Shown: positions 1-64,000 of the stretch, in pieces
How the letters are laid out: each line of letters starts with the position of its first letter
Position numbering within the stretch: position 1 is the stretch's first letter
Source: Dysidea avara
Taxonomy: Eukaryota > Porifera > Demospongiae > Dictyoceratida > Dysideidae
DNA: 64,000 nt
Direction of reading: 5' to 3'
Assembly (NCBI RefSeq): GCF_963678975.1
Contig: NC_089276.1
Coordinates: 18,667,272 to 18,731,271 of the forward strand
Made by a program: the position numbers and the translations under genes
The notes under the pieces: model-generated
Databases searched by the model: none
What the model saw: only the letters and a program-made list of their open reading frames with translations
Told to the model about the DNA's origin: nothing

Positions 1-1839
1 AGTAGTGACATGAATATCTCTATCCAGATGAGCTCTTCAGATGACTTGTTGGTAGAAAAGAGATAATGTTCAATTATCAAGATGGTCAGCATTAGTAGGT
101 AAATTACAGAATATGCAGCATTGTCCACATATCTTTTGAATGGCATTGCCAGTACATGAATTAGTAAGATACCTAGGAAAAAGATGATCATAGCGAAAAG
201 CAAACCATCTACATCTGGTGTTGATGCTGCTACCACAATCGTAAAGAAGATAATTCTATAAAGAAATGAGTGTAAACCAGCAAAGAAAGATAAATTGTCT
301 TTGTAATCCCCTTGAAATGAATCTAAAACTGGTTTTAATTTGTTAATCAATAGAATTTTATTGACACATTCTACACATTTACTATTTCCCCATTTGAAAT
401 AAAAAGCAACAGTTATCATAATGGGATGCAGCACTAAGATCAGAGTTGGGAAAAGGAGGACTGTTACTATTGTGATAAGAGAGTCAGCTGCATATACATC
501 ATATTTTGCATCTTTGAAGTACTCAATATCTCCTTGAAGGAACACTACTCTCCTGAACGTTGGACCATTGATGTAAGCCAGGTTGGCTGATTTCAATATT
601 CCAAATGCAAGTACATTAATTTTTGCAAAGCAGAGGACCAGAAAAGCGCAGATTCCATGAGTCACTGATTTAGTGGACAGCCTGAATGTGCGGAAAAACC
701 TGTATTTGCAGTTACAGTAGTGACACAGTAGAAAGTATTCAAATATAAGAATCACTGGGTAAAAGGATAACAGCAAGTTAAATGAAATTATATCTACAGT
801 TCCAGCACTTGGAAACAAACAGTATGAAAAGACATTGTGATTGAAAAACTCAAGGTTGGTGATACTATAAAGTGTTACCACTACATTTGTAGCAGCTAAA
901 GAATCATCAGAGCTACCTTTGAGGGTTATTACAAATGCAAAATGATTTTGACTGCTAATAATTTGTGAAAAGAATAAAAAGGCCCCGATTGGTCCAGTGG
1001 TCATTCTTACATTGTAGGCCATTATGAAACAAAAACAATCTAGTAAATGGAACTATGTAAGACAGGAACAGATACAAGATTCCCAAGTAATGATTTCTAC
1101 AGCTGAATCATATCCTATCCAATAAAACTGATTAAAGTATGCTTGAAATGATGCAAGTTCACAGCCACCTATAGCAGGACTGTGATGTGTGCAGTTCACC
1201 AGACATTCACACTGTGCTTCTTTGTCATTATATGTGAAGCTGGGAGGACAGTTTAACAATGTAACTTGTAGTGTAGTAGCAACTTGATAATCTGTATCAG
1301 TTTGCAGGGTTAGGTGACTAGACTCCCTGCAATTTGAATTGTTCCATTTGTGATCTGATAAAGTGGCAGTACATATGGTGAAGGAGATTCATTACAGCTT
1401 GCTATAAAGATAGCTGTGGTGACATTTTGACCAAGTTCATCTACTAAATATACTGGCAAATTGGAAACCTCTCTTGGAACAATATAAAATTCACCACTTG
1501 TGTTTAAAAATTTAAACATGGCAGGTGAAGTAGCTATTGTGTTGTAAGAGCTAGTAGGATAACGGTAAAATTGTTCAAGATCAAATATATTTGATCCTAT
1601 CGTATAGACCTTTAGACATGGTTGTAGAGTACTTGCAAAAATTATGTTCTCACTTTGACCAGTCGTATTGTTACAGAGTAAAATAAAAGTGACATTCCAC
1701 TTAGCAGGACAGATATTCTCAAGGAAGTACCTTACAAAACAAACATGAGAGAGCAGATAATCAAAGGTGTTGTGAGTTTCACATAGATGACCCTTCCATA
1801 GTCCACAGCCCTGTTTCGTAAAAACACTAGACTACTGTT
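1..1839 (-). pseudogene. Decayed partial copy of the subfamily A beta-helix/multi-TM receptor
   Basis: This stretch is nearly identical to 14413-16470, the C-terminal half of the intact gene on the same strand. It runs off the left window edge and stops abruptly near 1839, so the signal peptide and most of the beta-helix are missing. An extra A near 1030 shifts the frame. About 211 bp matching 15516-15726 are deleted, which removes the cysteine-rich stem just before the first membrane helix and also shifts the frame. A further small deletion lies near 1310 and there is an indel near 1675. Two open pieces survive (1053-1259 and 1310-1519). High identity with several disabling changes points to a recent duplicate that died. 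An alternative is that it contributes conversion tracts to the intact copy. Confidence 0.85.
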
Positions 1840-2030
1840 ACAGTGGCTAAAAAAACTATTTTTTACAACTAGCCGTAATCTGAGACTGGCGGGTGAGTTG
1901 TTAACATGGTGACATGCAAACTTGCTTTTGTATATGAAGTACGTATTTTGAGCTCTGTATTGTAATAGTTAAAGTGATAAGAGAACTTTCAGGACCTTCA
2001 CCCACCCACCCACACACAAAAGAAAAAAAC

Positions 2031-2064
2031 GTGGTCTGGCTATGCGAGACTAGAGCAAGAAAGG
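2031..2064 (-). repeat. Interspersed repeat end with GTCTCGCATAGCCAGACC
   Basis: On the minus strand this reads TAGTCTCGCATAGCCAGACC followed by a T-rich run. Nearly the same text occurs on the plus strand at 23511-23545 (GTCTCGCGTGGCCAGACC then T9). Two dispersed copies show an interspersed repeat family. I cannot define its other end or its class. Confidence 0.5.
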
Positions 2065-2113
2065 TCTGCCTCCCAATGGCCAACATGGAGATTAATTCAC
2101 TGACTGTATGTAG

Positions 2114-2217
2114 CTCCTAGAATTGTGTTGGTGGCATGCACTTTCGAAAAATTGGCAGCTATGAAGGATAAGTTCAGAAATCTTCTTGAAGACAAGCTTT
2201 TAATTGTGGAAGGGAAT
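2114..2217 (+). CDS. Candidate internal exon, unknown protein
   Basis: A TAG acceptor at 2111-2113 and a strong GTGAGTGAG donor at 2218 bound 104 bp. The frame is open and encodes PRIVLVACTFEKLAAMKDKF followed by RNLLEDKLLIVEGN. The composition is protein-like. The frame also stays open through the donor to a stop near 2297, so the exon could be longer. A second possible exon follows an acceptor ending at 2305 (IIKKLARINEVDEAHLHSLL). It lies upstream of, and on the same strand as, the exon chain at 3744-4944 and could belong to that gene, but I found no exon with the joining phase. Family not recognised. Confidence 0.28.
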
Positions 2218-2454
2218 GTGAGTGAGTACCGTACTTTAGCATCCAGTTTATATGGTCGTTCATTAAGCAATCTCATAAGTAGGGGATCAATATATTGATC
2301 ATCTTTCAGATAATCAAAAAGTTAGCTAGGATAAATGAAGTTGATGAAGCCCATTTACACTCACTCTTAGTACTATATGTATAAATTAATTCAGATCACC
2401 TTAACTGAAATTGACTAATCATAGAGGTGCACTGATATGGAAGTTTATTATATT

Positions 2455-2645
2455 TTTTTTATTTAGGCATTACAGTATAAATGCTGAAGGTCTGTAGGAC
2501 TCCTGGTCCTACAGCCTGTTTATAGTTGTTACAGAAAGTATGTTTGAAAAGGAGAAAAAAAATCCATGGCTGGACCTGAATCTGCAACCATCCGATTAAT
2601 TCTCAAATGCTTACAGGAGTCTACTAGGTGGTCAGGATGTTTTCT
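2455..2645 (-). repeat. SINE-like element, tRNA-type head, tail shared with 25490-25680
   Basis: Read on the minus strand, a degenerate B-box-like segment (GGTTGCAGATTCAGGTCC, 2572-2589) is followed by a tail with CAGGCTGTAGG, then CAGACCTTCAGC, and an A/T-rich end. The same tail words in the same order occur in the copy at 25490-25680, also minus. This fits two old copies of one tRNA-derived SINE family. The A box is weak here. Confidence 0.4.
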
Positions 2646-3316
2646 CCTTGTCAATTTCATGTATACTAGTCTAATAACTGATAAATCTGCTACGAAATAT
2701 TGCTAATTCCAATACTGACATTTTTGTAGTGGAACATTAACTCTTGTCAGTATGCATGGACACTACAAAAAATTATGAAACTAAGGTAGTTGCCAAAAAC
2801 AAACTTGTGAAAAGGTCTGAGCAAAGAAAAATTGAACCTTTGGCCACTTAGCATCTGCAGCCTCAAGCTTTACCCACACATAAGATTAAGCAATTGTACC
2901 TATTTCTTCTTACTGATTTATATTATGATATCAGCACTGATACCAATACCAATATTTATATCACTGTAGCCATCTCTTAATAATCATTGCAGTGCTGAAT
3001 AGACTTTAGCTTTTTTTGGTTTTAGCTATTGATAAATACAGGTTGTTTTTATTAAAATGTTAAAATGTGGTATTAACAGTTTAATAAAAAAGTTGTTTAA
3101 AACCAGCTATAGTATAAAACTACCTACATAATTGTCTTCTGAATTGTGCTCTTGGAAGATTTCTTCAAGATTAACTTTGTCCCAGTACTCATTCTTATAC
3201 AGTACATATAACTACATACGCCACACAGGTGAATCATACCACACTTCTGAAATCAACTAACCAACTGGAATTTTGGCATATAAGAGAAACTTCATACTGT
3301 ATTCATAATTGTTATA
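2646..3316. other. Intergenic, nothing supported
   Basis: AT-rich sequence without an open frame or repeat structure that I can support. Confidence 0.4.
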
Positions 3317-3555
3317 TGTGACCAAATTTGACAAAATAAGGCTTCCACACACATCCAATTTTCTGACTTTAACCAGCTGTAACTTGACTACTCAGCAAGC
3401 TATTGGCCTAAACTTTCCACAGAATCCTTCCATAGCATAGTACAATACCAGGTCAATATTTAAAATTAATGGCATACTCCTACATTGAGTTATGGTACTT
3501 CAAAGTCATAAAAGTGGATGTGTGTGGAAGCCTTGTTTTGTCAAATTCGGTCACA
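3317..3555. mobile_element. MITE, TGTGACC termini, TA target duplication
   Basis: The element is 239 bp with inverted ends of about 40 bp. The left end starts TGTGACCAAATTTGACAAAA and the right end is its near-perfect reverse complement. TA flanks both ends (3315-3316 and 3556-3557). A second, older copy sits at 13322-13552. It has no coding capacity. The TA duplication suggests mobilisation by a Tc1/mariner-like enzyme (inference). Confidence 0.8.
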
Positions 3556-3743
3556 TATTTGTGTGTTGGTGACTCAGTTTTTCATGCAGACTCATTTTTT
3601 GAACAAGTGAATGATCTAGCAAATGCCTTATTGAAGAGATTCCAGTGATCTCAACTAGCCTTCCATGAGGTAGTCGGTATAGAGGCATTGCCAGCATTGT
3701 GTTGAATTTCAAGTGCTCATGGAAAGAAACTGTCAATCAATAG

Positions 3744-4944
3744 TGAGCCATGGGAAGAATTTGTCAGGCTTGCAGAGAGTGGAACCCTTCTACAAGTAAT
3801 TGTAGAAGGTAAAATTTTTAGTTACTATAGTTACTAGAATGATTATGAATGCAGATTCTTTATTTTGATTTACTTTGTATTGCAGCATAATATTATACAT
3901 ATAGCTATATTCTACTAATATTTTTGTGCTAATATTTATAAAACCCAGTCGTACTTATATGTTCAGGGATGATCTATATGATTTCCAAGGGAATGTGAAA
4001 TTAGTTGCAGTAAATAGGGGATATGGAGACTAGCTCAGTTTTTGATTGTCAAGCTAATTTGTGCCCTCCAGATCCCAGTTTGTGGAGGGTCTTTGAACAG
4101 TTTGAACATGGACATATAAAGGAAAGGTTATAGTTGTTGGAATATTAACTCAAATACTGTACAAGGAAAAATTACCTCAGTCAGAAATCACTGACAGGAA
4201 AACAAAACAAAAAACAGGTATAGTAGTTGGAGGCACTGCATGGCAGTTAATAACTTCCTTCTTGATGGTATTTAATACATTCAGGATGTGCATAACTGTT
4301 TGATACAGTATTTACTGAAAGACACCAAAACTTTCCTCTGTAGTATGTGTTCGTATACTAGTGTGACTTTCATGGAACTTTGAATTCACTTACGTATGAC
4401 TTCACAGTAATGAATTCTCTTCACAAAAATCATACATACTACATCATATTCTATGCTGGAGCACAGCATTTGCACAAACATGTTGATAGTTACTTGAAAT
4501 AATATTGTTTATTAGGGTTCAATAAGCAACCATTATGAGGTATGGGTCAATATTGGTTACTAGCCAGTACTAGCCGATTGATCGGTTTCAGTTGATTAAA
4601 TGAAAGCCAATGTTAATCTCTACTGCACTGTGTAGTGTAATGATATGGGGATAGACATAAGCTGTCATTTTAGACATAAGTTAATTGGATCTACGTTTTT
4701 TGGTTTGTAATTTATAATAATTTAGCTAATCATTTTAGGTATTGCAGGAACAAATACAACCAGAGAGTGGAATGAAATCCAGGGGTAAGTCATAGGGGAT
4801 ATGTACCCTCCTCTTTTGAGGTAGTTTAACAAAGGTCAATATTGTTCTGAACCCAAAATCTGGGGTTGTTTACGGCTAAAAATTTGTTTCTATAATAGTA
4901 TTGTTTCTAAAACCTCTGTTATTGTGAAAACTACATGCTACTAA
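3744..4944 (+). CDS. 3' part of a small spliced gene, unknown protein (exons 3744-3808, 4748-4784, 4899-4944)
   Basis: Three short exons have matching phases and good splice sites. Exon 3744-3808 follows a TAG acceptor and ends at GTAAAA. Exon 4748-4784 lies between TATTGCAG and GTAAGT. Exon 4899-4944 follows TTTCTATAATAG and ends with TAA at 4942-4944. The joins give GAA-GGA and GGT codons. The product reads EPWEEFVRLAESGTLLQVIV, then EGTNTTREWNEIQGIVSKTS, then VIVKTTCY and a stop. Upstream exons are needed and may include the candidate at 2114-2217, whose IVEG motif resembles the IVEG in this product. I do not recognise the family. The stop lies less than 200 bp from the convergent minus-strand gene end at 5128. 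I rely on splice consensus and phase only, so this is tentative. Confidence 0.4.
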
Positions 4945-5127
4945 CTTTTAATTGAGATTGCTGTAAAGCTCTTAATGTTTTATGATTTCAACAAGCAATG
5001 CATCAAAATAACAAAAAAATACAAAAAAGAGGCCTAAGCTATACAACTAAAATCTAAAAGTCTGTAACTAGTTGTGCCAGTTAACAATCTAATCAACTAT
5101 TATAGTCACATTGCTTTCTGCATGAAA

Positions 5128-6869
5128 TTATTGGATGTAGAGAGACATTTGGGAAACAATAGTTCCTTCATTGGACCAAGACTGATCACCACAAATCCTC
5201 ACTTCAATAACATCCCTAATGGTATATCCTGGTATAAACTTGTAAAACCATGGTGACTCTACTTGTGCACAGCAGTTGTTACCATAAATTATCTACATTG
5301 CATATTCTTAAATACAGGATACTTGTAATAGTATGTTGAAGCAGATGGGCAACCACTAGTTCCTGCATCACAGTAGTAATCATTTCTCACAAAGCTAGGA
5401 GGAGCTGGTCCAGGATATTGAGCACACGGACAGTTATATTTGGGACTGTTATAATTATCACTAAACCCAACAGCATAAGAAAAGAGGTGCTTGCGTTCTT
5501 GTCCCTTGGAAGGGTCACCGTGTGTTATAGAAACTCCATCAAGATAAGGGTCATCTATCCATCTGTCACCATATTTCCGCTTAGATGCAATGTTAGCAAA
5601 AGCATTTGTGGTTCCCTTCTGATATGCAACTACAGAACCAGTTACATGACCATATCCACTGCTGCATGCATTAGTTGAGTAGAAAACTGAGCAGCAGCCA
5701 CCATAAGATGAAGAAGGTCTACACCCAGGTATTGAAGTGCCAGGAATTTTGATAGAGGTCCATCCATTTGGGCATACACCATTGTTGACATAAGCAATCC
5801 GAACCCATCCACCTTTCAAACCACCAGCAGACAGCAGCATTTCGCAGTATACCTGTAATTATACATGTAAGATTATACCATACTGTATAATTGATAGCAA
5901 ACATTTCTAATCCATACAGTACAATCAGAATGACACGAAGCTACCAAATTCAAGCACATCCCGTTACCATGCAGGTTAGCATTATTAATAAATGACATGT
6001 AACACATCCAAAATATACCTAGCTAGTGTACAATTTTATACTATTAAAGTATAGCACGAGCAAGGCTATGCTTTAAATGATTTATGGAACTTTCTAGTCG
6101 TGTATAGCTTCACCATACACTAGGACTCGTAATTAACAAGCGTTGCACGAACTATTAGCAGCCTGAACGCACACAAACTAGTTTAACAAAGTAACTCACG
6201 TGTATTTCACCATAGTTTGGCATAGTAGACGTTCATCGCGTCTTTTGGCAGGTTTTGCTCGCAACCCACAATCGATTCTATTGCGAGTCACATGGTGAAT
6301 TATTTCCGTGATATCTCCAGGACTTGTCCGTTTACATTAACAAACGTAACAGCAACGTTACCTTCTCCCACCCATCATCGAAGCATTTAGGTATGTCTAT
6401 AAAAGCAATCCAGTGGTGGAACTCGTATAGGCTGGGGTGATTGATCACTCAGCGCGGCGAGGCTATCAGCCTTCACCGGCTTGGGTGATTAGTCGTACTG
6501 GCGCGAGCCCCGTAGGCTATTAGCCTACACTAAGGCACATGGGCAACTGTGCTTTATGAAATTTAAAGTACACCTTTTCCTTTGATCTCGCCCATGCAAA
6601 GTTCTATAAGAAATGTTACATGTATGTACCTTAATATTCCCTTCTGCTGATTTAATCCAGTAATAACCTGAGCGGTTCCTGCTGTCAAAATTCTTGTCAT
6701 ATATTTCCCTACAGGATTCTGCAGCAAAGTATTCATCCATTCCTAGCCTATTTTCAGTCTTTTTATGTTCTGAGAGAGTGGATTCTTCTTCTACCTCCAA
6801 GTAATCCTCTTCTATCTGTATGGTGTCTCCTTCTTCCTCCAGTTTGGTATAGTCAGGCTCCACATCAAA
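5128..6869 (-). CDS. Fibrinogen-like secreted domain protein, 3' exons (6630-6869 and 5128-5852), apparent frameshift
   Basis: Exon 6630-6869 follows acceptor CTCCATCCTTAG. It encodes an acidic stretch, then SCREIYDKNFDSR and GYYWIKSAEGNIK, and ends AAG|GTACAT. Exon 5128-5852 follows ATTACAG in phase 0 and continues VYCEM, GGWVRIAYVN, YLDGVSITHG, CPCAQYPG and VRNDYYCDAG. The C[KR]EIYDKN...GYYWIK...VYC[DE]M start is typical of fibrinogen-type and related extracellular domains in sponge and cnidarian proteins (from memory). The frame stops at 5289-5291, but GNNCCAQVESPWFYKFIPGY and VIEVRICGDQS continue the same domain in another frame to TAA at 5128-5130. One missing base near 5289-5295 would explain this, by mutation or assembly error. 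Earlier exons, with the signal peptide, were not found. The 777-bp intron hosts the repeat at 6081-6613. Confidence 0.7.
6081..6613 (-). repeat. Long interspersed repeat, copy 1 (inverted relative to 10655-11307)
   Basis: The reverse complement of this segment matches 10655-11307 at high identity over its whole length. It includes CGCGAGCCCCGTAGGCTATT and GATCAATCACCCCAGCC blocks. This copy lacks the internal palindrome found in the other. It lies inside the intron of the fibrinogen-like gene. I see no coding frame conserved between the copies. The class is unknown. Confidence 0.8.
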
Positions 6870-7070
6870 CTAAGGATGGAGATGCCCCTTGTGTATAGTC
6901 AGGTCAATCATCAAGTGGTCAGGTAGGTGTTCAGGGTAGGAGTGGCAACCAAGGAAATACAAGCATATTAAGGAAAATTCTATATGGCATCAAAGCCAGT
7001 AAAGCATGTGACTGTAGGTTTCTGAGTATAGTCGCAAAATTATGACGAAATGATTGTTAACAAATCATTT

Positions 7071-8363
7071 TCTATGATGAAGGATCACTAAATGATCATT
7101 TGGGCAATGCATGAATACGTACTTCTATGCATCATATATTAGCCATAGAGCAGACCATGGAACAAGATACTACCGTAATTTGCTTTTTTTTGTTGTAAAA
7201 TAATTTTCATATGCAAAAGCTTGTACGAAAATTTCTTACATGAAAATTTTTACATAAGATCGAACTACTATAATAGAGCAATCATTCATGTAAATCATAT
7301 GAAAATATTTTTGCACCAAATTTTTTTGCACGAAAATAAAGTGAATTATGAATAGGTCAGTAACTTATGGTACTAAACACCTTATGTGAACGTCTCGGCA
7401 AAAACCCAACTTGTTCGCACAACTTCCGAAATTTTATTTTATTTGTATTATTTTCAGTGTCCAGGGATCAGCAAAGTTTCAGCCTTCTGTGGTGAGTAGT
7501 TTTGGAATCACTGCACTAGACAGTAGAAAGAGCAAGGCAATCAATTTGTACAGTGACTATACTGAAAATAAACTACAGGTGCTTACATTCGCAGCCATAA
7601 CTTCCGTTTGCATTAGTCTACAACATTGCAATTTAGCTTAAAATTTTCACCTTGGATTAGCAAATCAACCAAGGTATAGTGTTTGTCCTGTAGTTACTTA
7701 TGCATTTGGGTATGGAGATAGTTTAGTTGAAGAAATGATGACAACCTTGTTTACATTTAACAAATGCATGCGACATGGGGCTACAGAAACAAAACAAAGA
7801 TTTTTGAACTCTCCATGAGCAAGCAAATAAGTTGGTGCATAGTTTTAATCAATTTGAGTCTTCCTTCTCCGTCCAATAATAACTTGCATATTTTTTTCTT
7901 TGTAGTATGCGTAATTTTACAATTTACTTTTAAATTTTGTTTTTCTCAATACACATGCTTGTGCAAACAAGTCAGTTTTTTGCAAAGATGGTCACATATA
8001 GCTATTTACTATTATATTACTGTCCCAGTAGCAAAGTTAGTAGTAGTGCAAAAGAGTAGAAATAAAACTCAAACCCACAATCACAACTTGTAACATTGTG
8101 TATTTATGCATAATGATGAATGGATAACATTCTTAAGGGTATTAGCCCATGCTTTTAAAACCATGATCAATCATCAGATACCGGTGTATAAGACAAACAG
8201 GGTGAGTGCTCTAGTTCTTTCACCTATTAGGTGAGTACATGATATATATATATATATCACTTATACCACAGCTGCTTGGGATTTACACCCAAAGTCCGAG
8301 TGTCATAGGCCCGAGGGCTTTGGGTGTATCTATCTGCAAAATCCCTTGCAGTCGTGGTATAAC
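7071..8363. repeat. Repeat region homologous to 13790-14290, ending in a hairpin
   Basis: Blocks here occur in the same order at 13790-14290: TTTGGGCAATGCATGAATAC, GCAGACCA, TCCCAGTAGCAAAGTTAG, AATCATCAGATACC and GTTCTTTCACCTATTAGGTG. It is longer than its partner, so one copy has insertions or deletions. The right end (8262-8363) is a hairpin with TTATACCAC at one side, GTGGTATAA at the other, and CCCGAGGGC in the loop. A short AT dinucleotide run lies at 8242-8257. No gene is supported. Confidence 0.6.
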
Positions 8364-9232
8364 TATTGCATGGACATTGTTATAGATCATAAACACACTG
8401 ATACTAGAGCTTTCTCAAATTCAAATAATTATTACATAATCAGAGTTAATAAAACGTGTGATCATCATCAAGACTTACCAAATTTAAGGATAAACAAAAT
8501 AGTACATAGCTACCCACCATGTGGGAGGTAGTATTAGTATGTGGGTGAAATGACAGTGATAATATGGATCATTAACAAGTAGAAAACTACAAAGGTGTAC
8601 TAAAGTGTATTTTATTAACTTGCTGGCATCATCATAAACTCTCTCATTTATGTAATACTATTGTCACTCAAAAGAACCCTAACACAGCTCTGTGAGGTGT
8701 GAGTATTACTTGAAATACATGGATTTAAACTTAATTAATGATAGCTTTTAGTATTAAAAGGAAGTGGGTAATGTTTACAACATAATCAGGATGTGCTGGG
8801 ACTGCTGGCTGGTTGCAAAATCTTCCTACAATAAACCAAGCTTTTCCCTATCATTCCAGTCATTTGCACATGTACAGTCACTGTCTGCCAGATTCTGGTC
8901 ATACATGCTTCTAACTCTTCTGGAAGAGATTCTCCTATGTGATATCTTTAAATGCAAGCAACCATGAGATTGGAGAGAAACATACAATGTAGAGCAAATG
9001 CTTTGGATATGCTTTGGATGTGGAAAGTATGACAAAGATCCAAAACAGTGGCAACTCAATCTGCATACTGTCTAAGGGGTGTACCAACAAAAGGAACACA
9101 ATATGAAATTTAGCACAAAAACAACTTTAATAATATTGTTGACATCAAATAGTGTATAGTGCTAAGTGGGAAGACTTTTGTTTTAACTACATTCATAACA
9201 AATAACATAATACAGGAACAGTCAATCATACA
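8364..9232. other. Intergenic, nothing firmly supported
   Basis: Two overlapping open frames of under 80 codons occur at 8764-9059 on opposite strands. Neither has recognisable motifs, and I do not call a gene. Confidence 0.35.
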
Positions 9233-9240
9233 TGTACAAT

Positions 9241-9652
9241 TAGTGCTGAGCGATAGTAAAAAATTTACTATCACGATAGTTACTCATTAAATATCGCGAT
9301 AGTGAATACTATCCCGATAGTTTATGAAACACTTTGCTCTTAACAAAGTCATAGTTGTATAGCTATGATTTGCAGTCATATAGAAAGTTATTATGCATGC
9401 ACAGGACATTTGTTAATTAACTGCGTGAGCGGCCGATGAATATGGACTTTTGGTTAAGCTTTTACAGGTCACTCCTTTGTAAGAAAGCTGGTAATACCAA
9501 CTGTAAAACAGTATAGAAGGGTTGTTAATACCATTTTAATGCAGATCTGAGCTTATTATAACTATCATGATAGTGATATCCCTACTATCGCGATAACGAC
9601 AGTGATTTACTATCGCGATATATCACACTATCAATACTATTGCTCAGCCCTA
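9241..9652. mobile_element. hAT-like MITE with CGATAG-rich ends, 8-bp target duplication
   Basis: The left end is TAGTGCTGAGCGATAGTA and the reverse-complemented right end is TAGGGCTGAGCAATAGTA. Flanking 8-mers are TGTACAAT (9233-9240) and TGCACAAT (9653-9660), one mismatch apart. The interior is rich in ATCGCGATAG. Size is 412 bp with no open frame. An 8-bp duplication is the hAT hallmark. The ends resemble those of the element at 34824-35151. Confidence 0.75.
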
Positions 9653-9660
9653 TGCACAAT

Positions 9661-10654
9661 GTACTGTTACAATATCACACCACTGACTTTAATGGTGCAT
9701 TAAATAACTGTACATTCCTGAGTAACCATGCATGCATGTATGCAATCCTGATATATGCTTCACAGTTACAGTACATGTACACAGGCAAGAGTATAGTTCT
9801 TTTGTTATACCTCTTGATCCAAGAGGTGGCTGCTACCTAGTATTTACACCACTCAACACTTCTCTCACCAATTACTATATACACACACACACACACCTGC
9901 ATGGGGGAGGGAAAAAAGAGAAAACAGTACTAGCACTCAGAATAAAAGTATTTAAGAATCTGTTGTCAATGTATAATGAAAGATAAAATGGAATGTATGT
10001 GTATGCTTGTGCTGAATTGTGTAGTGTTTGTGGCATACTTGTAATATAGTAGGCTGCAATTGAGTGTTTGTAAAGTGCATGGATAAAGTGTATTGGAAAA
10101 AGTGTGTCACTGAAAAAAGCAAGCATGATGTTAGACTTGTGACACATTTTCATAGAACTTGATCAATGACTTCAATTCTGTATAACCCAAAAGCAATTGC
10201 TATTGAGAATTAATATTAATGATGCATGAGGTTTTGCCCCCTAATGGGATTTCAAATATGCATATGTTTATAATTTAGACCATCCACACCCTACGCAATA
10301 TATTGTTAAAAATAATGATGTGAAACAAATATTATAATTTATACCTATCACGTTAGCACTTCATTAATAGAGTTAAGATAACACTGCACATTGAACATCT
10401 GGTGTTGTACCAAGAGTTCATAATATAAAGTAGCACGAGAGAGTGTCCAACAGGAGTACATTCCAGCAAACACACTGAGTAAGATAGAATATCAACACTT
10501 TGGTTTGCACAAAGGTTTCACCATCTCAACACATATCAACACTTGCCTTCCACCAGTAAATGTGTCAATTAGATCAAAACTTTCAAAAGTCTAATTTTAC
10601 TCAGTGTGTTTGTACAGGCTGTATTGGCAGTTTGACACTCTTCCTTAATATTTT
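9661..10654. other. Intergenic with a short CA repeat
   Basis: There is an (AC)n run at 9881-9896. The open frames here have no recognisable motif and overlap antisense. No gene is supported. Confidence 0.35.
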
Positions 10655-11307
10655 TTATAGAACTTTGCGTGGGCGAGATCAAAGGAAAAAGTGTACTTTA
10701 AATTTATAAAGTACACACTCAGCCGGCCAACTGCTTCATCGACCACAAAGAGTGCTTTATTGCACCGCAAAGAGTGCTTTATTCGTTCAATAAAGCACTC
10801 TTTGCGATGCAATAAAGCACTCTTTGTGGGCAATAAAGCACAGTTGCCCACGTGCTTTACTGTAGGCTAATAGCCTACGGGGCTCGCGCCAGTACGACTA
10901 ATCACCCAAGCCGGTGAAGGCTGATAGCCTCGCTGCGCTATGTGATCAATCACCCCAGCCAATACGAGTTCCACCACTGGATTGCTTTTATAGACATACC
11001 TAAATGCTTCGATGATGGGTGGGAGAAGGTAACGTTGCTGTTACGTTTGTTAATGTAAACGGACAAGTCCTGGAGATATCACGGAAATACTTCACCATGT
11101 GACTCGCAATAGAATCGATTGTGGGTTGCGAGCAAAACCTGCCAAAAGACGCGATGAACGTCTACTATGCCAAACTATGGTGAAATATGCGTGAGTTACT
11201 TTGTTAAATTAGTTTGTGTGCGTTCAGGCTGCTAATAGTTCGTGCAATGCTTGTTAATTACGAGTCCTAGTGTATGGTGAAGCTACACGACTAGAAAGTT
11301 CCATAAA
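10655..11307 (+). repeat. Long interspersed repeat, copy 2, with internal double palindrome
   Basis: Inverted partner of 6081-6613. It carries an additional palindrome at 10743-10829. The match to copy 1 ends at GTTCCATAAA (about 11307), exactly where the foldback element begins, so the foldback may have inserted at or next to this end. Confidence 0.8.
10743..10829. repeat. 87-bp palindrome made of repeated AATAAAGCAC units
   Basis: The arms are CCACAAAGAGTGCTTTATTG and its complement, each containing two AGTGCTTTATT units around a short TTCG-like loop. AATAAA occurs on the plus strand at 10789-10794 and 10811-10816, and just outside the palindrome at 10832-10837. On the minus strand it occurs at 10756-10761 and 10778-10783. 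The palindrome therefore offers clustered poly(A)-signal hexamers in both directions. Confidence 0.85.
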
Positions 11308-11824
11308 ATAAGATTTATAGTATTTCTTAGCTCCTACAGTGTTTGCTAGAAGTTTTTTTTGTCTTATTCCATAACGTAGTACATAAATTATTATACTGCC
11401 ACATCACTGTATACATGCATGCTCATAATTATAGTGAAGCATAATACATCCATTTCATATCACTGAACAGATGACTCAGTTGCCTTGCATAAAACTTTGT
11501 ACAATCCTCTATTAGTACAACCAAGAGTTTATAATATGTATATGTTAAAGCATAGCCGCGAGTGCTATATGAAAAATAAAGTACGAGGCGCTTGGCCTCG
11601 ATGCTAATAAAGCACTCGGCGAACAATACAAAGTTTTATGCAAGGCAACTGAGTCATCTGTTCAATGATATGAAATGGATGTATTATGCTTCACTATAAT
11701 TATGAGCATGCATGTATACAGTGATGTGGCAGTATAATAATTTATGTACTGCATTATGGAATAAGACAAAAAAAACTTCTAGCAAACACTGTAGGAGCTA
11801 AGAAATACTATAAATCTTATTTTA
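11304..11824. mobile_element. Foldback element, about 195-bp inverted arms around a 126-bp loop
   Basis: Left arm 11304-11502 (starting TAAAATAAGATTTATAGTAT) is matched almost perfectly by the reverse complement of 11629-11824. The loop (11503-11628) holds AGCATAGCCGCGAGTGCTAT and CGAGGCGCTTGGCCTCG, with AATAAAGCAC as in the neighbouring palindrome. Near-perfect arms imply recent origin or repair by gene conversion. I see no transposase. Confidence 0.85.
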
Positions 11825-11828
11825 GGTC

Positions 11829-11862
11829 AGGACACACGATAGTGTGTTGTGTGGCCAACTCT
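11829..11862 (-). repeat. Terminus-like palindrome ACACACGATAGTGTGT, shared with 56007-56040
   Basis: The reverse complement of 11829-11862 matches 56007-56040 at most positions, around the core ACACACTATCGTGTGT. At 56 kb this word closes a longer repeat. Here it abuts the foldback arm, so it may be a truncated copy of the same family. Confidence 0.5.
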
Positions 11863-12170
11863 GTCACTTTAGTCAGTTGCTCACCTCACTAAATGATTGT
11901 TCTAGAATATTCTGTGTGTTGTATTAGAAGTGCTCAGAAAAAAATGTGCGTTCTATTAGAATATGACAAAAATAATATATCAAGGTACACAGTAGTGTGC
12001 AAAGTTGCACAAAAGACTCATTTTACATAACCAAGAAATTGCAATTTTTACGTATCCGTAGCTCGATAGTGCTTGAACACAGTATAATTAACCATTTTTG
12101 CTATGGAAACTTCTTTAGCTTCCATTCCAACTTTGAGTTGAATCCAACTTGTCTACTGATTTAGAAGTGG

Positions 12171-12455
12171 TTAATGAAGTGGCGTCCGGTGTACAAGTGA
12201 TGGATCTAAAGCCATCCTTACACTGTCAGAGAACTGCAGTAAATTAGACTTCCCAGGTTCTTGGTCTGAATATTTTAAGATCAATTCTGTCAATATGCTT
12301 GTCTTTTTTACATAAGACGATGTATGTATGATCTCACTTGGAGGACTGTGACAGTAAAAATATAGCAAATTTGCCCTTGCCATTCCTGAGACATGAGCAA
12401 CCGATTTGAAAGTTGCATATTTTCCACACATTTTGCAAAACTTTCTATCAAACAC
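12171..12455 (-). CDS. Candidate terminal exon, unknown protein
   Basis: A frame of about 90 codons follows a TTTGATAG acceptor near 12449 and ends at 12171. It contains KFCKMCGKYATFKSVAHVSG, YFYCHSPPSEII and SILTELILKYSDQEPGKS. The CxxCGK pair could bind metal, but no second Cys/His pair is visible. Composition looks coding. I found no exon that joins it with confidence; the exon-like frame at 13065-13271 on the same strand is a possible partner. Family unknown. Confidence 0.3.
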   Translation of the reverse strand: MFDRKFCKMCGKYATFKSVAHVSGMARANLLYFYCHSPPSEIIHTSSYVKKTSILTELILKYSDQEPGKSNLLQFSDSVRMALDPSLVHRTPLH

Positions 12456-13064
12456 AAATACATTAGTTACCCAATCATTTTGAAATTTGGTACGGCTACA
12501 TAGAATCTAGAAGCATATTCCAGTACCAATTTTAATACTTCTTCACTTACAATAAGATAGATTTATTGTCACACCTACATGATAAACCACTTCAAGGAAT
12601 GAGTTGAAAATCAGTTTGTAGATACAGTAGATTAACCATCGTAGGAGTAGAGTCACCAAAACTAGATACAAAAAGATTGTCACCTAGGTCAAATCTTTAT
12701 CCACCACAATAGACCAGTTTCACAACAACATGATTGGTATTTTAATTATAACCACATATCCCATAGCTACACACATTACTGACAAAAGTAAATGAAAATA
12801 AAATAATAATACAACAACTAACAGACAATGCAGCAATACAAAAGGATGTCACTTGGCATCATCATTATCATTGTCACATTGATCATCATCTGTAACAATT
12901 CTTTGTGGGAAATCCAACAAATGATAATGATCCTACCAACAAATACAAAAGCACAGAGATAGCATAAATTCAAGCTACAGTAGCAACAGGAAACAAGATT
13001 AATAGGCCCATACAACCAAGACAGATAATATGTAAATTATGAGAGACTTGTTCTATGCATGCAA

Positions 13065-13271
13065 CTAACTTTCACTCTTCTTTGTATTCACTTCTTGTGG
13101 TATTGTATAACATGTGACAATAGTTTCATAGTCATGTAAAAATGAATCCAGAATTGTCTGAAATATTGTTGTTGAAGTGAGGGTATTGATTTTACCCAAG
13201 TGTAACAGGTTACAGGTAAACTCTAGAGTGATTTCTGCATGCACATGAATTTCTATATACGAGCCATTTTG
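13065..13271 (-). CDS. Candidate exon, unknown protein, no ATG
   Basis: About 68 codons are open between stops with protein-like content: GSYIEIHVHAEITLEFTCNL, then LHLGKINTLTSTTIFQ, then TILDSFLHDYETIVTCYTIP. A GTTAGT donor at 13069 sits just before the stop, and CAG acceptors occur within it (for example at 13158-13160). Joined in phase to a following acceptor at 12933, it would end as RSLSFVGFPTKNCYR and a stop. In another frame that second segment reads DDDQCDNDNDDAK and a stop. I cannot choose between these, and the product is not recognised. Confidence 0.3.
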   Translation of the reverse strand, partial: QNGSYIEIHVHAEITLEFTCNLLHLGKINTLTSTTIFQTILDSFLHDYETIVTCYTIPQEVNTKKSES

Positions 13272-13321
13272 GATTGTTACGATCCCTCATATTGACTACA
13301 TTAATTTAATAGAAGTATAAT

Positions 13322-13552
13322 TGTGACCAAATCTGACAAAACCAGGCTTCCACACACATTCATTTCTTTGACTTCGACAAATGACTTGCCAGCATGCTAT
13401 TGACCTGAAATTTTAACACGACATTTCTACAACATTACAAAATTACAGGTCAAAATTTGAATCTGATGGCATATTCCTACATTGAGTTATGATCTGTCAA
13501 AGTCATAAAACTGGATGTGCGTGGAAACCTAGTTTTATCAAATTTGGTCAAA
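13322..13552. mobile_element. MITE, second copy of the TGTGACC family
   Basis: 231 bp, collinear with 3317-3555. The left end is TGTGACCAAATCTGACAAAA and the right end has decayed to TTTGGTCAAA. Interior blocks such as GGCATATTCCTACATTGAGT are shared. More diverged ends than copy 1 suggest an older insertion. The TA flanks are not clear. Confidence 0.75.
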
Positions 13553-13789
13553 TATATTTCTTGGAAAAAATCACATTATATATACACACTACTTTAGCAT
13601 GGGCATTCAAAGGTGCCGCTTGGAGTTTAACTCACATATTTCCCAGCAATATCATGGTTTCCCATGGCTTTGATGCCCAACCAGTTCAAAGATACGATAT
13701 GCTTTGAATTGTTATATTGAGTGACATGGAGTGTTAAATTGTGGGTTTGGGTTTACAGTTTAGCTGCTAAGTTTTGATTAGTTGAAAGT

Positions 13790-14290
13790 TACTGAATGAG
13801 GTAATTGTTTGGGCAATACATGCATGCGTATTTCTACCTACCACGTGTCAGCTATTGAGCAGACCACGTACGGAACAACACAGAGCACAACTAGGTCAGT
13901 GATTTATAGTCCTAACTACTTAACTTAATAGATTACTTTACTTACTATCCCAATAGCAATGTTAGTAGGCGTAATGTAATACAAAGTGCTAATACTTAAA
14001 AACTGGATCCCACAATTGTATTTTTTCTGGTGCTGTGTGTAAAGCATAGTGACATATGAATAATGTTGTAACGGCTATTAGCCCACACTATTAATCGATC
14101 ATCAGATACCAATGTACAAAAAGAACAGGGTAAAGGCTCTGTAGTTCTTTCACCTATCAAGTGAGTGTGCCTATACAATGATATATTTTCACTTATAGTC
14201 CGGTTTTGCTGATATACACACCCTTAGCCCTCGGGCCTGTGGCCCTTGTGTTTCAGGTGTATATATCAGCAAAATCCCTCACAACTATTA
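13790..14290. repeat. Repeat homologous to 7071-8363, ending in a hairpin
   Basis: Collinear with 7071-8363. It closes with a strong stem-loop at 14209-14277: TTTGCTGATATACACACCC pairs with GGTGTATATATCAGCAAA, with GCCCTCGGGCC in the loop. It lies directly downstream of the subfamily A gene and could influence its 3' end (inference). Confidence 0.6.
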
Positions 14291-14314
14291 AATATATAAT
14301 ACATGTATACTTAC

Positions 14315-17300
14315 TAAAGCTGGCTGGTATTTACTTCCCCTGTACTTTTTCCAAACCAATAGTACATTCAACAGCAGTTTCCAGGAATAATACAACATAA
14401 CAAAACCCAGTGGTAGCAGTGACATGAATATCTCTATCCAGATGAGCTCTTCAGATGACTTGTTGGTAGAAAAGAGATAATGTTCAATTATCAAGATGGT
14501 CAGCATTAGTAGGTAAATTACAGAATATGCAGCATTGTCCACATATCTTTTGAATGGCATTGCCAGTACATGAATTAGTAAGATAACTAGGAAAAAGATG
14601 ATCATAGCGAAAAGCAAACCATCTACATCTGGTGTTGATGCTGCTACCACAATCGTAAAGAAGATAATTCTATAAAGAAATGAGTGTAAACCAGCAAAGA
14701 AAGATAAATTGTCTTTGTAATCCCCTTGAAATGAATCTAAAACTGGTTTTAATTTGTTAATCAATAGAATTTTATTGACAAATTCTACACATTTACTATC
14801 TCCCCATTTGAAATAAGAAGAAACACTTATCATAATGGGATGCAGCACTAAGATCAGAGTTGGGAAAAGGAGGACTGTTACTATTGTGATAAGAGAGCCA
14901 GCTGCATATACATTATATTTTGCATCTTTGAAGTACTCAATATCTCCTTGAAGGAACACTACTCTCCTGAACATTGGACCATTGATGTAAGACAGGTTGG
15001 CTGATTTCAATATTCCAAATGCAAGTACATTAATTTTTGCAAAGCAGAGGACCAGAAAAGCGCAGATTCCATGAGTCACTGATTTAGTGGACAGCCTGAA
15101 TGTGCGGAAAAACCTGTATTTGCAGTTACAATAGCGACGCAGTAGAAAGTATCCAAATATAAGAATCACTGGATAAAAGGATAACAGCAAGTTAAATGAA
15201 ATTATATCTACAGTTCCAGCACTTGGAAACAAACAGTATGAAAAGACATTGTGATTGAAAAACTCAAGGTTGGTGATACTATAAAGTGTTACCACTACAT
15301 TTGTAGCAGCTAAAGAATCATCAGAGCTACCTTTGAGGGAATAAACAAATGCAAAACGATATTGACTGCTAATAATTTGTGAAAAGAATAAAAAGGCTCC
15401 AATCGGTCCAGTGGTCATTCTTACATTGTAAGCCATTATGAAACAAAACAATCCAGTAACTGGAACTATGTAAGACAAGAACAAATACAAGATTCCCAAG
15501 TAATGATTTCTACAGTGATGGCATGAGAACGTGGGTGAGTTCAAAGCAACACTGTATCCATCAACACATCTACCACACAATAATCCTGTTCTGCTTCTAT
15601 CACCACACACAAACTGGTCGAGTGTTGTCTTATTTGCATGTTGTGGAAGTAATTGATCTTGTGGGATGTGGTCGTCATAGCAATATTGATATGGGCAGGA
15701 ACTAGTCAATAGATCAGTTGCATTATCTGAATCATATCCTATCCAATAAAACTGATTAAAGTATGCTTGAAATGATGCAAGTTCACAGCCACCTATAGCA
15801 GGACTGTGATGTGTGCGGTTCACCAGACATTCACACTGTGCTTCTTTGTCATTATAAGTGAAGCCAGGAGGACAGTTTAACAAAGTAACTTGTAGTGTAG
15901 TAGCAACTTGATAATCTGTATCAGTTTGTAGGGTTAGGTGACAGACTTCATTGGGTTTTCCTGCAATTTGAATTGTTCCATTTGTGATCTGATAAAGTGG
16001 CAGTACATATGGTGAAGGAGATTCATTACAGCTTGCTACAAAGATAGCTGTGGTGACATTTTGACCAAGTTCATCTACTAAATATACTGGCAAATTGGAA
16101 ACCTCTCCTGGAACAATATAAAATTCACCACTTGTGCTTAAAAATTTAAACATGGCAGGTGAAGTAGCTATTGCATTGTAAGAGCTAGTAGGATAACGGT
16201 AAAATTGTTCAAGATCAAATATATTTGATCCTATCGTATAGACCTTTAGACATGGCTGTAGAGTACTTGCAAAAATTACATTATCACTTTGACCAGCCGT
16301 GTTGTTAATAAAAGTAAAAGTGACATTCCACTTAGCAGGAGAGACGTTCTCAAGGAAGTACCTTACAAAACAAACATGAGAGAGCAGATAATCAAAAGGT
16401 GTTGAGAGTTCCACATAGATGGCCCCTCCATAGTCCACAGCCCTGTTTCGTAAAAACACTAGACTACTGTTAGAATGCATACTAAACCATGCACCACTTA
16501 TTAGCAGAATAGCACCACCATGTAAGCCACTGTTGTCCTGGAACATTGTAACTGAGTCATTACTAAATTCTGCTGTTGCTCCATCTACTACTAAAGCTGT
16601 TGAATTGTTATCTGCAAAGACACTATTGCCTCTAAACCGAATACCAATTCCAGATAAAGCAACTGCACCAATGCTACTGGAATTAGACAAGCGTGCATTA
16701 ACCCCACGAAGACTATTGCTGGTGAAATTACAACTATCAATCTCTAGTATGAAATATGTGCCAACTGCAATTGAATCGAAATATTCTCTGTTAATTTGAA
16801 TAGCAGAACCATACTGAGCTTCATTTCTAATGAACGATGAGTTGCACACTTCAAAAGTATTAGTTGGTTGTGTTCTTTGTGGCTCTCGGCTACCAAAACC
16901 TACCAATGCTCCACCGACACCAGCAATAGCTTTATTCTGCTCAAACAAACAGTTGGCTACAGTGTATGTATTGAACATAGCTTTGCCTCCAGTCTGGTAA
17001 ATCACATAACCTAGTGCTAGACCACCTCCACCAAAATTAGCGGTGTTATTGATAAACAAACAGTGCAACACTTCAATGAGGTTATACTTAGTATTTTGCC
17101 TGCTATGGACATTAAGCCCAGCACCATAATTTGCTGTGTTTGAAACAAATACGGAGGACAGAATATGAAATGAATTATTCTGAGTTTCACCATAAAACCA
17201 GAAGGATAATCCACCCCCGGTACCAAATGTCACAAACACACCACTAGCAAGGTCTTCAGGTTCACTGCCATTGAGATGATACACTGCTACATTGTCCTCA

Positions 17301-18094
17301 AACCTACAGTGATTTATTACATATGCGGAAAATTTGTTATAAGGGTTTCTGTTAGGATCACAGGCAAGCAGTCCTGGACTACATCCAGAGAAGTGAACAT
17401 AGATACCGCCCCCACCTGTAAACAACCTACTTTGTTCTATCACATTCAGTTTGTTGCTAATAAAAGATGTCTCTGTAATGTTCACTGTTCCATTGGTGTC
17501 ATACATTAGTAATCCTATTCCATTGTTGTTAGAAATAGTCATGTTGTATAAAGAGATGTTGGTACTGTTTTGAATATACAGAGCACTACGCACTAAGATG
17601 AACTCTCCCAATCCAACGTGGTTAGTGCTAACATGCTTCATCCCACATCCAAAGATATTTACATTTTCAATGATTAAATCACTGACTCTTACAAATGCAA
17701 GTCCAGTGTCAAAGTCATGATTACCATCGACATTAGGTGGACACTGTATTGTACCACGATCCATAGCTTCTGATGTTATGCGAATGTTATGCAAATCAGT
17801 AACCACATGTGATGTGGTAAGTTGATGAATGTCAGATTTCAGAACAATTTCAGTGGAATTACAGCACTGTGATAATAGCTCAATAGCATGGTCAATGGAT
17901 TGGCAATGATACACACTTTCATTTAATTGAATACACTCAGAAAGTGATGATGTCTGAGACACAACGATGGTATGCTGATAAGTCAACACAATGGGAATGA
18001 AATGTAACAGAACAAACCACTCTAAGTTGTGAATCATTGTGACAATGTATAATGGTAAACCTAATAATGAGAATTCAATGAAACAAATGCACAT
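14315..18094 (-). CDS. Subfamily A receptor: signal peptide, GGA-repeat beta-helix, Cys-rich stem, about 9 TM helices
   Basis: Probably a cell-surface receptor or adhesin; the ligand is unknown. The open frame gives 1260 codons. An alternative start at M20 (MIHNLEWFVLLHFIPIVLTY) makes a better signal peptide. Residues about 90-650 form a beta-helix with loose Pmp-like turns (HGGAILLIS, YGGAIYVEL, FGGGGLALG) and many N-glycosylation sites. A cysteine-rich stem follows (CGDRSRTGLLCGRCVDGYS). About nine hydrophobic helices run from about residue 860 to the end. Before the sixth helix lies KPVLDSFQGDYKD, matching KPLLDQFQGCYKD in subfamily B. The frame runs on to 14288, but a perfect GTAAGT donor at 14314 implies a short further exon that I could not find. 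The decayed duplicate lies at 1-1839. A TATA-like run lies near 18130-18148. Confidence 0.88.
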
Positions 18095-19533
18095 TGTTTA
18101 GTATATCAAGTAACTTATGAAGAACAAAATATATTCTGTATATATTGCACAAGTGCATGTGTGTGTATGCATGACATAAACTGTGCGACACTATGTGCTA
18201 CCACTATCAGTAAGTACTGTCACACAATATTATTGATGTCCCTCCACCATACCCACACCATCATTCTATAACTACACATGTGTCTAATATTATAACAACA
18301 GCCACAATATTATAACAACAGCCAGGTCTCAACGAAATTTATTATTGTGTATAAGTAATAGATCAACCCACAGCTATTCACTAAGTGTGTATAGATTGTG
18401 TAGTGTCAATAATACCATAGATGATATATCCCTTATAGATGTGAAAGTAATCGTGCGCGCATATATTTCTACACGGGGCAGTTGTTCAACCCTGCATGGT
18501 TTTGTGCCTGAAAAACATCCTTCTGTTTAAAGTTGAAAATGTTACTAGGTCTTAAAAACATCATTTGTAATATGCAGTTGTTAGATGAAATTATTTCACT
18601 ACAGAGACAGGCATATTCCTATGTTTAATTCCTGGTGAGTCATTTTTCACGAAGGTATTTTCAGACAATTAACTACTAATTTATGCTTACTCACAGTATT
18701 CTTTTATTGTAAGGTGTATGATGGTTTGTCTTGGAAGTGTTTTGAATTTTATCACCCCTTTCCATCACCAATAATAACTCACGCAAACGTGCTGTCATAA
18801 AACAAGTAGGTTCATAACATACTGCAATGAATAACAAGTACCTCACAGAGATTTCAAGGCTATTAAGGACTGCCATCATGAAAAGAACACATACATAAAG
18901 TTGAAGGCCATTTCACAGGGGTGTGTGAAATAGGCCTAGCATGAAACCAGGGTGGAACAGGTGGCATTTATTGGTTTCATATCCATAAAGGCTTATGCTA
19001 TCTATGATAAACCTATCATGTTTGCTCCCAGGAATCTGTACAAGTCACCACTTGCTGTACTAAGCTTTCCAACTTCAGTGATTATGATACACTCAACTGT
19101 TCCATTGCACAAATCTCAGTTGGCCGTCACTATCAGTTTCCCAAAGTCTACTCTGCCCAAATTTTCTCCGGAGACCTCTTAACTGGGCACACACCTTGGG
19201 ATTTATCCTAAATCCTGTGTACTGAGATTTGCAGTAGTGATCAAATTGTGTAACACCTGTGTGGGGTGTGAGGGTGAGCATAGGCTTTCATCGTGACTGC
19301 AAGAGGCTGAGTTACACCACACTAACCATTACGCATGATGCTATACTGTCACGCCCTACACCACATGATTTGAACAGAAATTCAAACATCAGTATTGATA
19401 CACAGTACATGTCAACCTCAACTTCAGCTGTAAGGAGAACAATTTTAGGCCTCCCACTCACAGAATCAATTTGTGAACTTGCATCACTTGAAAAACTGAT
19501 ATGGCCATTGCTATAAGATCCCATATGCAAGCA
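18095..19533. other. Intergenic with a 19-bp tandem duplication
   Basis: AATATTATAACAACAGCCA occurs twice in tandem at 18287-18325. Several open frames of 60-90 codons overlap on both strands at 18950-19590 without recognisable motifs. No gene is called. Confidence 0.35.
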
Positions 19534-19640
19534 CTCCTGGAGACAGACTTGGGGCGAAGTACATTGGTACTTAAGTGCACTTAAGTACACCTTTTAGAGT
19601 ACTTGTACTTATACTTAAATACTTTTTGTACAAATGTAAT
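19534..19640. mobile_element. hAT-like end fragment (CAGACTTGGGGCGAAGTAC)
   Basis: CAGACTTGGGGCGAAGTACA followed by repeated ACTTAAGTAC and GTACTTGTACTT motifs resembles the left ends of Tol2-like hAT elements. No matching right end or target duplication was found nearby, so this looks truncated. Confidence 0.4.
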
Positions 19641-20569
19641 GTACCTAGTCCAGTACAACAGTCTTTTAGCTATTAAATGAAACTTCATGCATCCCACAAG
19701 TCAAAGGTAACACTGGATAACATGGTTTTAAATACATTTTGCACTTTCATAGATAGCTGACAAGTACAAGTAGGCTGGTGTTCAAACATCACTGTTTTGG
19801 CTTGAGGTAAAGCTTGTGGCCACAAACCATAAACAAACAGCTTAATTAAATATTGCTGGCTTTGTAAGGCTGCTCTTCAGCAGTCTGTCTGAATTATCCA
19901 GCAACAATGTCCAGACAACAATAAAATTAACCAGTCATTGCACAATATTGACCAGAAATTGGCTGATTGTCGGAACATTATTTTGAGCCCTGAATGAAGT
20001 CCTCTCATATGTGCATGCATAGAGCTGCACAAAGCTGCACAAAGCTGCACAAAGCTGACATTGGAATTAATGGGTCAAAGTGCAATAAGGACTCACCTGA
20101 GTCCCTCTACCTCTAGATCTGTTGAGATACTACATGTACCTACAGTTGATCATGATTTCAGGTTGGTTCACCAAGAAAATCAAAAATAATGTGTAAAACA
20201 TTACATACTTGAAAATATATATAGCCAATGAAAGTCGGCGACACATGCTTTAACTCCATTCTGAGCATCACTGTGATATCATTACTGACTACCAGAAGCA
20301 TCTCAACATATTCAAGAAGCAAAGTTTGTTTTTAAAACTGTTTGGCTCACTACAGGATATCCCATGAAGTACCCACCTAAGCTTCCAGCAGGAAGTGCAA
20401 GAAGCATCACACTAGTCTTTGCAGCACACTGAATCACTCAATACACTCAGCAAGGTGGTTGGAAGTGTAACATTGCCCAACAGCTGCTGGAGATGCCTCT
20501 TCCCTCAGAACACGACATACTTAAAACTAAAACTGCCATTGCATTTACTAAAAGCAGCAGACAACAGCA
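19641..20569. other. Intergenic with a small 12-bp tandem repeat
   Basis: Three adjacent copies of AAAGCTGCAC-like units lie at 20026-20060. Nothing else is supported. Confidence 0.35.
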
Positions 20570-20710
20570 GTTTAGTGGTGAGTTAGGTATGGAGGTCCTG
20601 GTTCCAACCCTGGATAACTTTCTTCAATGCTTTTGTGTACCTTAAAGGCCTGCCCAGGTGGTTTTAATGGGTCACACCCAGGTCATTGTAACACAAGAAA
20701 TTGGGTAATT
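20570..20710 (+). repeat. SINE-like, tRNA-type A and B boxes
   Basis: TAGTGGTGAGTTAGG (20573-20587) resembles an A box and GGTTCCAACCC (20600-20610) a B box. The spacing is shorter than in a functional tRNA, and there is no tRNA fold or anticodon arm I can support. Probably an old tRNA-derived SINE head. Confidence 0.35.
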
Positions 20711-20945
20711 CAGATATAGCCCTGGCCTGTTTAGAACAAAATAAGGATTGTGCCATTATTCCATCACATCTTTGTTGGGGGACACGGAACAAACTCCATT
20801 CAGCCTAGCATCATGTGCACATAGACAGACAGAAATAAATGCTAGACAGACACGAAAATGCCAGTCAGAAAGACACACTTGATACAAAAGGGATTTTACA
20901 AAACTAAGCCATTGATCATAATTAGCACCAAATAGCTGCATGTAC

Positions 20946-21816
20946 CAGTGGCGTATGGGCAAGCAAGGACATTTCCCGGGCATCAAGTCACTTTGCCCTA
21001 CCATCAGTTAGCTACTCAGAGTAATTAAGGAGGTGGGCTGAATCACACATTCACTTAATTATAATATACAAGAATAACTAACACAACTTACTGTGTGTCC
21101 ACTTCGCCAATGCTTTCTTTCTGGCTGGCCAGCAGCAACTGGGTTTCCCCCTGGGATTTTACTGTAAGTTATTTGATTGTGGTAATAATGGCTAATGAAT
21201 AGAATTGAGATCACATGATTAAAATGCGGTCAGCATCGTGAAAAGGACTAAAGCCAGATTTTTTTCTATACAGATAAGGACAGTGTGTCTTTGTGTTTGT
21301 GGTGAAGTGTGGACTGTGTGAATGAAAACCTTGATGAAAACTCGAATTGATGCTATGAAATGTGGGAACCCATTCAAGCTGTGTGTATGGATACTGGGGC
21401 TTAGACTGATAGTTGAGACATTATGGACGAGTATGGAGTCCTTGTTTATAGTCAGCATTTATGTATTTATTTTTCCTGTTTATCTCCAGTATAAAGTCAT
21501 CATGTGATGCAGGTAGTCTACTATAAGCACTCCATGCTTTCATTCAAATTCCCTGCTAGTCTGGTATTAAGACACCATTGTATGCATGTGAGAAGACAAT
21601 AGCTAGCTAGCAGTCGTAATTTATTATTAGTACGGTTATTATCTTAGTGTAGGTAGAGTATACACGTAGGTAGTGATGCACAACACATTTTAAAATGTCT
21701 ATTGATGTCCATATGATGTCCATATGAAGATGGGCATATGTATGTGTGTTGCATGGAGTTGATTGGCTTGCCCACCCAGTGCCTGGGGCAAGGCAAAAGG
21801 TCTGGCTACACCACTG
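20946..21816. mobile_element. hAT-like non-autonomous element, 871 bp
   Basis: The left end is CAGTGGCGTATGGGCAAGC and the reverse-complemented right end is CAGTGGTGTAGCCAGACC. Flanking 8-mers are GCATGTAC (20938-20945) and GCATATAC (21817-21824), one mismatch apart. No transposase frame was seen. The CAGTGG terminus and 8-bp duplication fit hAT. Confidence 0.65.
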
Positions 21817-21824
21817 GCATATAC

Positions 21825-23510
21825 AAACTAGTTTCATAAGGAAAAACAAAGCTGCTGCTGTATGCCACACATTACCAATGTGGATCCCTGGTTCACCTGT
21901 GGCATTACTCAGGTACTATGTGTGAGGCTTGCAACAAGCCAAAATTGCCAACAAAACTTTGAATTGACGTAAAAACAATTCAGAAGATTTATGCTCCAAG
22001 TTTCATGTGTGAACACTTCAGATGGTTGCTGGACACACAACTGGTTTTCTGAAAATTGGTGGCCTGAACTCATGTGGCCGACAGATCAAGCAAAAGTTTA
22101 TATTAAAAGAAACAAAGAGTTGCATATCACTATAGTAAACTTTTAAAGGTATTGGTTGTTGTGTGCCAGTTTAAAATATGAAATGGGTTTCTAAATGCTT
22201 TGCAAACAGCTTTCTTAATGCTGTGCACACACCTTCACTCATGAGACATAGTACAGGCACTAGTCATACTCCAGGAACAATTTTGCACATCAACTTTGTA
22301 AGGCTATCAACAATTGAAAACCCTTCAATCTAGATTAAAATGGGTTTAATGTTTTATGCACAGATACTAGTAGATATAAACCAATGTTATCAAAGATCCA
22401 AAGTCCTACCACACCCATTATGTGCCCTCCTGGGCTTAGTAGGGGAATTGGTGGGGGTTTGTCGTCAGACTGCTTTTTTGTCATTGGGGAAATTGGCTGT
22501 CTTAGCCACTTTCTTAAGGAAAGTATCAGTGCTATGAAAAGCTGTTATGAACAAACCATATTCACGCTGCAAAAGAGTACTGGATAAAGAAGCAGCCATT
22601 GCCATTAGCTCATCTCAGAATATTTTTTGCCCAATAAGCTAATGTAAATTGGACATATAAACCATTTTATTGTATTCCTTTTTGTATTTTCCTTGCCATG
22701 CCTGCTTTACCCATAGATACTATAGTATCTATGCTTTACCTTAGGCCTTATGCAGTTTTTATATATATATTTTTTATTTCAGCCCTAATGGCACTCCCAT
22801 CCTCCCCGATCTCTAGCTAGAAGTTAAACCTAATTTAATTTATAAAAGACAAAAAGCAGAAAAAAGCAGCTAAACCTACAGAGCCTACACAGACCTACAA
22901 AAACAATGGACCATCAGCATACACAGCAGAACCCCCGGACAAGAAACTCGCATGTGACCGAGGTGTTGTAATTGTTTTGTTTTTTAGCACTACATCAATA
23001 TTGACGGTTTCAAAAAACAAAAAAATAGACAGAACCGCCGCAAGACACTAAACAGAAGTATGCGGGTGAAAATTCCATTTGTCAAGACCATACAGTTGTG
23101 TAGTAGGATTTCCTGTTTTCACAATTATCATTTCAAACACCAAATGGCGAATCAAGACCTAGCTACCTATACACAGAATAATGACACGCTGAAACATACC
23201 ACGACTGAGTTCCCTCGGAGTTTCCAGAACAAACTGTTTACTGGTCACCCTGCTACATCAGCGGTAAGCTTACACCGGGCGGCTTACACACCATGGTGTC
23301 AACTTACGTAAGCGCTAGCGCTTTTGAAATCACCCACGCGCTCACGATAGAGCGTCACAAGGGAGATTTGACGAGTACCTCATACTACACCAGCTATTCA
23401 GTGTTCCTGGAGAATTGAGGCAGAATACTAACTAGGAATTGTTCAGCTTTTGGCCATGGAATGATTTATGGCCCGCCTAACTTTGCCACGCCCATTTTAG
23501 GGATTTGCCT
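21825..23510. other. Intergenic, nothing firmly supported
   Basis: There is a short palindrome ATAGATACTATAGTATCTAT at 22715-22734. Open frames of 60-83 codons (22340-22587, 23060-23311) carry no family signal. A more GC-rich patch lies at 23215-23350. Confidence 0.35.
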
Positions 23511-23580
23511 ATAGTCTCGCGTGGCCAGACCGCTTTTTTTTTCTCCTTTTTCATTTGGGAATAGGATTTGCCATATGTGA
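23511..23580 (+). repeat. Interspersed repeat end, copy of 2031-2064
   Basis: TAGTCTCGCGTGGCCAGACC followed by a poly-T run. It matches the minus-strand copy near 2 kb. The element's other end is not defined. Confidence 0.45.
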
Positions 23581-23896
23581 TCTCTTGAGTCCGAGGACAC
23601 ATCACATTAATTTAAGTGTATAATTATTGTTCATGTCTTTTAAAAATTTTCTCTGATGAAGTAGGCAGTCACCTCGTCCATTTCCTTCATATGTTTGCAT
23701 GGAGTTCTGGGAGTCTCATAAAATTTCCCCAAACTATACAGTAATAATTGTATACTATAATATAGCAAAGATTATAGGGTAGGGAATATAATCTGAATAT
23801 AGCCAGTGTATAAAACTGTTCCCATGGTAACCAACTATGCAACGGTGGCTGGTGATTGCAAACACAAGGCAAACTTCATGGTTATACTATAGGTAC

Positions 23897-23933
23897 TACC
23901 AAGAGTTAATAATATTATTATTAACTCTTGGTA
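23897..23933. repeat. Perfect palindrome TACCAAGAGTTAATAAT
   Basis: Arms 23897-23913 and 23917-23933 are exact complements. ACCAAGAGTT words followed by AT-rich text also occur near 10408, 11518 and 33258, suggesting remains of one foldback family. Confidence 0.6.
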
Positions 23934-24120
23934 CTACACTGACGTCATTTGTGTCAACACTCTCTTGCACTTGTGAATAAAGTATTTAAGTTACTCAGAT
24001 ATTGAAGTAATAGCCAGTAGCCACAGCACTTGCCAATGGCTACAAGGCCAGACATCGTTACTAGGATATTAATAGAGTGGTTCTAGCTATAGAAGCTTCT
24101 GAATATCTGTATCACTATTA

Positions 24121-24311
24121 GTGACCGGATCTGCGAAAAGAGGTCTTATAGCCTTTCCAAATTTCCAAGTTTGACGAGACATGACTCTAGTGCTATGTTA
24201 GAAGGTAACGTGACCAAATTTCTGGATGGTACCATACTCGCAAGTCAAGTTATGTATTGTCACGTACATACAATTGGAAAGGCTATAAGACCCCTTTTCA
24301 CAGATCCGGTC
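24121..24311. mobile_element. MITE, TGACCGGATCTGCGAAAAG family
   Basis: The left end GTGACCGGATCTGCGAAAAG continues GGTCTTATAGCCTTTCC and is mirrored at the right end. About 191 bp, no coding. A right-hand fragment of the same family lies at 42149-42246 and ends AGATCAGGTCACA. The family terminus is therefore TGTGACC, as in the MITE at 3317. Confidence 0.75.
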
Positions 24312-24807
24312 TTTTTATTTACTGCTATTCCATAGATGGGTAGTTAGAGTATCTATGGCTATACCAAAGTATTCAAGACCAACAGCCAAGCAGAAGTGAT
24401 GTGATAATACTTTGAGCCTGAGAAAACAGGTTTTCAGGGTTAATATTTATTTATTAATTATTGTTTTTCAGTACATAAAATTATACTGAAAGCCACTGGC
24501 AAGTGCTGCCAGTGATATAAGGTGCTACTGACAATTTTAGTAGGGTTTCCTGAAAAACCCCTGGAAATCTCTTCTGCTTTGGGTAATTCAACCTATTAGC
24601 TACTTTAATGACCCATTGTGAGACGGATCTGATAGTCCTATCTGTTTGTGTTAACCCTACCTTGCCATGATTCTACAAAGAGTTGAGTGAGAGCAAATGG
24701 CAGTCTTGTGCAGATGGATCACCTTTGATTGATCAACTGGAGCTCTACATTCAGTAAATTTCCATGTTTGTTAGTATAATCAGTAACGTGTTATTTCTGT
24801 ACTAAGC
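24312..24807. other. Intergenic, nothing supported
   Basis: No open frame or repeat that I can support. Confidence 0.35.
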
Positions 24808-24815
24808 ATACACTT

Positions 24816-25127
24816 CAGGGGCGGTGGAGCAGGCCAAAAAGTGAGGGGGCCAGGCCAGCTGTAAGTTGAAGACCAAAAAAAAAAAAAAAAAGGTCACAGC
24901 CTGCTGACAATAGCTGCCTCCACCAAATACATCTCCTTATTTATAACTACACATACGTAGCTAAGGAATTTGCTACACTGCTTCTCTGAATACTGTGACT
25001 ACTCTATTAGAATATCCTGATCCTGACTGTTCTATTAGAGTATCTCGATCTTTTCTTGCAAACAGTGTCCCAAAAGTGGGGGGGGGGGGGGGGGGGGGGG
25101 CATGCCCCCCCGTCTCCACCGCCTATG
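24816..25127. mobile_element. hAT-type MITE, copy 1, perfect 8-bp target duplication
   Basis: The left end is CAGGGGCGGTGGAGCAGGCC and the reverse-complemented right end is CATAGGCGGTGGAGACGGG. The perfect flanking 8-mer ATACACTT lies at 24808-24815 and 25128-25135. The interior has a poly-A run, two CTATTAGA(G/A)TATC motifs and a run of about 22 G at 25079-25100. No coding frame. Copy 2 is at 38673-38978. Confidence 0.92.
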
Positions 25128-25489
25128 ATACACTTGCATGTTTTCTTACAATGATTATCAAGCTTGTAGTTTAAACCTGTAGTATACCTGTATGTACAGT
25201 ATGTACTATGCTATATCGGTACCAACAAAGATCATTTTTGCAACAGCTTAAATATCAGGCTTCACAATCAACGCTGACTTAGAAACATTTGCATAGCTTA
25301 TATCCATTGCCTACCACAGTACAACATTAGGCATGCATCATCAACACCCCCTCAACAACACCATAACTTATCCAAACGGTCGGGACAAACAGCAGCCAAT
25401 TATGAAGGGCCGTCATAGCAGCCTCTTGTGCATGAATGAGCACACTCCATCAAAGTGACAGTTAATTTCTGGTTGATGTCATCAAATCA

Positions 25490-25680
25490 ATTTATTATTA
25501 TTATTAGCACTTTATAGTGACCAGCACTGAAGGTCTGACAGCAACATGTGCTGCAGCCTGAATTTAATGATCACATACAAAGAAATAAGCTAGCTACTTA
25601 CTTTTGTCCTCGACCCATGATCTCCAGACCTCTAGCCAAGATTCGTAACCACTGAGATACCTGCCTGCCACTATCAGCTA
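25490..25680 (-). repeat. SINE-like element with A and B boxes
   Basis: Minus strand: TATCTCAGTGGTTACGAATC (A-box-like, about 25640-25660), then GGGTCGAGGAC (B-box-like, 25608-25617), then a tail with CAGGCTGCAGC and CAGACCTTCAGTG, ending in TAATAATAATAA. The tail matches the copy at 2455-2645. This is the clearest SINE in the window. Confidence 0.55.
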
Positions 25681-26094
25681 CCTACACATCCCTTGTTTTC
25701 TATGATGTCTCCCACTGTCTGTATGAAGGTGAGTTTGAGGCAAACTAGGGTTTGCACCTTCCAATACCAGCTCACCTTAAACTCACCAAAAACTTTACTT
25801 TCGCAACTATTGTGCTTGATACCTTGATACTGTTGTTCAGATCAGTGTCAGTAGCACTTAACCAACCAGTCAGCCGGAGTCAAATAGCCACTTCATAAAA
25901 TAGACGCAATAGTCATAGGTGATGCAACTGAATATATATATATATATACGTAGCAGAGTACTATTCTTACAATTGTGTAGCTTGTGTCGTTCAACACTTG
26001 TTCAGTAGCATTGTACTCCTGCACATTCCATAGCAAATCAGAATATCATCCAGTAAATAATATGTACAGTTCTACACTATAACGTTTATTATTA
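25681..26094. other. Intergenic with an AT microsatellite
   Basis: An (AT)n run lies at about 25932-25948. Nothing else is supported. Confidence 0.35.
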
Positions 26095-26100
26095 TTCTAA
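26095..26100 (-). terminator. Poly(A) signal AATAAA of the minus-strand receptor gene
   Basis: AATAAA on the minus strand, about 120 bp beyond the stop at 26220-26222. An (AT)n run at 26131-26146 lies between. Position and strand fit the spliced gene ending in exon 26220-26298. Confidence 0.6.
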
Positions 26101-26219
26101 AGTTACAAAGTTGTATGTGTTACAATGGCCATATATATATATATATACATACCAATCCATGAGAATGTTACATTAAGAAGATGAATGTATTGTAATTTCA
26201 CCTCAATTGCATATACAAT

Positions 26220-29200
26220 TTAGTCTTTAATTTCATCCATTATTTCTATAAAAGGCTCTCGACATTGAGTAACATCAACATCATTGTTGTCTTGGTCACT
26301 ACATAAAGAAAAACAAAACATAGTTAATCATTTACATACTGTGTTGAAGTGGCCATGGTTGATTTTTAATACAATATCAAGAGTAAATAATGGAGTACTT
26401 ACTCTTGATAATATTGTATGAGAAATTTTACTAATCTTATGTGTTTTGAAATTGCCATTTATCTGCTAGCTAAGACAAAAAAACTGTTTCCCAACATCTA
26501 TGATATACAGATTAAAATTTTCTTCTAGTACAAGATTCCTAGTATATACTATACATATACTATAATGATTGTGTATGCAGCAATAGATCATGTTGGTTGG
26601 TGCATACAAGTTAACCTCCACTAGGCCTGTGCCGATTTATGCCCAGCATAATTTGGGCCAAAATAGATAGCAAAGAGCATTGCCAGCATAATAGGCACCA
26701 TTTTTGTGCATTGGTCATAAGACAAGCTGAAACTCTTTCACGTTTTATATGATTCAGATTAGGATAGACTAATAAAACAGACAAGCACAGTAAAGAATCA
26801 GGTTGTGAATGGAAGAGTAGTTAGATCAAGACATTGTAATAGAACAATCACTTAATATCTTATTGGAATTAACATTTAAAGATAAATAGGACATGGGAGA
26901 GTACAATGTTTCAGGAGCATAACTGGGAGGAATTTTAGAACATCGCTCAAAGTATCACAGTGATTGACTGTCCATATGAGTTATAAATGCTGACAATGCA
27001 ACAATATGTCACTTGTGCAAACTATAGTACTGTATATAACTATGTAGCATGTATGCTCGTATACAGCTACTCACACAGAACATATAGTAGCATTTCTCCT
27101 TGAGTCTTCATCAACAATAACATAAAATTCAGCCAATGGTATATCAGAATTGTTGAGTGTTTCTTCAGTGTTTTTAGGTTTACAGTGTGCTAACATTTTC
27201 CTGATATTGTTCTTGAACATCAGTAGCAAAATGGTTACAAACAGTATTAGTGGCAATAGCACTACAAACAAGGTTATTCCTACTAGAACATCTGTCTTAG
27301 AACTATCAAGAACTGGTATCACTGATACCAAAACTGTTAACAATAGAATTATACCATCAAATGTATTTAGTGATTTTAGTTGATATGGTCTCAATAGTAC
27401 TTGTACTGCAGCCATTATTACACATGTACCAATTAGTATGTACTGAACTAGAACATTATTGGATGGGGTTGTGATGATTATTATTACTATCACCAGTCGA
27501 CAAATCATGTAATAAGCTGCAAAATAACGATACTTGTCCTTGTAGCACCCCTGGAACTGGTCTAGTAGTGGTTTAAACCTGGTAAAATTTAGTCTTTGGT
27601 TAAGGAATGGTTCAAGTAGGAGCAGAAGTGGTAGACCAATCACAATCACTATTGTACATAACACTGCTACAATAGCATATGGTAAGTGACGACCATGAAA
27701 ATACTCAATATCAGGAGATAGGTATGTGTAAATTGTATCCACATCTAAGAATGTCAGTGTTCTCATTAGCAGTAGTGAAGTAGTCGCCACTGAAGTGTAT
27801 GATAATAACAGCAGAAGGCAAATGACATGGATAATTCCCCTACTGATGAACGATGAAAACCTGTAGGATACTCTTGCTAATAGAATTATTGTTAGAAGAA
27901 TTAAAGAAACAGCAAAGGGGTGCACATAATGAAGGAAATGTTGGTCAATTCCACTCATTCCTTTCACTAAACAAAGTTGTCCTAGAAACTGTGGAGTTAT
28001 TTTGAAAATGCTAGCTACAGTGTTAAAAGTAGTGAGAAGCCATTGTGAAAGGTATAAGGTTTGGTTTAGCAAAGCATCCAGTATGCTATAATAGTATGTG
28101 ATAACATACAAATATCCAATTGGGACCTTGAAGTACATCATAATAAACACTGCTACAACTACAGCTATCCAGTACAAGACTGTTAATATCACTACCAGTA
28201 CTGTCTGTCCTGTTGTACACTTCTCAGTTTTGACACATTCAGCAGAGTCAAATGATAAAGTTAAACCTTCCTTGCAGTTACCACAAGCAGGACCAGATCT
28301 GTGTGATCTACACTGATTTGCTCTTAATGGTGAAAGACTATAGAATCCATCAGTGGTCTCACAGCAGCTAAAGTCACAATAGTTAACAGGACATACTGCT
28401 ACTGTTGGTTGTCCATTCACACTACCAAACCAGTAACCTCTCTTGATAGTTGAATTGGTACCAGAACAAAACACAATATTGTTACCACCATAACATACAC
28501 ATTTCTGGGATTTCTTATAATGCCAAAATCCTGGGTGACATGGTGATAGTGCAACTATTAACATGCTAGAAAAACTACCTTCTTCAGACGTAGGACCAAC
28601 ATGAAATGCAATAGTCAGTGTGTAATTATAAGATGCAACAGATAAAGATTTGTTTCCAGTAATTCTAACGCCTTGGAATGCATTACTACCACATGATACC
28701 AAAATGTCATGTATACCATCAACCTGGTAGTTAGGATCATCCTCGCCAGTAACTTTAAATTGAGCTGCATTAGAAGGTTGATTGTAATAGTCAAATACAC
28801 AAGCATCAAGAGTAATTTCTTCACCGAGCATTATATTATTTAAATAGTATACTTCACAATTTTGGTCAGCATCATATCCATCAATACATATAGCTGGATG
28901 GTAAAGCTCAAGTTTATTTGGAGTAGCAGCTATTTCCTTACTAAACTGAATATTTTGCTGCAAATCTTCACGTATACCACTTATGCTATCATTTAGACAG
29001 CTGCTATTACACGACTTTGTTACAGAGACGTATAGTGAATAACCTGCAATTCTAGCATAGTTATTATGAAACTTAGTACTAGCCTTTGAACTATATTTTA
29101 CTGTCTTTTGAGCAAGTTTTAGATACAATGCTCCACCATATCTTTCTGCTAGATTATTTGAGAATGTGATGTTGGAATAATTGCTAAATGTAGTACTACA

Positions 29201-31525
29201 CTGATCACTAATGTAGACTGCACCACCATTTTGCAGAGCGGCATTACCATCAAAGATTGCAGTGGAATAGTGTCCAAATTTCATACTGGAACCTGATATA
29301 AAAACAGCTCCACCATACTCAGCAGTGTTATTAATAAAGTATGATGATGATGATGATGGTAACAATGAAGTGTGTCCCACAAAAGAAATATCTGACCCAG
29401 TTGTAGAATATATAGCTCCACCTTGATTTAAGGCCTTGTTGTTTATGAATTTTAGAGTGGAAGTTTCATTTAATAGAAGATCAGAATTATCAATATATAC
29501 TGTTCCACCTTTTTGTGTAGCTGTATTGCCAGTAAATGTAGTGGATGAATTACCTGCAAATGAAACATTACAATTATAGGAATGCATTGCTCCACCAAAT
29601 AAGGCAGTATTATTAGTAAACTGCACCATTGAATTGCCTTTACACACAACACGAGAGTTTGTAGTAGAGTAAATAGCCCCTCCACTTTCCCCAGCTTCAT
29701 TGTTATTAAACATGAGATATGTGTTCCCTTTGAATACGATTCTCAACTGATTCTCAGAGTATATGGCTCCACCGGATGTTGTGGCTCTGTTAGAAGTAAA
29801 TGTCATCGTAGATGTCCCTTCAAATACAGCAGTAGATTCATCTTCAGTATATATAGCTCCACCTTCCCATATAGCATTATTGTTAGTAAATGTTAGTGAG
29901 GAGTGTTCTGTAACCAAGATGTCACACTTTCTTCCGTACATAGCACCAGCCCTTTTGGCAATATTATTAGTAAATATTATTGCTGACTTCCCTTCAAATG
30001 AAACAGTTACTCTAGGAAGTGCATTATAGTTGTAAAAAAATATTGCTCCACCAACCCATCCAACCTTATTTTCAGCAAATTCTACTTTGCAATCTTCTTT
30101 AAAATGCATATCAGATCTTTCAGCAGAATAGACAGCCCCACCATGATACAACACAGCGCTATTACCGATAAACCTCACTGTAGAGTTACCTTTAAACAAG
30201 ACAGTGGAGTCACGAAGAGACCTTATAGCTCCACCATGTTTATATGCAGTGTTATTGATAAATGTCACTGTTGTGCTCTCTTCAAATGAAGTTTTACCAT
30301 AATAATTATTGTATATTGCTCCACCATACTCTGTGGCATTATTATAAGAAAACATTATTATAGAGCTTCCTTTAAACGAGATAACAGAATTATATTGAGC
30401 CCATATAGCACCACCATGTTGTGTGGCATCATTGGCAGTAAATTTAACTGTTGAGTTACCATCAAATACAATTTTAGACTGACTGCTGAAAATACCACCA
30501 CCATCAGTAGAATTATTGTGGTCAAATGTTACATTGGATTGTTCGTCAAATACTACATTGGAATAACTGCTGTAAATGCCACCACCATTAGTAGCATTAT
30601 TGTGGTAAAATGTCCCATTAGATTGTTCATCAAATACTACATTGGAATAACTGCTGTAAATGCCACCACCTTCCATTGCTGTGTTACCCTTAAATAACAC
30701 CTTACCATGAATATGAATATTCTCTTTGATAATATATACCGGGACTCCATTGTTGTTAGTGAACTCAGAATTCATCAAAGAAACAGGATCATTCATTTTT
30801 TGAAGGCCTTTGATATAAACAACACTTTTAGCTATGCCATTATCACTAAATTTGCAATTGTGGATTTTAAAGTGCACTTGACTGTATTGTGATGAATAGT
30901 AGATAGATGCACCATCCCCTCTATGATGGTTGTTATGGACAAACATACACTTGTTAATGTACACATCTCCCTTGATATTCGCCAGAGAAATTGCTTGCCC
31001 TCGTGATTGTTGAAAGGTGCAATTCTCAATTGCTATATTGGACATTTTGTGCATAGCCAGCACTGGATTATTTATGGAACCACAGTTTTTCCACACAATG
31101 CCTTCAACAATTATATTATTGCAAGATGAAACCTTTACTCCTCCATTATCATTACAATACACAGTGGGATTATTATATCCTAGTATTGTGATGTTCTCAA
31201 CACCTACTATTGGTACAATTGAAGACAACACCACATCAGTTGTTATATATACCATAACATTATCAGTGAGACTGACCAGAACATGTAAGAAGGAATCACA
31301 AGTACAGTTTCCAGTTGTACAACAGGGAGATATTTCATCTTGACTAATTCCAGATCCGTAACCCAAATCACCAGAACCAGAGGGTTTCATGTACTCATCC
31401 TCCTCACTAACAGTGATCACTACAGTTCCTTTGCTTCCCGCTTCAACATGTTGAATGAACAAGACTGACAAAATGATTAACATTATTCTTGTTAGCAACA
31501 TTGTTACAGTAGCAGTCACCAACAT
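26220..31525 (-). CDS. Subfamily B receptor, copy 1 (exons 27075-31525 and 26220-26298), 1509 aa
   Basis: Likely a plasma-membrane adhesin or receptor. A signal peptide (MLIILSVLFIQHVEA) is followed by an acidic stretch and the conserved SPCCTTGNCTCDSFLH module. Residues about 280-805 hold some 18 repeats of about 28-30 aa with GGA[IVM]Y and FxxN, forming a beta-helix. The stem has PCHPGFW (about 998) and SGPACGNCKEG (about 1082). Membrane helices run from about 1107 to 1430, with KPLLDQFQGCYKD before the sixth. The long frame has a stop at 27071, but a GTGAGT donor at 27074 and acceptor TTTATGTAG ending at 26299 give phase-matched exon 2: DQDNNDVDVTQCREPFIEIM then DEIKD and a stop. Copy 2 has the equivalent exon. 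An 84-bp tandem duplication lies at about 30500-30672. The start is supported by the TATA box 51 bp upstream. Confidence 0.92.
26370..26418. repeat. Palindrome within the intron of receptor copy 1
   Basis: TACAATATCAAGAGTAA (26370-26386) pairs with TTACTCTTGATAATATTGTA (26399-26418). It lies 71 bp upstream of the terminal exon, near the acceptor. Confidence 0.6.
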
Positions 31526-31575
31526 AAGCTAGACCTCAATTGTAAGCATATGACAGCACTTTATGGCAAGGACTG

Positions 31576-31584
31576 TATTTATAT
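31576..31584 (-). promoter_or_regulatory. TATA box ATATAAATA, receptor copy 1
   Basis: Minus strand ATATAAATA ends 51 bp before the ATG at 31525. The same 9-mer lies 51 bp before copy 2 and 35 bp before copy 3. Conserved word and spacing support a core promoter. Confidence 0.75.
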
Positions 31585-31639
31585 AAGTAAGATGACATCA
31601 CATCCTGAGGTCTACACAGGAACATGTGGTTTACAGTGA

Positions 31640-32946
31640 TACACAAACTGTTTTGATATAGCTGCCACATGCTTCCTGTGGTTAGCTATGTATGTTTTTG
31701 CTATAACATATGCATAATAAATTTGATGAACTGCTGAGGCTTACTCAGCATACAGACAAATCACGAAGTCCTTTTCTACACTCAGAGTCCTTAAGAAGTG
31801 GTAATCCAGTGGTGACTATCGGTATCTAACAAAGTAGTACACAGAAGTGGTTAAAAGGCTATCGTGGTCACTGACTCAATGGTGCTTGCCTAGCATCCAT
31901 ATATATGTAAAATACTAAAATAATGGAGCAACTTTATAAGTGTATTGAATCTCCATGAGTTTGCATTACAGTTCTAGAATGTGTGTACAACTCCATGGTA
32001 CTTTGGTCAATCCTCTGCACATGAGTGTATGAATGGATAATTAAGTGCTACTGTATGTGAAGATGATGTGTGGATCTGAAATCGAAGACTACTGTACAGA
32101 GCAAAGTCAATCATTATTAATGTATTTTGAGAATATCCTTGTCCATGTCCATACTTTTTCCCTCTACACCTATTTGTTGTGTGTACATATGGCTGTTCAT
32201 GGAATTCCATCTCATGTGAGTGTGCAAATTTGAGTGAGAGCTTGAGGCAATATGATTAACTTTTTGACAGCTACCCGATTAGCATCTTAAGAAGCCAATA
32301 AGTAACCACAAACAGGTTAGTGGCTTTCCATGAATAAATTAGTGGCAAAAGAAAGGTACCATAGCTAGCCTTCTGAAAGGAATGCTGCAGCGATTTTGTG
32401 TTTATAACCAAGTAGAAATACCTGTGGTAAGCCACGAATCCATGCGTGTCTTGTGCTTCTGTGCTTGTGACAATTTACCATGGCGCTTGTACGTCTTCGT
32501 CAATTATCGGGCGCCTATTGCTACCAACTTTATTGTACATGATAGGCCCTATCAGAGCAAATAATTTTCCAAAACAACACGCTAGGCGATCAAATTTTGA
32601 TTGATGGCAGGTTAAAAATATCTACACAGCCCTATGCACTGTTAAAATTGAGGTGGTCATAGCACACTTAACCAGCAGCACACCCTTGGGGTGCGGGCAC
32701 ATTTTCAGGATACGGTGTGTGAAGCACACAAGACAAGCAGTGTGACTGTATATTGGTGTACATGACACTAAGATTTGTAACTTGAATGAAAAACTATTTT
32801 CTGCTATTATAGATGATTCTAGTGTTAAAAATTAGGTGTTCTTTGGTATCCTTTATCATTTAGAGGTAGTAGGATGTATAGAAAAGCATCAAATATGTGC
32901 TATAAATAAACTCATTTTGTGCTAAGCCATTACACGTCTAGATACC
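31640..32946. other. Upstream intergenic region, nothing firmly supported
   Basis: Flanks the promoter of receptor copy 1. Open frames of 60-67 codons at 32007-32233 lie on both strands and at 32382-32564 on plus. None has recognisable motifs. Confidence 0.35.
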
Positions 32947-33191
32947 CTACAATAAAATGTGTATTTGTGCATATCAAAGAGTGGTATGCTCTAAATGTGT
33001 TGTACATAGCATGCACTCCTGTGGTGTATGTGATGCATAGGAGATGTGTAGGAGATGATAGTTCACATTTGTCCATTAGTTAGCAAATGTGAACCATCAT
33101 CTCCTACACATCACATACTCCACCAAAGTACATTATATGCATATCACATTTAGAGTTCATCACGTATGCACAAATACACATTTTGTTGTAG
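32947..33191. mobile_element. Foldback element, about 115-bp arms
   Basis: The left arm begins CTACAATAAAATGTGTATTT and the right arm is its reverse complement with indels. The inner arms (GATGTGTAGGAGATGATAGT against its complement) are nearly perfect, around a loop of about 20 bp. Target duplication not resolved. No coding. Confidence 0.7.
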
Positions 33192-33729
33192 TGACAGTTC
33201 AAGTTGATGAACAAAGCTGGTATGTTTGTATCAATAAAGTAATCGTTTGCATTAACCAAGAGTAAATTTACTCCTGATTATCATTAACTCATAGAATTTC
33301 CATTAGATAAAACACATTCAAATATTATGTCATCATATTAATCCAGTCAAGAGTAGAGAGATGAAATATTTGTATGCTGATGATCAGTGGGGGCCCGTAC
33401 ATATCTTAAGGTAGAACATGTAAGCCTCAATTGAGTGAAATTAAAACCCACAATCAAATTCCAGGCTTGGTGATATAGGTTTTATATACATTTTGAAACA
33501 ATGTTTAAGTAGAGATTTGAAAGCAGTAAGTTGCTGACTGACTAACAGTGTTGTGTACTGTTTGTAGATTGTTGACATTCCAGGAATGTTACACCAATTG
33601 TGAAACTGCAGATGATGTAATACTTCACAATAATACTATGATGAGTGGTTGACTTCGATAATAAAGCCATCACATTCTACCCTTCCACTCCTGAATGCAC
33701 AAGTGCTTTTTTCAGCTGTACATGTATGG

Positions 33730-34823
33730 TCACACTATTATTATTAGTGGTCACAACACACTAACACATATAATAGTGTGACTAATATGGTGTGCATACT
33801 ACTCTTGTAAGGATGTGCCAGTTTGGACAACAATATCACACCTGTGTTAGTGTGTTGTGACCTAGCCCTAATCCACACTGTAAATACAGTAGTGGTCACA
33901 ACACACTAACACAGGTGTGATATTGTTAATTTAATTACTGTCCAAACTGGCACAGGTGTGGACAGTAATTAAATTTGACAGTAGTTAAATTTGCATTTAA
34001 CAGTAATTAAATTTGCATTTAATTACTGTCCAATGGTGATTTGTCAAACGATAGGCGATACACGATAGCGATACTATCCCGATATTCCGATATGTTCATA
34101 CTATTCCCCAGCCCTAATCCACACTGTAAATACAGTAGTGGTCACAACACACTAACACAGGTGTGATATTGTTGTCCAAACTGGCACATCCTTACAAGAG
34201 TAGTATGCACACCATATTAGTCACACTATTAGTGTGACTAATATGGTGTGCATAGGGTTAGGGTTAGGGTTATTTTTACATGTTTTTTGCATGAATATTT
34301 GCATTTAATTACTGTCCAATGGTGATTTGTCAAACGATAGGCGATACACGATAGCGATACTATCCCGATATTCCGATATGTTCATACTATTCCCCAGCCC
34401 TAATCCACACTGTAAATACAGTAGTGGTCACAACACACTAACACAGGTGTGATATTGTTGTCCAAACTGGCACATCCTTACAAGAGTAGTATGCACACCA
34501 TATTAGTCACACTATTAGTGTGACTAATATGGTGTGCATAGGGTTAGGGTTAGGGTTATTTTTACATGTTTTTTGCATGAATATTTGCATTTAATTACTG
34601 TCCAATGGTGATTTGTCAAACGATAGGCGATACACGATAGCGATACTATCCCGATATTCCGATATGTTCATACTATTCCCCAGCCCTAATCCACACTGTA
34701 AATACAGTAGTGGTCACAACACACTAACACAGGTGTGATATTGTTGTCCAAACTGGCACATCCTTACAAGAGTAGTATGCACACCATATTAGTCACACTA
34801 TCTACTGTATTTACAGTGTGGAT
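33730..34823. repeat. 286-bp tandem array with inverted flanks and TTAGGG units
   Basis: The word AATTACTGTCCAATGGTGAT recurs at 34021, 34307 and 34593, a period of exactly 286 bp, with near-identical copies. Two copies carry three AGGGTT units (about 34254-34275 and 34540-34561). Internal pieces also occur in inverted order (CACACTATTAGTGTG hairpins and AACACACTAACACAGGTGTG in both orientations). The array starts in degenerate pieces near 33730 and ends by inversion at about 34800. Confidence 0.8.
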
Positions 34824-35151
34824 TAGGGCTGGGGAATAGTATGAACATATCGGAATATCGGGATAGTATCGCTATCGTGTATCGCCTATCGTTTGACAAA
34901 TCACCATTGGACAGTAATTAAATGCAAATATTCATGCAAAAAACATGTAAAAATATTATTTGGAAACAAAAATCAGTCTAAAAAGGTTGTTTAGTCTCAT
35001 AGTCAAAAACATATCCATAAATACATCCCTCCTTGCATATCTCTGTGAAGGTAATAAGTAGATTTTCACTATCGTTATACTATCGTCTATCATGAACAGT
35101 GTCTTACTATCATTCGGACATTGAAAAATTCACTATCGCCTGGCAGCTCTA
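34824..35151. mobile_element. hAT-like MITE, TAGGGCTGGGG / CGATAG type
   Basis: The left end TAGGGCTGGGGAATAGTATG is followed by CGGGATAGTATCGCTATCG. The right end, ACTATCGCCTGGCAGCTCTA, reverse-complements to a degenerate match. Flanks GTGTGGAT (34816-34823) and CTATGGAT (35152-35159) agree at 6 of 8. The left half is part of the unit repeated in the adjacent array, so this insertion probably seeded it. Confidence 0.5.
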
Positions 35152-35159
35152 CTATGGAT

Positions 35160-36088
35160 CAATTTTATCAAAGTGTAGTCGTGGATGGGAAATATGATTC
35201 AGCAAAGTGCAAAGACTGCTTTTGTACCATGTTCTAACGAGAGATCATTAAAAACTAATCCATAGAACTGGTAAGAATGATGAAACTAGGTCCTAGGAAA
35301 AGTTTCAAGACTTAACTAGCGTGATTGGCGAGTTGTTTCCCTAGAATGGTACAAAGCAAATGCCCCGGTATCTCAGGATAGGATGGGACCTGACACCTAC
35401 AATTTCTTTGATAGTTTCACTCACTATAAAGGTATCTTACAAGGGTACAATGAAGCAAGCAACAATTTCCTTTCCTGTGAAAAATGCATGGTCCAGTAAC
35501 AACCAGTTGCCTGGTGATACACAGTAAAATGGCACCATTATGGCTATTGGTCACTTAATGGCTCAGAGGAGTCCCTTTAAAGGACAAACACACTTAGCGA
35601 TACATGTTGCAGTAAACAAGAGATGTAGTTTAATAGTTCACAGAGGGTGAGATCATTGTGCTATTAAAGGAAAAAGAGTTGTAGGAGTTCAGAAGCATAC
35701 AGAGCGATGAAACAGCATCCACAAAACAAAGGACTGATCAAGATGAAAAACCAGGGGTACTAGACAGCTTCAAGTTGTTCCTCCCTGAGTGCTAAAGCTG
35801 GAATGAGGCTCTTGAAGAAGAACCTCTGATGCACATGATGGGAAAATCCATGACAAGAACTGGAACGGCACACAAACAGTTTCTCTTGCTGATGGATAAA
35901 TGTATAACAAACGGCAATGCCACATGCATGATGTACATATGTAGCTTAACAGTTAACTTAAGGTCTGTCTACACAACTGTATGTTCTCAATCTACTGCTT
36001 TATTCTTAATTAATCAACCTTGATAAAAATTTTTTTAGCTAATTTTGTTACTGTGACTATACTCAGCTGGCTTCATGTGTGGTACTAG
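35160..36088. other. Unresolved region with decayed-looking coding pieces
   Basis: An open stretch at about 35344-35499 (plus) reads EWYKANAPVSQDRMGPDTYN, then FFDSFTHYKGILQGYNEASN, then a stop. Composition is protein-like but no splice sites or family could be confirmed. The rest is AT-rich and without a supported feature. Confidence 0.25.
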
Positions 36089-36490
36089 CTACACATAAAT
36101 TGGTTGCACTGAAAGAAATTTTAAAAATATGTAGCTAATGCAATTTAGCTATGTGCTTTCATCAGTGACTTGAGTAAAATGTTTCAACTTATACATTGCA
36201 ACTTCTGCTGACTACAATAGCAAGACTGAACAACAAACAGCCGTAAAGCCACATATTAAGAAATTACCTAGATGCTTAATAGAGTTACTGAGTAATACAT
36301 TTATTGGATTATATAACAGAAAGACACTTGTCTACTTACCTATGTATGTACAAAACTCACCAACTTGTGATGTAGTTTTCTCAATGCCTCTACAATCACC
36401 TAAAATTGCCCACTTTGAAATACAGAATGTTTTCCAGTCTATGCATGTGAACCCTTGTGTTTTGTAGCATCCATTGGTCCATCTGCTAAA
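36089..36490 (-). CDS. Candidate last two exons of a Cys-rich protein (36340-36490, 36089-36108)
   Basis: Exon 36340-36490 follows TTAACTTCACAG and ends ATAG|GTAAGT. It encodes FSRWTNGCYKTQGFTCIDWK, TFCISKWAILGDCRGIEKTT and SQVGEFCTYI, with five cysteines. A strong acceptor AAATTTCTTTCAG at 36109 allows a phase-matched join to VQPIYV and a stop (TAG at 36089-36091). Upstream exons were not found. The spaced cysteines suggest an extracellular domain. Family not recognised. Evidence is splice consensus and composition only. Confidence 0.35.
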
Positions 36491-37676
36491 CTGTGAAGTT
36501 AATGACCACTGAAACTGTTGCTAAAGCAAAAATTACCTTCTGTGTTTTGATGATGGTAAATTTTCATGATTAGCTAATTTCATCTGTGTGTAGGAGTCAT
36601 GTAACATTGCATAAAAACATAAAAACATTAAAAATGTTATCCTTACAATATATACAAACCACTGAAGAGAGAATGCATTTGTACATCTTTGATAGACTAC
36701 AGTAGAACTTCACTGAGGTAAATGCCTATACTGTTATCTATGAAATACGCTGGCCATGGAATAACTATTATGTATGGTGTATATACAAAGTGACAATTAT
36801 GCATCTCACTATAATTCCTGCTTACCAAAAACAATACCAGCAGCAAAGCAATTCTTAGAAACAAATGAAGCCACATGCTAATTATCCACGAGACAAGTAG
36901 CTACAATAGTGGTACTACACAACAGAATATTGTCTGCTTGTTATGTCACATAATTCACTTGTACATGTGCCCACAATATAAGCTATACAGCCAATAATTA
37001 AGTTTGTGGTGTACATGCACAACTTGTCTTCTCCATATATGGTGAGAAGCTTTCTTATAGACTTCTGAAGAAATATCAAAGCATATATCAAAAGTGAATT
37101 AATTATGTGGTAATGATTTTACAGTTATGTGGTGAATATTAACAGAATTGTAACTACTGAGACAGCAATGTAAAACTGTTGTAGGATGCTAAATCTGGTG
37201 GATGGTTTTCATGTTAACACTGAAAATTGTATGTATAATGTTGTTCAAGTGTGAACCATTATCATGAACCATGGTAGTGGTGATAGCCTATGTTTTTGCC
37301 AAAATCCTAATAAAGCACTCACCTAAACACCACCTTAGAAAGCTCCAAGAATCTTTAGAAGTTAATATATAGGTCCACTAGTAAATATAAAGCCAAAAGG
37401 AACCTAAAAGACACTAAACTTGAAAAAACTTGAACTATGCTACTTTGTTCATCTTATTTTTCTCCACAGGCACTCTTTGGGCCGGGATGAAAATCATTAT
37501 TTTAATGTGCAGCAATGTTGTTGCGTAATTAAATACAACTGCCTACTTGACTTATTGTGATAACAGAAGTGTACACTGATGTATATACCAGAAGCCATGC
37601 ATACATGCACAAGCATGATGATAGATCAAAACATACAGTACAAAGTACACTCAACTGCTAGGAAACAATACACTGG
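36491..37676. other. Intergenic, nothing supported
   Basis: AT-rich, with no open frame or repeat that I can support. Confidence 0.35.
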
Positions 37677-38138
37677 CAATGGCGGATTCAGGATAGGGCA
37701 TTTGGGGCAAATGCTGGTCCCACCTTGTGGAGGAGCCATACTTCTGATTAAAATACTAAACTTTGTCAAGCCAAGATCAGCTTATAAATATGTACATTTT
37801 ATTACTAGCATTTATTACAAATTCACCTGAAACAAAAGTGAACCAAAGTCGAACTAACTATGAAATTTTCACCCAGCACCTTCGTGCGTACTAAACGCCT
37901 CTAAAAATAATTGTCGTGTTGCTGTTGTTTTAGACATCCAGAGCCTTTAAACAGCTTTAAGACTCCACAACCATCTGCAAAGGCCAAAATAGTAAAAATC
38001 AACAGTGAGATACTACTAAGAGGTGTATTATTTGCTGCTTCAAAAATGCCACTAACAAGAGAATCTGGGTCTCCCCAACCACCTACAACTTGGCCTGTTT
38101 GTGCCCCTCCCCCTTGCCAGGCCCTGGATCCGCCCCTG
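37677..38138. mobile_element. CAATGGCGGAT...ATCCGCCCCTG element, copy 1
   Basis: About 462 bp. The left end CAATGGCGGATTCAGG and the right end CTGGATCCGCCCCTG are inverted matches (CAGGGGCGGATCCAG). It is collinear with 41157-41616 over its length. No clear 8-bp duplication at either copy, so the class is uncertain; the ends resemble hAT-like MITEs. The open frame at 37911-38150 is not conserved in copy 2 and is not a gene. Confidence 0.65.
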
Positions 38139-38664
38139 ACTGGTATATAGTGTTAACTTTGATTTATATTATTAAATACTGTGCATGCAACTTAATGATT
38201 GGTGGCTTGCTACAGTATATGTTATGTTTATCAAGTACCATCAGCACCTTTTATTTTTAACAATGGCACAGTGTATCCATAAATGGATTTATAAAAACTA
38301 CACAAACTAGTTTTTTTTTTTAAATTAAAAATGAGAAATAAAGATCGCCGGCTGAAAAAACAAAGTAAACAGGAGACAAACAAGCTAGTCAGCATGTTAA
38401 ACTGCTCTAATGTTGAATGTTTTAAGACCTAACACTTGAAATTGATCTCTATTCAGACTCTGTAGAGACTAAAGGGAAAACATAGCTCAGTTTGGTTTGA
38501 AGGGACTCTCAGTTTGGCTGATTGAAGATCACATGTATTTATTTATAGGTTGGAGTGACTGGAACCACTACCCCCACCCCACATAGCAACATGCATGCCA
38601 TAGTTTAACACTGCTATTTAAACGGTATTAATCTGTAGATATGAATTTTGGATATGCTTTGATT
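38139..38664. other. Intergenic, nothing supported
   Basis: AT-rich sequence between two MITEs, with no supported feature. Confidence 0.35.
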
Positions 38665-38672
38665 TGCTGGAT

Positions 38673-38978
38673 CAGGGGCGTTGGAGTAGGCCAAAGAGTG
38701 ACGGGGCCAGGCCAGCTATAAGTTGAAGACCAAAAAAAAAAAAAGGTCACAGCCTGCTGACAGTAGCTGCTCTCCACAAATTATATGTCCTTATTTATAA
38801 TTACACATACGTAGCTAAGTAATTTGCTACACTACTTCTTTGAATACTGTGACTGCTCTATTAGAGTATCCAGATCCTGACTGTTCTATTAGAGTATCTC
38901 GATCTTTTCTTGCAAACAGTGTCCCAAAAAAGTGGGGGGGCTATGGCCCCCCCGCTCCCCCCGTCTCCACCGCCCATG
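38673..38978. mobile_element. hAT-type MITE, copy 2, perfect 8-bp target duplication
   Basis: Homologous end to end with 24816-25127. Ends CAGGGGCGTTGGAGTAGGCC and CCACCGCCCATG. The perfect flanking 8-mer TGCTGGAT lies at 38665-38672 and 38979-38986. The G run is much shorter than in copy 1. Both copies carry a CTATTAGAGTATCTCGATCT motif that also occurs near 55240. Confidence 0.92.
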
Positions 38979-38986
38979 TGCTGGAT

Positions 38987-40214
38987 GGATAGCGTGGTAC
39001 CGCCACCACAGCAATTAGTAAAAACTAGCAGAAGGAAATAGAAAATGAAAGAGAGTATAGTGAAAACATACTGCTGCGACAAAGTGTTTCTGAGAATCTT
39101 TCCCTTCTAAGAATTAACAAATCTTTTTTTATTATAGTCACTACATCCTGTTGAGGTCATTAACTGTCACTTCAGGCATGGCTGCATGTCACCAGATGAT
39201 TGACTCCACAGCTGTGATGTGGGATTTTTTTTCAATGTGGTACACTGGACTACAGCATTGATTGCTCATGTATGTAACATGTTGTTGCATACATTTTCAG
39301 TTTAAGAATCATTTAGTATAATTTAACCGTAATGCAGTCATGTGCTACACTGTATGATGTCAAGCCTTCTGATTCCCATGCAAGCTTTAGTGTTTTTAAG
39401 TGGAATAATAGAACCATTATATTGATCTAGATCCAAAATGTATTTGACAATATTAATTTGTGAACATACGTATGTATTCCTTATAGTCCATGACCACATT
39501 ATCACTAAATAATACATTGCTGCCGTTAGTCCTTTTGTATGCATACAGTAAAACAATATACAAAAATTATTACATGTAATTATAGTTCAGTTTTGATACC
39601 ACTACATTCTTGATACTGCACACTTGATTAGTGGTATACAAATTATGTGGGCACATATTATACAGTCATGTACATGTATATAAATTGTGTAAGTAGATAG
39701 TTAGTGTATAACCAGACAAACATCTGTTGTGTATGGTTCAACAGATGTACTTGTTTAATTACTGTATGGCTTCATTTATTTCTAAGAAGTTTTTTGCTGT
39801 CTTGTATGTGTAAATAGCCAGGTGGTAAGTACCTGTTATGTTGTAAAATGTAATAAGGTAGTTATTTATGTGGCTTCAGAACTGGATCTCAGTCAATAAA
39901 TCACCGACTCAACTCCCACTGATGACAGCACACAACATGCTTTTATTAGCTATATAAAAGGCCACTTAGTGTTGTCAGATCAGTAAGTTAGCCTAAACCA
40001 ATTCATGTGGTTACAATCTTACATGCACCTGACTGCTTTATTAGAGTTAGCTGAATGCTCTATTAGAGTATTTTTGATCTTTATGTCTGCTGATTTTAGA
40101 TTTAAACCTCCTCCTGGGTCTCCCATAACATTGGGGTTAGTCTTCAGACCATCTAGTCTCCCTTCCTCTATGCCTAGTGGTGTAAGCAAGTTAGTTTACA
40201 ACTTCTTATAATCA
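38987..40214. other. Intergenic with one isolated CTATTAGAGTAT motif
   Basis: CTATTAGAGTATTTTTGATC at about 40060 is a fragment of the word seen in the hAT-type MITEs and near 55240. No gene is supported. Confidence 0.35.
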
Positions 40215-40520
40215 CTATACATTGAGATGATGGAACATGGCAATGATGAAAACTTGTATGATGTCATAATGATGACCAAATTTTGGCAGTGAGACATAGG
40301 AATGTGGGTGGAGGATTTGAAATATAAAATCAACAATAAGTGGCCTAATTTCTTTCAATGCTGGTAAAACATGAGTAGTCACTGTAATTGCCACGGTAAA
40401 GCTAAGAATAAAGAAAGCAGTTGGCAAGATATTGGGAATGAAGTATCTTACAACTTTTGGACTGACCATCTTCATACTTGGTTTTTCCTCCTGCATACTG
40501 CCATCACTGATGTGCATCAA
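40215..40520 (-). CDS. Candidate first exon of a DRAM/Frag1-like membrane protein
   Basis: A 101-codon frame starts at ATG 40520. After a polar N-terminus comes YFIPNILPTAFFILSFTVAI, then TVTTHVLPALKEIRPLI. The pattern (F-x-P, AFxxSF, A-x(4)-HV-x-P) resembles the N-terminal first helix of DRAM/Frag1 family proteins, where an SDTG motif would come next. ATT|GTTGAT after RPLI (about 40333) could be the donor, making the remaining 39 codons read-through. I could not find the next exon on the minus strand, so this may be an orphan fragment. The family match is from memory of the motif. Confidence 0.3.
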   Translation of the reverse strand: MMHISDGSMQEEKPSMKMVSPKVVRYFIPNILPTAFFILSFTVAITVTTHVLPALKEIRPLIVDFIFQILHPHSYVSLPKFGHHYDIIQVFIIAMFHHLNV

Positions 40521-40560
40521 GATAAGGCCTCGTTCCTAGTCATTTCCAGGTGCAGTTGAC

Positions 40561-41156
40561 ATATCACTCATGAGGGACACCTTGGGACTGTCTATTTTTT
40601 GCTTACATATCTATTATTTATTAAAGATCCTGTATTGTATAAACTTGAGACATACACACTGCTTATAAGCACTTTTTTCCCCCACTGTGAGCTGCCAAGC
40701 TAACTTGCTTATTTACTGTAACATGTGTATAACGAACTGACAAAAAAGTTATTTAATTGTGCATTGTGGAACACAATTACCAAGTAAGTGGCCAATAGCC
40801 AAAATGACGGCATTTCACTCACCACCACTGTGTAACCCAGCAACTGTATGCTTATTAAATCAAGAAATTATTGTTTATTTAAACTAATGACTACAAATTA
40901 AACTGGACAGGATGTGCATGTAGAGCAATGATTTAACAATTTTAGTTCCATGAAGAGCTATGTATCTAGCTGATAGCCATACAAGTCTTCGTTTTACATT
41001 TGATAGAGTTCTGGTCATGCTGTCTTGTCTTGTAGTAATTAATGCTTGCATAAACCGAAAGTAAATCCGCTAGTTTTAATGAAGTTATTAAACTACCTGG
41101 ATACCATGGCTATCATACCAGATATTTGATAAAAAGGGTTTAATCTACAACATATT
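40561..41156. other. Intergenic, nothing supported
   Basis: AT-rich sequence, with no open frame or repeat that I can support. Confidence 0.35.
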
Positions 41157-41616
41157 CAATGGCGGATCCAGTATGGGGCAATGGGGCAAATTCCCCCCCC
41201 ACCTTGTCGAGGAGCAGATAGCTACTTCTGATTAAAATACTAAACTTTATGCCAGGCCAAGATCAACTTATGAAACTCACAAAATATGCACATTTTATTA
41301 GCATTTATTACGAATTCACCTGAAACTAAAATAAACCAGAGTCTAACTAACTATGAAATTGTCACCCTGCACCTTCGTGTGTACTAAGTGCCTCTAAAAG
41401 TAATTATCGTGTTGCTGTTGTTTAAGACATTCAGATCCTTTTAAACAGCTTTAAAGACTTCACAGCCATCTGCAAGCCAAAATGGTAAAAATCAAGTGAG
41501 ATACTATTAAGAGGTGTATTATTTGCTGCTCCAAAAATGCAGCAATCAACAAGAGGATCTGGTTCTAAACTACCTACAACTTGCCTGTTTGTGCCCCAGG
41601 TCCTGGATCCGCCCTT
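41157..41616. mobile_element. CAATGGCGGATCCAG element, copy 2
   Basis: 460 bp, collinear with 37677-38138. Ends CAATGGCGGATCCAGT and CCTGGATCCGCCCTT. Frames seen in copy 1 are broken here, consistent with a non-coding element. No target duplication recognised. Confidence 0.65.
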
Positions 41617-41764
41617 ACCAAAACAATAATATAGGCTAACAGAGTTGTTTTATTCTTAGCATTTAGGCAGGTTATGTAGAACCAGTACCAGTTGCACTGT
41701 CTTGCCGGCTATAGTTGCCAGCAGTGGAGGCTACTGAGAATGTTATGTGCATTTTAAAAACTTG

Positions 41765-41885
41765 GACAAAAAGCCTAAGAAAGCGAAAAAAAGTTGTCTC
41801 AGCTGGAGCTCAAACCCGAGCATCCATACTGATGATCCATACTCGTAACTACTGTACCACTGGTGCTGGAGCTACTCACCTACCT
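41765..41885 (-). repeat. tRNA-like SINE head
   Basis: Minus strand AGTGGTACAGTAGTTACGAG (A-box-like, about 41841-41862) and CTCGGGTTTGAGCTCC (B-box-like, about 41805-41820) are spaced more widely than in tRNA. A T-rich segment follows. No full cloverleaf could be drawn, so a tRNA gene is not called. Confidence 0.45.
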
Positions 41886-42148
41886 AGTTTCTACCTTTAA
41901 CGTCCAACAAAAGTAAAGAAACCAAAGTTGAACTCTAACACTAATAACTACTTGTCGCATGCCCTAAAGTACAAGACTCAAGGCAAACTACTGGTCGCGT
42001 GCCCTATAAAGTCGAATACTCGGATCATACTACTATGCTGACACAATAGTCATTCATTATTGTTTTAACCGGTAGCAGCACAATATCCACTATGTAGCAA
42101 TGATATGGTACAGAGGAATGGTGCTATGATAAGAGTGTAAGGTGACCA

Positions 42149-42246
42149 ATTACAGGCTGGTACTATACACACAAGTCAAGTTATGGATTGCCAAGTACGT
42201 GCAATTGGAAAGGCTATAAGACCCCTTTTTGCAGATCAGGTCACAT
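42149..42246 (+). mobile_element. Right-hand fragment of the 24121 MITE family
   Basis: Collinear with 24211-24311, sharing CAAGTCAAGTTATG and AATTGGAAAGGCTATAAGAC. It ends GCAGATCAGGTCACA. The left half is missing. It lies about 110 bp upstream of the TATA box of receptor copy 2. Confidence 0.7.
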
Positions 42247-42358
42247 TTATATTGTACAGAGACATGGTGGCTATAAGCATAATGATATCAGTGACCATAA
42301 TGATGTCATGATGTAATTTGTGGTTAAATTATGGTCTATGATTCTATAGCTACTTACC

Positions 42359-42367
42359 ATATAAATA
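42359..42367 (+). promoter_or_regulatory. TATA box ATATAAATA, receptor copy 2
   Basis: ATATAAATA ends 51 bp before ATG 42418, the same spacing as copy 1. It therefore rules against the longer in-frame start at 42331, which lies upstream of the box. Confidence 0.75.
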
Positions 42368-42417
42368 GCTCCTTGCTGTTGAGTGTTGCCATATATTCAG
42401 TTGCAGTTGTCTCAGCA

Positions 42418-45400
42418 ATGACTGCTACTGTAGCAATGTTGCTAACAAGAATAATGTTAATCATTTTGTCGATCTTGTTCATTCAACATGTTGAAGCGGG
42501 AAGCAAAGGAGCTGTAGTAATCACTGTTAGTGAGGAGGATAAGTACATCAAACTCTCTGGCTCTGGTGATTTGAGTGATGGATCTGGAATTAGTCAAGAT
42601 GTGATATCTCCCTGTTGTACAGCTGGAAACTGTACTTGCGATTCCTTCTTACATGCTCTGGTCAGTCTCACTGATAATGTTATGGTATATATAACAACTG
42701 ATGTGGTGTTGTCTTCAATTGTACCAATAGTAGGTGTTGAGAACATCACAATACTAGGATATAACAATCCCACTGTGTATTGTAATAATAATGGAGGGGT
42801 AAAGGTTTCATCTTGCAATAATATAATTGTTGAAGGCATTGCATGGAAAAACTGTGGCTCCAAAAATAATCCTGTTCTGGCTATGCGCAATTCATCCAAT
42901 ATAACAACGGAGAACTGCACCTTTCAAAAATCACGAGGGCAAGCAATTTCTCTGGTGAATGTCAAGGAAGATGCACACATTAACAGATGTGTGTTCACAT
43001 ATAACAACCACCACAGAAACCATGGAGCTGCAATATTCTTCTCATCACAAAACAATCAAACACACTTAAAACTTCACAACTGCAACTTCACTGATAATGG
43101 AAATGCCGCGAGTATTATTTATATCAACGGGCATGACAAAATTCGTACACCTCTTTCTTTATTGAACTCTGAGTTTCATAATAACCTTGGAGTGCCCATT
43201 TATATTTCACATCATGAAAATGTTCATATTCGTGGTAAGGCATTGTTTAAAGATAATTTAGCAACACGTGGTGGTGGTATTATCAGCATTCGTTCTAGTG
43301 TTGTATTTGATGAGAACTCTGATGTAATGTTTAAACATAACAGTGCTACCTATGGTGGAGCCATATATTCGATTCAATCTGTTATCTCATTTGATCGTCA
43401 CTCAAAGGGAACTTTTACCAACAACAGTGCCTATGTTGGGGGTGCTATATACTCTGATTACTTCTCAAATATTTTACTGGGACACTACTCTGTAGTGAAG
43501 TTTACTGGCAACAATGCAACAGTGAAGGGAGGAGCTATTAATTGTGGTACAGCATCTGCAGTCCACGTGACAAATTCTACAGTAAGCTTTACTGAAAACA
43601 TTGCATCTGGTGGTGGTGGTGGTGGTGGGGCTATCCATTGCCATTCACATTCTGGAGTTGTATTTGATGGTAATTCAACAGTCTTGTTCACTGCCAACAA
43701 TGCTACACAACATGGTGGTGCTATATGGGCTCAATATCATTCTTTTGTCTCGTTTAAAGGAAGCTCTATGGTAATGTTTTCTTATAATAATGCCACAGAG
43801 TATGGTGGAGCGATACACAATAAATATTATGGTGAAACCTTATTTGAAGAAAGCACAACAGTAACATTTATCAACAACACCGCATATAAACACGGTGGAG
43901 CTATAAAGACTCTTCGTGACTCTACTGTCTTGTTTCAAGGTAGCTCTACAGTGAGGTTTATCGGTAATAATGCTGTGTTGTACCATGGTGGGGCTGTCTA
44001 TTCTGCTGAAAGGTCTGATATGCATTTTAAAGAAAATTGCAAAGTAGAATTTGCTGAAAATAAGGCTGGATGGGTTGGTGGAGCAATATTCTTTTACAAC
44101 TATAATGCACTTCCTAGAGTAACTGTTTCATTTGAAGGGAAGTCAGCAGTAATGTTTACTAATAATATTGCCAAAAGGGCTGGTGCTATGTACGGAAGAA
44201 AATGTGATATCTTAGTTACAGAGCACTCCACACTAACATTTACTGAAAATAATGCTACACAAAGAGGTGGAGCTATATGTACTGAAGATGACTCTACTGC
44301 TGTATTTAATGGGACATCTATGATGACATTTACTTCTAACAGAGCCACAATGTCCGGTGGAGCCATATATGCTGCGAAAAACTTGAAAATTGTAGTCAAA
44401 GGGAATACACATCTCAATTTTAATAACAACGAAGCTGGAGAAAATGGTGGGGCTATTTACTCTGCTACAAACTCTCATATTGTGTGTAAAGACAACTCCA
44501 CAGTGCAGTTTACTAATAATACTGCCTTATTTGGTGGAGCTGTACATTCTGCAAGTGACTCAAAAGTTTTATTCAAAGGAAAGTCCCACCTCACTTTTAA
44601 AAACAATGAAGCTAGTGAAAATGGTGGAGCTGCTTATGCTGCTCGCAATTCTCATATTGTATGTGAGGAGAGTTCATTATTGCAGTTTATAGAAAATGCT
44701 GCTCCTTTTGGTGGTGCTATACATTCTGTAAGTGACTCAAGTATAGTATTCACTGGGAACACATGGCTTACGTTTGATAAAAATACTGCTGAGATTGGTG
44801 GAGCTGTATTTTCCAATGACAAGTGCAATATGACTGTTGGCAGGAGCTCAGAAGTAACTTTTATCAACAACAGCGCTATATCAAGTGGAGCAATGTACTT
44901 CCATAATTCTGATATTTCATTTGTAGGTAATTCATCTACTATGCTCATTGGAAATACAGCTACACAAAGTGGTGGAGCAGTACATGGTGTAAATTCTGAT
45001 CTCCTGTTAAATGAAGCTGCCACTCTTACATTTATAAGCAATGAAGCAGTAGATAAAGGGGGAGCTATATATTTCACAAGTGGCTCGGAAATTTCTTTTG
45101 AAGGACACAACCTTTCATTGTCACCATCATATTTTATTAATAACACTGCTGCAAATGGTGGAGCTGTTTTTATATCAGGTACCAATATGAAATTTGGACA
45201 CTATTCCACTGCAATCTTTGATGGTAATGCTGCTCTACAAAATGGTGGTGCAGTCTACTTTAGTGATCAGTGTAGCGCTACATTTAACAATTATTCCAAC
45301 ATCACATTCTCAAATAATCTAGCAAAAAGATATGGTGGAGCATTGTATTTAAAACTTGCTCAAAAGACAGTAAAATATAGTTTAAAGGCTAGTACTAAGT

Positions 45401-47991
45401 TTCATAATAACTATGCTAGAATTGCAGGTTATTCACTGTACGTCTCTGTGACAAAATCATGTAATATCAACTGTCTAAATGATAGCATCAGTGGTATAAG
45501 TACAGAACTGCGTCAAAGCAGTCAGATGGCTGCTACTCCCAATAAACTTTTGTTTTACGGCATATTATGCATTGATGTTTATAATGCTCGTAACTATGAT
45601 GTTTATAATGCTCGTAACTGTGAAATATATTATACCAGCAATATAATGCTAGGTGAAGAAATTACTCTTGATGCTTGTGTATTAGATTATTACAATCAAC
45701 CTTCTAATGCAGCACGGTTTACAGTTACTGGCGAGGATAATCCCAACTACCAGGTTGATGGTGTACGTGACATTTTAGTATCATGCGATGCATTTCGAGG
45801 TATTAGCATTATTGGAAACAAATTTTCATCTGTTACATCTTATAATTATACACTGACCATTACATATTTTACTTCTGAAGAACAAAGCTTCTCCATCAAG
45901 TTAATAGTTGAATTATCACCATGTCACCTTGGATTTTGGTATGATAGAAAATTGCTGAGATGTACATGTTACAGTGGTGATGATGTTGTGCTATGTTCTG
46001 GCACTACTTCGACTATCAAGAGAGGTTACTGGTTTGGCAGTGTGAATGGACAACCAACAGCAGCAGTTTGTCCTGTTAACTATTGTGACTTTAGCTGCTG
46101 TGAGACCACCAATGGGTTCTATCATCTTTCACCATTAAGAGCAAATCAGTGTAGATCACACAGATCTGGCCCTGCTTGTGGTAACTGTGAGGAAGGGTGG
46201 ACTCTATCATTTGATTCTGCTGAATGTGTAAAAACTGAGAAGTGTACAGCAGGACAGACAACGCTGGTAGTGATATTAACAGTCTTATACTGGATAGCTG
46301 TAGTTGTAGCAGTGTTTGTTATGATGTACTTCAATGTTCCAATTGGATACTTGTATGTCATTACATACTACTATGGCATGTTGGATATACTGTTAAACCA
46401 TACCTTGTACCTTTCACAAAGTTTGCTTACTACTCATAACACTATTGCCAGCATATTCAAAATAACTCCACAGTTTCTTGGACAACTTTGTTTGGTGAAA
46501 GGAATGAGTGGAATTGATCAACAGTTTATTCATTATGTGCACCCACTTGCTGTCACTTTGGTGTTGATAGCAATAAGCCTACTAGCAAGGTTATCCTACA
46601 AATTCTCACCATTTATCAGTAGGGGATTTATCCATGTCATTTGCCTTCTGTTGATATTGTCATACAGTTCAGTGGCGACTACTTCACTACTGCTAATAAG
46701 ATCACTGACATTCTTAGATGTGGATAAGATTTACTCTTACCTATCTCCTGATATTGAGTATTTTCATGGTCGTCACTTACCATATGCTATTGTAGCAGTG
46801 TTATGTACAATAGTGATTGTGATTGGTCTACCACTTCTACTCCTACTTGAACCATTCTTAAAAAGGAAATTAAATTTTACCAGGATTAAACCACTACTAG
46901 ACCAATTTCAAGAATGCTACAAAGACAGGTATCGTTATTTTGCAGCTTATTACATGATTTGTCGGCTTCTCATACTAATCCTCATCATCACTACTCCACC
47001 CAATGACTTGACAGTTCAGTATATATTGATCAGCATATGTGTAGCCATGGCTACAGTACATCTAATCGTAAAACCATACCACTACAAAGTGCTTAATGTA
47101 TTTGATGGGTTGATATTACTCCTGGTGATTCCTGTTTCAGCTTTACCAGTTTTCAACAACTCTAACCCAGATTCGATCATAGGGATAGCTTTTGTCTTAG
47201 CACTTACACCATTGATGATTTTTCTAGCAATGGTACTCCTGAGCTGTAAAGAAAAAATCAAGAGGTTTATTGCTTATTACATTCCTAACAATACTGAGAC
47301 GGAGGATACAAGTAGTAATACTGAGATACCTATGACTGATGTTGGGGTCATCGTGAATGAAAACATCAACAGCAATGTGTGAGTACATGTTCGTACATGC
47401 AGTTGTGTGAATTTATTATTGTAAGCACAATGAACTTTCATTAACTGGACCCTTAAATTTTCTCAATAACAATAATAACAGGGACAGTATGGGATAATAA
47501 TAGAGCACCTTTTACTACTAACTGATAAACATGAACACATTAGGCTAGCGAATGGTCTAAGATATTAAACAATTTGTTAAGTATGTAGGTCTCCAGTAAC
47601 TACATACGTAATATGCATATATGATGTGGATCTTAGCTACACCTGTTTAGTAGATTTAACAATTCAAATGCTACAATTACGTAATATGGCACAGAGGATC
47701 AACATTATATGTAAACCGAAATGCAAAGTTCAGAGGGCAAACACAAGAGGGGGCTAGTCTAGGATATTAACTACACAGGTTTCCAGTAACTACATACATA
47801 TATGATGTGGGTCTTACACCTGTTTAGATGATTTAAATGCTAGACTAAAGTCAAAAGTTAACTATACAATTTTGCATGTTATATTGACACATTTTACATG
47901 CAATTTGTTTACATACAGTTCTGATGATAAAAATAAACTCGTACAATTTCAAGAACCCTCCATGGAGGCAGTGGACAAAATAGAAGACTAA
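42418..47991 (+). CDS. Subfamily B receptor, copy 2 (exons 42418-47378 and 47919-47991), 1677 aa
   Basis: Same architecture as copy 1, with a longer beta-helix (about residues 284-976, roughly two dozen GGA[IVA]/FxxN repeats). The start at 42418 (MTATVAMLLTRIM) matches the copy 1 and 3 N-termini and lies after the TATA box; the frame is open back to 42331. The signal peptide ends near HVEA. The stem has PCHLGFW (about 1167) and SGPACGNCEEG (about 1254); helices start near 1279. A GTGAGT donor at 47379 and acceptor TACATACAG ending at 47918 join in phase to exon 2: SDDKNKLVQFQEPSMEAVDK then IED and a stop. This aligns with the copy 1 tail (QxREP...DEIKD). There is a (GGT)n run at 43610-43629 giving a Gly tract, and a 24-bp tandem duplication at 45577-45624 (DVYNARNY, DVYNARNC). 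Confidence 0.92.
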
Positions 47992-48797
47992 ACAAGCGTA
48001 ACCGGTGATTCCACACATTTGCACATTCACATAATCATTTAGATGTACTATTCTTATGTGTAGTTGGTTCATGCTATATATTAGGTATTAGGTATGCATA
48101 ATATTTCAGATGTTTGATTTTTGATAATAGAACAGTTGTGATAAGATAATAATACACATACAATACTTTTATTTGTATGCTTTATCACATATGAGGTTCA
48201 TACACTGTACATACAATATTCTTAAGCATGAGATACATAGAATTTTTAAGGATTATAAACCAATCGCAAACTTACTACAGATTGGTAAAGGTTTTCTTTT
48301 GGATAAAGATGTGTACAATTGAGTGAACATGCATATATACAGTCTTAGGCTATTAAAACCCTTTCTTGTTTACCATCCTCACACCACACAAACACCCCGT
48401 ACAGCTACCATGGACATTTTCCCATTAAAATTTAGACTTCAATTATTATACTGTTGCTTACAAAAGATCAAGATACTTTAATAAAGCAGTCAACCACAAT
48501 ATAAAAGCAGTATACATGCCTATTGCCTTAATATGTCCATGGTCACTAAGGTTACTATTTTCACTGTGTCAATTAAGTAGCTATTACAGTTTGGATGGAT
48601 GTGATAATTAAATTATATTATTGTATGCACATCCTTTAATGTAAGGGTTCTGTGTAATTTCATTGTTAGGTTTTCTTTCCCTTTCAGTATCCTGGTAAGG
48701 TATTTATAAAACACTACTTTTTATGAATGGTATGCTTTATTTGTGTGTTTTGGTGTGGTTAGTTGTAAGTTAGTCTATTATAAAACTATAGTGCAAA
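47992..48797. other. 3' flank of receptor copy 2, nothing else supported
   Basis: No canonical AATAAA close to the stop was recognised. Within the preceding intron, a segment at about 47590-47660 is repeated at about 47772-47835 (CCAGTAACTACATAC and ATATGATGTGG). Confidence 0.4.
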
Positions 48798-48805
48798 GTC
48801 ATCAC

Positions 48806-49368
48806 CAGAGATGGGGTAGTTACTTCAGAAAATTAACTAGTTACTAGCTACACGTTACTTTTATCCCATGTAACTTAGTTGCAGTTACAGGTACTTTTCA
48901 AAAAGTAACTAAGTACTCTAGTTACTAATTACTTCGTAGCATAAATTATGACTTGTTTTTTTGCTTTTGTAACATGAATTTTGCTCAGATATGCATCATT
49001 AAGGGATGCAATACATATGTGCACTTGAAATAACAATTCTGTGGCTATTTCAGGTAGGTTTTAATTATTCCTACGTCTGTTACTCAAGCTGAATCATAGA
49101 GAACAGCACACAGAATCCATCTACTTAATGTGGCTGTAGCATATATGGCACAAAAATTGAAGTGCTCTTGCTTTTAAAGCATAATTAGTTATAGTTACAA
49201 TGTAACTATTGTAATTAGTTACTATTGTAACTTAGTTACTTTTCAGACAATTACTCCTAGTTACAAGTTACTAGTTACAAAGCAAGTAACTAGTTATATT
49301 ACTAGTTACTTTAAAAGTAATCCGTTACGTAACTTAGTTACAAAAGTAACTAGTTACCCCCAACTCTG
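48806..49368. mobile_element. hAT-type MITE with GTTAC-rich interior, perfect 8-bp target duplication
   Basis: The left end is CAGAGATGGGGTAGTTACTT and the reverse-complemented right end is CAGAGTTGGGGGTAACTAG. The perfect flanking 8-mer GTCATCAC lies at 48798-48805 and 49369-49376. The 563-bp interior is packed with AACTAGTTAC and AAGTAACT words. Ends and duplication length are typical of Tol2-like hAT elements. No coding frame. Confidence 0.93.
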
Positions 49369-49376
49369 GTCATCAC

Positions 49377-49678
49377 ATGGAAATTTGCTTAATGGTCAAT
49401 AAACAGGAACCAAATAACAAGAAGTTTAAGCCTATCGGCCATTATAATTATTTTGTGTTCACAACAGTTAAAATACAATACTCACTTTGTACACACTGTG
49501 TTTGGCCCACTGATGTACATAAGATAAAAGTACCAAAATTGTCCCCACCAATTCATGAAATTGTTATTGACTTTATTATTGACTTTATATTAGCCTTTTA
49601 ACCCCCCCTTAAAGAAGCTCTATCCTTTCATCAAGGCATTTCATGATTATGCTAGCTACACATAATCTAATCAAAAAC
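49377..49678. other. Intergenic, nothing supported
   Basis: One 74-codon open frame (49377-49601) begins inside the hAT flank and has no motif. Not called. Confidence 0.35.
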
Positions 49679-49974
49679 AGCCGAGCTGTAAAAAAAGGTG
49701 CGGCCCCCAAAAGGCCATGGTGAAAAAAGATGTGAAATCCAAGGTGGCAGCCAAGAAATGGCTGTGATGGTAGGTTAATGGTTACATTTTAATAACGACA
49801 ATTCAGGTGAATTTTGTGCCAAGACCAAGCGGCACAAAATTCACCTGAATTGTTGTTATTAAAATGTAACCATTAACCTACCATCACAGCCATTTCTTGG
49901 CCGCCACCTTGGATTTCACATCTTTTTTCACCATGGCCTTTTTGGGGGCCGCACCTTTTTTTACAGCTTGGCTG
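49679..49974. repeat. Near-perfect 296-bp palindrome
   Basis: The left arm starts CAGCCGAGCTGTAAAAAAAG and the right arm ends with its complement (CTTGGCTG). Arms of about 142 bp have only a few mismatches, around a loop of about 10 bp (CCAAGACCAAG). It lies 226 bp before the 31-bp satellite. It could be a foldback element, or the end of a composite unit that includes the satellite. Confidence 0.85.
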
Positions 49975-50200
49975 TTTTTGATTAGATATCACTTCTTTTT
50001 GTATTTGTATACTGCAAAGCTGGCCTATGGCTGGCTTTGGGGCTTTTTTAACCCATGTGTTTTTTTCTTTACCACAGGAAGAAGAAAAGAATTTAAAGAA
50101 GATTTTTAATGCTTCAATTGTTTTTGATTTTATCAGTAATTATACAAATTATATACATATATTTATTACATGCCCATTATTCCCCACAGGATATTTTTTT

Positions 50201-53200
50201 GCAGTTGATCTCTCTACTGGGTGACTTGAAATGTAGCTGAACTATATACAGGATGGTTTCTTTGTAGCTGAACTCTCTACAAGGTGACCTCTTCTAGCTG
50301 GTCTCTCTACAGGGTGATTTGTTTCTAGCTGAACTCTCTACAGGTGATTTGTTTGCAGCTAAACTCTCTACATGGTGGTTTGTTTGTAGCTGAACTCTCT
50401 ACATGATGGTTTCTTTGTAGCTGAACTCTCTATAAGGTGACTTCGTCTAGCTGAACTCTCTACAGGGTGATTTTTTTTTGTAGCTGAACTCTCTACAGGG
50501 TGATTTGTTTGCAGCTGAACTCTCTACATGATGGTTCCTTTGTAGCTGAACTCTCTACAAGGTGACTTCGTCCAGCTGATCTCTCTACTGGGTGATTTGT
50601 TTCTAGCTGAACTCTCTACAGGTGATTTGTTTGCAGCTAAACTCTCTACATGGTGGTTTCTTTGTAGCTGAACTCCCTACATGATGGTTTCTTTGTAGCT
50701 GAACTCTCTACAAGGTAACTTCTTCTCTACAGGGTGATTTGTTGTAGTTGAATTCTCTACAAGGTGGTTTGTTTGAGGCTGAACTCTCTACATGGCGGTT
50801 TCTTTGTAGCTGAACTCTCTACAGAGTGATTTGTTTGCAGCTGAACTCTGTACATAATGGTTTCTTTGTAACTGAACACTCTACAAGGTGACTTCTTCTA
50901 GCTGATCTTTCTACAGGGTGAATTGTTGTAGCTGAACTATCTACAAGGTAACTTCTTCTAGCTGATCTCTCTACAGGGTGATTTGTTTGTAACTGAACTC
51001 TCTGCATGATGGTTTCTTTGTAGCTGAACTCTCTACAAGGTGACTTCTTCTAGCTGATCCCTCTACAGGGGGATTTACTTGTAGCTGAACTCTCTACAAG
51101 TGATTTATTTGCAGCTGAACTCTTTATGTGGTGGTTTCTTTGTAGCTGAACTCTCTACAAGGTGACCTCTTCTAGTGATCTCTCTACAGGGTGATTTGTT
51201 TCTAGCTGAACTCTCTACAGGTGATTTTTTGCAGCTAAACACTCTACATGGTGGTTTCTTTGTAGCTGAACTCTGTACATGATGGTTTCTTTGTAGCTGA
51301 ACTCTTTACAAGGTGACTTCTTCTAGCTGAACTCTCTATGGGGTAATTTCTTTGTAGCTGAACTCTCTATATGATGGTTTCTTAGTAACTGAACTCTCTA
51401 CAAGGTAACTTCTTCTAGCTGATCTTTCTACTGGGTGATTTGTTTGCAGCTGAACTCTCTACATGGTGGTTTCTTTGTTGCTGAGCTCTCTACAAGGTGA
51501 ATTCTTTTACCTGATCTCTCTACAGCGTAATTTGTTTGTAACTGAACTCTGTACAAGTGCGTTTTTGTGGGTGATCTCACTGCAGGTTGATTTGTTTGCA
51601 GCTGAACTCACTAAAGGGTGATTTTGCTTGTAGCTGAACTCCTTGCATTGTGTCTAGTTTCTAGCTGATCTCTCTACAGGGTGATTTGTTTGCAGCTGAT
51701 CTCTCTACAAGTTGATTTGTGTGTAGCTGATCTCTCTGCAGGTTGATTAATTTGTAGCCGATCTCTCTACAAGGTAATTTGTTTGTAACTGAACTGTCTA
51801 TAAGGTGATTTATTTGTAGCTGATCTCTCTGCAGGTTGATTTGTTTTAGCTGAACTCTCTACAGGGTGATTTACTTGTAGCTGAACTCCTTACATTGTGT
51901 CTAGTTTCTAGCTGATCTCACTACAAGGTGATTTGTGTGTAGCTGATCTTTCTACAGGTTGATTTGTTTGTAGCCGATCTCTCTACAGGGTAATTTGTTT
52001 GTAGCTGAACTCTGTACAAGGTGCTTTTTTGTAGGTGATCTCACTGCAGGTTGATTTGTTTGTAGCTGAACTCACTAAAGGGTGATTTGCTTGTAACTGA
52101 ACTCCTTACATTGTGTCTAGTTTCTAGCTGATCTCTCTACAGGGTGATTTGTTTGTAGCTAATCTCTCTACAAGTTGATTTGAGTGTAGCTGATCTCTCT
52201 GCAGGTTGATTAATTTGTAGCCGATCGCTCTACAAGGTAATTTGTTTGTAGCTGAACTCTCTACATGGTGGTTTCTTTGTTGCTGAACTCTCTACAGGGT
52301 GTTTTGCTTGTAGCTGAACTCTCTACAGGGTGATTTGTTTCTAGTTTATCTCTCTACAGGGTGATTTTTTTGTAGTTGACCTCTCCTCAGGGTGATTTGT
52401 TTCTAGCTGATCTCTCTACAGGGTGATTTTTTGTAGCTGACCTCTCTTCAGGGTGATTTGTTTCTAGCTGATTGCTCTACAGGTTGATTTGTTTGTAGAT
52501 GAACTCTCTACAGGGTAATTTGCTTGTAGCTGAACTCCTTACTTTGTGTCTAGTTTGTAGCTGATCTCTCTACAGGGTGATTTGTTTGTAGCTGATCTCT
52601 ATACAAGTTGATTTGTGTGTAGCTGATCTCTCTGCAGGGTGATTTGTTTGTAATCGATCTCTCTACAGGGTAATTTGTTTGTAGCTGAGCTATCTATATG
52701 GTGATTTGTATGTAGCTGATCTCTCTGCAGATTGATTTGTTTTAGCTGAACTCTCTACAGGGTGATTTGTTTCTAGCTTATCTCTCTACAGGTTGATTTG
52801 TGTGTAACTGATCTCTCTACAAGCTGATTTGTTTGTAGCTGATCACTCTGCAGGTTGATTTGTTTCTAGATGATCTCTCTACAGGTTGGTTTGTTTGTAG
52901 CTGAGCTCTCTGCAAAGTGTTTTGTTTGTAGTTGATCTCTCTACAAGGTGATTTTTTGTAACTGACCTCTCTTCAGGGTGATTTGTTTCTAGCTGATATC
53001 TCTACAGGTTGGTTTGTTTGTAGCTGAACTCTCTACAGGGTGATTTGCTTGTAGCTGAACTCCTTACATTGTGTCTAGTTTGTAGCTGATCTCTCTACAG
53101 GGTGATTTGTTTGTAGCTGATCTCTATACAAGTTGAATTGTGTGTAGGTGATCTCTCTGCAGGTTGATTTGTTTGTAGCCGATTTCTCTACAAGGTAATT

Positions 53201-55165
53201 TGTTTGTAGTTAAACTGTCTAAAAGGTGATTTGTATGTAGCTGATCTCTCTGCAGATTGATTTGTTTTAGCTGAACTCTCTACAGGGTGATTTGTTTCTA
53301 GCTTATCTCTCTACAGGTTGATTTGTGTGTAACTGATCTCTCTACAAGCTGATTTGTTTGTAGCTGATCTCTCTGCAGGTTGATTTGTTTCTAGATGATC
53401 TCTCTACAGGTTGATTTATTTATTGCTGATCGCTCTAAAGGTTGATTTGTTTGTAGCTGAACTCTCTGCAAAGTGTTTTGTTTGTAGTTGATCTCTCTAC
53501 AAGGTGATTTTTTGTAGCTGACCTCTCCTCAGGGTGATTTGTTTCTAGCTGATCTCTCTACAGGGTGATTTTTTGTAGCTGACCTCTCTTCAGGGTGATT
53601 TGTTTCTAGCTGATTGCTCTACAGGTTGATTTGTTTGTAGATGAACTCTCTACAGGGTAATTTGCTTGTAGCTGAACTCCTTACTTTGTGTCTAGTTTGT
53701 AGCTGATCTCTCTACAGGGTGATTTGTTTGTAGCTGATCTCTATACAAGTTGATTTGTGTGTAGCTGATCTCTCTGCAGGGTGATTTGTTTGTAGTTGAT
53801 CTCTCTACAAGGTAATTTGTTTGTAGCTGAGCTATCTATATGGTGATTTGTATGTAGCTGATCTCTCTGCAGATTGATTTGTTTTAGCTGAACTCTCTAC
53901 AGGGTGATTTGTTTCTAGCTTATCTCTCTACAGGTTGATTTGTGTGTAACTGATCTCTCTACAAGCTGATTTGTTTGTAGCTGATCACTCTGCAGGTTGA
54001 TTTGTTTCTAGATGATCTCTCTACAGGTTGATTTGTTTGTAGCTGAACTCTCTGCAAAGTGTTTTGTTTGTAGTTGATCTCTCTACAAGGTGATTTTTTG
54101 TAACTGACCTCTCTTCAGGGTGATTTGTTTCTAGCTGATATCTCTACAGGGTGATTTTTTGTAGCTGACCTCTCTTCAGGGTGATTTGTTTCTAGCTGAT
54201 ATCTCTACAGGTTGGTTTGTTTGTAGCTGAACTCTCTACAGGGTGATTTGCTTGTATGTTGAACTCCTTACATTGTGTCTAGTTTGTAGCTGATCTCTCT
54301 ACAGGGTGATTTGTTTGTAGCTGATCTCTCTACAAGTTGAATTGTGTGTAGCTGATCTCTCTGCAGGTTGATTTGTTTGTAGCCGATCTCTCTACAAGGT
54401 AATTTGTTTGTAGCTGAACTGTCTATAAGGTGATTTGTTTGTAGCTGATCTCTCTGCAGGTTGATTTGTTTTAGCTGAACTCTCTACAGGGTGATTTGTT
54501 TGTAGCTGAACTCCTTACATTGTGTGTAGTTTGTAGCTGATCTCTCTACAGAGTGATTTGTTTGTAGCTGATCTCTCTACAAGTTGATTTGTGTGTAGCT
54601 GATCTCTCTGCAGGTTGATTTGTTTGTAGCCGATCTCTCTACAGGGTAATTTGTTTGTAGCTGAACTCTCTATAAGGTGATTTGTTTGTAGCTGATCTCT
54701 CTGCAGGTTGATTTGTTTTAGCTGAACTCTCTACAGGGTGATTATTTGTAGCTGAACTCCTTACATTGTGTCTAGTTTCTAGCTGATGTCTCTACAGGGT
54801 GATTTTTTGTAGCTGAACTCTCTACAGGGTGATTTGTTTCTAGCTTATCTCTCTACAGGTAGATTTGTGTTGATTTGTTCATTGCTGATCACTCTAAAGG
54901 ATAATTTGTTTGTAGCTGAACTCTCTCCACAGTGACTTGTGTGTAGCTGAATTCTGTGTAGCTGAATTCTCTAGAGAGTGACTTAATTGTAGCTGAATTC
55001 TCTACAGGGTGCATGACTTGTTTATAGCTGAACTTTCTTCAGTGTGACTTGTAATGTTCTGAATCTCTATAGTGATATATTTGCTTAACTCTCCACATGG
55101 TGACTGTCTTCTTGCTGAACTGTCTATAAGATTAACTGTTTACAGCTGAACTCCCTACAGAATAA
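50201..55165 (+). repeat. Satellite, about 160 copies of a 31-bp unit with higher-order structure
   Basis: The consensus is close to CTGAACTCTCTACAGGGTGA followed by TTTGTTTGTAG (31 bp), with AACTC/ATCTC and CAGGG/CAAGG variants. Marked variants recur about 1142 bp apart: CCTCTCTTCAGGGTGATTTG with ATTGCTCTAC at 52441 and 53583, and CTCCTCAGGG at 52384 and 53526. This shows a higher-order repeat about 37 units long. The left part (50.2-51.6 kb) follows different variant patterns. No coding is supported. Confidence 0.93.
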
Positions 55166-56040
55166 CTTGTGATGCAATAAAATTCTATAATGGAGTAAAT
55201 AAATTAGCCGAATGCTCTATTAGGGTGACTGTTCTATTAGAGTATCTCGATCTCGCATTTGCTACACGGAGTTGGCTTTCGAATCATAACTCAGTGGTTT
55301 GTAATCCGATTCTTCTGTACTACTGCAAGTACTTTCTATGAAGATTATTCCAGCTGTACACCGATTTTCAGCTCATTGCTCTAAGCGGTTTGCCTAGTAG
55401 GCGTGAAAACTAATACTTTTTTATTCCTAAAAATCGATCGCGTAATTGTGACACAGGTTGGGTTTTGTGTCATATCTCCGTGGTCTTTATCTCGATTCCT
55501 TTCAAACCACCAAAAGGCACTCCTACGATGGTTACTCCATCTACATAGCAATTTTCAACTCATTCCATGAAGCGGTTTACCCTGTAGGCGTGACAACAAA
55601 TCGATCTTGTTTTACGCGAATAATCGGTCATAACTCCTGAACCATTCATCGGATTTGTACCAAAGTTGATGCTAGGATTCGCCGTTGGACTCCCTTTCTG
55701 TGTGCCAAATTTCAAGGCGATCGGAGTACGCGTTTGCTTGTTATAGCAATTTTTGCAAGTGTGCGAAAAGACGAAGAAGAAAAAAAAAAAAACGAAGAAA
55801 AAAAAACGAAACTTTGGCCACTCGTATCTCGGAAATGGCTTGAGTGATTTCCTTCAAATTTGGAATGTAGACTCCCCTAGCTGGCGGGCAACTCTGCAGC
55901 AAATTTGGTTCCAATTGGATGAGGTATCACCGAGATACAAATGTGTGAGAATGACGTTTTCTTTCTTCCTGTCAATATACTCACGGTGTGGCGCGCCGGC
56001 TTCTTGGGCCGCACGACACACTATCGTGTGTCTTGATTCC
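55166..56040 (+). repeat. Conserved repeat tail adjoining the satellite
   Basis: GC-richer than its surroundings. It starts with CTATTAGAGTATCTCGATCT (55240 region), a word also found in the hAT-type MITEs. It contains GTGCCAAATTTCAAGGCGAT and AAGTGTGCGAAAAGACGAAG at about 55710-55780, which recur after the gap at 63907-64000. It ends with a palindrome ACACACTATCGTGTGT (56019-56034), also found near 11830. The open frame at 55753-56103 begins in a poly-Lys A run and is not taken as a gene. Confidence 0.65.
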
Positions 56041-57362
56041 TTGACATCTGTGGTCACCAAAGCTGGGTACAACTACTCTTGCCTCTACTTCTTTTCTATA
56101 TAAGATGTTTTGTAATTGGAAGATTGATTGTCATTATTTAGTAAATACGTATGAAGATTATGAGAGATTGACAAGTACATGTGTTATTATGAAAGTCATT
56201 GTGATGAAGAGGTATCACTACAAAATGATAAGACTCAGCAACATGACAATCACCACTTACAAGGTATTTCTGCTATATTAAAAGGGGAAGCAGTATTTAC
56301 ATCACAGCGACTACTAGCTGGTTTATTGTTGTAAGCATTGACGTCGTGACCAATAAAAGTGGAGGGCCATACCCCCTCTGTCTCCACTACCTATGAACAT
56401 GATGATTCTAATGCTTTAAATATATAAATTTGTAGCTCTAATGGTTTAGGAGGTATGCATCATGTACCATGCAAAGTACCCATGATTACCTTTTGCAAAA
56501 ATCATATAAAATGCACACCAAAACACACCTTGAAAAGCATCCTTTAGCTCAGAACCACAATCTTGTGGTCCTTTGCAGGGAACTTTTACTTGTAGCTTAT
56601 CTTGTATTATCAGTATGGTTGTATAGCTTGTAGTTGTGTTTTCTAGTAGTTGTGTTTTGTATTGTGTTTATTGCTGTATGTGCTCTGGTAGGGAAGAACG
56701 ACTTTTTCCGACTACCATGAGGTTAAACAAATAATTAATCAATCACTAGTGAGTATCAAGTGAAAAAGAGACAGTACCTGTACTGTAACTGTACTTCAGA
56801 TAAAACTGAAATTTGCCATTTTATTCATATTCATATTATTAGTTGTTATTCAATAATATTATGGTCACTCTTAATACCTTCTAAGAAACTGTTAGGCTAA
56901 TTAGTATAGCTAGAACACTCTGTATACATAACATGTAATGTAATTTATTACATTGCAATAAATTGAAGATAACATGCTTGCTGTGGGTGTAGAATATGTG
57001 CCTGCATATAGTTATTATTACCTAAGCACAGTGATGTCAGTTTGGTAATCATGATACACAGTTCGAACATTAGTTTTAAAAGTTTCAGGTCACATGAGGT
57101 GCCATGCCATTGAAGATTAAGTTACATCAAAAGAACGAATCAAATGCCCTAACAGTACTGAAGAAACAAAAAGAGTTAGCTAATAAAGAACAAAGATGGT
57201 CTAGCTGTACAGCTTGGTACGGTGAAAGGGTAGTGAATATAGCTAGGCAAATAACACTAGACTGTGTATATATGAGCACATACTCCCCTGTAATAATATA
57301 AAATATCACCATTGCCCCCTGGAGTATTCCATGGCAACCAACATGTGCACACACAAATATAC
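56041..57362. other. Intergenic with one hairpin
   Basis: GGTAGGGAAGAACGAC and TTTTTCCGACTACC (about 56689-56722) form a short stem-loop followed by ATTAATCAATC, resembling the 3' end of a retroposed element. There is not enough to name it. No gene is supported. Confidence 0.35.
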
Positions 57363-57750
57363 ACACTCACTCAAGTCACTCACTCATTCACTTACTCACT
57401 CACTCATTCACTTACTCACTCATTCATTCACTTACTCACTCACTCATTCATTCATTCACTCACTCATTCACTCCCTCATGTACTCACTCACTCATTCATT
57501 CACTCACTCATTCATTCACTCACTCATTCACTCCCTCATGTACTCACTCACTCATTCATTCACTCACTCATTCATTCACTCACTCATTCATTCACTCACT
57601 CATTCATTCACTCACTCATTCATTCACTCACTCATTCATTCACTCACTTACTCACTCACTCATTCACTTACTCACTCACTCACTTACTCACTCATTCAAT
57701 TATTCAACTCACTCATTCACACTGATTCAATCAACCCATGCACGCACTCA
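57363..57750 (+). repeat. (TCAY)n tandem array
   Basis: ACTC, ATTC and ACTT tetramers alternate over about 390 bp. A block containing CCCTCATGTACTCACTC is duplicated at about 57472 and 57532, 60 bp apart. Two overlapping open frames of about 140 codons (THSLTHSFIH type) are by-products of a stop-free repeat. Confidence 0.95.
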
Positions 57751-59207
57751 CTTATATATATAATATAAACATTAAAATTTTGGTTGCGGTGAACTGTGTT
57801 TAATATAGCTAGTACAGTATGTAAATACAGTAAATATGTAACATCTACCACTCACAAACAGCTACACTTAAAGCTATTAGTACCACAGCAACCCAGCTAT
57901 AGCTCTTCCTAAGAACCACCCAAAATGTTTTTATGACTATTTGTAATAATTTGTTCAAATACACTATTAATAAGCCTGCAAACAATGAAAACCACACCTG
58001 AAAACTACATTCAGCTACAGTAGCACAATATTAAATTAGCACCATAACTTTAGAAAGGAAGTGGCCAGAATGAAAAAAAAGGAAATTTTTAGGGAACACA
58101 CTGAAAACATACTGCAAGCAAAATCAATCTATGTACCAAAACAAACCACCACCCAATCCTATTGCACCTAAGCATTTTGCTCAATACTTTTACCCACCTG
58201 TTATGCCACAAAGTTTGCTACCAAACTTGATGCATCCATAGTAACAGTAAGTTACAACATTACCAAATATTGCCATCAACACATCTAACTGTTCCATTTA
58301 ACTCCCTGTGATTATTATACTTTATAGTGATGTGCAGTAAGTACAGTAACAGTGGTTGTAATGTGTTACTTGCATGGACAGTATAACATTAACTATATGC
58401 ACTTAATACATCAAGCATGATCATATGCTTTAGAAAAATTGTCGTCAAAAATTAAACTTACACAAATGTCCATGCTGCTGTATCTCTGTATATACATAGT
58501 ACAAAGTGACAACTTGAAAGGCTATTTATTAGTTAGTCATTTACAAATAATTTTTTATCCCAGCAGTTTTCCATAAGGCATGGTTGATAATATACCTCTG
58601 AGGGTATATATCTGATTGGAGGAAACAGCCTTACATTCAACAGTACATATATGTGCTCAAGACAATGCCCCATATATACATATATGATGAGAAAGCATAT
58701 ACGTGTGACTTAAAAAGTACTTCATGCATACCAATGTGATAGATAGCAGCCTAGTATGCAGGCATAAAGCCTTTATCTGTTTGCAATTTCAACTTTTCAG
58801 TAAGCAAATATGGCCAGAGATCATCAACAGTCATATAGTTTTAAGTCAATATTTAATACTAGAAATATTAAGTGAATTTGCAACTAATCATTTGGTCTTA
58901 AACACTTTTCACACATATGCAAACACTTTTTGCACCATATAGAGAGTACTGGATACCATGGCTGCTGTAGCTATGCAAAGTAGTTGGAACATTCACACTT
59001 GTGTGAGTCCCTCTTATTATGGGTTAGTCTTATACGTAGCTGAAATCCAACCATACAGTGTACATGATCTACCTTTGTATACATATTAGGATTGTTTTGG
59101 CAATGAAAGTTTGGAGAAGATTCTATTAATCCAAATATGGTGGTTAAATTATTACCCATGATAATATTGCATCATAGCTAATGTAGTAATGTTGCCAACC
59201 CCATCAC
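57751..59207. other. Intergenic upstream of receptor copy 3, nothing supported
   Basis: AT-rich, with scattered open frames under 75 codons that have no motifs. Confidence 0.35.
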
Positions 59208-59216
59208 ATATAAATA
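59208..59216 (+). promoter_or_regulatory. TATA box ATATAAATA, receptor copy 3
   Basis: Identical 9-mer to the other two subfamily B promoters, 35 bp before ATG 59251 rather than 51. Confidence 0.72.
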
Positions 59217-59250
59217 ACTCAAACTGCTGAGGTTTTTGTAACCAACTGAA

Positions 59251-62200
59251 ATGGTGACTGCTACTGTAACAACGCTTCTATCAATAATAGTGATAATCAT
59301 TTTCCCTTTACTTTTCATTCAACATGCTGAAGGAAGCAAAGAAATTGTAGTGGTTGTTGCTGTTGAGGAAGAAAATTACATCAAATTCTCTGGCTCTGGT
59401 GATTTGAGTGATGTTGTAAGTGATCAGGATATATCTCCTTGTTGTACAACTGGAAATTGTACTTGTGATTCCTTCTTACATGCTCTGGTCAGTCTCACTG
59501 ATAATGTTACGGTATATATAACAACTGATGTGGTGCTGTCTTCAATTGTACCAATAGTAGGTGTTGAGAATATCACAATACTAGGACATAACAATCCCAC
59601 TGTGTATCTTAATGGAGGAATGAAGATTTCATCTTGTAACAATGTCATCATTGAAGGTATCACCTGGAAAGGTTCTGCAGGTGGCACCAAAAAGTCTAAC
59701 AATCCAGCAATACTAATGTTCAACTCATCCAATTTAACAATTAATAACTGCACCTTCCAACAATCACAGGGGCAAGCACTCGCACTATCTAATGTGATTA
59801 AATATATAAACATCAACAACTGTATGTTTGTACATAACAATCTTTACAGGGGTCATGGCGCAGGAATCTACTACACATCTATGCTTCAAACTGGTGAGCA
59901 CCATCACATCATGTTAACAGTTGACAATTGTAGTTTCACTGACAACGGTAAAGCTCGAAGTGTGGTTTACATTAATGGACATAGCAATGCAAATGATTCT
60001 GTTTTGTTACAAAATTCCACATTCATAAACAACAAAGGAGTATCTGTTTACATTTCCAATCAACATATTCATATCAGTGGCAACCTTTTATTCAAAGACA
60101 ACACAGCAAAGAGTGGCGGAGGTATTTTTAGTGCTCATTCAAATATTAAATTTGATGCAAACTCTCTTGTAAACTTTCTTAATAATTCAGCTTCTCTTGG
60201 TGGAGCCATATATTCTATTCACCACTCCATTATTTTGATTGAAGGTAACTGTATGATGCAATTTATTGATAATAGCGCCCTTAGTGGTGGAGCAATATAC
60301 TCTGGTTTTGACTCTTCATTATCATTTATTGAAAACTCTTTGGTAACATTTAGCAACAATGATGCCACAGGAGCTGGTGGAGCAGTAAGATCAGTTGAAT
60401 ACTCTAAAATCTTTGTAAAAGATAATTCTACCATAAAATTTATAAATAATATTGCATCAGGTGGAGCAGCCTTACATTGTTCTAAACATTCCATAACTTC
60501 ATTTGAAGAAAACTCAAAGGCAATATTCTCCAACAATACAGCCAATATACATGGCGGAGTTTTCATTTCTGAGATAAATTCTGTTCTCTCCTTTAAAGGA
60601 AAAACCACAGTAACCTTCACTAATAACAGTGCAACATACAATGGTGGAGTTATATATTCGCTTAGTAACTCGCGTATATATTTTATAGAACAATCGACCG
60701 TAGTATTTACTAATAATATAGCAAGTTCAGGTGGAGCTATATTTTGTTTTAACTATCACTTTCACTCTTTAATCACATTTAGTGGAAATTCAATAACAGT
60801 TTTTTTTAACAACAGTGCCACAGATGGTGGAGCACTGTTACATCGTCTTTGTAATAGTTTGGCCAAAGGACGATCCTTCTTAACATTTACTGAGAATACA
60901 GCTGTACATGGAGGAGCTATATCTTCCAATTTAAATTCTTTTGTCTCCCTTAGCGAAAATTCATCTGTGAATTTTACCTCTAATAAAGCTTCATCTGGTG
61001 GAGCTTTATTTCTCACTGACAGTTCATTTGTTTTATTTAGAGGGAACACACGAGTTGCAGTAAATGACAACAAGGTTGGAGAGAATGGTGGAGCTATTTA
61101 CTCTACTAAAAATTCTGCAATTGTATCTAAGGATAATTCAGAGGTGATATACTCTACAAATAGTGCTATGACTGGGGGAGCCGTGTTTTCAGACAAAAAT
61201 GGCTACATAATAGTTGCTGGAAACTCAACAGTAACATTTCTTAACAACAGTGCATCATCTAGTGGAGCTTTACATTCACATTTATCTAATATTTCATTTG
61301 TAGACAATTCCATGACAACTTTCATTGGCAACACCGTCACACAAAATGGTGCAGCTGTGTACTGTTTCAGTGCTCACATCCAATTGTATTCTACTATAAA
61401 CTTTGTGTCTAACAGAGCTACACAAAGTGGTGGAGCTATATGGTCATCAGGTGGTTCACGTATTTCTTTTAATCAAAAGTCATCATTTATCAAAAACAAA
61501 GCTGAAAATGGCGGGGCTATTTTTATATCAGATTCTAGTATAACATTTGAAGAAAATTTGATTGTGTTTGATGCTAACATTGCTGTACAAAATGGTGGAG
61601 CTATACATTCCACAGATAGTTCCATTATTTATTTTAAAGGAAATCGTTCATTATTATTTATCAACAACAAAGCTGGAAATGGCGGAGCTGTTTCTATATC
61701 AGATTCTAGTGTGACATTTGGAACTCACAGTATTTTTTTTGATAACAATACTGCTCTACATAGTGGTGGAGCCTTGTACCTCAGTGATAACTATAACATA
61801 ACATTTGATAACAATACCAATGTTACATTTAGTAATAACAATGTTGATGGGTATGGTGGAGCTATATATACAATATTGACCAAAACCACAACACGTTTCA
61901 CCTTCAATGGTCATAGCCATTTTCATAACAATTATGCTAGAGTTGCAGGAAACTCACTATACATAACTGTGACAAAATCGTGCGATAACACTTGTTTAAA
62001 TAATAACATTGTCAACATAAACAAAACAATTAGGCAAAGCGGTCAGTTTGGCAAAGAGATAGCTGTTACTCCAAACAATATTAAACTCTACCCTCCAGCA
62101 ACTTGTACCGCCAGTACAGAAAGTTGTGAAATATATACCATAAACAATATAATGCTGGGTGAAGAAATTATTTTTGATGCTTGTGTGCATGATCATTTCG

Positions 62201-63706
62201 GTCAACCTTCTAATGCAGTACAGTTTACAGTTACTGGCGAAGATGATCCCAACTACCAGGTTGATGGTGCACATGACATTTTAGTATCGTGTGGTAGTAA
62301 TGCATTTCGAGGAGTCAGTATTACTGGAAATAAATCTGTACCCATTGTATTTCATAACTACACATTAACCATTGCATTTCACATTGGTCCCACATCCGAA
62401 GAAAACAGTTTTTCCATCAAGCTAATAGTTGTGTTATCACCATGTCACCCAGGATTTTGGCATGATAAGGAGTCAAAAAGATGTGCATGTTATGATGATA
62501 GTGACATTATGTTCTGTTCTGGCACTACTTCAACCATCAAGAGAGGTTACTGGTTTGGTAGTGTGAATGGACAACCAACAGTAGCAGTATGTCCTGTTAA
62601 CTATTGTGACTTTAGCTGCTGTGAGACCACTGACGGATTTCATCATCTTTCACCATTAAGAGCAAATCAGTGTAGATCACACAGATCTGGTCCTGCTTGT
62701 GGTAACTGTGAGGAAGGTTGGACTCTATCATTTGATTCTGCTGAATGTGTCAAAACTGAGAAGTGTACAGCAGGACAGACAGCACTGGTAGTGATATTAA
62801 CAGTCTTATACTGGATAGCTGTAGTTGTAGCAGTGTTTATTTTGATGCACTTCAAGGTCCCAATTGGATACTTGTATGCTATCACATACTATTATAGCAT
62901 ACTGGATGCTTTGCTAAACCAAACCTTATACCTTTCACAATGGCTTCTCACTACTTTTAACACTGTGGCTAGTATTTTCAAAATAACTCCACAGTTTCTA
63001 GGACAACTTTGTTTGGTGAAAGGAATGAGTGGAATTGACCAACAGTTCCTTCATTTTGTACACCCCTTTGCTGTTTCTTTAATTCTACTAGCAATAACTT
63101 TATTAGCAAGGATATCCTACAGATTTTCATCATTCATCAGTAGGGGAGTTATCCATGTCATTTGCCTCCTACTGCTATTGTCATACACTTCAGTGGCAAC
63201 TACTTCACTACTGTTAATGAGAACACTGACATTCTTAGATGTGGATAAGATTTACACATATCTATCTCCTGATATTGAGTATTTTCATGGTCGTCACTTA
63301 CCATATGCTATTGTGGCAGTGTCATGTACAATAGTGATTGTGATTGGTCTACCACTTCTGCTCCTACTTGAACCATTCCTTAACCAAAGACTAAATTTTA
63401 CTAGGTTTAAACCACTACTAGACCAGTTCCAGGGGTGCTACAAGGACAAGTATCGTTATTTTGCAGCTTACTACATGATTTGTCGACTGGTGATAGTAAT
63501 AATCATCACAACCCCATCCAATAATGTTCTAGTTCAGTATATACTAATTGGTACATGTTTAATAATGGCTGCAGTACAAGTACTACTGAGACCATATCAG
63601 CTAAAATCACTTAATACATTTGATGGCTTAATCCTACTTTTAACAATTTTGGTTTCAGTGATACCAGTTCTTGATAATTCTACGACAGATGCACTGGTAG
63701 GAATAA
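59251..63706 (+). CDS. Subfamily B receptor, copy 3, truncated by the assembly gap
   Basis: MVTATVTTLLSIIVIIIFPL begins a signal peptide ending near QHAEG. The SPCCTTGNCTCDSFLH module follows, then GGA/FxxN repeats over residues about 289-870, and a stem with PCHPGFW and SGPACGNCEEG (about 1149). Membrane helices start near 1174. 1485 codons are visible before the N run at 63707. The membrane part is almost identical to copy 1 (LYLSQWLLTTFNTVASIFKI in both), whereas the beta-helix repeats are its own. The last two helices and the short tail exon are missing from the assembly; the frame appearing to continue after the gap is repeat sequence, not this gene. Confidence 0.9.
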
Positions 63707-63906
63707 NNNNNNNNNNNNNNNNNNNNNNNNNNNNNNNNNNNNNNNNNNNNNNNNNNNNNNNNNNNNNNNNNNNNNNNNNNNNNNNNNNNNNNNNNNNNNN
63801 NNNNNNNNNNNNNNNNNNNNNNNNNNNNNNNNNNNNNNNNNNNNNNNNNNNNNNNNNNNNNNNNNNNNNNNNNNNNNNNNNNNNNNNNNNNNNNNNNNNN
63901 NNNNNN
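63707..63906. other. Assembly gap, 200 N
   Basis: A run of exactly 200 N, a typical placeholder length. True size is unknown. It separates receptor copy 3 from repeat sequence of the 55.7-kb family. Confidence 0.99.
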
Positions 63907-64000
63907 TGTGCCAAATTTCAGCCCAATCCGAGCATGCATTCGTGTTTTATGGCGAATTTTGCGAAGTGTGCGAAATGAAGATGAAGAAGAAAAAAACGAA
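63907..64000 (+). repeat. Repeat fragment of the 55166-56040 family
   Basis: GTGCCAAATTTCAGCCCAAT, GCGAATTTTGCGAAGTGTGC and GAAGAAGAAAAAAACGAA match 55710-55800. The element continues past the window edge. Confidence 0.75.

Follow-up and report, generated by a model that had tools for sequence, protein, structure and literature searches.

Our analysis revealed a family of sponge proteins in which Pmp-type repeats, predicted to fold into a beta-helix, are followed first by a Cys-rich block, then by a membrane domain of helical type. The window, i.e. the whole stretch of 64 kb analysed here (C5:18667272-18731271, in a genome of 550.8 Mb and 108 contigs), contained four long open frames of one protein superfamily, three of type I and one of type II, each intronless and each displaying these three parts in the same order. 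That such chimeric proteins are real was confirmed far beyond chance: residues 266-800 of the type I protein B27 contained 12 GGA[ILV] and 23 FxxN motifs, to be compared with means of 0.08 and 3.9 (maxima of 2 and 10) in 2000 shuffled versions. Several of the type I genes compared along their length further displayed constant ends around a variable middle.

Genes of the window and their repeats

B27 is complete and encodes 1484 aa on the reverse strand (27071..31525; open frame, Pfam and NCBIfam profiles). Its order is a signal-peptide-like start, a beta-helix ectodomain, a post-helix domain, the Cys-rich block, the membrane domain and a tail. C42, on the forward strand (42331..47382; open frame, profiles and motifs), is also complete with 1683 aa. 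The third type I gene, D59 (59251..63706, forward strand; at least 1483 aa in its open frame), breaks off near the end of helix 8, where it meets an assembly gap, the N run 63707-63906. No last helix or tail was seen in the 1.3 kb past this gap, which looks like repeat DNA. The three full-architecture copies announced in the initial annotation thus come down to two complete genes and a truncated one. Its starting point for the feature, position 26220, had to be abandoned, since the B27 frame ends at 27071 and no family sequence was found at 26220. A 43-bp stretch at 26219-26261 also occurs in the DNA beyond the N gap.

The second subfamily that had been proposed was recovered as the type II gene A14 (14288..18094, reverse strand; 1268 aa; open frame and alignment), which displays degenerate repeats, together with a broken fifth copy. 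The latter (1..1872, reverse strand; DNA comparison) is also of type II; it is frameshifted and truncated where the window begins, displays 94-97% DNA identity with 14415-16472 and is devoid of about 209 bp found in A14. The membrane part of A14 is 26-27% identical to that of type I and shares many of its invariant Cys residues and the LDxFQxxYKD motif, which was present, as claimed initially, in the membrane domain of all four frames. An hhalign comparison (probability 82.9, E 9e-6) also aligned the A14 ectodomain with the type I profile, the region covered being the final rungs plus the post-helix domain. Symbiont or contaminant DNA was ruled out, as the window lies inside a 42-Mb contig of a genome whose cathepsin L genes apparently have introns.

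The Pmp-like character of the repeats was clear for three of the four window proteins. Profile PF02415 (Chlam_PMP) matched the type I frames at E = 2.4e-40, 6.1e-52 and 1.1e-35, and TIGR01376 (POMP_repeat) at 4.5e-43, 2e-58 and 3e-41; A14 was marginal with both (0.27 and 0.016, respectively). The repeat period in B27 is 29-30 aa, and GGA-type motifs amounted to 24 in C42 versus 17 in B27. In agreement with the fold initially proposed, the AlphaFold2 model of B27 displayed a long right-handed parallel beta-helix at residues ~88-823 (29057..31264, reverse strand), made of continuous short strands mostly with pLDDT 70-95. Foldseek with the ectodomain model returned 229 matches at E <= 10, none of which reached E <= 0.001. 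Of the 50 matches listed, the majority are beta-helix proteins, with low TM-scores. The VIA-align rows covered mainly residues 5-501 of the ectodomain model. A phmmer search with B27 gave no match at 0.1, and the scan of prokaryote contigs for the ectodomain, whose patterns were all taken from the non-repeat head, is therefore silent on the repeats.

Membrane part and tail

The membrane part was studied in a 25-row alignment of the four window rows and 21 of 30 further loci. Left out were copies of the window genes (L011, L014 and L015), loci with an internal stop or partial sequence (L012, L016, L026, L031 and L032) and L040, which is near-identical to L036. Many Cys and Pro residues and those of LDxFQxxYKD were invariant or nearly so in these 25 members. 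In type I rows, hydropathy displayed eight strong segments and a weak region at 145-191, which is in line with the eight or nine helices initially described in place of a bacterial barrel. The charges of the loops follow the alternation that nine helices would give if the chain started outside and its tail lay inside, and this suggests a nine-helix, N-out/C-in arrangement. The proposal rests on hydropathy and three basic loops, because basic residues do not dominate in the tail (6.6 Lys+Arg versus 6.0 Asp+Glu per row) and the structure model built from the four window rows is poor (pLDDT 34.1). In B27, the membrane domain with its nine putative helices spans aa 1104-1442 (27200..28216, reverse strand); the motif, here LDQFQGCYKD (27536..27565, reverse strand), lies in a basic loop that alignment and loop charge would place on the inner, cytosolic side.

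The B27 tail (27071..27199 with the stop codon, reverse strand) ends in NATICSV. Of the 23 available type I tails, 21 have a similar end, [NH]A[TYI]I with one, two or three further residues, and two, C42 and L017, lack it; in many members this end is of the VIDDxMRKNATIC-acidic-M type.

No known family was assigned with confidence to the membrane part: no Pfam family exceeded its cut-off in the 25 members, and no 7TM family appeared among the seven Pfam families matched by them at E <= 10. A weak, sub-threshold match of the Cys-rich block to DUF7630 was seen in 13 of the 25 (best E 0.0033). PF06011, the fungal TRP-like family, was matched by a single member, L020, whose membrane part aligned to positions 280-396 of 426 (E 0.00083; 18.7 bits versus a cut-off of 28.5). 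Over the whole genome, PF06011 gave seven candidates, two of them at E <= 0.1 (0.033 and 0.045) and none over the cut-off; both are places of the present family, one being L020, and they involve the same part of the profile. This match is the only lead to a known family for the membrane part, and may point to distant kinship rather than membership. A profile of the 25 membrane parts found nothing better than E 0.91 among PDB sequences, and tblastn detected no relatives in 69 pattern-matched prokaryote and 77 viral stretches.

Family size and divergence along the genes

The family occupied at least 237 places in the genome, of which at least 163 were of type I and at least 74 of type II. For type I, a 65-residue membrane segment was used as query and the best 150 of 773 candidates were scored, all 150 matching at E <= 6e-18; a second query (best 150 of 654 candidates) added 13 places. 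Both queries rank in a similar manner, and certain places are less than 2 kb apart; the figure of at least 163 is therefore to be read as a minimum number of matching segments, not as a gene count. The 150 best places were spread over contigs C1-C13, with 79 on C2. Their frames reached at least 1200 aa in 91 cases and at least 1000 aa in 98, and fell below 500 aa in 40. For type II, 81 candidates were scored and 90 match rows were merged by hand, as gene pieces, into 74 places, of which 52 had frames of 1228-1433 aa; by eye, none was present in the type I lists. PF02415 itself, with the 150 best of 2095 candidates scored, gave one match at E <= 0.001 and is unsuited to such a census because its model, of only 19 residues, is too short.

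Two unrelated queries were also run on this genome. The three places read for silicatein were cathepsin L, with a coding sequence apparently interrupted by introns, so that intronless genes are not the sole kind here. The Antennapedia homeodomain gave 8 matches out of 12 candidates, the best being 53% identical and three lying within 12 kb on C10. A lack of Hox-like homeodomains would be compatible with a sponge or a ctenophore.

Synonymous divergence was compared between four neighbouring type I genes of C5 (B27, C42, D59 and E904, i.e. L046) in six pairs. In all of them dS was low (0.10-0.20) at aa 30-130, the constant N-terminal block (31136..31438 in B27, reverse strand). It rose in the variable middle, which in B27 comprises the rest of the head, the repeats and the post-helix domain (aa 131-992; 28550..31135, reverse strand): at aa 131-265 it was 0.53 for B27-C42 and 1.17-1.78 for the other five pairs, in the repeats 0.28 and 1.03-1.17, and in the post-helix domain 0.38 and 0.71-1.39, respectively. 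Values in the repeats may be inflated by misalignment, those in the post-helix domain less so. Divergence fell again to 0.11-0.33 in the Cys-rich juxtamembrane block, with which the constant C-terminal part begins (aa 993-1103 in B27; 28217..28549, reverse strand; also delimited by alignment and Pfam), and to 0.14-0.45 in the membrane part. Along one gene pair, dS shifts about 5- to 12-fold. Of the other three genes, C42 is the closest to B27 over the middle but the most distant from it over the membrane part. The ratio dN/dS was below 1 in all six regions and 0.21-0.51 in five of them; it was highest in the constant head (0.44-0.90), with 0.45-0.51 in the repeats and 0.21-0.37 in the membrane part. 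No region, taken whole, therefore shows positive selection.

A wider comparison involved 23 loci and 253 pairs, of which 10 had membrane identity above 80%. A dS step of more than 6-fold was found in three of these 10 close pairs; two share L035 and the third is B27-E904, which leaves two of nine further close pairs. Among the others, one displayed a 2-fold step and two steps of 1.3-1.7-fold, three had an upstream dS below that of the membrane part, and one pair was virtually identical. On C2, three genes resemble one another to the same degree in the membrane part (dS 0.09-0.12); upstream, two are alike (dS 0.16) and the third stands apart (0.89-0.92). The rise in identity falls roughly 0-90 residues before GYWFG (at a resolution of 30 codons), around the start of the Cys-rich block, for five of the six divergent pairs. 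B27-D59 displayed a gradual rise from about -140 relative to GYWFG instead of a sharp step, and pairs with L035 an extra alike patch near -140. The AU test detected no formal topological conflict, as the membrane part does not reject the best topology of the repeats (p 0.089), and the mosaic claim consequently rests on branch lengths. The initial interpretation was partly supported. Constant ends and a divergent middle hold for the four C5 genes; elsewhere a strong step was found in few pairs. For a few genes exchange has good support, and a family-wide pattern may only be conjectured.

Since synonymous sites take part, homogenisation or exchange at the DNA level is indicated rather than constraint only. 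Differing selective constraint, with no gene conversion or exchange, might nevertheless leave such constant ends and variable middles; the lower dN/dS of the membrane part than of the repeats and the seven of 10 close pairs free of a strong step would agree with it, but the shift affects dS itself, non-repeat post-helix domain included, and the ranking of pairs reverses between regions (C42 versus B27). The constant head, moreover, is not alike through protein constraint, because dN/dS there reaches 0.90. We regard this account as quite improbable. Still less credible, to the point of being very improbable, is that a mobile or selfish gene family, or a set of retrocopies, was encountered here with no role for the organism. 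Dispersal of intronless genes over C1-C13, short frames at 40 of the 150 best places and broken copies in the window would suit it, yet the DNA similarity of type I genes in the window stays within coding frames (blastn E <= 1e-10, over 150 bp), frames of at least 1200 aa prevail, and dN/dS is low in five of six regions.

Known systems and possible role

Chlamydial Pmps form a multigene family of variable length with GGA[ILV]/FxxN rungs and a predicted surface beta-helix, followed by a Pmp middle domain and a terminal 12-stranded outer-membrane barrel (PMC11166332, PMC10715098). The sponge proteins resemble them in their repeated rungs, predicted beta-helix, multigene make-up and variable length, and differ in their C-terminal part, where a Cys-rich block is succeeded by membrane helices and a tail, and in residing on an animal chromosome; neither the autotransporter beta-barrel nor the Pmp middle domain gave a Pfam match at E <= 1 in any of the four window proteins. 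Up to 60 GGA-type motifs were counted in one family protein, a sequence count and not one of modelled coils; 43 coils were termed record breaking in PMC11166332.

Pmp repeats in eukaryotes are already in print for Trichomonas (PMC6701047, PMC11166332, PMC10715098). According to PMC6701047, T. vaginalis has 48 Pmp-like proteins with a cytosolic tail and a conserved C-terminal TM domain; tested members raised adhesion, and many have an endocytic NPx[YWF] motif in the tail. Both families thus associate Pmp repeats with a TM part and a tail in a eukaryotic multigene setting, and the sponge one is distinguished by its polytopic part, its Cys-rich block and another conserved tail, NPx[YWF] being absent from the 23 type I tails read by eye. 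TRP-like/FLC proteins have a lumenal N-terminus. Likeness to them consists of the weak match at positions 280-396 of PF06011 and about nine putative helices; the match is sub-threshold and limited to one of 25 members, no ML-like domain was matched, and the ectodomain is quite different. The sea urchin 185/333 family, a diversified invertebrate recognition family with mosaic genes, also comprises many related genes of mosaic make-up and is presumably unrelated in sequence.

What is new here is the Pmp-type beta-helix on a membrane part unlike those of chlamydial or Trichomonas Pmps. No paper on a polytopic Pmp-type animal family, or on such proteins in sponges, was found in searches of open-licence PMC papers. 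PF02415 contains over 100 non-chlamydial species according to PMC10715098, and animal members may already be present, unremarked, in that entry.

We give close to an even chance to the proposal that these proteins are surface recognition or adhesion receptors diversified as cassettes. One intronless frame would encode, in this order, a signal peptide, a long right-handed parallel beta-helix that lies outside the cell and has rungs of ~29-30 residues, a post-helix domain and a Cys-rich neck, then nine helices through the membrane and a short, conserved tail in the cytosol. The beta-helix may then act as a ligand-facing rod varying in exposed surface and length, with neck, membrane domain and tail as a common transducing module. 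Gene conversion or repeated recombination would keep the DNA of two segments alike, that for the first ~100 residues and that for the Cys-rich and membrane parts, while the middle of the gene would be replaced, exchanged or left to diverge. The outcome would be many recognition surfaces on one signalling chassis, most likely used to recognise self and kin or microbes. Possible, though doubtful, is a bolder view, in which an animal without Hox-like homeodomains would possess a few hundred beta-helix receptors, each encoded by a single exon, their ligand-facing middles swapped by recombination between constant ends. Self, kin or microbes would be recognised by means of a beta-helix of bacterial type joined to a new transducer of nine helices, and not through Ig, LRR or SRCR domains.

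About as doubtful, or marginally more so, is a role confined to feeding or innate immunity, in which the beta-helix would bind bacterial or algal glycans, the membrane part trigger uptake of microbes or particles, and variety track the microbes rather than self. Many of the best-fitting solved beta-helices bind or cleave glycans (alginate lyases, epimerases, phage tailspikes), the family is large and expanded, and the raised adhesion and the endocytic motifs of the Trichomonas proteins point the same way; however, a common fold tells no ligand, the Trichomonas tail motif is missing, and microbe sensing and self-recognition are not separated by sequence alone. A TRP-like/FLC ion channel or mechanosensor, in which the rod would serve as a lever or tether outside the cell and adhesion would be secondary, seems improbable. 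The match of L020 and the genome-wide PF06011 search, whose two matches both lie within the family, would favour it, as would nine helices with a lumenal N-terminus, but the score below the curated cut-off in one of 25 members, the missing ML-like lumenal domain, the PDB profile search with nothing better than E 0.91 and the poor membrane model argue against it.

Which receptors lie behind the distinction of self from non-self in sponges is, to our knowledge, an open question. This distinction is made with remarkable specificity, as stated in PMC5450542. With its variable beta-helix, common membrane module and constant ends in the compared genes, the family, through its at least 237 places, offers a testable candidate for recognition, and would be a case of an animal employing the Pmp fold as a diversified ectodomain. 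Should its membrane module prove truly kin to the fungal TRP-like domain, an orphan animal domain would furthermore be tied to a channel family.

Repeats in the window and past the D59 gap

Positions 50186-54950, in a stretch displaying strong AT skew, were occupied by a 4.8-kb tandem array in which a unit of ~31 bp is repeated about 137 times. Both this unit and the inverted-repeat element adjoining the array were encountered again immediately past the assembly gap downstream of D59, the type I gene that the gap interrupts.

At 34011-34801, a 286-bp unit was repeated head-to-tail (2.8 copies, 100% matches) and directly followed by an inverted piece (34802-34955). Other repeats were an inverted pair of ~477 bp (6081-6557 and 10833-11307, 97% identity) and two dispersed pairs, 24815/38672 and 37677/41157, with 91% and 83% identity, respectively. 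The degenerate 4-bp repeat (CACT)n at 57364-57720 (~89 copies) was open in three frames, which read as THSL/LTHS-like peptides; it was not accepted as a gene.

C-terminal tail of type I members

Many type I members shared the conserved C-terminal end VIDDxMRKNATI-C-[DE]-[MV], the final residue of which is hydrophobic. This end could serve PDZ-type docking.

Repeat number and clustering elsewhere in the genome

Locus L044 (G000:C8:30932000-30941500) displayed a frame of 3050 aa with 60 GGA-type motifs. In PMC11166332, a beta-helix of 43 coils is termed "record breaking"; the putative helix of L044 may be longer than this record.

Among the matches listed, twelve type I places fell within G000:C8:4.06-4.85 Mb, several of them identical in score and in the length of the frame (2043 aa in four places, 1747 aa in two). 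The arrangement resembles a cluster formed by recent segmental duplication.
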